Assembly (NCBI GenBank): GCA_949126835.1 | Contig: OX421495.1 | Span: 32,782,860-32,846,859, forward strand | Length of the DNA: 64,000 nucleotides | Reading direction: 5' to 3' | Source of the DNA: Anisus vortex | Lineage: Eukaryota; Mollusca; Gastropoda; Planorbidae | In this document: positions 1 to 64,000 of the stretch, in pieces | Layout of the letters: each line of letters begins with the position of its first letter | Position numbering within the stretch: position 1 is the stretch's first letter | Position numbers and translations under genes: made by a program | The notes under the pieces: generated by a model | What the model saw: the letters and a program-made list of their open reading frames with translations, nothing else | Databases searched by the model: none | Told to the model about the DNA's origin: nothing

Positions 1-78
1 CAAGTCCTCCATTATAAAAATTGGGCGAGTTGAAATATTGTGATCCATCTCCGAAGTAGTTCTAAAATATAAAAGAAA

Positions 79-365
79 ACACAATTATTGAACAATAACA
101 CTACATGGTAATGTAAGTCATTTCAACACAATTATTGAACAATAACACTACATGGTAATGTAAGTCATTTCAACACTATTATTGAACAATAACACTACAT
201 GGTAATGTAAGTCATTTCAACACTATTATTGAACAATATCACTACATGGTAATGTAAGTCATTTCAACACTATTATTGAACAATAACACTACATGGTAAT
301 GTAAGTCATTTCAACACTATTATTGAACAATAACACTACATGGTAATGTAAGTCATTTCAACACA
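79..365. repeat. 47-bp minisatellite, about 6 copies
   Basis: The unit contains TTATTGAACAATAACACTAC and ATGGTAATGTAAGTC. Copies differ by one or two bases. The array stops just before the hAT target duplication at 370. Confidence 0.9.
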
Positions 366-769
366 AATAGTTTAATTCAGGGTAAGGCAACCTTTTGCTT
401 ATAGTGTGCCAAACTAGGATTTCTAAATCATTCAGCGTGCCAACAGCATGAAAGTCAACTGCTCAACTATATTATTTTTATAAGACAATTTATTTAGTAC
501 GTAGCAAGACCAAGACCAAAAGAAAAGGAGCGTAATAGAGAAAATCATTAAAGCGTTTTATATTTAATAAAAAATAAACCTGTTTGTTATTAGCATCTTT
601 TTTAAAAATCCATTCATGGCTAATTCACAATTTTATTTCTCAACTATTACATAAACGGTTAATGAATAAACATTTGAATATAGTTGTCAAGATATTATTC
701 TAGTAATTGCTATAAATTATTTCTATTTTGATCTCTGCATAACTGAGATTTCATCTTAGATATTTTTTT

Positions 770-1560
770 TTTTTTTCTTCAAATATGTTTATTCAAGATT
801 TTACATGTACAATCTCATATATTTTACAATGAAGAAAAGAGGATAGAAGAACAGTACATACATAGTTAAGGGGATAGAAGACAAAATAATTTACGAGACA
901 AAAAAATTTCTAACTTTAAATTTAAATTCATTCATTTTTCTTTTTTTACATTCATGCTTAACATCCATACATATTTAAATTAATTTAAACATATATTAAA
1001 CGTAAACATCCATTATTAACTGTAAGATATTTAAAACAACGTAATATGAAGAAAAATAAAACAAAGTGTGGTAGAAATTATGTACATTTCAATTCAATTG
1101 TTCTATCCCTTGGGATATATATCTTAATTTCAACCAACAAGCGCGATCTTAAAGGTATATATAAAGAACAAAGAAAGGGTCACATATGACAAAGTAAAGT
1201 GAAACACCTATAGAAGACGGGTGACGAAAGGAGTCATTCACAGGAAATCCCACTATCGGGACTTTCACAAGCGAGAAAAAAATATCTACAATTCTCTAAA
1301 AAGAGTAGAAAAATCCCTAGTTGTCTTAAGGTTTCAAATAGCGTTTAGCCGTTCCCCGTCGTCATGAACTATTGAACGAGAGATAGGGAAAGAAATACAA
1401 TCTGTTTGTAGTGACATAAAGTTTGGAAGGCCCGACTTTCCTGACCCTCCCACATCTTAGACTATATGTTATTACTTATAAGACAAATTACACAACCATA
1501 ATGCTGAGGTAAAGCGGAATTGATACGTAGTGATCATCCAAACTGGGTAGTTATTGTAAT
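770..1560 (-). mobile_element. Probable retroposed polyadenylated sequence (LINE 3' end)
   Basis: Read on the minus strand, this ends with AATAAACATATTTGAAG and then a long A tract near 765-778. The last 120 bases recur on the + strand at 20590-20720 with their own A tail. The upstream limit is uncertain and no coding was recognised. Confidence 0.5.
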
Positions 1561-1924
1561 GTTTAGAATTGTACATATAAATTCTTTAGTCATATAATAT
1601 TTATATAATTTTCAACTATCTTTTATATTTTGATAGTTTTAAAGTTATAAATTGTACGCCATTTATTTTTTTAAAAAGGAAACAAAACATACAAATATAC
1701 AATATACAAATTAATTTACTTTTTAAATTAACATTTTCTGTATCATCAATGTCAATTTAAGTAGTTTATTATTAAACATTATTAATTACAATAGTTACAT
1801 TAAATATGCCTGTTATATTTATTACAATAATTAAACAAACAAAATTTGTTTTAGAAATAATTATATTTAGACATCAATGAAAAATTAAGATAGATGTCCA
1901 TGTCACAAGTCACAAACAAAGAGG

Positions 1925-2223
1925 TGATGCAGCAGGCTGGGATGCCAAGCATGCTTACTCTTATCCGCCAATTAATAATCGCCTTTTCCTTAATTAAACG
2001 CTCTGCGCTAATTGTTCAATGTGAAACGTCAGGTACATATTTAGTCACTTCTGAGTGGTCAAGATTAAGTGACTTCTTGGTATGCTTAAAACAGCTTTCA
2101 TGTGCGTTAAAAAAATGCTCACTAGTGTAAATTAAACCGAAAGCTGAAAGTAAAGCGAATTCCTTGCAGTTGACAACAGTTGACTTTCCTAAGAAGCTAT
2201 TCTTTTCCGATTTTCAGCAAATC
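1925..2223 (-). pseudogene. hAT transposase C-terminal remnant, copy A
   Basis: On the minus strand this aligns by eye with the same region of copies B and C (AAAACAGCTTTCATG block, CTTTCCTAAG block). The dimerisation motif FGSTYxCEQ is badly eroded here. It is interrupted by stops and by the LTR-type insertion at 2229. Confidence 0.6.
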
Positions 2224-2228
2224 GTCAC

Positions 2229-3553
2229 TGTGGCGTGCTGGTCTAAGATTCTGTCACCGAGCCTGCAATTAGCCTAGGCTATCAGTGCAGACTTAGTGGA
2301 TAACTCAGCAGGTACACAGGGTGATGGGGAGGGGTGATTTAGGCAGGTTTTCTAGGTGGTATGTGGTCCCGAAGTGCAGATAATTCCTAGGTGATTCTAA
2401 GACAAATTTATATCCAGGTTTCGTTTGGCTCGTTAATACGTAGGTTGAGTTAAACTGTTGACTAATTGACACTGTCACTGGACGTCACACAAACAGGTAT
2501 TCTATCAATCGATAAGCAAGGCGTATTGTAACAACGAATATTTTATTCACGTGAAAGTCCGTATTCAATCATTGATGACATGAGCACATAATTCATACAA
2601 TCCAAATACAAGTGATAAAGAGTGTACATTTAATCATAGGCTTAAACTACATGTAGCAGATAGTCCTAACAAGGACTCTACAACAGACTATAGCACCGCT
2701 TGGTGCTATTGGAGCTCGGGGCATCCAACCCTCGAGACTCCTTAAGCCAGACTGACCTAAAACTAACTTACATTTACATTACATTACATGTTAAACAACA
2801 AGTTAGGTTGCAACTCCCCACGTGATTGTAATGAGGGGGGAGGGGCAAGGGTAAGATTGACCAGTAGATAGCGTATCCGATTGGTCAACATGTCTCTTCA
2901 ATTCAACATTTGATTGATTGGCATGTGAAAATAAGAACCAAACTGTAGTGGGGAGGGGGTGCGGGGGGGGGGGGGAGAAGACGCGGCGGTAGGGAAACTT
3001 CGAAGGCCCTGTGTTGTTGGTCAGAGTTTTCTCTCTTGTCCGTCGGGGTCCTGCATCAAAGATTCCAAGTTCCCTATTCTCTGACCAGGGGAAGAACCGT
3101 CATTGAGATGTGAATTTCCTGTGATCTGGTCAAAGAGACTGTGGGGTGGGGGGGGATTAGCTTGGTTGCGTCAGGTATGACCCTGGCCTTGTTCCGAAGG
3201 CGTGGGGCGGGGAGGGGGAGGAACACACACGTGCTACAACATTTATAATAGACATGAATGGGAACTAATATCAATGACTAATCGTATAACAATAAGTAAT
3301 ATACTGATAAGCATGCAGAACGTATACATATATGTAAATAAAATTCAATGCAAGCTAAATACTTTAATCTTAAATATTATAGGAGATAGAAAGGAAAGAC
3401 ACATTCTTACTCCAATCAGACATTCAATAGTGGCACATAGTGTCAGTGGTTTGTACGTACATATGAGATGATTATAGTATCTTATAAGAGCGGATTACAT
3501 CTAAGACCTTCCTTAGTTGAGTGTGACGTTAATCTTCTCCCCAAAACGCCACA
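2229..3553. repeat. Left long terminal repeat
   Basis: In the segments compared it matches the right copy apart from a G-run length difference (13 vs 12 G near 2963/6592). It contains G runs of 8-13 bases. No long coding frame. Confidence 0.85.
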
Positions 3554-5857
3554 CCTGCCCCGCCATGTTTTAAAGCTTTCATATAATGAAAGATTTGACC
3601 CATTAGAGGTAGGCCTACTGCATTTACTATTTACACTATGAGTGTTCTGGACCATCGAAGCGAAGCGGGTGGTCATCGCTATGGGGAAGAGGGGGGAGGT
3701 CGAGACAAGGCGGTAAGGGATGACGGGCGAATATTTTTACGTTTCTATTGAGGGCGGAGGAGAAAAGCATGCTTTAGCGTTTCTTACAGTACTTTAAATC
3801 TATTCCGGCATAATGCTTAGTCTAGGTTCGTCCCATTTATTTGCGAGCTATTGACACGGTTTATTCATTTTATCGTTTGTCTGTGACTGTCTTAGGTCCT
3901 TACTTTTTCATATATTGATAGTTTGATAGGCACTAGCTAGGAAATCTATTTATTTCATGCTTTCTATGTGCTATAAATGCGGGATTCACTTTATTATAAT
4001 AATTATAAGCATAATAATAATAATAATTCGACCTCGGCAGTAGGGTCCACGAAATTGGAGGAAGTCCGAGACGGGATGCCAAAACTGGGTGATAGGGATC
4101 GAATTGCTGATCGAACTATCAGGTCCACCAGTTCACTCCCTGCCTCGCGCTAAAGCGGACAGGTGAGGGGATCTGGCTCACACGTAAATATCAGGGGATC
4201 TATGACGGAGTCATAGAGGGTGGGGCAGCGGAGTCCTTTGCTTAACGTATTGGTACATGCATTATTGGCCTAGTGAACATTCTTCAGGGGGGGGCGGCGG
4301 CGGGCGTTGTGTGGGCGCGTGCAGCTGACCCCAACACAAGCCTAAACACTAGTGTTTCTGATCACGTGGATTCTGATTTCTCACGCGCGAGTGACTTCTA
4401 GTGGGGGGGGGGGGCGGAGTAAGGCGGTAGTCAAGTCACCTCTGGCGCGATAGGCCAGGAAATTGTATCAATGTTGTCGTTCGTTTGCAATTATTGGGCC
4501 CTAGAGCTAAAACACGGACATAGCTTCACTTTAATTGTTACACTATTCGCTTCTCTTCTTTTCTCAAGCATTACATTTCTCATTGTTTAACAGTTCAATA
4601 CAGTTTATCGGCTGGGAGAGAAGTGTGGGGGGGGGGGGGCGAGTTACGGCCCTTACACGCGTCATGTCTCGCTGACCAGATGCCCAGGGCAGATTTAGTT
4701 TTACCTGGCGTCGGGGGGGGGGGGGGGGCTGGCAGTGGGGCGTCAATTACTTTGGCTACTGTAAAGATTAAATCGTTTTCCTTTCTCTATTCCCGTTTTA
4801 TAAATTTGTAAAATCGGTAAAGAAGCAATTATTTAATTCGCTACCAATAATATCTCGGTACGTACATTTGACCAACTCACATATATGCCACTCACCGTTT
4901 TATTTATACACATTCATTTTCTTTCACGCTAGACCGCGGGGTCTTGAATCTTGACGTCAGAGTGGTCTGGCACATCAGATGACATCGGATGACATCAGTT
5001 GTGTAGCGCTTTTAGAACAGTCAATGGGCCCGTAGGCAGTCTTAAAATCTAACACATTTATTATCCAACGCGTTGTGTAAGGAACACAGTTCATCAAAAG
5101 TTAATATATACACATGGTAATCCGATAACAGTTCGTATACTCCAATCTAAAGGCAATAATGTCAGCTTCCGGGAAACGTACTGCTGATGACAGTTTAATC
5201 CAGTGCGAACGTGGCTGTAAGTATCCAAGAATTATAGCTGAATGGCCGAACATATGTAATGTTGAAGATTGCAGGCTGGATTGCGGCCCGGTGGGCGCGA
5301 ATATTTTCAGTGTTTCTCAGGGCGGGTACTGGTTCACAGTATTTGGCGGACATAGTTATGCGATCTGGCAAATAATTTCGTTACGCATGAGCTAATCTCA
5401 AGCAGAAATGTCGATATGCCTATTGACTATCGGCATTCGGCAAGCATATATAGTGTACAGAGTTGTACAGGAGCTAATCCGAGCAGGAAACGACTTTGTT
5501 ATTGGTGGCGCTCTGGCCGACATCTAACATAATAGAGCAAGTTATCCAAACACGAGTGGCGATTTTGTTATTGTGGCGTGAAGCCGACAAATAAACGTAA
5601 TACAGCAAATAATCCGAACAGGCAAGGCGATATATTTCAAGCGTATAGCATTGGCAGAAACAAGAGTTGACGTATAATTCTACGATGATAGATGAGTGTT
5701 TGCAGTGGAGTCAAATAACACAGTTCGCTCACCTGATGAAACCTTAAGCCCCCAGTCTTTCATCACGTGAAGAATATCATAGCACAGAGTTCAATGTTGA
5801 GCGTGAGTACTTATCCATGTACGTCAAGCAAAACTAATTCCGGCACGAGCCCACAGG
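3554..5857. other. Interior of the LTR-type element, no coding recognised
   Basis: 2.3 kb with only short frames (under 80 codons). It carries several long G runs on the + strand (near 4289, 4402, 4626 and 4712). Nothing resembling gag or pol was seen. Confidence 0.7.
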
Positions 5858-7181
5858 TGTGGCGTGCTGGTCTAAGATTCTGTCACCGAGCCTGCAATTA
5901 GCCTAGGCTATCAGTGCAGACTTAGTGGATAACTCAGCAGGTACACAGGGTGATGGGGAGGGGTGATTTAGGCAGGTTTTCTAGGTGGTATGTGGTCCCG
6001 AAGTGCAGATAATTCCTAGGTGATTCTAAGACAAATTTATATCCAGGTTTCGTTTGGCTCGTTAATACGTAGGTTGAGTTAAACTGTTGACTAATTGACA
6101 CTGTCACTGGACGTCACACAAACAGGTATTCTATCAATCGATAAGCAAGGCGTATTGTAACAACGAATATTTTATTCACGTGAAAGTCCGTATTCAATCA
6201 TTGATGACATGAGCACATAATTCATACAATCCAAATACAAGTGATAAAGAGTGTACATTTAATCATAGGCTTAAACTACATGTAGCAGATAGTCCTAACA
6301 AGGACTCTACAACAGACTATAGCACCGCTTGGTGCTATTGGAGCTCGGGGCATCCAACCCTCGAGACTCCTTAAGCCAGACTGACCTAAAACTAACTTAC
6401 ATTTACATTACATTACATGTTAAACAACAAGTTAGGTTGCAACTCCCCACGTGATTGTAATGAGGGGGGAGGGGCAAGGGTAAGATTGACCAGTAGATAG
6501 CGTATCCGATTGGTCAACATGTCTCTTCAATTCAACATTTGATTGATTGGCATGTGAAAATAAGAACCAAACTGTAGTGGGGAGGGGGTGCGGGGGGGGG
6601 GGGAGAAGACGCGGCGGTAGGGAAACTTCGAAGGCCCTGTGTTGTTGGTCAGAGTTTTCTCTCTTGTCCGTCGGGGTCCTGCATCAAAGATTCCAAGTTC
6701 CCTATTCTCTGACCAGGGGAAGAACCGTCATTGAGATGTGAATTTCCTGTGATCTGGTCAAAGAGACTGTGGGGTGGGGGGGGATTAGCTTGGTTGCGTC
6801 AGGTATGACCCTGGCCTTGTTCCGAAGGCGTGGGGCGGGGAGGGGGAGGAACACACACGTGCTACAACATTTATAATAGACATGAATGGGAACTAATATC
6901 AATGACTAATCGTATAACAATAAGTAATATACTGATAAGCATGCAGAACGTATACATATATGTAAATAAAATTCAATGCAAGCTAAATACTTTAATCTTA
7001 AATATTATAGGAGATAGAAAGGAAAGACACATTCTTACTCCAATCAGACATTCAATAGTGGCACATAGTGTCAGTGGTTTGTACGTACATATGAGATGAT
7101 TATAGTATCTTATAAGAGCGGATTACATCTAAGACCTTCCTTAGTTGAGTGTGACGTTAATCTTCTCCCCAAAACGCCACA
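5858..7181. repeat. Right long terminal repeat
   Basis: Partner of 2229-3553. The offset changes from 3629 to 3628 bases at the G run, showing a single-base length difference. Confidence 0.85.
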
Positions 7182-7330
7182 GTCACCTTTCGATGCCCAT
7201 TTTTCAGATGTTTAAAATGACAAAAAAATATGCCATTTCCCTCCACTATAAAAAGATTCAGATCTAAGTAGTTTTTAGTAAGATCAATCCAGTAAGGCTC
7301 AATGTGGTATGGAATCACGAGTCCATGAAT

Positions 7331-7591
7331 TTAAAAGTCTTGCCTTTGTTTAGAAAACTTCCCATTGAGTGCTTCATTGTACTTCTGCAAAAGCTCATCT
7401 ATCTTATTTTGCATTAAATTAAGGAAAGAGTTAAATGTTTTGAAATTGATTTCACGGCAAGATATGTCCAGTTTCAATGCAAATTTATTACAGTGGTCCA
7501 ACACTTTCAGTGCTTTTCGACCATGTCCTTGTGAATGTAAGTTCAACTCGCTGAAATCTGTCACCATGTCTTTCAGAAACATCGGCTTCAA
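7331..7591 (-). pseudogene. hAT transposase internal fragment (GTF2IRD2/ZBED-like), copy A
   Basis: An 86-codon open frame contains FLKDMVTDFSELNLHSQGHG and KFALKLDISCREINFKTF, the block that precedes the C-terminal half in SCAND3/ZBED/GTF2IRD2-type hAT transposases. The equivalent DNA is present in copy C near 50850-50970. It is not a complete gene. Confidence 0.65.
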
Positions 7592-7905
7592 CAGTCAGTT
7601 CTTCTCATTCAGAAACATCGGCTTCAACAGTCAATTCTCCTCATTCAGAAACATCGGCTTCAACCGTCAATTCTCCTCATTCAGAAAATCGGCTTCAACA
7701 GTCAGTTCTCCTCATTCTGAAGCATCGACTTCGACGGTCAGTTCTCCTCATTCAGAAACATCGGCTTCAACAGTCAATTCTCCTCATTCAGAAACATCGG
7801 CTTCAACAGTCAATTCTCCTCATTCAGAAACATCGGCTTCAACAGTCAATTCTCCTCATTCAGAAACATCGGCTTCAACAGTCATTTCTCCTCATTCAAT
7901 ACCGG
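7575..7905. repeat. 36-bp minisatellite, about 9 copies, inside hAT transposase
   Basis: The unit contains TCAGAAACATCGGCTTCAAC. It grew from a transposase segment present once in copies B and C. The 36-bp period keeps a 210-codon + strand frame open (SETSASTVNSPH repeats), which is not a gene. Confidence 0.88.
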
Positions 7906-8287
7906 AATTTTTGTTATCAAGATACACCTTAATTGCTTCCAGTCAAGAAACGTATCTATCCAAGACTTCACCTATATTCCGTATCACTTTCTTCTAGAAG
8001 AGACTTATAAAACAATAAAATTGACTAAACAAAAGATTCAATCACAGATCTCAAGTTCAATGATGAGATTGTTGGACAAAAACATTCCTGAAATAAAACA
8101 GTTGACGTCCAGTGTGATTCCCATGTAGTTCGCCACGCAGTCACGCAGAATCAATTAATTATGGTGACGTACGTTGTTTTGACATGCATAAAAAAATATT
8201 CTTGGAGGTCTCTCGCGTGCCACTGAAAATCGTTCTGCGTGCCAAAACTTGCACGCGTGTCTTTGGTTGCTGACCCCTGGTTTAATT

Positions 8288-9650
8288 CTTTCATAATGCG
8301 CAGTTACCGTAGATGACAATTAACAGTGCCTGGTGGCTTAGTGTCAGAGCTATGAAATGCTATTCTAAAGGATTTTGATTGAAATAGAACTAATGGCCTC
8401 TATCTTCTCCCCCCTCCCCTTTTTCCAGGACTTAAAGAAATCTCTGATAGATGCCTCGCATCAGATGTCACAAGTAAATGGCACCGTGCTTTGTGCTGGC
8501 CACATAAGCCCATGTAATCCCCTTGTACTTTTTGGCCAAGAATGTGTATGCGTCAACTTTTTTTCCACTAGATAAAGGTGAAATATAAAAAGGGACTTGG
8601 TCTTTATATTTTGCATGATACAAAAAATTTACAAGTTTAAAGAAACTAACCCATCACTCCCTTTCTTTGTAAACTACGTTTATATTTTGATAGAATAAAA
8701 TAAATATAATTGATATCATACCTTATGAATTTCCACACTAAAATTTTGCGCATCCTTTTTTTTCTAGCTTTGGCCCGCAAAAACCATAACAAGATAACTC
8801 CGAAAAGTTTATTTACTTTCGTCTCTTCCGGTAGAGGCAGCCATGTTTTACGTAAGATATTTTTTTCGATTCTCAAATTGGTCGAAGGAATTCGTGACTA
8901 TTTCAAAGGCTATGATGCTGAAAGTTTGGTAGAATGTAATGTTAGTCTGGACAAGTCTGCTGCCCAAGTTTCAGCTCGATTGGACGATAGGAAGTGGTTG
9001 AAAAATCGATGCAAAGTTTTGCTAACAAGCAAGCAACCAACCAAGCAAGCAGACAGACAGACAGTACGGGTTAAAAGAAAGGGAGTAAAAAAATAAAATG
9101 TTTTGCCGGGTAGTTTTGTAAAAAAACAACAACTTGAGATGCATTGGACATTCTTAAAGAAATATTCTATTTTAGCGAACAAACTCTACTGCTACTTTCA
9201 AAAATAACTTAAAATCTTAATATTTCAATATTTACCTTAGATAATATGCTTTAGACCCCTATTGTCTTTTTTAGGCCTATATGTTATATTGTTAGGTCAG
9301 TTAATGCTTCATTTATTTGATTTTTCCAATGTTTGTAAAGTTTTAAATCACCAATTACTTTTATTCTTAACCTAGACACTTGACATTATATCCGTGTTCT
9401 TAATTTTATGTTAATTGCACTATGATCTTACTTTATGTTTGTTGGCAGCGCTATACAAATATTTTTATTATTTTTATCTACCCGGTAGGCCATATCTAGT
9501 GGTTTTCTGAAACAATGTACTTTTTTAAAAAAAAGCAAAAATAGCATGCACAAATTGGTCTCAATTTTACTTATAACGGTACAAACTGACAGATAAATAA
9601 TGCTGCCAACATAAAGCTTAGACAATTTTTTTTTTATAAGATATTATTAT
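8288..9650. other. Intergenic, no recognised gene
   Basis: It holds a 128-codon + frame at 8710-9096 with no recognisable motif, ending in an AAGCAACCAACC/AGACAGAC simple-repeat patch. Probably unclassified mobile-element debris. Confidence 0.5.
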
Positions 9651-9775
9651 AAAACCAGGGACCCATCCACTTCGGAAGGACTAAATGACATTCATGCTAG
9701 ATATTTGTATCGGTCAGGAATTAAACCAATTCACATCCATCTGATTGCGATCGCGCTATCTCACAACATCAGTAA
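9650..9775 (-). mobile_element. Possible degraded tRNA-derived SINE
   Basis: Read on the minus strand it has a B-box-like GGTTTAATTCC about 45 bases after GATAGCGC. Short and degenerate, so low confidence. Confidence 0.35.
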
Positions 9776-10158
9776 GAAAAAACAAAAAATATACACATAC
9801 GTTACATGACGTATATTTATACATGTTTAGTTCAACGAAATAGTGGAAAAAAAAAGAAGTAGCTAAACTTTTTAATCTGCAGCCTCAATGTAATTTGTAA
9901 TTGTCAGTGTTTATTAATACTGCATTCGTAACTACTTGACAACTCCAGCTATTTTAATAGAAATTTGTGTCCATCAATCGACAGGTTTCAGTCGCATACT
10001 GCACCCAACCGCATTTCCCTTTTTTAAACAGGTACACATCTCGACAGCCCAGACCATGCATGGGGACTTACACCAAGAATTGTAACCCTGGTCCTTTATC
10101 TATCGGTAAATCAACTCATCGGCGGGGTGTCCAGCTGCACCGCCGAGAATGGCTGTGT

Positions 10159-10201
10159 AGACCAACTCGGGAGTGCCAACTTGCCACTCCCGAGTTGGTC
10201 T
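10159..10201. other. Perfect hairpin, 17-bp stem and 9-nt loop
   Basis: AGACCAACTCGGGAGTG (10159-10175) is followed by its exact reverse complement at 10185-10201 and then an AT-rich stretch. It stands out from the AT-rich surroundings. Function unknown. Confidence 0.85.
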
Positions 10202-10815
10202 TTAATTTTTATTTATTATTCATAGTATATACAATATCTAAAAAAAACTAAGTAAAAACATAATTCAATACATATGTTGACCTACCATGCCCTGGCCTAG
10301 AACGGCCGGCAATGCCAGAACTATCAAGTACATCCACATTGTTAGTTTACAACCAGTTGACTGTGACTGTTTACTCTCTATGCGACCCGAATGGTCAAAT
10401 GCGAGCACCTGGCAATGTATGGGACGGGGTGGGAAGAACGGGAGTGGAAGGCGAGCGTGTCCCTAAGTAGTACACATGTTTGTGTGTCCTTGTTAGCCCA
10501 TCCTCTCCTTCCCACACACACACAGGCCCCAGGGTATCACGTAGTGTTAATCATACATCAATTTTTGACTCTCCCATTTTGAAAGAGAAACATCCCTTAA
10601 TTAGCAACCTTTCCATTTTGTTTAAAGGGTCAATCTAAAATTTAGGTATTTGTAATTAGTACACCTGAATTAGTTTACCGGGCTGATTTTAAATAAAGGT
10701 AGGGAAACCGGTAGGTCGATAGGTCTATATGCCTATATAAGTAAAATAATGTTTGTATGCAAATAAAGATATGTCTATGATAACATCAACATATTATTAT
10801 AATTCCACTACACTG
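10202..10815. other. Intergenic, nothing recognised
   Basis: AT-rich with a short CACACACACA patch near 10516. No gene, RNA or mobile-element end was seen. Confidence 0.5.
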
Positions 10816-11150
10816 TGAGGGGAGTAGAGAAATGGGCAAGGGGATGGAGAGAAAGGGGTGGGGAGGACAGCATCTGGATGTGACCTGGGGAAGGGGAGGG
10901 AGAGAAAGGGGTGGGGAGGACAGCATCTGGATGTGACCTGGGCAAGGGGAGGGAGAGAAAGGGGTGGGGAGGACAGCATCTGGATGTGACTTGGGGAAGG
11001 GGAGGGAGAGAAAGGGGTGGGAGGACAGCATCTGGATGTGACCTGGGGAAGGGGAGGGAGAGAAAGGTGTAGGGAGGACAGCATCTGGATGTGACCTGGG
11101 GAAGGGGAGGGAGAGAAAGGGGTGGGGAGGACAGCATCTGGATGTGAACT
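10816..11150. repeat. 53-bp G-rich minisatellite, about 6 copies
   Basis: The unit contains GGGGAAGGGGAGGGAGAG and GACAGCATCTGGATGTGACC. Open minus-strand frames across it are artefacts. Confidence 0.92.
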
Positions 11151-11403
11151 GGAATGACTCGGGGCGTTACCATGAGAAGGCCAGGTGAGGATTGGAGGAA
11201 GATACTTTGTACATCATCTGTGGCGCCCCAACGGTCCAAGAGACTAAAATGTCATATAGAATATTTAAAGAAAATGTGTTTGATAAAGTTGTTAGCAAAA
11301 AGAAATGTGTTCTTTTTATCCTAGGTTCGTTTTGGTAAACAAATTTTTTAAGCATGGCGCTGTAATATATAATATATATATAAGCTTATATATATATAGG
11401 CAA

Positions 11404-11405
<2 letters not shown>

Positions 11406-11471
<66 letters not shown>
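11406..11471. repeat. (TG)n(AG)n compound microsatellite
   Basis: About 17 TG followed by about 16 AG dinucleotides, preceded by TATATATA tracts. Confidence 0.95.
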
Positions 11472-11476
<5 letters not shown>

Positions 11477-11479
11477 TGA

Positions 11480-12200
11480 GAGAGGTAGAGTGGAAGAGAA
11501 TGCGGAAGACAAAAATAAATATTTAGAGGGGTGTGCATTTTTTTTCGTCATTCTGCCTTCTAAGTAATTTATACAAGACTAAAACATATAACTACAATAT
11601 TCATACAAAAATTGGGAATGATCGCTTTTAGAAACTCTGGGAGGGGGAAGACTCTAAAAGGCTTAACGGGCTGTTTTTCCACCTATTGTGCACACCTGGT
11701 TTAGAGACTATGACGTCTAGTTTATTGGGTAGCTGTTTAAACATTTTCATCCTTTCGAAAAAAGCCAAAATTTTATTTTGCTCATGAATTAATCTATTAT
11801 TAGAGACAATTGTCATCTAGAACGAAATATTTCATTGATTAATTAACTTTAAACAAATATTATACCAGATTTTGTTTTTGGGCCAGCCTGCCTATCCAAT
11901 GGTCTCATATTGCAACCAGTCTCCTCCGTTAGGGAATGTGTCTGACAAAAGCAGTTGAGGAGAATAATGGGGCCCTGGCAAGGTGCTGGACATGTAATCC
12001 CATTGTATGTCCTTAAACTATGTTTCATTAATTAGGCCTATATCGATCTTTAAGACTTTCAACGGATCTTGGCCTTGTTAGGGCGCATACAATATTAGGT
12101 AAGATTTTAGAAAATCTAGACTAGTGAAATAGTCCAAAAGAAATATGTTGAACAATTAAATAATAAATATATACGTCACTTTACAGGGAAGTCTTTCCAG
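11480..12200. other. Intergenic, nothing recognised
   Basis: AT-rich; only short open frames. Confidence 0.5.
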
Positions 12201-12221
12201 TGCTGAAATACCATTTGGTTA

Positions 12222-13866
12222 AGCAGAGAGAAGCAGGGAGAGAAAGAGAGAGAGAGAAGCAGGGAGAGAAAGAGAGAGAGAGAAGCAGGGAGAGAAAGAG
12301 AGAGAGAGAAGCAGGGAGAGAAAGAGAGAGAGAGAGAGAAGCAGGGAGAGAACGAGAGAGAGAGAGAGAAGCAGGGAGAGAAAGAAAGAGAGAGAGAGAG
12401 AAGCAGGGAGAGAAAGAGAGAGAGAGAGAAGCAGGGAAAGAAAGAAAGAGAGAGAGAGAGAGAAGCAGAGAGAGAAAGAGAGAGAGAGAGAGAAGCAGGG
12501 AGAGAAAGAAAGAGAGAGAGAGAGAAGCAGGGAGAGAAAGAGAGAGAGAGAAGCAGGGAGAGAAAGAAAGAGAGAGAGAGAGAGAAGCAGGGAGAGAAAG
12601 AAAGAGAGAGAGAGAGAGAAGCAGAGAGAGAAAGAGAGAGAGAGAAGCAGGGAGAGAAAGAAAGAGAGAGAGAGAAGCAGGGAGAGAAAGAAAGAGAGAA
12701 AGAGAGAGAGAGAAGCAGGGAGAGAAAGAGAGAGAGAGAGAAGCAGGGAGAGAAAGAGAGAGAGAGAGAGAGAAGCAGGGAGAGAAAGAGAGAGAGAGAA
12801 GCAGGGAGAGAAAGAAAGAGAGAGAGAGAGAGAAGCAGGGAGAGAAAGAGAGAGAGAGAGAAGCAGGGAGAGAAAGAAAGAGAGAGAGAGAGAAGCAGAG
12901 AGAGAAAGAGAGAGAGAGAGAAGCAGGGAGAGAAAGAAAGAGAGAGAGAGAGAGAAGCAGGGAGAGAAAGAGAGAGAGAGAAGCAGGGAGAGAAAGAAAG
13001 AGAGAGAGAGAGAAGCAGGGAGAGAAAGAAAGAGAGAAAGAGAGAGAGAGAAGCAGGGAGAGAAAGAGAGAGAGAAGCAGGGAGAGAAAGAGAGAGAGAG
13101 AAGCAGGGAGAGAAAGAGAGAAGCAGGGAGAGAAAGAGAGAGAAAGAGAGAAGCAGGGAGAGAAAGAGAGAGAGAAGCAGGGAGAGAAAGAAGCAGGGAG
13201 AGAAAGAGAGAGAAAGCAGGGAGAGAAAGAGAGAGAGAGAGAATTAGGGAGAGAAAGAGAGAGAGAGAAGCAGGGACAGAAAGAGAGAGAGAGAAGCAGG
13301 GAGAGAAAGAGAGAGAGAGAAGCAGGGAGAGAAAGAGAGAAGCAGGGAGAGAAAGAGAGAGAGAGAAGCAGGGAGAGAAAGAGAGAGAGAAGCAGGGAGA
13401 GAAAGAGAGAGAGAGAAGCAGGGAGAGAAAGAGAGAAGCAGGGAGAGAAAGAGAGAGAGAGAGAAGCAGGGAGAGAAAGAGAGAGAGAAGCACTGAGAGA
13501 AAGAGAGAGAGAGAGAAGCAGGGAGAGAAAGAGAGAGAGAGAAGCAGGGAGAGAAAGAGAGAAGCAGGGAGAGAAAGAGAGAGAGAAGAAGGGAGAGAAA
13601 GAGAGAGAGAGAAGGAGGGAGAGAAAGAGAGAGAGAGAAGCAGGGAGAGAAAGAGAGAGAGAGAAGCAGGGAGAGAAAGAGAGAGAGAGAGAATCAGGGA
13701 GAGAAAGAGAGAGAGAAGCAGGGAGAGAAAGAGAGAGAGAGAAGCAGGGAGAGAAAGAGAGAGAGAGAGAGAAGCAGGGAGAGAAAGAGAGAGAGAGAGA
13801 TAGAGAGAGAGAGAGAAGCAGGGAGAGAAAGAGAGAGAGAGAAGCAGGGAGAGAAAGAGAGAGAAC
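12222..13866. repeat. Purine-rich GA minisatellite, 1.65 kb
   Basis: Core AAGCAGGGAGAGAAAGAGAG repeated about 60 times with a variable (GA)n spacer. Apart from the C in GCAGG and a few point changes, one strand is entirely purine. Open frames of 571 codons (+) and 549 codons (-) cover it, but they encode only R/E/K/G or L/S/F/P repeats and are not taken as genes. Confidence 0.95.
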
Positions 13867-15595
13867 AAAACAGAGCTTAACAGATGTTTACATTTTATAT
13901 CTGACCTCTTACTGACCTCTTACAACAAGACTTCCATTAGGTGGTCGACAGTGTGTAGGTATTGGTTATTGTTTAGTTTTTGTTGTTGTTATTTTTATTT
14001 CTCCTTATTGCAATAACAACCAAAAGTGATAACTGTTTCTATGTGTATATGTGTCATTGTGAGATGTTAAGTGACACCGTGTGACAAGTTGTGACACATA
14101 AGTGACAATGTCAGTGTTGCTGATAAAGTGTCTTAAATTGTAACTATTTGTGGTGATACTTTAATATTATAGTGCTGACACAGTGTCACGCATTGTAGCA
14201 ATATGGAGTAAAAATTTAGCATATGGGTATCATATATATCTAGTAGGGCCTACATATTACATGACCAATCGATAGCTCTATGTACAACTGTAGTACAATT
14301 AAAGCGTGGTTCTTAATGTCTCGTAAGACAAACAATGAATGCGCCCTAGATGGTCTATTATTTGGTCTTGTTGCATCACATTCTGACACTGTGAAGTCTG
14401 ATTCTTGAATAACAGACCTTGGCACAATACATACGAATGCTGGAGACTGATTTGTGAAAGTAACTTGATTTCTTGCATCACTGATTTCTAGACTACCCTT
14501 TGTATTCTTTCTTTCAAAAATAGTCCAGTGTTCACAGCTGTAATTCAAGCATTTCGATTGGATGTGAAGACCTTCAAACCCACCAATATCCCACCTCTTT
14601 TATGCAGTACGTGAAAGGGGGCTTTATGGTGTAGGATGCTGTTCTGGTACATAAGGAATAATTCCACCTTGCAAGTTGCCCGATGGTGTTCGGTCACCAG
14701 CCATACACCATTTTCAACCAAGCCAACACGATTACAATGGTGTCAATACTTGGTAAATTGTTTTGTTACAAAAATGTACAATGTAGTTGTTTGTTTTACG
14801 GTCCATGCAAGAGATTCCAGGAACACGACGTAAACAAAGCGTTTAATATGTGTTCATTTATTATGTGAGTGTTCCAGCTCTCACTGGCGGAGAGAAGGCT
14901 TCAGAGATTGCAAGCTTTGTCCACTGACATCTTGGCTGCTTATATTATGAGCTTGTTATAATCTCCACACTTAACTAGATAGCTTTCTTCATCAAAGGGT
15001 TGGGTTTTCCTCTTGAATTCTTAAATACAGTATCTATCAACTAATTATTGGCAATATTTGATAAGTCTCTAGTGATATCATACACTAGTGTATGAGCAAA
15101 TAAAAACACATTCATAAACTAAACAATATTTTGTTATCATTTCCATTTTGTCTAAGTGTGTGCTTTTAAATTTGTCTCTCCAGGTTGCCACTGGTAGATT
15201 AGAAGATAAGCTGACCAGAAAATAGGATAGGTTGACCTTTTTATCACTGACCTCTTACAACATGTTGTTGTTTTATTTCTAGTATTTTTTTCAACTGGGT
15301 TATCTTCAATGGGACTGCGATACGCCATTTTTGACACAGCGTTTCCCGTTCTTTTGGTGAAGGTTTATTGCTGTTTATGTAAGTTTTAATTGTTGTTGAT
15401 GTTGTTGTCGTTTAGATCAACCAATATTGCTTGAATTCAACACAACACAAGAAATGTACTAGGTGTTGTGTTAGTACTTGAGTGTTTTATAAGGTCTGTG
15501 TTTTTATAAGTAATGAAACACACGCGGAAGTAACTTAGCACTGTTTCCGGCTTCTTGAACTAAATATGTATTAAACAATAATGGGACTAAGTAAT
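13867..15595. other. Intergenic, no recognised gene
   Basis: It contains a run of GTGACA/GTGACAC motifs at 14040-14200. Short frames have no recognisable domain. Confidence 0.5.
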
Positions 15596-15599
15596 ATTG

Positions 15600-16020
15600 T
15601 TAAGCATGCTTTACGTAATAGTTTATAATATAGACTGAGTAATAGTGTATAATACGGACAGAGTAATAGCATAATAAGGACAGAGTAATAGTGTATAATA
15701 TGGACAGAATAATATTATAATATAGACAGAGCAATAGTGTATAATATGGACAGCATAATAAGGACAGAGTAACAGTGTATAATATGGACAGAATAATATT
15801 ATAATATGGACAGAGTAATAGTGTATAATATAGACAGAATAATATTATAATATGGACAGAGTAATAGTGTATAATACGGACAAAGTAATAGTGTATAATG
15901 TGGTCAGAGTATTGAGTAATAGTGTATAATACGGACAGAGTAATAATGTATTATATGAACAGATTAATAGTTTATAATATGAACAAAGAAATAATGTTTG
16001 AGATGGACAAAGTAATAGTG
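15600..16020. repeat. Degenerate 20-25 bp repeat, about 18 copies
   Basis: Variants of AGTAATAGTGTATAATATGG and ACAGAGTAATA recur irregularly. The array ends about 300 bp before exon 1. Confidence 0.85.
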
Positions 16021-16313
16021 TTTTAGAATTTACTAAGCTTATTGATTGACAATTGTAAAGTCTCTTTAAAAAATATTCAAAACATGATGACTAGGTACAA
16101 ATCAAACGTTTGAAATAGAATGATCTTTTTTTTAATTTCCTTTTGTAACATATTATATTGATAACTTTACTGATTAATTAAAAACTTTTCAATATAAATC
16201 GAATATATAACAATGTGTGTAACTTTATGATATTGATTATACTGCTAATAAAAAGATATAAGTTAATGAAAATATTCAAAATTATTATTGTTATTTGTTT
16301 GTAAAATTTACAG

Positions 16314-16393
16314 AGTCTACAATTGACTCAATATGAAGCTTATCTTACTTGTACTGATAGCTCTGGTTGAGCTTGTTTATCAAAGCCAGACTG
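16314..16393 (+). CDS. Exon 1: short 5'UTR plus signal peptide (CDS 16333-16393)
   Basis: ATG at 16333 encodes MKLILLVLIALVELVYQSQT, a typical hydrophobic signal peptide. The donor is CTG|GTAAGT (phase 1). An in-frame TGA at 16324-16326 lies upstream of the ATG and supports this start. A TTTACAG acceptor precedes 16314, so at least one non-coding upstream exon is likely; the promoter was not identified. Confidence 0.75.
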
Positions 16394-19300
16394 GTAAGTG
16401 GAAATATTATAAGCTTACATAGGCCTAGTTTACTAGCTACAAATACATTAATTTATATCTAGAAAGAAATTCAAATTGTGTGTCGTCATCATCATGATTT
16501 GTTCTTTTTGGTTCCATAGGAACATAATGCCTCTGTCCATATTAACTAACCTTCACAATCTCCTGGTACCCTATTAACTTAATTCTGTTTTAATTGCGTC
16601 TTTTGTTTTCTTTATCTCGCCTTGTTTTTCTATTATTTTCTGATCCATCTACACTTTCTGTCAAGGTTTTTTTTTTTAGTTACACATCTGTCATACCTTG
16701 TTTGTTTTCTAATGTTATAGTTTTATAAATATATAAGTAACATTTTTTAAATAAATATATTTGTTATGTAGTTCTAAAAGCTAAATTCATATCGGTTGAA
16801 AAAGAAAATACCCTAATTAGGTTAACAGAATGATTTAGATGTCTTATATTGACTTCTGACTCACAGTATCTTTTGATAATTGCAGTTTTAATATTTTTTC
16901 CTCGCTTTGACAGTAGACACTAAGATTATTCCTAACTCAAAACACAAAACAAAAGATGTCACATCGTTGATATACTTTTTAAAAAACATAATAGAGTCTA
17001 GATTTTCCGAGAAAACAATGTTTATTTTATTTTTGGAAACATCTATTATATTTTTATTTGCAGTAGAACCTGTCTTGTGGTACCATTTGTACCATTTTTT
17101 TGTAATTAAAGAACATAAAATCATTAGCGACGCAAGTAGATATAATATTTGTTCTCGAAAACAATAACACTAGACTATCTTCCATAACGAAAACTATCGA
17201 TGTAAGCAAAAAAGAAAGTCTTATTATATAAAAAAAAGACAAAGGTAGAGCGTTAAATATCTTCTTGTTATGTTGGTAACATGTGATTGTCGCGTTTAAT
17301 GACGGCACACAATCAATGCTTGCAAGCCATTCAAGAGTAGGGCCTGCAAACGTTAGTAGGCCTATTGCACACTGACTCAATAATTGCTCAATTTGAATAC
17401 TACACTACGGTAAGCCTTAAAGGTGAAAACCATTCTTGATGAGTTGAAAAATCTTTTTCATGAAATGATTACATCAGTAAAAATTGAGTTTTGATAATTC
17501 ACAAAACTCCGGTTGGTTTTCAAAATTATGAAAAAAAAAGTGATTGTGAATATTTATAACAAAATTTCTTTACTCAAACGTGTGGTGGATTTCTAAAGAA
17601 AAAGTTTAGAAGAGAGATTTTATTCTAAGTAAAGATATGTAACACTTTGTGCAAGAGGATTAAGTAGACATGTAGGCACAAAATCTACTAAAATGTGCGT
17701 TTTCTGATGCCTCTTTCATTTTTAGGGGACATACAAATTCGTATGTCCGTGAAATTATTCAACCTGGTGGAATAAGGATAAAGACATCACAGTGCTCCAT
17801 GGTCTTGACAAAAATGACAACTTTTAAAATGAAGATCGAACATGTTGAGTTATGACTTTGCTCCTTTTTTAAAGACTGATCCCATTCATGAAAAAAAGCT
17901 TAACTACTATAACTTTATAAGATGAAGAAATAACATTTTCTAAATCTTTAGAAAAACATTTTTCCTGGTCTACAAGAATTGGAAAACTTGTATCAATTTT
18001 TTTAATAACTCATTCGTATTATCTTATCTAATATATTACAGACGCTCCTTCTATAAAGAAGATTATTGCGTCCTAGGTTCATCCGTGGTTCGAGTTAAGT
18101 CTTGCATCTTTATTTATGTTTTTATTGATGTTAAGTTACTGGTTTTCCTGGTTTGTTAAGACAACTCATTCCATACCCGAATGGCTCAGGAAGAAAGAGT
18201 ACTTATATGCATTTGTTCTTGCATAGGGGATAAGGAAAGTGTTTTTGTACTATTTTGATCTACTTTCGGGGGACACTGCGAGCCGTGAAACCAGTTTATA
18301 GCTTTGATAATTGATTCATGAGAAACGCTTATTTTTAGTGTTGTAGTGATTTATTGGATTGAAAAGACGCTTTTCTATTCCGATGTTGCAAAGACAGTTC
18401 AGTTCTAATACTGCTGAGTCCATTTGCTACCACCTATGAGTGTGAGACGGCTTTAACCACGCTACTTACAATCAAAATAAAATCCAGAAATAGAATAGAC
18501 GCCACAAATAACATGATGGCCAAAACATGTGAATTGGTTTGTGCAAAGCAGATTAAAATTAAATTTTGAGGTGAAATTGTATACTCCGTGAGCCAGAAAA
18601 GAATAAATTCTAAGAGGCAGCCAAGCTAGAAATCTTTAACCGAACATTTTCGAAACAGGAAGTACAAGAACTGGAGAGTTAAATACACTGATCAGTTATT
18701 AAATGAATTTATATCGTACCTTTGTTTAAGTAAACACAAATAATCCCAAACACAAAATTCTAAATGTATTGCAAACATTATTTCTAAGTATGCATAAACA
18801 AATATCTGCAATCTTTACAATACAGCATGCTATGTCTGAACAAATATCTGCAATACGTACATCTATACAATACAGCATGCTATGTCTGAACAAATATCTG
18901 CAATACGTACATCTATACAATGCAGCATGCTATGTCTGAACAAATATCTGCAATACGTACATCTTTACAATGCAGCATGCTGTGTCTGAACAAATATCTG
19001 CAATACGTACATCTTTACAATGCAGCATGCTATGTCTGAACAAATATCTGCAATACGTACATCTTTACAATACAGCATGCTATGTCTGAACAAATATCTG
19101 CAATACGTACATCTTTACAATGCAGCATGCTATGTCTGAACAAATATCTGCAATACGTACATCTTCACAATGCAGCATGCTTTGTCTGAACAAATATCTC
19201 TCTATACAAGATATGATATACCAGGGATCAGCAACCTAAGACACGCGTGCCAAACTTCGCTAGCAGAGCGATTTTCAACGGCACTCGAGAGACCCCCAAG

Positions 19301-22300
19301 TGGTATTTTTTATTGATTAAAAAAACTACATTTTCCGGTTTGGAATGAGGAAAACTGACTGTTGAAGCCGATGTTTCTGAATGACATAGCGACACATTTC
19401 AGTGAGTTGAACTTGCATTTACAAAGACCACTGGTTTGAATTAAATTGAAACTGAACAAATCTTGCCGTAAAATCAAGTTCAAAACATTGAACTACATAT
19501 TAGGACATAATAATATATCAAGATAGATAGTTGTGCTTTTTCAGAAGTACACCGAATCACTCAAAAGCGGAGTTTTCTAATCAAAGCCAAGACTTTCAAA
19601 TTAATGCACTCATTTTTTCAAACCATATCAAGCCTAACTGGTACGATATTATTTCAACCTTTTTGGATATAAATCTAGATGTTTTTTTTTTAAGTAAAGG
19701 AATATTGGCGATTTTAAAATGCAGCAAGTTGAATTTTAAACATTTAAAAAATGAGCATCCAAGTGTGCCAATTTGCGTAAATAATCTGGAAGTAAGCTGC
19801 TTAGGAAAGTCATCAGCTATTTTCAACTGCTAGACATTCGCTCTTTTACTTTCAGCTTTTGGTTCAACTTACACTTGTGAACAGATTTTATCGTAGATGA
19901 AAGCTGTTTTAAGCATACAAAGAGGTCACTTACACTTGACAGCTCATTAATTTATACAGACTAATTACATTTAAAAGAGTTGTTATGCTCGTCTCCTTTA
20001 ATGAAACATAAATATACCTAAGTAATTCTAAAACAAATTTATCTGTATTATGAATTTAATTAATATAAGATACTTATTTAATAGCAATATACTATGCAAT
20101 ATCTGTAATTATTAATGTTTAAAATATAAACTCTTTAAATGGACAAACAACACAGGAAATATTTATTTACAACAATATAACGTTAATTATTTTAATCCTC
20201 TAATTTATTAAATCTTATAATGAATACCTTAATTTTGGATTTATTTCAAGAAATAATAATTAGTAAGTAAATTTTTTTATATTACGAAACATAACTTTTT
20301 TGGCATCACAATAATTAGAATCAAATGAGGAAACGTTTTTTTTTTTATTTAAAGGAAGTAATTGACCCGTTTTATTTGAGCTCATATTTCTAATGCTTTT
20401 TTTTCAACAAAAAAATAAATGGCTAACAATTTTTAACTTTAAAATGATCAAACTGTACAAAAATATTTGAAAGTATTTAAATATCAAAAGACTAAATAAT
20501 TTATATTTACATTTTCAAACATTACATTAAATACCCAGTTTGTATGATGATTACTTCGTATCTATTCCGCTTTATAATATAATAGCTATTATCTATTATT
20601 TTGTCTTCTATCCCCTTAACTATGTATGTACTGTTCTTCTATCCTCTTCTCTTCATTGTAAAATATATGAGATTGTACATGTAAAATCTTGAATAAACAT
20701 ATTTGAAAAAAAAAATAAAATAAAACTGAGATCATAATAAAATGAACTTTTGCAGGTGTTAAATCCTTATCTTGACTTTACCAATGATATGCTTAGGCAA
20801 TAGTAACCATAAATGTTATAGTTTAGTAATAAAATATTGTATTTGATATAAATTAATGCAAATATAAAGGATTATAATCTCAAACACGTACATTTTATAT
20901 TAAATATAAGACGCTTCAACGAGTTTCTCTTTAAACCTCTTTTGCTTTTGGCCTTGGTCTTGCTACGGAAATAAGTTAATTGTCTCATAAAAATATTTTT
21001 TTAAGTATAATAGAGCTGGTTGACTTTTTGGGCTGTTGGCACGCTGAATGATTGAGAAATCCTAGTTTGGCACACTGTTAGTAAAAGCTTGCCGACCTCT
21101 GTGCTATATAAAACACTATACATTCCCCCTTTAACATTGATACAACCCCCCCCCCCCCCCCCCCAGCATTGATACATTTCCCCACTAGCAATGATATTAT
21201 CTCTATTTTGTCTAAAGCTTGTCTAAAGCTTGCTGTTTGTATGATGTTTTATATTCTCCCACCTTATAGCCAGCACACCGCCTAAAATAACCAAGCAAAG
21301 TCCCAATGACATTTTCTATAAAGTGAACGAGATGGTAAAAATTGAATGCGAGGCGAGCGGAGAACCCGCACCATCGTGAGTAGAACTTTAGTCAATGGTG
21401 ATGGAATTTTACTCACTTGAGTTTTTGTCTGCGAACAAATCTTTATGATTGGTAAAAAGCAGTAAATATTCTATATTTAGTGTATTTGGGTATTTAGTAC
21501 AATTTTTTATTTATTAAGTAGAATATATATTTTATAATTTGTTTGTGAATATTTTTTTATATTAAAACTATTTAATATTTATGACATTTTATATGAGTAG
21601 GGCCTACTTATATAAAAACAAGTATTAATATTTATTTTATATTTTGAATGTGGCTATTTATATATGAATAATATGGTGGGCTACATATATTTGAAATGTA
21701 ATATTCATTTATCCTGTACGCTTGTAGGCCTAAGTTAATTATTATGAATTGTAATCTTTTTAGTTAAACTATAGATTACCTTAGTATATACTTTATACTT
21801 GCCTATATTTAATAATCCATACACGATCTGTAGTGTTAGGCTGAGCTTATATTTCACCAAAACCAAACCACGACAATCTATAAAGTAGTTTAGGTTTATT
21901 ACCTAGGAAAACAATTTGGTACAAATGAACAAATGGACCGTCCATAAAAGACGTAATGCGATTTTCACCAATTTTTTAAGCCCACTGCCAAAAAAAATGT
22001 GTCATAAAATCGGTTTATTCTGTTTAAATTACCCTGTATTTGTAGCCTACACGTTTTTATATTGTACTCGGTGAAACCTATTCCCCCTTCACACGTTACG
22101 TGTAAAACCAGAATTCAGTAAAGATATAATATATGTTTGTATTGAACTGTACAGTTACTGGTGGAGACGAGCCGATGTAACCTACACACCCGAGGGCAAT
22201 GACGAGAGGGTTGTGTTACAGAAAGGTGTAGGCACTTTGATTATCAACAGCCCTGAAGATAAGGATGAAGGCATCTATCAGTGTTTCGCTACCAACAGCT

Positions 22301-25300
22301 TTGGAACGTAAGTATCTACAATGAGCAGGCACAGTAGTCATATTTGTAATATACAGCTTTCTTATCCTTCATCAATTTGTTTTAAAACAAAATTTTTAAT
22401 AATATCATTATGTCCGATTCACCATTGTTCATAGACCTACATGGCCTAGTGGCAGCGTGTCCGGCTAGCGATTCACCATTGTTCATAGAACTAAATGGCC
22501 TAGTGGCAGCGTGCCCGGCTAGCGATTCACCATTGTTCATAGACCTACATGGCCTAGTGGCAGCGTGCCCGGCTAGCGATTCACCATTGTTCATAGACCT
22601 ACATGGCCTAGTGGCAGCGTGCCCGGCTAGCGATTCACCATTGTTCATAGACCTACATGGCCTAGTGGCAGCGTGCCCGGCTAGCGATTCACCATTGTTC
22701 ATAGACCTACATGGCCTAGTGGCAGCGTGCCCGGTTAGCGATTCACCATTGTTCATAGACCTACATGGCCTAGTGGCAGCGTGCCTGGCTAGCGATTCAC
22801 CATTGTTCATAGACCTACATTGCCAAGTGGCAGCGCGCCCGGCTAGCGATTCACCATTGTTCATAGAACTACATGGCCAAGTGGCAGCGCGCCCGGCTAG
22901 CGATTGACCATTGTTCATAGACCTACATGGCCTAGTGGCAGCGTGCCCGGTTAGCGATTCACCATTGTTCATAGACCTACATGGCCTAGTGGCAGCGTGC
23001 CTGGCTAGCGATTCACCATTGTTCATAGACCTACATGGCCTAGTGGCAGCGTGCCCGGCTAGCGATTCACCATTGTTCATAGACCTACATGGCCTAGTGG
23101 CAGCGTACTTCGATTTCTGGAGAAGGTTGGGATTTTTTCTTTTGAAGGGCGTCCCAACTCTGGTGTATAAAAGACAATTGATGAGCAAAGTAAAGGCGGG
23201 CGAGAGGGGGCATTGTGGTGGCCTAACAATTCTCTATTATGCCGTGCATGGAAACTTGAGAACAATGCTTCAAAGGCTCTACAGATCAATTTGATCTGAC
23301 GGGGATACTGCTTCTGTCAAGTAATAAGCAAACAAATGAAGTTTCTCTTTATGACTATGATTGTGTGGCCGACACAATTCATATCCACATTTTTTAGGTA
23401 CACACAGGCAGGGAAAAAGATAGACTCAAATTATTGTGCATGGATATGATTATAGAATCTATCAATAATACAACGTATTGAGCGTTTTAAACGTACTCTT
23501 TTCTGTTTTCAATATACTGCCATAGCAATAACGAAAAGCATAATTGCATCATTTGAATTTCTCCGCATACCTTGCAATATGAAATTTAAAAAAGTACAAT
23601 ACACACAAAGAAGAACAACTTAGGTTTGACATTAATGAGAATTAACATTTAATAACAACCTCCACCCCCCTTCCCGACAGGGACATAGACACATTTTATC
23701 CAGGGTAGGCTGATCTTTCACGTGACAAATATTTATCAAATTTGCGCGAATTTAACACATATTTAAAAAAAAAACTGTTGAAAAAAGTATTTTTCAAAAA
23801 TTTCAGAGAGGGGGGGAGGCTTCGCTTCCCTCGACCTCCTCGTGGCTTCGCCCCTGCCCCCACCCCTTTCTTCCTTAGAATAAATTCTTCTTACGCTGGT
23901 GTATATATAACCCTAATTATGTAAACCTACACATATAGAAAATACATTGATCTAAGAATTTCATTAAATATCCCCTGTTGCAGTCCAGGTTGGTTTATAG
24001 GGCAAGCATTCACAAATTTCTTTGTCTACGGCTTACAAGGGGGGGGGGGGGGGAAGCGGTGTGGCCAGCGCAACGCCCAGCCACCTTTACATTATCTTCA
24101 ATTATTGCTTGGTACCCATTCAGAGCCTGGTAGACTCAGAAACACCATCCAGACCCGGGCAAATAATCCTAGCCTTTGGTACGACACCACGAGTGGTCTG
24201 CCAGTATACCATACAGACTTCATTAGATATTTAAATTCATAACACTCTAATATAACGTACATGTTGTACTAATAACTATAGCGATGCACTGTCTGCTTGC
24301 AGGGCTGCCACGATCAAGTTCAATCTTCGCATGGCCAAACTACAATCCTTTACAACGTCCGTTGCCATTATCCACCGACCCCCACTAGGGACGTACCTCC
24401 TGCTCAACTGCTCGTCGCCAGACAGCGTGCCTGATGGCCACGTGACATGGACATACTACGACCAGGGAATATACAAGGCAGTTATTTGGGATTCTAGAGT
24501 TACTGTTGATTATGATGGTGCGTAGATTGTATTTACATTTTGGCGATGATTGTACAAAGACATAGATTTGACTAGATTTTGCTTATTAATAAACATAGAT
24601 TTTAATTTACATTTTAGCTATAATTGTACAAAAACATAGATTTGACTAGATTTTGCTTATTAATAAACATAGATTTTAATTGACAATTAAGCTATGATTG
24701 TACAAAGACATAGATTTGACTAGATTTTGCTTATTAATATACATAGATTTTAATTTACATTTTAGCTATGATTGTACAAAGACATAGATTTTACTAGATT
24801 TTGCTTATTAATAAACAAAGATTTTAATTTACATTTTAGATATGATTGTACAAAGATATAGATTTGACTAGATTTTGCTTATTAATAAACGTAGATTTTA
24901 ATTTACATTTTATCTATAATTGTACAAAGACATAGATTTGACTAGATTTTGCTTATTAATAAACGTAGATTTTAATTTACATTTTAGCTTTAATTGTACA
25001 AAGACATAGATTTGACTAGATTTTGCTTATTAATAAACATAGATTTTAATTTACATTTTAGCTACGATTGTACAAAGACATAGATTTGACCAGATTTTGC
25101 TTATTAATAAACATAGATTTTAATTTACATTTAAGCTATGATTGTACAAAGACATAGATTTGACTAGATTTTGCTTATTAATAAACATAGATTTAATTTA
25201 CATTTGAGCTATGATTGTACAAAGACATAGATTTGACTAGATTTTGCTTATTAATAAACATAGATTTTAATTTACATTTAGCTATGATTGTACAAACACA

Positions 25301-28300
25301 TAGATTTGACTAGATTTTGCTTAATAATAAACGTAGATTTTAATTTACATTTAAGCTATGATTGTACAAAGACATAGATTTGACTAGATTTTGCTTATTT
25401 ATAAACATAGATTTTAATTTACATTTAAGCTATGATTGTACAAAGACATAGATTTGACTAGATTTTGCTTATTAATAAACAGATTTTAATTTACATTTTA
25501 TCTATGATTGTACAAAGACATAGATTTGACTAGATTTTGCTTATTAATAAACATAGATTTTAATTTACATTTTAGCTATGATTGTACAAAGACATAGATT
25601 TGACTAGATTTTGCTTATTAATAAACATAGATTTTAATTTACATTTTAGCTATGATTGTACAAAGACATAGATTTGACTAGATTTTGCTTATTAATAAAC
25701 ATAGATTTTAATTTACATTTTAGCTATGATTGTACAAAGACATAGATTTGACTAGATTTTGCTTATTAATAAACATAGATTTTAATTTACATTTTAGCTA
25801 TGATGGGGGCATGGAGCACAGTGGCAGTGCGGCAGAGCGTTCGGAAGGCTTACCGAAGGTCCTGGGTTCGAATCCTGGTGGATTTGTTCCCGGTTCTGGA
25901 GGCTGTCCCTGAGTCAAACATGCTCTGATGGGTACCTGACTTAAGTGAAGGCGACTGCGCATTGTACTGGCCACAAGACCCCCTAGTATGCTAGAAACTA
26001 CTGAGCTCGGCTGCACCAGCCCTATATCTATATATAGCTTTGTGCAAACCGCCATCATGTTAATGTTTTAAAGCTCATTTCTTATAATTTTCTCAGTAAA
26101 AAGTGTCTGTTCAATTCAGTTATTTCATGAAACGCCCTACGTAGCATTGGGCTGTTCAATTCAGTTATTTCATGAAACGCCGTACGTAGCAATGGGTTGT
26201 TCAATTCAGTTATTTCATGAAACGCCCTACGTAGCATTGGGCTGTTCAATTCAGTTATTTCATGAAACGCCCTACGTAGCATTGGGCTGTTCAATTCAGT
26301 CATTTCATGAAATGCCGTACGTAGCATTGGGCGGCCAACATTTTCCAGAGTTCTATGTCTTAGCGTCATCACAGTCTATACAGATGGACTGCAAGTCTCT
26401 TGTGCAGGCTGTTTTATCATGGGACGTCCTTGTCTTCTTTTGCCATTCTGTGGGGCACCTTAAAGCGTTTGTTTTCTGTCATCCTCAGCACAAGATCAGT
26501 TGATCTCTCTTTTTTCCTGTTATATTTAGAAAGTCACACCGTTTGAGGATTTTTTCATTCTTTATGAGATTTATTTATGTCCACAATCTTCCTAACACAC
26601 TATTGAAGGAATACATTTAATCTGTGCGTGAAAATCAAGATCTGTGTTGTCCTCCATGTTTCACTAGCATATTGAGCTATTGGTAGTACACCGCTATTGT
26701 AGAGGCGTAGTTCTATAACAAGCGCAATAGTTCTCATTGTTCAGATTTTGTTTTCTCATTTTTTGGACGGTAGCAGTAGCCAATTCGATTTGTCTCTGAA
26801 CTTTTAAGTCTACACCTGCATTTTTTGTCATTATACTGCATAGGTAAATAAAATTATGTACTTCTTCAAGGGGTTTTCCACCTAGTAGGAGATCTAGCTT
26901 GTTGGATCTGCAGATTCTCATAGCTAGTCTTGCAGTGCTAGGTATGTGCAGACAGATTAATGTCTCAGATTCTAATGCTAGACTTGCATTGCGAGATCAG
27001 TTAGCTTGACACCATCTGATCTTGAAATGCGCTAACGTGAACCATTTATTTACTGCTACATAATAAAGTCTATTACCAAAATAAATAGGATTGGCTTTAA
27101 TATGCATCTTTGTCTAGCAATATTTATAATTAAGTTATAATGCCAAAATCTTCGATAGACCCATAGGCCTACAGCATCAGTATGTGCGTCTTAAAAGGGA
27201 GGTAAAAACTACCACATCAGAATACAGATGGACATTGATTTAACCAATGGGGTTAACAATGAAAAAGCTAAACTTTGTTGTCTTTTTCATTCCTTTCAGA
27301 TAATTTACATTTCACCTACGTGGCAGCTACCGACTCAATGGGAGGTAAGCCATACCACTGCATGGTCAGCAACAAGATAATGCGCATGTCTGTGATTGGA
27401 CCGCCGCATTACATTTACCCAACAGGAAGTAAGTGTTACCATTTTTGATCACGGAACACTCAAAGATTTTTTTTTTGTCGGAAAGCCAATCATTAAAAGA
27501 CTCAAAAGTATTAAAGACTGTTAATGCACACGAATTACAACTTTTATTAATAGAAATGGCGACGAATTTCACAGATAAAATGCTTCGCTTATCCGTGGTT
27601 TCAATTTCGACTTGCTTCAGGATTACATACCTCAAATGATGTTAGCTTTTTTTTTGTTCAAGCAACCCATTCCATGCCCACTTGCCACTAGGGAAGAAAA
27701 GATAATGTGTATTTATCTTTTTAATATGGAATAAGAAAAGTGTATGTATCCCTGTCTTTCTGAATGTTTCACTAGATTGTTGTGCATTTATTTCTCTGTA
27801 AGAAATGAAGACATGAATCTATACATTATAGTTGCAATAGATGTGTCCCTATAGGCTACTCTATAACAGTCTCCGCTATTTAGAAATACATATAACGTTG
27901 ACTTGTCGTCTTTACTTATGGCATTCTGGAACTTGAATTAGTAGTCTGAGCATTGATAAGTCTTAATTAGGCGTGATCTTTTGAACTGGTGAGATCGTGA
28001 ACTTCCGCTTCTATTTTTAAATGTTTAATTATTTTAGGCATTTCCATAAACAAAAAAGCATGCTTTTGCTGGTTATTGACAGTTGATTTCAACCTCGACG
28101 GCTAGTTGTTGGCTGTTAGAATTATACAAAGGATACAATATTAGTTATGAGGAATCCGTTTTTAACATCAAAAGTGAGTATGCGATAATTAATACTCAAG
28201 TGTTAATCGCATGTAGCTTGTTTATAAAATAAATGAGTCAAGAGTTGCGTTTTCTTGGTTATTGAAAAACAAAATTCGTATTCATAAAAACGAATAACAA

Positions 28301-31300
28301 AAATTATTTTGCATTAAGCAATAAGTTTGATATTATAAAAAGATGATTATTCCCTTCTGACTTTCACAATACATTGTTTTCTTTTGTAAACATCTTTTGG
28401 AAATTAAAGAAACTTTAATCCCCAACAAATGTTCGTACAACCAGTAACCTAGCACATAGACATGTTTCTAATAAAATGATCCAATTCGACCGGAAATGTT
28501 TTTTCTTGTGAACTTTTATGCATGCATACACGTTAAGACTTGTCAATATGGGAATGAAAACAAAATACAGAACTTCTAACATTTATCAACACGCGAGACT
28601 TGATTGAGATTAGGGATAAACTTTGGAGGCAATAATCTTCTGCATTGTATTCACGAAGGAGATGTAAAAAGAGAAGGAATGACAAGAAAAATCATTACAG
28701 AAAGAGGGAATATGCCTAGAAACTATAAATATACAGAGTGAAAGACAGTGGCTACGATAGAGCTCAATTATGGATATTTAAATCTAAAGTACGAAACATA
28801 GGTTGCTAAAAAGAAAAGGTGTCATTAACAACACTGAGTTGACTTTCTCTTTTAGCGCACGAGACTTTTACACCAATGACAAAGGCGTGGCCAGCATCCC
28901 GGTTTGATGACACCGCATTGATTGGTTCTGAATGGAAGAAGAAATGCATCTTTTCTGGCAAGTACGTCCAAATCACTATGGTTTTGTTTCCAACTCTTGT
29001 CCATTCAAATAATACCTATAAAATACGCCCAATGCAAATCTTTTGGTGGTGTTTTTCTTGTGGCTTTAGGCATAACCAATACATTACATTGGTGTACTTT
29101 GTAGTTTTAATCTTCCCAGATAAAACAAACATCCGTAGTTCTCCAGCATCTGTTAGATATTTAAGTACTCTTCACAGCATCACTTCAAGTGCCAAGCTCA
29201 GCAGTAGGTAGTTTCTTACTAGGGTGGAGTGGGGCAAGACAGACAACTTGGTGTTTTGACAATACATGATTGTAAACTATAAAAAATTATAACTGTAGTT
29301 CTAGAAATTAGTTAACTTTCTCGGATTACCGTTATATAATTTTTTTTTCTTAAAAGTATGTAGACAGAAAATATGGAGATAGCTTACTTCTGTATATGGG
29401 ACACAGTGAAAGCACGTTTGACAGGCGTACCTGGTTCCTGGGTTTAAATCCTAGTAAATGCTTGGGTTTGTTCCCGGGACTGGAGGGTATTCTTGAGTCT
29501 AACAAGCTCCGATTAGTACCTGACAATATAGTTGGGGTAAAGTAAAGTTGGCTGAGCAGTGTGCTGGCCACACATCCCCTAGTATACCTTGTCCACAGAA
29601 ACTGGTGAGCGCTGCTTCACCGACCTTATGATCAGTTTGGTCTGACGGGATACTCTATTTACTTACTTCTGAATCAGTCCAATGGACAATAATAATCTTT
29701 GTTTTCAGTCGATTTTAATCATTTATTTCTTATGTCCAACGGCCTTTGGAGTTTAATCATTTATTTCTTATGTCCAACGGCCTTTGGAGTTTAGTCTTCT
29801 GACTGGTCACCTCAATACCAAGCTTTGGTGTGTCATCTTTTCTAATGCCAACCCGTCCACCAAGCTTTGGTGTGTCATCTTTTCTAATGCCACCCGCCCA
29901 CCCAGCTTTGGTGTGTCATCTTTTCTAATGCCAACCCGTCCACCAAGCTTTGGTGTGTCATCTTTTCTAATGCCAACCCGTCCACCCAGCTTTGGTGTGT
30001 CATCTTTTCTAATGCCAACCCGTCCACCAAGCTTTGGTGTGTCATCTTTTCTAATGCCAACCCGTCCACCAAGCTTTGGTGTGTCATCTTTTCTAATGCC
30101 AACCCGTCCACTCAGCTTTGGTGTGTCATCTTTTCTAATGCCAACCCGTCCACCAACTATTAACGTTTAGTTTTTACTTTGGATATTTCTCCCCTTTTCC
30201 CCTACTAATATTGAAAGCTTTTTAAACTGGGATTTATTTTTAAATTTTCGGTAATCTATCAGATAAGTATTGTGTTGGTGAAGTGCTCTATGAACAGATC
30301 TTTGTTACAATATATACAATTTTTCTAAAGTTATATAATAACCTGGCAATAGTTCATCGAAAATACAACATAATAACTTTTGGCATAAAAATAACCTGAG
30401 TTATAAATTCTATATCTTTAGACGGTATATTATTTATTAAAAATTACTATTGTTAAGTAAAGTAATACTATTTTTGTTACATGTCTTACAAAAATCTAGC
30501 CTAACTGTATATGTCACGATCTAGCAGATCAGATAAAATAACTTTATATTTACACTACAAGTCACGATCTAGCAAATCAGATAAAATAACTTTATATTTA
30601 CACTACAAGTCACGATCTAGCAAATCAGATAAAATAACTTTATATTTACACTACAAGTCACGATCTAGGAAATCAGATAAAATAACTTTATATTTACACT
30701 ACAAGTCACGATCTAGCAAATCAGATAAAATAACTTTATATTTACACTACAAGTCACGATCTAGCAAATAAGATAAAATAACTTTATATTTACACTACAA
30801 GTCACGATCTAGCAAATCAGATAAAATAACTTTATATTTACACTACAAGTCACGATCTGGCAAATCAGATAAAATAACTTTATATTTACTCTACAAGTCA
30901 CGATCTAGCAAATCAGATAAAATAACTTTATATTTACACTACAAGTTACGATCTAGCAAATCAGATAAATAAATAACTTTATATTTACACTACAAGTGAC
31001 GATCTAGCAAATCAGATAAAATAACTTTATATTTACACTACAAGTCCGGTGCCAAGTGTCATCTGGAAAAAGAAAGGCAGCGATCGTTTCAATGAAAGAG
31101 TCGTACAGGGCAACAGCGGAGGTCAAGAAATCATCATCCGGAACCTGCAATACGAAGACGCCGGGACATACCTGTGTGACGGGACCAGAGAGCAAGAAGC
31201 CAGCCCGATGGAGATGTCTTTTAGTTTGAAAATAAATGGTATGTATAAGACACATTTTATGGAAGGGGAGAGAGTAGGATGGAAGGTTGATGTGGCGCTC

Positions 31301-34300
31301 GGGTGGTAGGGAAGAAAGTGGAGGTCTGCTAGGATAATTCGTGTTTTAATGTTACTCGGAATTATTTCAATTTTTGAAAGCGTTGATGATATTGGCTGAA
31401 AATTGTTCTTCATTTAAACTTTTCTTGTATAATTTCGGCAACAGTAAATTATCTAAACTATTTTTTATAATATTATATTTCTAGTGTCTTGAAACTAATC
31501 TTTCTCTAAACTAATATTTCTCTAAACTAATCTTTTACTTAAGTAATCTTTCTCTAAACTAATCTTTCTCTAAACTACTATTTCTATAAACTAATATTTC
31601 TCTAAACTAATATTTCTCTAAAATAATATTTCTCTAGACTCTATAATGTTTTAATTTCCAATTATTCTTTCCGCATTTTATATGCATATTTGATATTGTC
31701 TGATTTCAATGACTCCCTATGTAGCGGCACCTAGCTGGGTTTCAACTCCAAAAGACGTCACGTTAATTGAGTCAGGCGACGCCATGTTTGAGTGCCTTGC
31801 AGATGGTCAGCCAAGAGTTAAGACATTCTGGTTTGTCAATGGAGCGCCACTGGAAGGTGAGTGTGTCTCTCACCTGTCACAGACCTTCCTTCTATGGAGA
31901 AGATTTTTGCATACAACAATTCTTCGTTATTTGAGTTGAACATTTTGATTAGAGTTTTAAATAATGTTAATTAAGTGATATTTTTTACTTTTTCAGCCAA
32001 CCCATTACATGCCCGAATTCCACTCGGATAAATAGAGCTTTTAAGAATGTTTCTATTCATATGAAATAAGAAAAGCGTTTCTATCATAATGTGTTTTTTT
32101 CTATTTTTGAATTATATAAATGCTGTAGTGTGTATGTACAAGTTAAAGTGTAAGGTTTGACGTATAGTCAAAATTAATAATGTCAACCATTTAAGAACAT
32201 TTAGGCAATGTCGTAGCAACTGCTTTTTACGCCCCGTGCGGCCGTATGAGTTGCACCCTTTCCCCTGTTGCCCACCTGAATTTAGCTCACGGCTATAAAA
32301 GTCTGCTCACTCTTGACTAAATGACGTGTTTTTTTTCCGTTGTTTTCTTTTATATGCATATGAAAATGCCACCCTTTGGCACGGACCATTCCTTTTGCCA
32401 GGGGTCGGCAACCTCCACGTGCCAGACTTGACACGACGAGGGATTTTCAATGGCACGCGGAAGAGGCTACTAAGAGTCTATTGAAGTCTATTTTACAATA
32501 AATTTAGTGCTACAGCATGATGACTTTTAGGCTGTTGGCACGCTGAATGGATTAGATTAGAAATTATACTTTGGCAAACTGTATCAAAAGGTTGCCGACT
32601 CCTGCCTTATACTACGCCCATGCACTCATGCAACCAAGATGCTGAATGTGCGTTGACTTACTTCACTTGAATTAATCCTGTATATCCCCATAGGAGCATA
32701 GGACGCAACTACACTTTTCCATCGGTCTCGGTCTTGGGAGGCTCCCTTTATTTGTGTCCATGTGAGGCCAACATCCTTTGCCTCACTTACGACCGATCTC
32801 CTCCAAGTTTGACTGGGTGAATGTGAGGCCAACATCCTTTGCCTCACTTACGACCAATCTCCTCCAAGTTTGACTGGGTGAATGTGAGGCCAACATCCTT
32901 TGCCTCACTTACGACCAATCTCCTCCAAGTTTGACTGGGTGAATGTGAGGCCAACATCCTTTGCCTCACTTACGACCAATCTCCTCCAAGTTTGACTGGG
33001 TGAATGTGAGGCCAAAATCCTTTGAATGTGCATTATAAGTGTACAAACATGGATGTCTATCAGAAATTTTACACAAAATTCATTTCTCACAGAGGCGCTC
33101 ACAAATGACTATCGATTAGATGGCCGCTTCCAGCATCTAACAGAGAGTAAAATATTTTTCCGAAGTGTCACCAGAATAGACTCCATGGTCTTTCAGTGCA
33201 ACGTGACCAACAATCATGGCTATCTGTGGGCTGAAGCCACCCTCAATGTCCTTGGTGAGTTTTTTTAAATACAATCTTTTTATATACAATCATGGCTCTA
33301 TGTGTGCTGAAGCCACCCGCAATGTCCTTGGTGAGTTTTTTTATATACAATCTTTTTATATACAATCATGGCTATCTGTGGACTGAAGCCACCCTCAATG
33401 TCCTTAGTCAGTTTTTTATATACAATCATGGCTATCTGTGGACTGAAGCCATCCTCAATGTTCTTAGTGAGTTTTTGATATACAATCATGGCTATCTGTG
33501 GACTGAAGCCACACTCACTGTCCTTGGTGAGTTTTTGATATACAATCATGGCCATTTGTGGGTTCACTTTACATAAAAAAATGAGGTACGCTGGTTGAGC
33601 GACAGCGTTTTCGGTTGGCGTACCGAAGGTACTGGATTCGAATCCTGGTGAAGACTAGGTTTGGTTTCGGGATTTTCAGGGTGTCCCTGAGTCTACCCAG
33701 CTCTGATCTTAGTTGTGATAAAGGGAAGGCGCCTGGGCACTGTACTAGCCACACAATCTCCTTGTATGACGTGGCCACAAAAACTGGTGAACCCTGTTTC
33801 ATCGGCCCTTCAACTGGGTCCAACGGGATAATTTTAACTTTTTTTTTACATCAAAAGCTGCATATCTAACTAGTAATTCAACTTAGTTAAAATATATTAT
33901 ACCCTTTACAGACTTAGAGTAAAAAATATCAAACACTATATATCTATACATTTTGACTACTTAAATAAACATTTATTACAAAATATTTACATTTTGAAAA
34001 TTAATCTTCATATTTCTGGCCTTTTACTATTTTCATATAGCAACCCCTAGCCACAGGCCACAAAATGAAACAGACAAGACGGTAGCACCTGTCATTCTGA
34101 AGCGGCCTTCCTTTCTGAAGGTGGCCGAGGGCCAGTCGTTTGACATGCCGTGTCACGTGGTGGGAAAACCCGATCCGAAAATCACTTGGTACAGAGGCAG
34201 CATGCAGATTACAGGTGGGCGCTACTCTGTTGACATCAACGGGAACCTGCATGTACAGGTAATGTTCGCCAGAGACATGAGTTGCTATACTAGTTAGTTG

Positions 34301-37300
34301 TATACAGACTAGGATAGATTGACCATTTAGGTCAGTGGCTCGTATAGCGCAATACAGCTAATAATACAGCTAATAATACAGCTAATAATATAGTTGATCT
34401 ACGGTCCTTAACTACAAGAAAAAATGGGACCCAATTAGTATGGTGTGAATATACAATGTCACCAATATACATTGTCATTAAGTTACATTGTCATGAATAT
34501 ACATTGTCATGAATATACATTGTCATTAATATACATTGTCATTAATATACATTGTCATTAATATACATTATCATTAATATACATTGTCATTAATATACAT
34601 CGTCATTAACATACATTGACATTAATTTACATTGTCATCAATATACATTGTCATTAGGATACAATGTCATTAATATACAATGACATCAATATACAATCTC
34701 ATTAATATACAATGACATGAATATGCAATGTCATCAATAGGCCTATACATAGTCGTCAATATACAAACCCAACATCAGACGTTCCTTTTAGATAGAAGAT
34801 TATTACGTCCACTAGGCCCAAAACTTCCGCAGGGCGGTAGGGATTGATTGGTCGGCTGCAGAGTTCAAAAGCCGGGCCGTTTGGTCAACAGTTTGGTTAA
34901 CTAAACGTAGGACCAGCCGGCCAGTGAAAATGGAGGTCGTGGGGGTGAATAAAGCAACAATTTCTTACTCTGTTAGAGGGACTGCTTACCCCTCCCCTCC
35001 CCCTGAGCACACCGTCCTAACTAGTTTCGTTTTTACATAATTATATACATGTATACTATACACACACTACACACTACACATACATGTATAATATACACAC
35101 ACTACACACACATGTATAATATACACACACTACACACTACACATACATGTATAATATACACACACTACACACTACACATATATGTATAATATACACACAC
35201 TACACACACATGTATAATATACACACACTACACACTACACATACATGTATAATATACACACACTACACACTACACATACATGTATAATATACACACACTA
35301 CACACACATGTATAATATGGTGGAGGGGTGCTCGGTAAATTTGGCAATGGTAATTTCGGAACCGGTATTTAAGGCAAGGTGATTTTGGCAAAGGTAATTT
35401 CGGAATAGGTAAATTCGGCAAAACACGCAAAGCGGTAAAATCGGCAACGGTAAAATTGGCAATCATATAATATCCACTGTTTTTATTAAAAGTATTGGTT
35501 AGACTACACTCCAGTCCATTGATAGACAATCTATGCAATGCGTGCCATACTTGGCACATAGAGCGTTTTTAAATGACACATGAAAGACCACCAAAATGGT
35601 GAAAAGAGCATGATAACATTAAGGAGCACTTTGGCACGTTATTTAATTTAACGTCATCTAATGATCAAAGACAAACATTTTAAATGTACCCCTTCCCCAG
35701 CCCCGGCGTTTCTTCCCCCCCCCCCCCCCTTGCCTTTAAGTTACGCCTCGGCAAAGGTCAAGGTAGGCCTATGTGTGTAAGGTATCCAAACTGATTTTAC
35801 GCGTCAAAGCATACGTTTGTCTTCCCTTACGTAACTCTGACTACCTGACCTACACCCCTACATAGTATGATACTGATTGTGTAAATAAGAGCAAACGTAG
35901 AATGCCCTCCTCCCCTCCCGCCCCTGACCAAGACCATCGTAAGTACTTACCCGACTCCCCTCACGAAGTTCTGCCAATTCAAGTATTAGTGACCCCAGGC
36001 TACAGCAGGAAAAAAAGGTGGGGGGGCGGGGTTATGGAGTTCAAGGAGTTTTTGTTGCTAGTTTTTTTTTTGTTGTTGCTAGTTATTTTTTTAGTCAATA
36101 CATTTAAATAATATAAACGTGTATGCCTAGTAGTATCTTCTTATCATTTTTATTCATATATAATTAACATGTTTCATATCAATGTGATGAACAAGACATT
36201 GATATAGTTTCAAGTCAGAGATGTGGATATAGTATGGCGGGAAAGTAGACTTACTCCCAGAAAGAGAAAAAAAGTAGCGATTGGTGTATTAGTGCAGGAT
36301 TGGGATTTGTAATGAGAAGTAACTTCGCCAATTTATTGGCGTAGCCAGGAATTCAACGTAATAGTCATTAGTGCAAGTCGGCGTAGGGGGGGGGATCAGA
36401 TTGTATAAAGTGGGTTGGGGCAAATAGTGCAATGTGGGGGGTAGGTACTCAAACTTTCTTTTTGTAGTGTTCTGTAATTCCACGATTTTATCATGAAGAT
36501 CCCCCCCGCCCCTAACTTGTGTCACATTCTAAACAGAAATGTTATGCATTGGTGATTTTTAGGGATTACGCCTCTAACCCGCTTTTTAAGTCTTTTGAAT
36601 TTAATGTTATATTGTATCCTTCTGTACACTTGTTTACTCCGTTCAGACACGACCATACTTGAGCCCAGGTTTGTTTAGATCCTACGGGATACATTGCAAA
36701 CACATTACAACCCCCCTACTTTATAGATCTATAGGCCTATTCTCTTAACACGGTTTGTTGAGTGGGGGAGGGACACATGGCCACCATAGACATAGAAACC
36801 TCGCCCACATCTTTTAGTTTTCACTGCTTAGCCTAAGCTACCAAGCTGGTCACTAACACTTTAATCAGTGGGGAGACGGGGGTGGGGAGACGGGGTGGGG
36901 AAAGGGGGACGGGAGACGGGGGAAAGAGGGGCTAGCGTTTGCTTTTTAAACACGGCGAGTCTCATTCTGGTGTTTAAAAAAGAAGAGGGAGATGGCAAAT
37001 AATCTACATTACGTAATATTGCTTTGCCATTGTTTCCTTGTGCTATAGACGGGATGGTTAGATTAGGCGTCTATTAAAATGTTCCTTTTCTTATGCATTA
37101 GTTAAATAGCGTAAATGGTAAAAAAAATTACAGTGTTTTTATTCAATGTTTTTCTTAAATTTAATTTTTAGTCAAACGAATTAATTAATTTTTTTATGTT
37201 ACCTAATTTGTATGCTTTATTTATACATTTTTTTGTCATTTTAGCACGTCTCATGAACTCAATGCCTGTGGCTCATCTCCTCTGGTTACGCTATAGCAAA

Positions 37301-40300
37301 CATGTCACAAATCAGGCACTTTCTATAATGCTAACTTCATTTCGTGCCATTAGCTTTATTTAGTAGACTAGAGCAGGGGTCGGCAAACTTTATATAATAG
37401 TGTCCCAAAGTAGCATTTCTAAATCTTTCAGGGTGCCAACGGCCTTAATGTCATCCTGCTCTTTTCATGCAGAAGATACTTAAACTTCTTTTTTGGTGCT
37501 CTTTCACGTGAAATTTAAAACCGTACTGCGTGCCAAGTCTAGCACGCATTCCGTAGGTTGCCCATCTCCGGACTAGAGTGTAGTACTACCAATATAGTCA
37601 ATAAAAACAGTGGATATGTTAAGTTTGCCAAATTTACCGTTGCCAATATTACCGCTTTGATAGTTTTGCCGAAATTACCTTTTCCGAATTTACCTTTGCC
37701 AAAATTACCTTGCCGAAAATACCGTTGACGAAAATACCGTTGCCAAATTTACAGTGATTCGTATAATATACACACACTACACACTACACGCGTTCATGAT
37801 CTCATGCACACTTGACTAGATCTATAAAACTTTGTTATGACCCGGGTCTTCAGTCATCCGTCTAGACTAGTCTAGAGTCTCTAGGGTCTAAGGTATGATT
37901 CACTATGAAATAATACACTCAAGCCAGTCGATGAAGGTTTACTTGAAGCAGGGCCGTATTTAGGATTGTGGTGGCCCGGTTCCAAATTTATGTGGGGGCC
38001 CCTTGTGGCCTAGCCCATGCCTTCCACATACCTAAGAAAAGTGCCGTCCCAAAAATTTTTAGAGACTTCAAGAACAAAAATAATTTAAAAAAAAATTCTA
38101 AATGAATGATCGATTCTAGCCACTATATGAAAACTACTTAAGAATGCTATTCACATATGACAATTTTGTATTGACAGAAGTCAGTTTTGTCAGATGCTGG
38201 AGAATATCGCTGCCACGCAAGCAATACCTACGGAGAAACAGAGGCTTCTGGGACTGTCATAGTGCGTAGGAAAACCTTGATAACCCAGTCCCCTATGGAT
38301 GTTGAGGTAAATATGGAAAACCTGCTCTATAATGTGTAGTAAACCTATGAATGTTGAGGTAATAATGGTATAACTACTCTTTAAAGTGTTGTAAACCTAT
38401 GGATGTTGAGGTAAAAATGGTAAACCTATTCTTTAAAGTGTTGTAAACATATGGATGTTGAGGTAAAAATGGTAAACCTATTCTTCATAGTGTTGTAAAC
38501 CTATGGATGTTGAGGTGAAAATGGTAAACCTATTCTTTCAAGTGAGTGTTGTAAACCTATGGATGTTGAGGTAAAAATGGTAAACCTATTCTTTCAAGTG
38601 TTGTAAACCTATGGATGTTGAGGTAAAAATGGTAAACCTATTCTTTCAAGTGTTGTAAACATATGGATGTTGAGGTAAAAATGGTAAACCTATTCTTTAA
38701 AGTGTTGTAAACATATGGATGTTGAGGTAAAAATGGTAAACCTATTCTTTATAGTGTAGTAAGCCTATGGATGTTGAGGTAAAAATGGTAAACATATTCT
38801 TTAAAGTGTTGTAAACCTATGGATGTTGAGGTAAAAATGGTAAACCTATTCTTTCAAGTGTTGTAAACCTATGGATGTTGAGGTAAAAATGGTAAACCTA
38901 TTCTTTCAAGTGTTGTAAACCTATGGATGTTGAGGTAAAAATGGTAAACCTATTCTTCATAGTGTTGTAAACCTATGGATGTTGAGGTGAAAATGGTAAA
39001 CCTATTCTTTCAAGTGAGTGTTGTAAACCTATGGATGTTGAGGTAAAAATGGTAAACCTATTCTTTCAAGTGTTGTAAACCTATGGATGTTGAGGTAAAA
39101 ATGGTAAACCTATTCTTTCAAGTGTTGTAAACATATGGATGTTGAGGTAAAAATGGTAAACCTATTCTTTAAAGTGTTGTAAACATATGGATGTTGAGGT
39201 AAAAATGGTAAACCTATTCTTTATAGTGTAGTAAGCCTATGGATGTTGAGGTAAAAATGGTAAACATATTCTTTAAAGTGTTGTAAACCTATGGATGTTG
39301 AGGTAAAAATGGTAAACCTATTCTTTCAAGTGTTGTAAACCTATGGATGTTGAGGTAAAAATGGTAAACCTATTCTTTAAAGTGTTGTAAACCTATGGAT
39401 GTTGAGGTAAAAATGGTAAACCTATTCTTTCAAGTGTTGTAAACCTATGGATGTTGAGGTAAAAATGGTAAACCTATTCTTCATAGTGTTGTAAACCTAT
39501 GAATGTTGAGGTGAAAATGGTAAACCTACTCTTTAAAGTGTTGTAAGCCTATGGATGTTGAGGTAAAAATGGTAAACCTATTCTTTATAGTGTAGTAAGC
39601 CTATGGATGTTGAGGTAAAAATGGTAAACCTATTCTTTAAAGTGTTGTAAACCTATGGATGTTGAGGTAAAAATGGTAAACCTATTCTTTCAAGTGTTGT
39701 AAACCTATGGATGTTGAGGTAAAAATGGTAAACATATTCTTTAAAGTGTTGTAAGCCTATGGATGTTGAGGTAAAAATGGTAAACCTATTCTTTAAAGTG
39801 TTGTAAACCTATGGATGTTGAGGTAAAAATGGTAAACCCATTCTTTAAAGTGTTGTAAACCTATGGATGTTGAGGTAAAAATGGTAAACATATTCTTTAA
39901 AGTGTTGTAAACCTATGGATGTTGAGGTAAAAATGGTAAACCTATTCTTTCAAGTGTTGTAAACCTATGTATGTTGAGGTAAAAATGGTAAACCTATTCT
40001 TTAAAGTGTTGTAAACCTATGGATGTTGAGGTAAAAATGGTAAACCTACTCTTTAAAGTGTTGTAAACCTATGGATGTTGAGGTAAAAATGGTAAACCTA
40101 TTCTTCATAGTGTTGTAAACCTATGGATGTTGAGGTAAAAATGGTAAACCTACTCTTTAAAGTGTTGTAAACCTATGGATGTTGAGGTAAAAATGGTAAA
40201 CCGATTCTTCATAGTGTTGTAAACCTATGGATGTTGAGGTGAAAATGGTAAACCTATTCTTTCAAGTGTTGTAAACCTATGGATGTTGAGGTAAAAATGG

Positions 40301-43300
40301 TAAACCTATTCTTTCAAGTGTTGTAAACCTATGGATGTTGAGGTAAAAATGGTAAACCTACTCTTCTTACTTCTTTTGTTTGTCAACCACATCAAAGAAA
40401 TAAAACGTTACGCTTAAGTCTCCCTTCCAAACGAAAAGGTCTTGGGTTCACCTGTTTTACTGACCAAGGTGTACGAGAGGATCGTTTAGTTAGCAGGATG
40501 ATGTTATTGCTTTCCTCCACCCCACCCTCTCCTCCAAACGATATGCTGTATTTAGGTTTGGGTAGACATTTAACATGTCAAGAAAATAAGTGGCTAACGT
40601 AGAGATTTGAACACGAGTCCTTTGAAATTGATAGCCAATACTCTGTCTTCTATCATCACTAACAATGTATATGCTTTCATAATAAATATCGGGGTGACCG
40701 ATCTGAGATCGGTCTTTATAGGGTGAAATTAATAATATTGTTAGAATATTTGATACATATATTTAACATCAAAGATCTTTAAAACAATAGAGAAATTGTA
40801 AACAATAAGATACATGCATATAATTTAGGCTACTATTTACAGGGAGTATATTTAATCAGGTATGGGCCTACAAATGTATTTTGTAGTCATCTCTTTTCTT
40901 TTTCATTGCAATATCTATTGTAATCTGCTTTAAGGGCTTTCAAAAGAACAATTACTTGGTGATATAATTTAATTAATGCCCATTGATAAGCTGTTATTAG
41001 CTGAAAAAAACGGTCTCCAAAATGCAGGGCATTGAATTTAATTTCTCGCATATCAGGAACCACACACAGTCAGCTTGAGAATGTAGGTTTTTGGTAAGAT
41101 GGGGTGGAAAAGCAATACGGTACTGGGCCATTTCAAAGCGTGTAAGGTGCTGTCGGCTCGCATAAGACGTTTTTATAGGCGTATCATCAGAGAAGCCTAA
41201 TCTCCCTTTAGAAAAAAACAGCGGGTAAGTAAAAGGCTCTACGCGGCTGTCTAAATTCTTCAAAGTAAATTTTTTTTGGACACGCTTATGAACCACCATT
41301 TCGTTATCTGGATTGCTTTGATCTGAATTTAATGTAACGACAGTACATACTTCTCCGGATAAAGGTGCATTATTATTTTTTCATACGGATCCTTCTGGCG
41401 ATGTGAAAATAAGCCGCACATACGGTGGTGCATGTCCTTCTTCAGTAGCATGACGGTTGACCTTTTCTTCATCTTCTCTCATCATCATACAAGTTTGTGC
41501 AAGAGAGTTGCTTGATCTAATGATTTGTTCCAATGAATTAATAAGAGATTGACTGATTTCATGATTGAGTGGAAGTTTCAGTTGCTTGGTGACGGCGTCA
41601 TCTGAATCTAAGAAGTACATCTGTCTGTATTGTGGACTTTTAAATTCATCCTTAACATTTTGTGTTGGATTTACTGCCATATTCATCTTCTGGTAGACTT
41701 GGCCTGCTGCTAGGAAGCTGTAGATTCCGTGACTATTGATTGTCCGATCGCCATCTACGTTAAACGAAGCCAATGCGAAACATGAATTTAAGTTCCTTAT
41801 CTAGTGGTTTTTTCCTCCGCTTTCTTTTTTCTTCCAATTGTTTTTCTCGTTCTTTTGCAGTTTCTTCCTCTAATTGTTTTGTCCTACGCTTTCTTTGATA
41901 ATCCAATCTCGTTTCTGTCTCATCTATAGTTTCATTTTCTAGTTGCTGTAATCTACACATTTGTTTATTCTTTAATTGTTGTTAATGCACCTTAGATAGG
42001 CTGCTTAGTTTGGTTTTACATTTGTATCCACTGAATCATTTTTATCCTCCGAAGTCATGCAAGAAATAATTTTTGAAATATTGCTGCTTCTGCACTATCA
42101 TCAGCAATGGCCTCACATGGTGGGGGATGGGGGGGGTGAAGCAGAGGGGGCATATGCTCGGGGCTACACTTCTAAAGGGGGGGGGGGTGGCCGCAGATAT
42201 TACCTAAATATAGTATTAAATGAAGCAGTTACAGTATGCAAGTGTGCGTCGCTGAAACTTTTGCCCTGGGGCGCTACATAGGCTTGTGTCCATGCCTTTC
42301 TCTTTTTCAAGTTTATAATAGAATTATTCTTTTTTCGTCTGGCAAGCATTTTCCTGAAGTTGTAAATGTTATAACTTTAAAGACTGTATAAATTACTTAC
42401 CATCATAACTATGCAATTAACGATATAAGTTTTAATGTATTCCACAACTTTAATAGTACCCTAATTGTTTGATGTATCGGTAGGCTAAGGGTTAGGCCCT
42501 AAATCAATTTGGACTCTTTCAATCATAATATAAACTATCAAACTAATCTTACCCCATCTTATCTTATCTTATACATTATAGACGCTCCATCTATAAAGAA
42601 GATTATTGCGTCCTAGGCTCATCCGTGGTCCGAGCCTAGTCTGGCATTTTTTTAATCTGTTTATTTACACTACAATCAACCAGTGCAAAAATAAATTAGT
42701 TTTAAACATAAATTAACTACACATTTAAAGGATAGAAAAAAAGATATTGATAATAGCTTTAAATCTTACTTATCTCAGAAACATTAACTATCTAGTGTAT
42801 CCGTGAATACAAATAATAATATATGTGTAGAAGAATGCATCGCCACAAATCGTAAACACGTGGTGTATAGAGCATGTAGGTAGTTAAAAGATGTTTACGA
42901 AAGCTCACTTTTAGTTTAAAAGAAGCATATTAAAAACTAATTGGAGTGCAAAATACAAAGTTAAAACATAACTTAACTTTTTTTTTTATTGATGATACAA
43001 TGTCATGCTGATTTTATTTCATTGCGCGGCGAAAATGGTAACTATTTAAATGTTTTAAAACGGGAATTACCGAAACGCGGATACTAAATAAAAGTCGTCT
43101 TGGCTATGACGTCATAAGAGTTGTATTGAACGCGATCGCGCTATATGGGGAATCCAATGACATGCTTTTTTTTTCTTTTAGCCCAATTTAAAATCTATTT
43201 TTAGAAATGGTAAGTGGTTTTTCCAAAAATTGAGGGTCAAGCAGTGGTTCAAAGGAAATGAGATTGATCTAAAACGCATTTTCTCACCAGAATACATCAT

Positions 43301-46300
43301 TAGGACAGTTTTCGCGAAAATCGTAGGGCCCGTTTTCGAGAACGCTGACACAAACACACAAACAAACAAACCCACAAACAAATATACCCCCAATTTTTTC
43401 TCGTTTAATATTATTAGATATCATAAACGATAAATTTAACTTTTGCAATTAGGGATGAACGTGTATTACTAGGCCTACAATGTAAACTTACGTAAAGCCC
43501 TGCACAGTTATAATGACCAACTTGGATCTCTTAGAAATACAATGTTCTTGATACATTTTACTTTGGATAGTGAGCTGTGTGATTTTTGTTGATGTTGTTT
43601 AATAAGTTTCTGGTTGCGCTCATGGCACTCATTCTGCTCACTAAGGTGCGGAGTGGAGTCAGTGCAAAGTTCACCTGTTCAGGAACCACAGATCCAGAAG
43701 AAATCACCACCCTGAGAACTGTCTGGATGAAAGAACATGAAGTTATTCAACTGGGGACCCGGATGTTTCTTAATAGACAGGTAGTGTTAGTTTAACCAAT
43801 TTAAAAAAAGCAACTATGTATCCTCTATTTATAATACAATTCAGTGTTTTATAATGTAATTGGGTGTTATAAGGTATGAGATAATCATTACGAGATAACT
43901 TCATTTTGGTTTCATCAGATATTTTGTGTAATCGAACCAAACAGTTATATGTTTGAATCAATGAAGGATCTAATTTAATATAGTCCTGGATATCAATTTA
44001 GCATATTAACAAATAAATAATCAAATATAATATTAACAAATATATATTAACAAATTTATTAACAAATAAAGCACAGGTTTTTGAATCAAACACAAGTTTA
44101 CGTCATTCCCAAGACGTCAATTGGACAAAAACCTAAACATTTCCTAACCATAGAAACCATTTTCATAATGTATAATCAAGCACACAAAAAATAAACATTT
44201 CCTAAACATATTATCTTGAGGCATAAACACAAGCATTCACTAAACCCTAAACTAAAATTTGAAAATACATGTTATTACCACCTGACCATTAATTATTACA
44301 TTTAAATACCGGACGAGACCATTAATGATGTGATAGGTATCCTTTCATAATTGCCAGTCATATGGTATTGCATCAAGGATATATGGTGGTCATCTTCACC
44401 ATTGTACATGTCGAAAGTTAGTTTGATGAAGGTATACTGGTCAATATTATTATATATTCATGACAACCAGTTATGTTAATATTATAGTTCTTTCAGATGA
44501 CTTGCAGGTGCCTGAATTAATATAGGTATGATGTATTTTGGGCTTGAGCCCCCATTATAAAAGATTCTTGATATTACTCTTCATAAGTGTTATTAAACAG
44601 TTCAATTGATTATTATTCAGCACAGCAATTATATATAATTGTATGAGTTTAGTATTTACTCATTTTAATTATTTGTAAACGTGTCTAAATGGTAGGTCCT
44701 GGTTTATTCTCCCTGAGCGCTTCGACTATGTATAGCATTGAGTTCACCATTCATTACAGTGTCATTTGATATTTATATAGGCTCTTAATTAGCTGTAAAT
44801 TGGAACAATTGATTCATTTAGTTGATGTATAAAATTGTATACTACACCTTGTAAAAAGTCTCAAAACCCGGACGAGCCGAAGCTCTTAAGCCGGGGCGTA
44901 ACGCTTTAGACGTGGGTTATTTAAAACCCTGTCCGGGATCCAGCCACCCCACGGCACGCCAAAGGCGTGGCGTGCCATGTAAAAGGGAAGGATTCCGCAG
45001 GCCAGCGACCGTTCGCTGCGGTTCCCCTAAGGATCATTATCGTGGTGGCTCTCCCGTATATCTGCATTGTCACCCGGTAGCACAAATCCTATACTATAGG
45101 CACAGGCATCCAGGCACCGGGTGGGTCGTGAGACGGGGTTGCAGCATCCATTGCTTCCTCCCCACCGAGACCCGGTGGCCTCTCGGCAGTGCAATGAATC
45201 TCGGACATGCTGCGGGGGCTGTCCCCCATGCGTTAGCCCGCCGGTGTTTCAAAGAAATTACTGGCGGTTTACACACTACGCCGCTTTGAGGCCCATGGGT
45301 ACAGTAGTGTATACTACACCAGAAACAATTGAACGAGAATAAGTAAAGAAATCCTTCGTCAACAGTTAAACAATGAATTTCATTGGGTATATTACAAAGG
45401 GGTGTCCAATTTGGATGCGATTGGGTTGGGGCTGACACGTTAATATTCCAAGTAAATAAGAAGGTATAATATGCAAGCGTATCAGCTAAGCACATGAAAT
45501 AAGTGTAAACACACATGGTAGTTTAAAATATATAATCCACGAAAATAACATTTTCAGAACACACAAATAATCCTTATGAATCAAGCATAGTTAACATCAG
45601 AGTCAGAGTATTATAGCGTAGCTTCCTAAGTAGCTTCCAGCGCAAAGCTGGAAAAAAGAAAGAACCTCGATTGCATTGCCTTTTTATATTGAGTCAGTTT
45701 GGGCGTTTAATCGGATCTATCGGATTCGTAACCCTCCAAGAGACAATAGCTCTGCACAGGCCCCACGAGAGGGGGGTACAGCCGGTACGCCTTACCGGGG
45801 CCCATGAGAGATTAGGGGGCCCATGAATATTAAAATTTTAAATTAAATTGGCAATTACTCAAGTATTTTTTAATTGTTGCTATTAAGCTAAGAGGAGATG
45901 TCCAAAAACGTCCTACAATCTCACGTGGCGCTAGGGGCCCTTAATTTTGATATTCTTTGAATGTGTACATGAATATTTTGTTAAATTTAATTTGCAATGA
46001 AGCCTTTAGTTGTAATATAGGGCCTAATTATTTTCGATAGCATTTAGGATCTTAGTTTTCGTCCTGATTCGTCTGCATGCGCTGCTAATGTTGGTGATGT
46101 TGAGGAGTGCTGACAGTTAAGGCATGGATGGCAGCAAACAGACTTAAATTAAATTATGACAAGACAGAGGCAATTATCTGTGGTTCTGATGTCAGTCTTC
46201 GGAAAAGAGCTATTACTGCGATCAAGGTTGAGTCTTCCGAGATAACGTTGTTGACCTTAGCCTTTTTATTGATAAGAAAATATTAATGACTGTTGTTGTT

Positions 46301-49300
46301 CGTCCCTCATTTCCTAGGATGACCACGTCTACCAGTCGCTTTGTGGCCTCTTTGGTGGCCTATCAGTCCTATGCGGGCCCTGAAGGATCTGTTGCAGGTA
46401 CTGCAGATAAAAGATGCGGTCGTGGGGTCTGGCAGCGCCTTGCAGGTCTGCTTGGCTTTTCTTTCTGCTCGTTTTTGTTCGGCCATGAAGATTCTGCAAT
46501 ATTCTGCCAACTGTGCCCCGGACGACACGATATTGCGCCACCTGCTTCTATCGGTCGCCAGTTCTTCCCATCTATCTGGGTCTACATCAAGTGCTTTAAA
46601 GGTTGCTTTCAAACTGTCTTTGAATCTTTTTTTTTTGGGCCGCCGGTTCTTCTTTTCCCGTGTGCTAGCTCGCCAAATAGGAGCTTTTTTTGGCAGTCTG
46701 TGGTCCGGCATTCCGGCTTGGGATTTCATAAGCTGGAGTCTGGATGCTGGACGTGCCTGCTCTGCGAAGCACTTCAGTGTCAGGGACTCCAACTTGCCAA
46801 CGTATTTTTAGTAATTTGCGAAGGCAACCTACATGAAAGTGATTTAGTTGCTTTGCACGCCTACTATAAAATAATATACTGTCCATGTTTCGCTCGCATA
46901 CAGCAATGTTGGCAGTATTGTGGCGTTGTATACTTTTTACTTAGTGTCTAGACGGAGTCCTTTTCTGTCCCAGGCGTTTTCCCGACGGCGCCCAAAGGTG
47001 ATGCTTGCTTTTGCTATTCTATTGGTTTGGCTATCAATAGTTACACATATCAGTGTTGTGGTTAGGCTTGTTCGTCTCATCTACGCACCCTGGGTCAGCT
47101 GCGACCTCAACTTAATAGAAGGACGGCCATTACCGTAGCAGTATCTCTTATCCAGTCAAGGTTGGATTATTGCAATAGTTGCATTTTGGGTTTGCGACAG
47201 AACTCAGCGGCGCGCATTGTTTCGGGGGTGAGGAGGCAAGATCATATTTCCCCAACACTAAGGGATGTCCACTGGCTCCCGGTGATAAAGCAAAAAGAGC
47301 ACAAAATTATGTCCATTACTTACGGATGCTTTTTCCTATCTTCGAGAGCCTATATAAAGGCATAAGCCATCTAGGGAACTGCGCTCTTCATCTCAGTCAC
47401 TCAACAAAACTCCTAGTTTGGATAGACACAAAAGAAGTACCTGGAAATGCGCTCATTTGTATCAATGGTGCCATTTATATGGAACAGTTTACCTCAGACA
47501 CTGAGAGAGTCTGGGACAAGAGAATGTTTTTAAAAGAACTTAAAGACCTTTCTCTTTGGCTAATACATCTGACACTGCAAATCAAAACCAGAGCGCACTA
47601 AGCATGCTAATTTAATAGCATGGATAGAAGCGCTTTAAGAAATGCCCATTCTTATCTTATCTTCTTATCTCTTTTTAATTATTTTTCTCCACGGACGATT
47701 ATAGATATAGACCTTTGAGCCTTGCAGGCTTACAGTTCTCCCTGTTAGCTTAGTAGCCTAGATCTACATACTCTATATCGCTGCATACTTGTACGGCAGT
47801 CAAAGCTAGTTGATCGATCCGTTTACACTTTAATGATCTCCAGTGCGGTAGCCACGAGGGGAAGTTGAAGTAATCATAATTTTAAACAAATGTAAATACA
47901 CATTATTCAGTTTCAGACCCAAGAGGTGGAAAATACTGTCAATTTAAAGCTTCATGGCATTTCTAGCACCATATGGTCAGATCGAATTGAAAGTGTAAAA
48001 CAATTTGTAGCTCATCTACCAGTGGTTGAGTTGGCTTTGGAAGATTTGTTAAAGATGCACCTTACTCCGAAAACCAGAAACGAAATCCATGAAATTTATA
48101 ATATGCTATGTCAGTTGTTTCACTTGCACCATAATGCCAGTCACTAGTCCCTATTGACTTCTGCAACAAAGTCATGCAAGCTTATGATGCGAATGCGACT
48201 ATAGATATGGAAGTTGCAAACATAGAAAGCTTATAATATGCACAACTAGGGGCTCTGCGAAACAGTTGGAAAGCAATGTGGAATGAAGCTAAGCTTCTTG
48301 CAGACAACCTGCATATAGAAGTACAATTGTACTACAATAGTAATACAACTGCCATAAAAAAAATAACAAGATTCCATGACGAGGATACACCTGATGAAAA
48401 TGTGAATGGGATGAATGAAACAGAAGAATTCCCAAAAGGAAGCCCACTTTCGAAAACACATTTATGTTGTATTGGATAGTGTCGATAGTGTTATTTGGGT
48501 GGTTATTGGATGCAAGGTCTCATATTGGTAACACTTATGACAGTTTCACAAAATGATCCACAGACCTTTTAAAAAAGATTCCTGATTTTTCAAACGTATG
48601 TAATACAAATAAATCATCAAGATATGACTAGTTTAGACAAAAAAAGGTGTTCTGCCGGGGGGGGGGGGAGGGGGAGGGGGCCCATAAAAGATCTTGTACC
48701 GGCATCTTTTTTTTCTCTCGAGGGCCCTGGCTCTGCATGATGCAATTGAAGTTTGATAGAAAATACTTTAGTAATCGATCAAATTAATATCCGAAATCGT
48801 TAATAAAAGAGACGCTATAAGACGCCATCATGAAAGCGACCTTTCAATGTTTAATTTTAAATAATAAGGGAGGTATTCATTGATCAACCAATAACTCTCT
48901 ACGGCGCATTAGTGTCAACAATAAACTTTTTAAAATATCTTCGCAGATAATAATAATTATGAAACGGCGTTTCGTAACAATGTACACCAAAATATTTCCC
49001 TAACATATTATCAGACTTGCATAAACATGTAAGCTTAGTGAAAGATAACAATGAAGACATATTATACACTTCTACTTTAGGACAGTTCACTGACCATCAG
49101 TGGAACGGAACAACGGGACACTGGAACATTTACCTGTGTAATTACCAATGGCTTGGACAACGACACAGCTTCCGCTAGGCTTGTAGTTACAGGTAGGTAG
49201 ATTTCGTTTATTAGACCGTACGTAAGTACGTAAGAAATGACAATAAAACATGAATTGTTATTGAATGCTTACACTCCTCTTTTATGCAATACAAGTCAAT

Positions 49301-52300
49301 ATATGTTTAATGTCATAGACTTAGATTACAGTTTTCTTGTAGATCAACTTTCTTTGGTTCTGAAAGAGTTAATGTAAAATGTCTTTTTATTTCAAGATAA
49401 AGAAAGTTTAAAAGCTTAAAAGATTAGTTTTATGTTTGACTCCGACACACCAGCTTAACACTGGGCGTAATGAAACCCTCTTTCCAATGATCCCTTTGAA
49501 GAATTAGCCGCAATAGTCGCATAGGCAGGGTTAATAGTCAGGGCTTTAATGGCGGATTGAGTCCCAACGCTCGGTACAGTAATAAAAGAGAGAGAGAGAG
49601 AAAAAAAAAACCCACATTGTTTCCGAATAGTTGATTTAAAAAAAATATGTGATAGTTATTTCTAAAAACTGGCAAGTTAATCTGCTTTGTGTAAAACAGT
49701 TCAAATAAGAGTTTTTACATAAAAGAGTAATATTTTTTAAAATCTTATGTAAACTGTGTTGTTGTTATTTTCCAGACTCCCCTCTCCCCCCGTCACAAGT
49801 GAACATAACAGAATCGTGTGGTGCAAGTAATAACGCTAATCTAACATGGATGCCTGGCAGCTTCAACAACGCCCCCATACAGTATTTCACTATAGGTAAC
49901 GTAACCTTATACACACAGGGCCCAACCCAGTGATTTCTGGCCCCCTATGCAAGCTGAATTTAAACGCCCTTTTTTTTATTATACCCTACCACCAATGGGA
50001 TCATCATTTGTGTTCATTCCCCACGTATCTGGTCGAGCAGCTAAACGCTAGAGATTTCGGAATCAAACATCTCTATATGTCATTAAGTGGGGGGTGGAGG
50101 GAGGAGAGAAAAATAAAAACAGAGAGAGAGATGGAAAAAGAGAAAATTAAAGAGTGAAAGAAGAGAGAGAGAGAGAAACGGAGAGAAGTAGATAGAGAGA
50201 ACGAAAGAAAAACAAAGCCCAATTGGGTATTTAAATGTTGAGACCCAAAAAAGATATTCTATGTGTTACTAAATAATGACATAGTATTTCGTAGGAAAAA
50301 AAAGTATTCAAATGTATTAAACCGAAGTTATCATAGTATAGAACAGGGGTCGACAACCTAAGGCACGCGTGCTAGACTTGGCACGCAGAGCGATTTTCAA
50401 TGGTTCGCGAGATATCTCCCCAAGAAGGAGATTTTTTTATGCAACTCATCAACGTACATACTGGTACTTGAGCATAATTAATGGCTGCTGTGTGATAAAC
50501 TGTATGAAAATCGCGTGTATGTTGATTGTTAAAGTTCAGGAAAGTTTGTGTGCAAATATTGCATCATTAGACTGTGATTGAATCTTTTGTAAAGGAAGTA
50601 GATTGTATAGTATCTCACCTTTCTTGATTTACATGCAATTCAAGTCTCTTCTACAAGGAAGTGATAATGAATATAGATATCTGCTGTAGTCCTTCACACT
50701 GTTCGTTGGCTGAGACGAGGTTAAGCCGCCGATAGATTCATTTCTTGTCTGGAAGAAAGTTGTTTCTTGATAAAAACAAAACTTACAACATTTTCCGATA
50801 TTGAAATAGGAGAACTGACTGTGAAAGCCGATGTTTCTGAATGATAAGGCGGGTCACATTTCAGTAAGTTGAACTTGCATTTTACAGGACGGGGTTAGAC
50901 CACTCAAAATGGGTTTGCATTGAAACTGGATATATCTTGCCGTGAAATCAATTTGAAAACATTTGAACTATTTCCCTTATTTAAGGCATATTAAGATAGA
51001 TGGATGGGATTTTCCAGAAGTACATTGAAGTACTCAAAGCAAAGTTTTATAAACAAAGGCAAGACTTTAAATTCATGGACTCGTGTTTTGATACTACATC
51101 AAGCCTGACTGGCTTGATCTTTCTACAATCTATTTAGATCTGGATCTTTGTTTAATGGTGGGATATTTGCAAGTTTAAAATGCAGCTAATTGAATTTTAA
51201 ACATTAAAAAAGGTTATCAAAATATCCCAATATGCGGGAAAGTCTGGAAGGAAGCTACTTAGGAAAGTCGTCTGCTATTTTCAACTGTTAGGCATTCACA
51301 TTACTTTCAGCTTTTGGTTAAACTAACATTTGTGAACAGATTTTATCGCACATGAAAGCTGTTTTAAGAATACAAATAGGTCACTTACACTTGACCACTG
51401 AGGAGTAACTAAATACGTACTTGACATTGAACAACTAACAAAAAGCATTCAAGACAATGCGCTCATTAATTCAAACAGACTAATTACATTCGAAAGAGTT
51501 TGTATTCGTATCTACTTTAAATACAAATAATTAATTGTAAAAAAATATTTTTTTAAATCTCATTAGATGAAAGCGGTTTTTTAAATGAGCATTATGGAAC
51601 ACAGTGGTCGATCAGCGGTGCGTTAGGCTGGCGTACTGTAGGTCATGGGTTGGAATCCTGGTAGAAGAGAGGATTTGTTCCCGGGTCTGGACACGTCCCT
51701 TATTCTACCCAGCTCTAATGGGTACCTTGAGTTGTGGTAGTTTAGCTGGGCTTTGTGCTAGCCACACAATCCCCTAGTATGCCGTGGCCACAAAAACTGG
51801 TGAACGCTACTTTAAAGGCCCTATGGATCAATTTGGTCCGATGGGATACTTTACTTATGCTAGCATTATAGTGTGAAATTGTTGTAATTATTAATGTTTA
51901 AAAAAAATTCTTTAAATGGACAAACAATTTAGCTAGGCAATGTTTATTTACCATGTTTAACGTAATTTAATGTTTTAACTCTAACTACAGCTTAAAATGA
52001 ATACCACAATGCTGGATTTGTTTGAAAAAAGGAACTGTTTGTCATCACTAAAATCAAAATTAATTTGGGAAATGTAATTTAAAGGGAGATCATTAATCCT
52101 GTTTTTGTGTCGTTAAAATGCTGTTAAATGTTTCAATTTTTTTCTTTATAAAAAAATGATGGCTTACAATATATAACTTAACATTATACAAACTATACAA
52201 AGTAATAAAAGTATATAAATATTATATGATTAAATAACTTATATTTAAATTTGTAAACACTACATTAACAAACAAGAAAGTATGATTACTACGCATCCCT

Positions 52301-55300
52301 TCCGTTTAACTATAGTCGTATAATGGTGCGAGAGCCCTAAAAATATGAAGCAGAGATAAAAAAAAAAGAGATCAAAATCTAATCAGTTAATAATAACAGC
52401 ATTAACAGGTGTTACAATTTTTTATTGTCAACTTTATTAAAATTAATAGACACTAACCTTTAAGGTGAAATTTGTATAATAAAAGTTCTATTATATATAT
52501 ACAGACCGACCGATATTCGGTTTCGGCTTCGGTTTTCTCGCCGAAAATAGGCAAAAACCCTTTTTCGGCGTGGATTCGGTTTCGGCCGAAAACAAAAGGT
52601 AAGTTTTCGGTTTGTTTACGGTTTCGGCCGAAACTGATATTGATTTTCGGTCATCAGCCGAATATCAATTTTACCTTTCAAAATGCTAGGCTATTGCTGC
52701 ATCTATTACTATACTTATTGATACTTTCATTTACTTAAAACTGTTGTGAATTAATCTGTGTGAATAAAGGGATGTGAATCGAAAACCGAATTTCCGGAGG
52801 AAATCATTCATAACTGTGTCCCTCGATTTATTTATCTTTTTTATTTTAAGAAATATTTGTAAAACCTGTTTGATTAGCACAAAACAATTCCTTAGCATTA
52901 TATTCCTTGCAAACACTCGTTTGTCAGAGGCGACTTATAGTTGTGTTTTTTTTTTTTTCGAATTCCGAATATTGCTTGTGAATTTGTGATACAACCACAT
53001 ACAACATTGATTGGTTTGATGTAAACTTGCCCGAAATGACTGCCACCATTAAGGCCAAAAGAGATGCCCTGGTTACATACAAAAATGACCCCACACAGAA
53101 AAACATATCTAGGCTAAGTACATGCAGAAACAACAGCCAGAAAACTGCTAGAAAATGCGCAAACAACATTTGGTAGGATCTCTGTCAGGACATACATGCC
53201 TGCGCAGACAGCGGCAACATAAGAGGAATGTATGAGGGTATTAAAAAAGCCTTCGGTCCCACCATTGGCAGGGTTGCACCACTCAAATCAAATGACGGAA
53301 CAATCCTCAAAGACCGTGCAGCACAGATGGAACGATGGGCGGAATACTACAAGAACCTGTACCAGACCGAAAACACAGTATCTCCAACTGCGCTGGCCAG
53401 CATCCCAACTCTGACAGAAATGGAAGATTTGGATGTACCCCTACTCAGAGCGAACTTAGCTCGGCCATTGACATGCTTGCCCGCGGAAAGGCGCCTGGAA
53501 ACGACGGCATCCCTGCGGAAGTTATTCAGGCAGGCAAATCGGCAATACTGGAACCTCTTCACACGCTGCTTTGGCGCTGTTGGGAGGAAGGAACGTCCCC
53601 CACGACCTAAAAGATGCAAGCATTGTGACTCTCTACAAAAACAAGGGAGATCGCTCCGACTGTAACAGCTACAGGGGAATTTCACTATGCCCGTATAATC
53701 CTCAAAAGGTTACAGAAACTTGCCGAACGGGTGTACCCCGAGTCTCAATGCGGTTTTAGGAAAGGAAGATCAACTACTGACATGATATTCTCATTAAGGC
53801 AACTGCTGGAAAAATGTCGTAAACAAAGGCAACCTCTATATATAGCCTTTGTTGACTTGACCAAGGCATTTGACCTGGTCACTAGAAGCGGTCTGTTTGC
53901 TCTGATGGGGAAAAGCGGTTGCCCCCAAAAATTGTTGAAAATGGTGACATTATTCCACAATTCCACAACGACATGCATGGTACTGTCCAGTTTGATATCT
54001 CAGTTTCGAAACCTTTCCCCATAAAAAGCGGTGTGAAACAAGGAAGAGTGATGGCTCCAACACTCTTTGGCATATTCTTTTCCGTTCTACTTGAACACGC
54101 ATTTAGATCGTCAAACGATTTAGTTTTTATACAAACCCGATCGGACGTCAGACTGTTCAACCTGGCGCGCCTCAAAGCTAAAACAAAGGTACAAAAGGTC
54201 CTGATTCGTGTGATGCTGTTTGCTGACGATGCTGCCCTCACTGCACATACAAAAGAAGAACTGCAAAGGCTGGTCATTGGTTTGGCTGAGGCTTGCCAGG
54301 AGTTTGGCCTAACAATCAGTCTGAATAAAACTGAAATCATGGGTCAGAATGTTACATCAATCCCCAACATTAACATTGGCTGCCATACCCGTCAAGTCAC
54401 AAAAGAATTCACCTACTTAGGTTCGAGCATTTCAGATAATCTGTCAATCGACAAAGAGATAAGCAAGAGAGTGGGCAAGGCATCTGCTTCCATGGCTACG
54501 CTATCAAAGCTTGTTTGGGAAAACTCAAAACTTACGAGGACCACCAAAATGATGGTCTACAGGGCATGCAGTCTCAGTACACTACTTTACGGCAGTGAGA
54601 GCTGGTCAACCTACATGCGCCAGGAACACCAATTAAACATTTTCCACATGAGATGTCTGCGCCGAATACTGGGCGTCAATAATTGGAAGGATTACATAGC
54701 CAACCATGAGATCCTGGACCGAGCGAATATCCCTAGCATCTACTCCCTGCTAACTCAATGTAGATTGCGCTAAGTGGGTCATGTCAGTCGAATGCAAGAC
54801 GGCCGCATCCCTAAGGACATTTTGTATGGAGAGCTGGAAAATGGCACAAGGGTCCCAGGGCGACCAATTTTAAATTACAGGGACGTCCTGAAACGTGACC
54901 TCAGGTCTACAAACATCGACCTGCAAACTTGGGAGCAGTTTGCAATGGACCGTACAATACGGAGACAGGCCGTGCATGCTGAGGAAAAGAGAACCAACGA
55001 ATCTCTGGAGAAGAGAATGAAGAGAAAAGGTGCAAAACCGCCAGATGTTCAGACTGCTTCTGAATACAGATGCCTCGACTGTTCCAGGGACTGCCACTCC
55101 AGAATTGGACTGTTCAGCCAACGCAGAATTCGCAAAAGTAGCCATTGAAGCTGTAGAGGGGCGCATCCATTGTATCTCGAGACAGAAGGAGCCATTATTA
55201 TTACCATTATTATTGCTTATAGTTGTTTTGTTTTTTTCGAATTCTGAATATTGCTTGTGAATTTGCGATACAAGCACATACAACAGCTAATGCAGATGTT

Positions 55301-58300
55301 AACGCTAGTGGTCGGAACAGAAATTTAATCTTCGTATTCGAAAACAAACAAAAATGGAATTTCCACACTGATGCTGATCGCTCCTTTAACAGACAAACAG
55401 ACCGATAGACGTAAGGTTGCGAGATACTTGAACTTCAAAAGGAGGACATAGAGAGACAAAAAGAATGACATATTTAGTGTTTCACAATCCACAATCTGTT
55501 CAGTTTTGTTACATTAGCTGTCAATAATTGTATATTAGTAAAACTGACCCAATATTTTATTTAATTAAGACTGAGAAGCGACTTGGGCAATTAAAAAAAA
55601 CTACTTTGCAGAACATGTAACGTTCTTTTCAAAAATGGTTAATTTTCTTGCCGGATGTCAACCGTAGATAGATGTGTCTGGGATTTTATTCATATTCTAC
55701 AAATATTATTTTAATGTGTGTAACATATTGATCTAACATCCACTGATTCATATTATAATTATAAAGGTCTAAATTTATGACACTACAGCTTTTGATTTCT
55801 GCTAATCCAAAATCATCTATGTTTTGTTTTACAAATATTTCACCACGTTCCAAGGATCAATGGTCCTTCATATTCTTTTTTGTTAGTATAATCAATGCAA
55901 ATTTGTCTTTTCCAAACTATAACTTACTTTGCCCGGGGGCGGAGAGGGGGAACAGAAAATGGGTAAAAAATCGGATATTTAGAACCGAAAATAGGTTTTG
56001 AGAAAAAAAAAGGATATTAACATCCCTAATGTGAAGTAGAAGACTGAAGTTAATAACAACGGATTATTTAATCACTCCAATAAATGGTTTACTCAAATAG
56101 AGTGCCCATAAACTAGTTAATATTACACATAAAAGAACATTCTTTTGAAATCATTTAATTTGTTTAGAATTTTCGGTTTATTTTTTGCTTTCGGCCGAAG
56201 TTGTAGTTAAACTTTTGGTTTCGGCTTCGGTTTCGGCCGAAAGTCAATGTATAATATTCGGTATGTTTTCGTTTTCGGCCGAAACTAAAAATTTGGTTTC
56301 GGTCGTTCTCTAATTATATATACTATAGACCTAAAGGCATTTAAAAAAAAAAAGATGAATATCTAAAACACGTTAATTTTCAATTAAATGTAAAACGCTT
56401 TAACGATTTACTCTATGAAGCTCCGTTGCTTTTGGCATTGGTCTTGCTAATAAGGCGCTAACAAAATTGTCTTATAAACCAAATATAGTAGAGCAAGTTA
56501 TCTTTCAGGTTGTTGGCACGCTGAATGACTTAGAAATCTTAGTATGGCACACTATTAGCAAAAGGTTGCCGACCCCTGGTATAGAACATCATAAAATGGC
56601 CATAATAAAAAAAAAGTAATAGTTTTAAAGATAGAATTATGTGAATGCTAATGCAATATTCAAATGTGTGTCACTATATTATTACTTTCCTTCGATTTAA
56701 CTAATTCTTGCGATAATCCATTTAGTAGGGTAATTTAGTAAGCTTATAGAAAAATCTAATACATTATATATTTATCCTGGGCGTGACAGTCGTGGGTGTG
56801 ATTAGGTTTACTTTAGCATCTTTACTCTTGTCTCTCTTTGAGTAGTCTTCGCTTGTATGAGTTTCCCCACAAGAGAACTTCCACACACAATGTAAAGAAA
56901 ACTCAACAAAATCTTAGTTTAATTTTAATCAAGGAAGCACATGATTTACTTCCCTTTTCATCAATCATGACGTCATGTGGTTACGGTCCAAATTTAAGGT
57001 AGTGGCTGAGGGATTTACTTCGCTACACAATTCCTACGAACTCTTGTGCCATGCTTGTTTCGACTTATAAAGCTTTTTTCGCTGTTGTTTGTACGGAAGC
57101 TCTTTGTCCATTTCTTCACTTAAAGAATATTCTACTGCTCTGGACCCTAATCGCTGGGTGTTCGCTGCCCAGGTCAAACAGACGGACAACACTGCATTCG
57201 TGCCACTATCTCCTGGGATGGATTACAAGTTCAGGTAAGCATTGACCTGCTTTGTGACGTAACGGACATTAAGAAACATTGTATGACGTTCTGTTTTTTT
57301 TAATAGGGTGAGAGCGAGGAAGGTAAGAATAACTTAGAAATTGAACCAATTTTACAACGCTAACTAGTGTTTATGATAAGTAAGTTAATGATAAGTTAAT
57401 GATAAGTAAGTTAATGATAAGTAAGTTAATGATAAGTAAGTTAATGATAAGTAAGTTAATGATAAGTAAGTTAATGATAAGTAAGTTAATGAAAAGTAAG
57501 TTAATTATAAGTAAGTTATTCATAAGTAAGTTAATGATACGTAAGTTAATGAAAAGTAAGTTAATTATAAGTTAGTTATTGATAAGTAAGTTAATGATAA
57601 GTAACCTAAGTAAATATGTAAGTGAGTAAATTCTAATTAAATAATTAAGTTAATGATAAATAAATTAATGATAATTAATACATGATAAGTTAGCTAAAGA
57701 AAGGGAAGCTAATAATAAGTGAGTAAATTCTAAGTAAATGACCTAAGCGATTTGTGAGTAAAGGATAAGTAAGTAAATGATAATAACTATTGATATAATT
57801 CTATGTAAGTAACTTAAAACAGTAACGTCTAATCAGGGTGACCTCCTACAATAAGATAGGACCAAGCAAACCAAGTGACCCTTCTAACAAAGCATGCATC
57901 ACAACCGAGTCAATGCCGACCCAAAACCCGAGAAATTTGAGAACCATCGGAGACATGGTTGGAAATCTTCACATACAATGGACGGTAAGCAATAGAGTGA
58001 ATCAGGTAGTTTATACATGAAATACATATTACATTATACAACAATAAATTGAGTGAATCAAGCAGTTTATACATGAAATACATATTACATTATACAACAA
58101 TAAATTGAGTGAATCAAGCAGTTTATCTATGAAATACATATACATTATACAACAATAAATTGAGTGAATCAAGCAGTTTATACATGAAATACATATACAT
58201 TATACAACAATAAATTGAGTGAATCAAGCAGTTTATACAAGAAATACATATTACATTATACAACAATAAATTGAGTGAATGAAGCAGTTTATACAAGAAA

Positions 58301-61300
58301 TACATATTACATTATACAACAATAAATTGAGTGAATCAAGCAGCTTATACATGAAATACATTATACATTATACAACAATAAATTGAGTGAATCAAGCAGT
58401 TTATACATGAAATACATATTACATTATACAATAATAAATTGAGTGAATCAAGCAGTTTATACATGAAATACATATTACATTATACAACAATAAATTGAGT
58501 GAATCAGGCAGTTTATACATGAAATACATATTACATTATACAACAATAAATTGAGTGAATCAAGCAGTTTATACATGAATTACATATTACATTATACAAC
58601 AATAAATTGAGTGAATCAGGCAGTTTATACATGAAATACATATACATTATACAACAATAAATTGAGTGAATCAAGCAGTTTATACATGAAATACATATAC
58701 ATTATACAACAATAAATTGAGTGAATCAAGCAGTTTATACATGAAATACATATACATTATACAACAATAAATTGAGTGAATCAGGCAGTTTATACATGAA
58801 ATACATATACATTATACAACAATACATTGAGTGAATCAGGCAGTTTATACATGAAATACATATACATTATACACCAATACATTGAGTGAATCAGGCAGTT
58901 TCTTTATGAAATACATATTACATTATACAACAATAAATTGAGTGAATCAAGCAGTTTATACATGAAATACATATTACATTATACAACAATAAATTGAGTG
59001 AATCAAGCAGTTTATACATGCAATACATATACATTATACAACAATAAATTGAGTGAATCAAGCAGTTTATACATGAAATACAGAATACATTATACAACAA
59101 TAAATTGAGTGAATCAAGCAGTTTATCTATGAAATACATATACATTATACAACAATAAATTGAGTGAATCAAGCAGTTTATACATGAAATACATATACAT
59201 TATACAACAATAAATTGAGTGAATCAAGCAGTTTATACATGAAATACATATTACATTATACAACAATAAATTGAGTGAATAAAGCAGTTTATACATGAAA
59301 TACATATACATTATACAACAATAAATTGAGTGAATCAAGCAGTTTATACATGAAATACATATACATTATACAACAATAAATTGAGTGAATCAAGCAGTTT
59401 ATACATGAAATACATATACATTATACAACAATAAATTGAGTGAATCAGGCAGTTTATACATGAAATACATATACATTATACAACAATAAATTGAGTGAAT
59501 CAAGCAGTTTATACATGAAATACATATACATTATACAACAATAAATTGAGTGAATCAAGCAGTTTATACATGAAATACATATACATTATACAACAATAAA
59601 TTGAGTGCATCAAGCAGTTTATACATTTATACAATATACAACGATACATTGAGTGAATCAAGAGTGAATCAAACATTTTATTAACCGAACACATGAAATA
59701 GTCTATTATGTAGTAGAAATATTTAAGCAATCGGACATGTTTATGACAATCATAAAATGATTCGTAACATAACTAGTTTATTGAACTAAACACACGTAAA
59801 AAGTAAGGTTACATAAAGAGTGAAGTGCGCCGTTTACATACGGAATGTTAACATGATGTTGTGCTAGATAATGAATGGACATTTTTTTATTGAACTATTA
59901 GATTCTAACACATTCCCTCTCAATAAGTCCATTATTCACATTTTTCTGAGTGATCACATTTTAAACGTGGTGTTTTATATAGAGAGTTTTAAAATAAAAG
60001 AATATCGAGATATATATTTATATATATGCACAAGTTTTGCTTATATGCATGTGTATGTGTGTATACATTTATTTCTGAATGCATTTTTCAGTAATACTAT
60101 AGAATATTTAACATTGACGTCTCTACCAAATCTTCCCATTCAATAACCCACATGTCATATAATAAGCAGGTACAATATGTACACGTTGATGCTGATACCA
60201 TACCTATGAGACTTACATCTACTTCCAGCCTGTACCACCAGAACATCAGGGAGGTCCTGGCTGCTTCTATAGATTGACCTTACTGCGAGTCGGACAGCCA
60301 GCCACCAACAAAGAAACAATCACCATACAAAACTGGCAAGAATATGAGGTCATTCGGTCAGGCACGGTCAGTTCTATTTCAAACTCATTAAACATTATTA
60401 GACGCTTTTGGTATTTTTTTTAGCTTTTTCATGTATTGTAACATAGATGTGAATAATAATGAATATTAAGTATTATTATGTCTTGTTTTTTTAATCTTCA
60501 AGATGCTTACATCAATCCGTTTACTGTCCTGTTAATAACTTTTTTTTCTAGCTCAGATAGTAGGCCCGTTTTCTTAGCATTCTATTGTATCTCTATCTAA
60601 ACCCAGCTCGCTGATGGCTACCGAGGTTCTTCTTCTACATCATCTATATTTTCTATGTGTCCTCATGAGTTTCCATGTCATTCTTTCAGTGATATATTCA
60701 GTGGACTTCTTTTTGAGATGTGTCTATGTTTACGAGGAGTGACGATGCTTACAAAGAAGAATTTAATAATTTAGTGTTACAGATTGGTGGAAAAGTTCTT
60801 GTAATATAATGCATAACAAACCAGAAAAAAAATTGGCCTTAAAAGAATCTACACAGTGAATTTAATCACAGCTTACCAATATCTGTTTTAGATGACTGTG
60901 TACAACAAATATATAATGTTTAAAAAAAATACGATGTATAATTATTAATGTATTAATTAATTAATAATTTCGTAATATAGATTTTCAAGCTTTAATATGT
61001 AAGTCAAGGTATAAACATGTAAGTTAAATTATATAAATGTAAGTTAGGTATTTAAACGTAAGTTAAGATTCATAAATGTAAGTTAAGGTAACCCGGTATA
61101 TAAATCTCCAGTTGTTGGGCTTCACATTGATTTAAAGGTCAGCCTAACCGTGACTTTTCGGAGTGGTTCCAATCCTAGACTGGTCTTGGTTGTAAATGCA
61201 TGAAGCCATTAGGTCTATACATTTTCATTATATATACATGAATAATCACAGAATATATACATTGGGTTGATTAATAAAAAATGTCACCTGTCGTTTGTCT

Positions 61301-64000
61301 ATTGATCACAAGCTCATGATTTCAATGTCCATACAAACTTTGTTTTGCTATCCCGTTTTCTTTAAATCTCAGGGACCATCATACCAGCCGTACCAGATCA
61401 GTATCGTTGCAGTTAACCCAAGTGGAAACAGTATTGAGCCAGCGCCTACAATCATTGGTTATTCAGACGAGGGACGTAAGTGCAAACTTTGTTCTAGTCT
61501 CAAAACGTCTGGTATTTTTTTGCTAAGTGTTAGACTGGAGCTCTCTCACTTCAGTACTTTTGGCGGTTGTCTAGGAATGATTCTTTTTTGGCCCAACGGG
61601 AACCTATGTCTCTCTGACGATAGAAAATAATTGTGCAGCAATTCCTCAAGTTGGTCGATCTAGATTTGTATTCAAATTATCTACAAGCAACTGCATTCGA
61701 TTTGACTGCTGCTCTGACATATCCAACTATCAAATGTTATTTTTATAAAGCTAACCAAGACAATATACAATAGTTCCACAGATTTGACTGCTGCTCTGAC
61801 ATATCCTACTATCAAATGTTATTTTTATAAAGCTAACCAAGACAATATACAATAGTTAAACAGATTTGACTGCTGCTCTGACATATCCAACTATCAAATG
61901 TTATTTTTATAAAGCTAACCAAGACAATATACAATAGTTCCACAGATTTGACTGCTGCTCTGACATATCCTACTATCAAATGTTATTTTTATAAAGCTAA
62001 CCAAGACAATATACAATAGTTCCACAGATTTGACTGCTGCTCTGACATATCCTACTGTCAAATGTTATTTTTATAAAGCTAACCAAGACAATATACAATA
62101 GTTCCACAGATTTGACTGCTGCTCTGACATATCCAACTATCAAATGTTATTTTTATAAAGCTAACCAAGACAATATACAATAGTTCCACAGATTTGACTG
62201 CTGCTCTGACATATCCTACTGTCAAATGTTCTTTTTATAAAGCTAACCAAGACAATATACAATAGTTCCACAGATTTGACTGCTGCTCTGACATATCCAA
62301 CTATCAAATGTTCTTTTTATAAAGCTAACCAAGACAATATACAATAGTTCCACAGATTTGACTGCTGCTCTGACATATCCAACTATCAAATGTTATTTTT
62401 ATAAAGCTAACCAAGACAATATACAATAGTTCCACAGATTTGACTGCTGCTCTGACATATCCTACTGTCAAATGTTCTTTTTATAAAGCTAACCAAGACA
62501 ATATACAATAGTTCCACAGATTTGACTGCTGCTCTGACATATCCAACTATCAAATGTTCTTTTTATAAAGCTAACCAAGACAATATACAATAGTTCCACA
62601 GATTTGACTGCTGCTCTGACATATCCTACTGTCAAATGTTATTTTTATAAAGCTAATCAAGACAATATACAATAGTTCCACAGATTTGACTGCTGCTCTG
62701 ACATATCCAACTATCAAATGTTATTTTTATAAAGCTAATCAAGACAATATACAATAGTTCCACAGATTTGACTGCTGCTCTGACATATCCTACTGTCAAA
62801 TGTTATTTTTATAAAGCTAATCAAGACAATATACAATAGTTCCACAGATCTCACCCTATGCTCTACAAGTGTTAAACGTTGATTCAGAGACAGTCACACT
62901 GCAATGGAAGTTTGACAGCAGGGAAATTGGGAAAATGGATTCGAAAATCCGTGGTGAATTTATGGGATTTAAGGTAAACTTTAAGAAAAAGAAGTACTTA
63001 TATTAGGTTAATGATTTTAATGTAGAAAGGAAGTTAAGTAGGTTGGTGGCTAGATAGCTAGATTGATATGTCCTAAGGTAGGTAGCACCCAGCTAAGCAA
63101 TTAGATTCATTGCAACGTTTGTCTACTATGCCTATTAATTTAGTAAATTCACCGAAATCGTACTTTTTGACAAGGGAAGCTACTCGCTATATTTTTCTTT
63201 GCATTTAAATAAAAAGATTAAAACCCACTTTGTACATTTTGAATTTCTGTATCCCTTACAACTTTATGTTTTTCTCCCAATCCAAGTTTAATGCACTTTA
63301 ATATTTTGAAAAAATAAATCAGGAGAAATAGTTCTAGTGCACAGCTTTCTTGTGTATATTTTTTCAAAATCTCGTCTTATTGATTTACTTAATCATATAA
63401 TAGTTTTTACATTTTGATAATTCTTTCTTCTTGCGCGTGGGCTGAATAAGAAACTAATTGACAGGAAATTGATATAATTCTAAGCCTTTATTTTATTAAT
63501 TTAAGAGTTTAAGTAGAGGGCCTACATAACTTTGAAATGACAGGTGTACATTTTGATGCAGAGTTGAATTAATCAGACCGTTCCTGTAGACCTGATGCCC
63601 AATAAGAGTACTTATTCCTAAAACAGCGGTTCGGGATCTCATGGTAGTCACCAGCAGACCAGTTCTAGCATTCACTGTCTTGTAGAAGATACTTCAATTG
63701 CATTTTTTGGGAGTTTTCTGTGCGCCATTGAAAATTGCTCTGCGTGTCAAATGTGGAACGCGTTACCTAGGTTGCCGACCCCTGTTGGTTTATACAATAA
63801 CTTTATATTTATTTGATTTACATGTGTGCGTTCATTAATAACAAAATTCACCCCTCCCCTCCCCCCCCCCCCCCCACAGATTCAGTTCTGGCTTCAAGAC
63901 TACAGGAGAGAAACTATCAGGGATCTAGACCTTCGGCCCGCCGACCTGGAAGGCCAGCTAAACGTTTACAACGCCACGATAAAACACCGCATGCCCAACG
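16333..64000 (+). CDS. L1CAM/neuroglian-like cell adhesion molecule, 20 exons, 3'-incomplete
   Basis: Chained exons (listed separately) give about 908 codons with consistent phases. Residues 1-20 are a signal peptide. Six Ig domains follow at about 25-112, 115-213, 225-322, 323-419, 433-520 and 521-617, each with the Cys/Trp/Cys pattern, for example FECLADGQP and FQCNVTNNHGY in Ig4. FN3 domains lie at about 618-712 and 713-825, and a third starts at 826 and runs off the window. Order and motifs fit the L1CAM/neuroglian family, whose members have six Ig and usually five FN3 domains, one membrane helix and an ankyrin-binding tail, and act in homophilic adhesion, axon guidance and septate junctions. 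Several N-x-S/T sites (NCS, NVT, NET, NDT, NIT, NLT) fit an extracellular protein. Introns are phase 0, 1 or 2, and domain starts are mainly phase 1. Family assignment is by recognition, not search. Hemolin or contactin-type proteins are alternatives if the downstream part lacks a membrane segment. Confidence 0.88.
16394..17999. other. Intron 1, 5' part; nothing recognised
   Basis: AT-rich intron sequence. Two overlapping frames near 16890-17170 are mutual shadows and show no domain. Confidence 0.5.
18010..18110 (+). mobile_element. Short repeat family copy (LINE-type tail?)
   Basis: TTATCTTATCTAATATATTACAGACGCTCC..AAGAAGATTATTGCGTCC is shared almost exactly with 42545-42650; a partial relative is at 34790-34830. 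The TTATC-like tail resembles the 3' tails of CR1/L2-type LINEs. Confidence 0.5.
18140..18260. repeat. Dispersed repeat, copy 1 of 3
   Basis: The CATTCCATACCCGAATGGC and ATAAGGAAAGTGTTT blocks recur at 27655-27765 and 31995-32100. Family not recognised. Confidence 0.5.
18800..19205. repeat. 50-bp minisatellite, about 8 copies
   Basis: The unit contains GCATGCTATGTCTGAAC and AAATATCTGCAATACGTAC. It lies directly upstream of hAT copy B. Confidence 0.93.
19330..19965 (+). pseudogene. hAT transposase C-terminal remnant, copy B
   Basis: It carries the dimerisation-domain motif FGSTYTCEQ at 19858-19884 followed by LS-stop-MKAV, as in hAT transposases (FGSTYxCEQxFSxMK). Upstream parts are in other frames with stops. 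A 100-codon open frame at 19531 is part of this decay. Confidence 0.7.
20590..20722 (+). mobile_element. Retroposed polyadenylated tail inside hAT B
   Basis: Contains ATGAGATTGTACATGTAAAA, an AATAAA signal and an A tract. It is the sense copy of the sequence found reversed at 770-890 in hAT A. It is shorter here, consistent with 5' truncation. Confidence 0.55.
21270..21375 (+). CDS. Exon 2: first half of Ig1
   Basis: Acceptor CCTTATAG, donor TC|GTGAGT, entering in phase 1 and leaving in phase 2. It encodes ASTPPKITKQ followed by the first Ig cysteine in IECEASGEPAPS, the usual B-strand pattern of the family's first Ig domain. Confidence 0.85.
22155..22307 (+). CDS. Exon 3: second half of Ig1
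   Basis: Acceptor TGTACAG, donor AAC|GTAAGT. It encodes YWWRRADV (core Trp) and DEGIYQCFATNSFG (second Cys with the D-x-G-x-Y-x-C motif). Phases are 2 in and 2 out. Confidence 0.88.
22410..23106. repeat. 54-bp minisatellite, 13 copies, in intron 3
   Basis: The unit contains GGCCTAGTGGCAGCGTGCCC, which resembles a tRNA A box, and GATTCACCATTGTTCATAG. The period keeps frames open on both strands (165 and 268 codons), which are not genes. It starts about 100 bp after the exon 3 donor. Confidence 0.93.
23150..23325 (+). mobile_element. SINE tail fragment
   Basis: GCTCTACAGATCAATTTGATCTGACGGGGATACT matches in sections the 3' end of the tRNA-SINEs listed below (GATCAATTTGGTC, GGGATACT). With the A-box-like array before it, this suggests a SINE whose head was amplified. 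Confidence 0.5.
23326..24302. other. Intron 3, 3' part; nothing recognised
   Basis: AT-rich with a 12-14 base G run near 24041. Confidence 0.5.
24303..24517 (+). CDS. Exon 4: Ig1-Ig2 linker and first half of Ig2
   Basis: Acceptor TGCTTGCAG, donor GATG|GTGCGT (a weaker GTGCGT donor). It encodes LLLNCSSPDSVPDGHVTW, with the first Cys and core Trp of Ig2. Its donor is followed within a few bases by a 74-bp minisatellite that fills most of the next 1.3 kb. Confidence 0.85.
24518..25800. repeat. 74-bp minisatellite anchored at the exon 4 donor, about 17 copies
   Basis: The unit contains ATGATTGTACAAAGACATAG and TTTGCTTATTAATAAAC. Repeat-like sequence begins at the donor itself (GTGCGTAGATTGTATTTACA) and continues to the SINE at 25805. 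Confidence 0.93.
25805..26056 (+). mobile_element. tRNA-derived SINE, copy 1
   Basis: A-box-like GCACAGTGGCAGTGCGG, then B box GGTTCGAATCC at 25864-25874, then the family body (CTGAGTC, GGTACCTGA, GGCCACAAGACCCCCTAGTATG). The body is shared with 29388, 33580 and 51590. Confidence 0.85.
26098..26330. repeat. 45-bp minisatellite, 5 copies
   Basis: The unit contains TGTTCAATTCAGTTATTTC and CCCTACGTAGCATTGGG. Divisible by three, so frames stay open on both strands. Confidence 0.92.
26340..26930 (-). pseudogene. Non-LTR retrotransposon RT C-terminal fragment
   Basis: The minus frame reads KPLEEVHNFIYLCSIMTKN, IELATATVQKMRK and further on RLYNSGVLP, the conserved region after the RT catalytic domain of jockey/I-type LINEs. 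Frameshifts and stops are present. Only the C-terminal part is left. Confidence 0.72.
27300..27428 (+). CDS. Exon 5: second half of Ig2
   Basis: Acceptor TCCTTTCAG, donor GGAA|GTAAGT. It encodes LHFTYVAATD and KPYHCMVSNKI with the second Ig2 Cys. An internal GTAAGC inside the exon (27345 region) could act as an alternative donor, but the frame continues through it to the Ig cysteine. Confidence 0.82.
27655..27765. repeat. Dispersed repeat, copy 2 of 3
   Basis: CAAGCAACCCATTCCATGCC and ATAAGAAAAGTGTATG match 18140-18260 and 31995-32100. Confidence 0.5.
27770..28855. other. Intron 5, nothing recognised
   Basis: AT-rich, no long frame and no clear repeat end. Confidence 0.5.
28856..28961 (+). 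CDS. Exon 6: Ig2-Ig3 linker and first half of Ig3
   Basis: Acceptor CTCTTTTAG, donor CAA|GTACGT, phase 1 in and 2 out. It encodes MTKAWPASRFDDTALIGS and KKKCIFSGN, where the last residue is completed by exon 7. It carries the first Cys of Ig3. Confidence 0.78.
29388..29668 (+). mobile_element. tRNA-derived SINE, copy 2
   Basis: GGACACAGTG head, B box GGTTTAAATCC at 29441-29451, body with CATCCCCTAGTATACC and tail GGTCTGACGGGATACT. Confidence 0.8.
29713..30165. repeat. Two ~45-bp copies then a 42-bp minisatellite, 9 copies
   Basis: The unit contains AGCTTTGGTGTGTCATCTTT and TAATGCCAACCCGTCC. Preceded by a direct duplication containing ATTTCTTATGTCCAACGGCC. Confidence 0.93.
30515..31044. repeat. 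48-bp minisatellite ending in the exon 7 splice acceptor, 11 copies
   Basis: The unit contains ACGATCTAGCAAATCAGAT and TTATATTTACACTACAAG. The real exon 7 acceptor (ACTACAAG|T) is the end of the last unit, so each upstream unit repeats the acceptor context. 48 bp keeps a frame open for 86 codons, which is not a gene. Confidence 0.95.
31045..31238 (+). CDS. Exon 7: core and second half of Ig3
   Basis: Acceptor CACTACAAG|T is the last unit of an upstream 48-bp tandem array; donor AATG|GTATGT. It encodes PVPSVIWKKKG (core Trp) and YEDAGTYLCDGTREQEAS (second Cys). The polypyrimidine tract is poor because it is made of array sequence. Confidence 0.85.
31487..31640. repeat. 18-bp minisatellite, about 8 copies, upstream of exon 8
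   Basis: The unit is CTAATATTTCTCTAAA-like. It lies about 85 bp upstream of the exon 8 acceptor and supplies repeated CTAAT/CTAAA motifs resembling branch points. Confidence 0.88.
31725..31856 (+). CDS. Exon 8: first half of Ig4
   Basis: Acceptor TATGTAG, donor GAAG|GTGAGT, phase 1 in and out. It encodes AAPSWVSTPKDVTLIESGD and FECLADGQPRVKTFWFVNGA, the strong family signature for the fourth Ig domain. Confidence 0.88.
31995..32100. repeat. Dispersed repeat, copy 3 of 3
   Basis: CCAACCCATTACATGCCCGA and ATAAGAAAAGCGTTTC match the copies at 18140 and 27655. Confidence 0.5.
32399..32604. mobile_element. hAT-derived MITE, 206 bp
   Basis: Ends CAGGGGTCGGCAACC and GGTTGCCGACTCCTG. Flanking octamers CCTTTTGC and CCTTATAC match at 6 of 8. 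Subterminal GTTGGCACGCTGAATG is shared with hAT C. Confidence 0.85.
32755..33015. repeat. 61-bp minisatellite, about 4 copies, upstream of exon 9
   Basis: The unit contains GTGAGGCCAACATCCTTTGC and CAATCTCCTCCAAGTTTGAC. Each unit holds a pyrimidine-rich stretch ending CCAAG, a possible weak acceptor. Ends about 80 bp before exon 9. Confidence 0.92.
33093..33254 (+). CDS. Exon 9: second half of Ig4
   Basis: Acceptor TTCTCACAG, donor CTTG|GTGAGT, phase 1 in and out. It encodes RFQHLTESKIFFRSVTRIDS and FQCNVTNNHGYLWAEA, matching the family's QCxxxNxHGY block. Its last 40 or so bases plus the donor are repeated four more times downstream. Confidence 0.9.
33283..33565. repeat. Tandem copies of the exon 9 end plus its donor, 4 extra copies
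   Basis: Each copy carries AATCATGGCTATCTGTGG, the GAAGCCAC..AATGTCCTT block and a GTGAGT-like site. Later copies are 60 bp apart, so the encoded NHGYLWTEATLNVL repeats in an open frame. Confidence 0.93.
33578..33842 (+). mobile_element. tRNA-derived SINE, copy 3
   Basis: A-box-like TGGTTGAGCGACAGCG, B-box block GGATTCGAATCC at 33634-33645, body GTGTCCCTGAGTCTACCCAG, tail TCCAACGGGATAAT followed by a T-rich stretch. Confidence 0.85.
34041..34258 (+). CDS. Exon 10: Ig4-Ig5 linker and first half of Ig5
   Basis: Acceptor TTTCATATAG, donor ACAG|GTAATG, phase 1 in and 0 out. It encodes RPSFLKVAEGQSFDMPCHV and KPDPKITWYRG with the Ig5 first Cys and Trp, then YSVDINGNLHVQ. Confidence 0.9.
34330..34770. 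repeat. Short-period repeats (CAGCTAATAATA; ATACATTGTCATTAAT, about 18 copies)
   Basis: Begins about 75 bp downstream of the exon 10 donor. Unit about 18 bp with drift to ATACAATGTCAT. Confidence 0.9.
35040..35318. repeat. AC-rich repeat (ACACACACTACACACTACAC, ATGTATAATAT)
   Basis: Irregular 35-55 bp units. It resumes at 37761 after the foldback element, showing that the element landed inside it. Confidence 0.9.
35525..35645. mobile_element. Degraded hAT MITE
   Basis: TGCGTGCCATACTTGGCAC and ACTTTGGCACGTT resemble hAT A/B/C subterminal sequence; terminal CAGGGG motifs are lost. Confidence 0.45.
37374..37570. mobile_element. hAT-derived MITE, 197 bp
   Basis: CAGGGGTCGGCAAAC start and GGTTGCCCATCTCCG end, flanked by the perfect octamer GACTAGAG (37366-37373 and 37571-37578). 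Nested in the foldback-like element. Confidence 0.92.
37949..38040. mobile_element. Fragment of a DUF4371/ZMYM-type hAT end
   Basis: CAGGGCCGTATTTAGG and GGGGGCCCCTTG resemble ends of the GGGGCCC-type hAT elements (compare 45757-48729). No partner end found. Confidence 0.4.
38178..38306 (+). CDS. Exon 11: second half of Ig5 and start of Ig6
   Basis: Acceptor TATTGACAG, donor GTTGAG|GTAAAT, phase 0 in and out. It encodes KSVLSDAGEYRCHASNTYGE (second Cys of Ig5). The final codons, PMDVE, together with the donor are repeated about 40 times in the following intron. Confidence 0.88.
38290..40365. repeat. 52-bp minisatellite made of the exon 11 end and donor, about 40 copies
   Basis: The unit contains CCTATGGATGTTGAGGTAAA, identical through the first four intron bases to the exon 11/intron junction, plus ATGGTAAACCTATTCTTT. 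A higher-order period of about 472 bp (nine units plus GAGT) is visible around 38486 and 38958. Confidence 0.96.
40540..40665 (-). mobile_element. Possible degraded tRNA-like SINE
   Basis: The minus strand reads GGACTCGTGTTCAAATC, B-box-like, about 30 bases after an A-box-like stretch. Weak. Confidence 0.3.
40935..41960 (-). pseudogene. Helitron Rep/helicase N-terminal fragment
   Basis: The minus strand has an RKRRTKQLEEETAKEREK-type basic/coiled N-terminus, then HGIYSFLAAGQVYQKMN..QYRQMYFLDSDD, then PFTYPLFFSKGRLGF, the order of the region leading into Helitron_like_N. An in-frame TGA lies after FTSPEGSV near 41381. Frameshifts appear near both ends. The Rep HUH motif and helicase are not present. 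Confidence 0.65.
42545..42650 (+). mobile_element. Short repeat family copy (see 18010)
   Basis: TTATCTTATCTTATACATTA and AAGAAGATTATTGCGTCC match the copy in intron 1. Confidence 0.5.
42651..43640. other. Intron 11, 3' part; nothing firmly recognised
   Basis: Includes an ACAAACAAACAAACCC patch near 43350. Short frames on both strands are mutual shadows. Confidence 0.45.
43646..43780 (+). CDS. Exon 12: first half of Ig6
   Basis: Acceptor TGCTCACTAAG|G, donor GACAG|GTAGTG, phase 0 in and out. It encodes VRSGVSAKFTCSG and LRTVWMKEHE (first Cys and Trp of Ig6). The start was chosen because phase 0 joins PMDVE to VRSGVSAKF smoothly. Confidence 0.85.
43781..44836. other. Intron 12, 5' part; nothing recognised
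   Basis: AT-rich with short TATTAACAAAT repeats near 44000-44060. Confidence 0.5.
44849..45308 (+). mobile_element. GC-rich retroposon of unknown family, 460 bp
   Basis: Clearly richer in GC than its surroundings and flanked by the 12-bp duplication GTATACTACACC (44837-44848, 45309-45320). It contains a strong inverted repeat GGCACGCC..GGCGTGCC near 44953. The 125-codon open frame inside has no recognised domain. Variable-length duplication suggests target-primed insertion, but there is no poly(A). Confidence 0.65.
46090..47640 (+). pseudogene. CR1/L2-like LINE RT 3' fragment, split by another LINE
   Basis: 46100-46261 reads WMAANRLKLNYDKTEAI. After an insertion it resumes near 47041 with SRLDYCNSCILGL.., QNSAARIVSG and LRDVHWLPV, the C-terminal RT block of CR1/L2-type LINEs. 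It ends in a TTATCTTATCTTCTTATC tail near 47655. Frameshifts are present. Confidence 0.75.
46262..47040 (-). pseudogene. Jockey/I-like LINE ORF2 C-terminal fragment inserted in the CR1-like LINE
   Basis: The minus strand reads ENAWDRKGLRLDTK, LNHFHVGCLRKLLKIRWQ, VPDTEVLRRAG, MPDHRLPKK and a terminal zinc finger CSTCNRSFRARIGLIGHQR. An AATAAA-like motif lies at its 3' end near 46270. A frameshift separates the 46665-46886 and 46307-46792 frames. Confidence 0.78.
47880..48610 (+). pseudogene. DUF4371/ZMYM-type hAT transposase fragment
   Basis: Reads VELALEDLLKMHLTPKTRNE, NEAKLLADNLHIE and TRFHDEDTPDEN, matching the middle of ZMYM1-like hAT transposases. Several stops and a frame change; the C-terminal dimerisation domain is missing. 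Confidence 0.68.
49081..49192 (+). CDS. Exon 13: second half of Ig6
   Basis: Acceptor TCTACTTTAG, donor ACAG|GTAGGT. It encodes DSSLTISGTEQRDTGTFTC and the Ig-ending strand ASARLVVT. Phase 0 in, 1 out. Confidence 0.88.
49193..49775. other. Intron 13, nothing recognised
   Basis: AT-rich with an AGAGAGAGAG patch near 49588. Confidence 0.5.
49776..49895 (+). CDS. Exon 14: first half of FN3-1
   Basis: Acceptor TATTTTCCAG, donor ATAG|GTAACG. It encodes DSPLPPSQVNITE, ANLTWMPGSFNNAPI and QYFTI, the proline-rich start and core Trp of a fibronectin type III domain. Phase 1 in and out. Confidence 0.87.
50090..50215. repeat. GA-rich low-complexity tract
   Basis: Irregular GAGAGA/GAAAGA tract in intron 14. 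Confidence 0.75.
50810..51420 (+). pseudogene. hAT transposase remnant, copy C
   Basis: DNA matches copies A and B (GCCGATGTTTCTGAATGA, ATATCTTGCCGTGAAATCAA). The dimerisation block at 51313-51339 reads FG-x-T-x-ICEQ. Many stops. Confidence 0.65.
51589..51858 (+). mobile_element. tRNA-derived SINE, copy 4
   Basis: ACACAGTGGTCGATCAGCGG head, B-box-like GGTTGGAATCC at 51648-51658, body GCCACACAATCCCCTAGTAT, tail GGTCCGATGGGATACT. Confidence 0.85.
52934..53006 (+). repeat. About 70-bp direct repeat flanking the LINE, left copy
   Basis: TATAGTTGTG, a T tract, then TCGAATTCCGAATATTGC and ATACAACCACATACAAC. The partner at 55216-55285 differs at a few positions. Confidence 0.85.
53030..55150 (+). 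pseudogene. Non-LTR retrotransposon RT (5'-truncated, frameshifted)
   Basis: Read across several frames, 53037-53160 is the linker; KAPGNDGIPAEVIQ, NKGDRSDCNSYRGISL, ESQCGFRKGRSTTDM and AFVDLTKAFD mark the RT fingers and palm. The longest frame (53919-54773) has GVKQGRVMAP, the catalytic LFADDAAL near 54217-54240 and LNIFHMRCLRRILG. After a stop at 54771, VGHVSRMQDGRIPKD and a C-terminal zinc-finger-like CLDCSRDCHSRIGL follow. No endonuclease domain. Jockey/I-like; exact clade not determined. Confidence 0.85.
55216..55285 (+). repeat. About 70-bp direct repeat flanking the LINE, right copy
   Basis: TATAGTTGTTTTG, T tract, TCGAATTCTGAATATTGC, ATACAAGCACATACAAC. See 52934-53006. Confidence 0.85.
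56587..57125. other. Intron 14, 3' part; nothing recognised
   Basis: No repeat end or coding other than exon 15 immediately after. Confidence 0.5.
57126..57234 (+). CDS. Exon 15: second half of FN3-1
   Basis: Acceptor CACTTAAAG, donor TTCAG|GTAAGC, phase 1 in and 2 out. It encodes EYSTALDPNRWVFAAQVKQ and LSPGMDYKFR, the conserved Y-x-F-R strand of FN3. A 7.2-kb intron separates it from exon 14. Confidence 0.85.
57370..57800. repeat. 15-bp GTAAGT-containing repeat in intron 15
   Basis: ATAAGTAAGTTAATG repeated about 16 times, decaying to 57800. Each unit contains the donor-like GTAAGT. Occupies most of the 602-bp intron. Confidence 0.92.
57837..57984 (+). CDS. Exon 16: end of FN3-1 and start of FN3-2
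   Basis: Acceptor TCTAATCAG, donor TGGACG|GTAAGC, phase 2 in and 0 out. It encodes RVTSYNKIGPSKPSDPSN (FN3 F-G strands), then QNPRNLRTIG and NLHIQWT of the second FN3 domain. Confidence 0.87.
57985..59690. repeat. 55-bp minisatellite starting at the exon 16 donor, about 30 copies
   Basis: The unit contains AATTGAGTGAATCAAGCAG and TTTATACATGAAATACATA. The first copy begins within the donor (GTAAGCAATAGAGTGAATCA). Confidence 0.95.
59691..60228. other. Intron 16, 3' part; nothing recognised
   Basis: AT-rich; a 91-codon frame at 59871 has no domain. Confidence 0.5.
60229..60366 (+). CDS. Exon 17: middle of FN3-2
   Basis: Acceptor CTACTTCCAG, donor GGCACG|GTCAGT, phase 0 in and out. It encodes PVPPEHQGGPGCFYRLTLLR, continuing the W-x-P strand from exon 16, then NWQEYEVIRSGT. 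Confidence 0.87.
60367..61372. other. Intron 17; short GTAAGT-like repeats only
   Basis: ATGTAAGTTAAGGT-like 18-mers near 60995-61090; otherwise nothing recognised. Confidence 0.5.
61373..61475 (+). CDS. Exon 18: end of FN3-2
   Basis: Acceptor TTAAATCTCAG, donor GGGAC|GTAAGT, phase 0 in and 1 out. It encodes YQPYQISIVAVNPSGNSIEP, the Y-x-V-x-A-x-N-x-x-G pattern that closes FN3 domains. Confidence 0.87.
61690..62839. repeat. 82-bp minisatellite ending in the exon 19 acceptor, 14 copies
   Basis: The unit contains TTTGACTGCTGCTCTGACAT and ACAATATACAATAGTTCCAC. Two variants (CCAACTAT and CCTACTGT/CCTACTAT) largely alternate. The last unit supplies the true acceptor ACAATAG|TTCCACAG. Confidence 0.95.
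62840..62973 (+). CDS. Exon 19: first half of FN3-3
   Basis: Phase 1 requires acceptor ATACAATAG|TTCCACAG rather than the next AG, 8 bases later, which would break the frame. It encodes LPQISPYALQVLNVDSETVT and LQWKFDS. The acceptor lies in the last unit of an 82-bp array. Donor TTTAAG|GTAAAC, phase 0. Confidence 0.8.
62974..63620. other. Intron 19, 5' part; nothing recognised
   Basis: AT-rich; no repeat or gene seen. Confidence 0.5.
63624..63784. mobile_element. Probable hAT MITE
   Basis: Right end GGTTGCCGACCCCTG is clear, and GAAAATTGCTCTGCGTGTC matches hAT subterminal sequence. The left end CAGCGGTTCGGGATC is weak, with no target duplication seen. Confidence 0.55.
63880..64000 (+). CDS. 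Exon 20 (partial): continuation of FN3-3
   Basis: The acceptor is preceded by a run of 15 C and then ACAG. It encodes IQFWLQDYRRETIRDLDLRP onward. GFK at the end of exon 19 plus IQFW here is a strong family match. The exon is cut by the window end. Confidence 0.83.
   Translation, partial: MQFWLQDYRRETIRDLDLRPADLEGQLNVYNATIKHRMPN

Follow-up and report, generated by a model that had tools for sequence, protein, structure and literature searches.

Minisatellites at six splice junctions of a snail neuroglian-like gene look like amphioxus mirages

In a neuroglian-like gene of the snail Anisus vortex, a splice junction is touched by six of the 10 minisatellites with units of at least 40 bp (6/11 or 6/12 if ambiguous arrays are counted). 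These arrays are probably mirages (we put the probability at roughly 0.7), that is, ordinary tandem duplications across or against exon-intron boundaries that subsequently expanded. According to this scenario, a short tandem duplication (~50-80 bp) would have arisen across or directly beside an exon-intron boundary of a neuroglian-like gene that is otherwise ordinary, and slippage, conversion or unequal exchange would then have enlarged it. The exon-proximal splice site would be held by purifying selection, so that one edge of the array would stay at the junction, with growth directed into the intron, and the spliceosome would take the exon-proximal site, such that the array would leave with the intron. 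The mechanism of duplication and correct splicing in vivo are elements of the scenario that we infer, and the use of the exon-proximal sites is predicted from the reading frame and homology. Arrays of this kind might allow introns to grow, and perhaps to be gained, in a way that the gene tolerates.

The host gene and its arrays

The host gene, located on the + strand of the window (the entire 64,000-nucleotide stretch of DNA analysed here), encodes an Ig/FN3 cell-adhesion protein of the L1/neuroglian type. Exons E2-E19 (21270..62973; 18 exons, 847 codons read) were placed by GT-AG boundaries and frame, with the numbering of the initial annotation, and the gene runs on beyond the window end. 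With the exon-proximal splice sites, the 18 exons join into a single open 847-residue frame without a stop. The best relatives of this protein, among the best 120 of 319 matched proteins, are neuroglian-like proteins of pulmonate snails, with identities over the whole query, among the matches listed, of 67 % for Biomphalaria glabrata, 65 % for Lymnaea stagnalis and 62 % for Physella acuta. Pfam detects Ig and fn3 domains in the joined protein, and the closest solved structures are those of neurofascin and contactin-2. Taken together, tblastn searches with seven relatives cover all 18 exons and also place the start of E20 at 63877; E14 is missing with one relative (P0001) and present with another (P0002). 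As placed (34041-34086), E10 adds 12-13 residues that are lacking, by eye, in the proteins of Biomphalaria and Lymnaea. Starting it at an AG near 34085 would bring its length closer, so that an alternative E10 acceptor is possible.

TRF produced 63 rows in the window, and those in the gene span gave 25 arrays after nested and overlapping rows were merged. The long-period set consists of the 10 arrays with units of at least 40 bp, or 11 or 12 if two ambiguous arrays are counted, namely, 35045-35318, where periods of 35, 63 and 98 bp all fit (filed under 35), and 37665-37752, where periods of 15 and 44 both fit (filed under 15). The six array-touched junctions named in the initial annotation, the donors of E4, E9, E11 and E16 and the acceptors of E7 and E19, were confirmed base by base. 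Its description of arrays that 'touch or include' the splice site is accurate with respect to touching at all six, but the E4 and E16 arrays adjoin the donor without repeating the GT and fail a stricter spanning rule (2/6).

The four boundary-spanning arrays, all on the + strand like their exons, have units that hold the splice site together with 2-45 bp of exon. At the acceptor of E7 (31045..31238), which follows E6 (28856..28961; donor CAA|GTACGT), lies a 48-bp minisatellite (30513-31046) of 11 copies, each with the acceptor CTACAAG; the array includes 2 exon bases, and its last copy is the E7 acceptor. The donor of E9 (33093..33254; CTTG|GTGAGT) is covered, with 45 exon bases, by a 60/76-bp repeat (33210-33561) comprising five copies of the exon end and donor, the authentic one among them. 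The donor of E11 (38178..38306; GAG|GTAAAT) is part of a 52-bp minisatellite (38292-40365) that includes 15 exon bases; the end of the exon and GAG|GT recur in every one of its 40 copies. The acceptor of E19 (62840..62973) belongs to an 82-bp minisatellite (61699-62849) with 10 exon bases and 14 copies, each with the acceptor CAATAG; the authentic CAATAG|TT, assigned from the reading frame, sits 8 bp upstream of a second AG, one that is found in every unit.

The remaining two contacts are made by abutting arrays on the same strand: a 74-bp minisatellite (24523-25804; 17.4 copies; TRF and unit listing) begins at intron position +6 behind the donor of E4 (24303..24517; GATG|GTGCGT; intron start 24518), and a 55-bp minisatellite (57991-59662; 30.3 copies by TRF) begins at +7 behind the donor of E16 (57837..57984; ACG|GTAAGC; intron start 57985). 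The exons E4, E6, E7, E9, E11, E16 and E19 are all backed by the open frame and by tblastn matches with snail relatives. Thus, 5' and 3' boundaries are both involved, with spanning at two donors and two acceptors and abutting at two donors. For the other four long-period arrays, the distances to a junction are 107, 968, 855 and 69 bp. The nearby arrays listed in the initial annotation are also real (107 bp from the E3 donor, 85 from the E8 acceptor, 69 from the E9 acceptor and 92 from the E10 donor), and the gene-wide pattern that it proposed is present within this gene. A weak two-copy repeat (38148-38190) covers the E11 acceptor and entered only the test with 25 arrays.

A scan for duplications at 34 junctions, each compared with 20 shuffles, yielded five clear cases, the rest being weak, marginal or not above the shuffle maximum. 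The E4 donor was weak (32 vs a shuffle maximum of 27), and 28 of the 34 junctions had no copy clearly above the shuffles, with the E5 acceptor (30 vs 27; marginal) and the E18 acceptor (22 vs 20) slightly above. A unit of the E4-side array (25047-25066) resembles the start of E5 (27301-27320), at the opposite end of the intron (score 30, shuffle maximum 27).

Several other elements were detected in the window. An RVT_1 ORF (53886-54770; Pfam E = 2e-12) lies in the intron between E14 and E15, and flanking ORFs without a Pfam match are taken for parts of the same LINE. Two ORFs on the - strand (40997-41800) are Helitron-like in appearance, a reading for which Pfam offered no support. ARAGORN predicted 0 genes and Rfam gave 0 matches at the gathering threshold, in both cases including a 54-bp unit (22415-23106) that is tRNA- or SINE-like in appearance. 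A 1.6-kb purine-rich array on the + strand occupies 12225-13864 (GC skew 0.75 and AT skew 0.75 in 12001-14000), and a segment of ~16 nt between E15 and E16 (57307-57322) is flanked by AG and GT.

Contacts with junctions under random placement

When each array was placed at random in its own intron (200,000 runs), the 10 long-period arrays touched junctions 0.51 times on average and never more than 5 times, compared with the 6 observed; for all 25 TRF arrays, 7 touches correspond to P = 1.5e-5. Significance is exaggerated under this whole-array null: since minisatellites enlarge through added copies, the randomly placed item is the founding unit. If the founding unit is placed instead, 0.57 touches are expected for a set of 36 junctions (P(>=6) = 5.5e-6); for a set of 35 junctions and with the arrays collapsed, the expectation is 0.74 (P(>=6) = 2.6e-5), and with half of the rest treated as later inserts in addition, 1.48 (P = 1.3e-3). 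Counting the ambiguous arrays under the latter null gives P = 4.9e-3 or 5.7e-3 for sets of 35 or 36 junctions, respectively, the E20 acceptor being off by about one base in these sets. For the four spanning arrays alone, P = 7e-4 to 0.02 (rising to as much as 0.05 once the ambiguous arrays are included), and for the two abutting arrays alone, P = 0.006 to 0.04. All these P values are optimistic because the gene was chosen for its striking look.

The outcome differs under a null in which arrays extend outwards until an exon blocks them. This barrier-growth model expects 3.95 contacts vs the 6 seen (P = 0.13), or 4.02 with eleven arrays (P = 0.14), so that a junction-targeted mechanism is unneeded for the touching itself; the model leaves the units with exon bases unexplained. 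Random birth of the repeat unit gives P ~5e-6 to 6e-3, depending on the null. Overall, the comparison is suggestive of an excess of arrays at junctions relative to random birth, which is not proof of a targeting mechanism.

Chance alone, that is, a repeat-rich gene in which some arrays landed at junctions and were then noticed, overlaps the mirage explanation and differs from it solely in denying any excess. It fits with the coverage of 8588 of the 42730 bp of the span (20 %) by arrays and with the 7.15 junctions expected in or near arrays if junctions are random points, but not with the overlap of the founding unit with a junction in all four spanning arrays at the above probabilities, and we consider it a doubtful account. 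A process aimed at junctions (via R-loops, co-transcriptional nicks or repair linked to splicing) that, in this lineage, duplicates DNA in tandem at splice sites would account for the 6/10 arrays at junctions, with founding-unit P values of 5.5e-6 to 5.7e-3, and would be in line with the mirages described, in excerpts of the respective papers, in several amphioxus genes. Nevertheless, such a process appears improbable given that the evidence comes from one window, selected as striking, that the barrier-growth null stands, that 28 of the 34 scanned junctions are without a copy clearly above the shuffles, and that TRF finds arrays of a similar kind upstream of the known exons as well. Because the spanning arrays exceed random birth, a local junction bias, which the mirage explanation does not name, is possible.

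Copy variation and the choice of splice sites

Copy-similarity scoring covered the E7, E11, E16 and E19 arrays, with one stray E11 hit (0.34) and two partial far-end E16 hits (0.49) left out. The ends of the E11 array are diverged (0.84 and 0.91 for the exon-side copies, 0.84 for the far-end copy), compared with mostly 0.95-1.00 inside, and the exon-side copy of the E16 array is diverged as well (0.90). Divergence of the end copy is slight in the E19 array (0.94 vs 0.96 or more) and was not found in the E7 array, where the exon-side copy scores 0.98 and the lowest copy (0.88) carries an insertion. Within the E11 array, two adjacent 472-bp blocks (38500..39443, + strand) are identical at 468 of 472 positions, a multi-unit duplication of the kind expected as a trace of unequal exchange of several units.

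This multi-unit block structure and the many variants between copies also bear on a possible assembly artefact. Tandem arrays are difficult to assemble, but both these features, the absence of N in the window and the frame that stays intact across all 18 exons speak against such an error, which we regard as extremely improbable.

A common source of the arrays was sought among the units themselves. In a blastn comparison of the ten units with the window, the only matches outside their own arrays were exact ones of 14 and 16 bp, both from the E7 unit and neither in another array, and thus no shared mobile element was seen. A mobile element with an internal minisatellite was rejected on the basis of this unit comparison, in which the ten units are mutually unrelated by blastn at the cut-off applied.

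Splice signals recur in the copies of the four spanning arrays. GAG|GT is found in 40/40 copies of the E11 array (34 GAGGTAAAA, 4 GAGGTGAAA, 1 GAGGTAATA and the authentic GAGGTAAAT), and the acceptor stretch is identical in 10/11 copies at E7 and 13/14 at E19; of the five donor copies at E9, with the authentic copy counted, two have the authentic 16-mer. Such uniformity could be taken to indicate selection for redundant sites, as the initial annotation suggested among possible causes, with any copy able to serve as a backup or an alternative. However, the arrays have been recently homogenised, so that identity carries little information, and in-frame stops appear on reading past the first E11 donor. 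Motif variability, analysed in the E4, E7, E11, E16 and E19 arrays with the end copies left out, gave no support to that suggestion: the internal copies show no unusual invariance of the splice motif (rank fractions of 0.42 for E11, 0.40 for E7 and 0.18 for E19, at low power), and the donor-side stretch of the abutting arrays has rank fractions of 0.55 at E16 and 0.84 at E4. The test is weak because the arrays are too uniform. The motif windows are no less variable than the rest of the unit in these arrays, and we consider maintenance of redundant splice sites by selection very improbable.

Most internal acceptors are identical to the exon-proximal ones over the compared stretch, and the latter have no sequence advantage. 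Splice-site choice is known to involve exon definition, from which it would follow that the choice is settled by adjacency to the exon.

In the E11 array, an AG lies exactly 24 nt before GAG|GT in 38 of the 39 internal units, and all these 38 segments are open in the frame of the exon; because the copies are near-identical, they amount to one observation rather than 38 independent ones. By their sequence, these 24-nt segments could in principle be microexons. We entertain, as an unlikely conjecture, that tandem duplication is concentrated at splice junctions in animals as distant as lancelets and snails, transcription or splicing making the DNA prone to breakage or slippage, or that the E11 segments are in-frame microexons.

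Mirages and other known systems

Tandem duplication with splice signals at exon-intron boundaries is the core of the Rogers model of intron gain and is discussed along with repeats in primate genes in the excerpts of PMC2812944. The snail arrays are similar in that the duplicated stretch includes splice signals at boundaries. Unlike in intron gain, the joined snail protein is, by eye, level with that of Biomphalaria or Lymnaea at 5/6 junctions, with no new intron needed, in a comparison of proteins alone, which do not reveal intron positions. At E9-E10, the 12-13 extra residues stem, by eye, from the E10 side and not from the array. The minisatellite of human IFI6 (6-16), reportedly described by Turri in 1995, is said to provide multiple splice donors. 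The snail arrays share with it the link between a minisatellite and splice donors but differ in that their internal donors are putative and, at E11, would meet stops.

In the literature searched, with most subscription papers outside its scope and many sources represented by excerpts, no boundary minisatellite in a mollusc was found; excerpts of papers on C. elegans, abalone, Conus and earthworm report intronic repeats, among which we found no boundary-spanning ones.

The initial annotation knew of no named system of this kind, but the mirages of amphioxus, to judge from excerpts of PMC3087553 and PMC3902484, are such structures. According to the former, mirages are minisatellite-like tandem duplications of exon-intron boundaries that are reported to be harmless to regular splicing and have been proposed as a route to intron gain. 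Excerpts of both papers describe them at 5' or 3' boundaries, with unit lengths between 10 and 160 bp, AG/GT signals in the copies and cluster ends that escape homogenisation, in the genes for Adh3, troponin C, the globins BflGb6/BflGb9 and PGBD5 (PMC3087553, PMC3902484). In lancelet PGBD5, 60- and 108-bp repeats overlap or directly adjoin splice sites, and the excerpted text on this gene adds Adh and troponin C to the list of such genes (PMC3902484).

Should sequencing reads and RNA confirm the snail arrays, mirages would not be confined to lancelets, existing mollusc genomes could test whether splice junctions attract tandem duplication, and it would become testable how the spliceosome chooses one among up to 40 near-identical sites. 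As known here from the DNA of one assembly, the arrays show anatomical features of mirages, with tandem units at both 5' and 3' boundaries and abutting arrays like those in PGBD5, and with end-copy divergence that is clear in two of the four arrays scored. They differ from the excerpted amphioxus cases in their snail host, in having up to 40 copies vs 2-7 in the globin and PGBD5 genes (the Adh3 numbers not being among those), and in occupying six junctions of one gene, and it is the mollusc host, the copy number and the six junctions that are new here. By analogy, the snail arrays look like the kind already described, the same phenomenon as amphioxus mirages in a distant animal.
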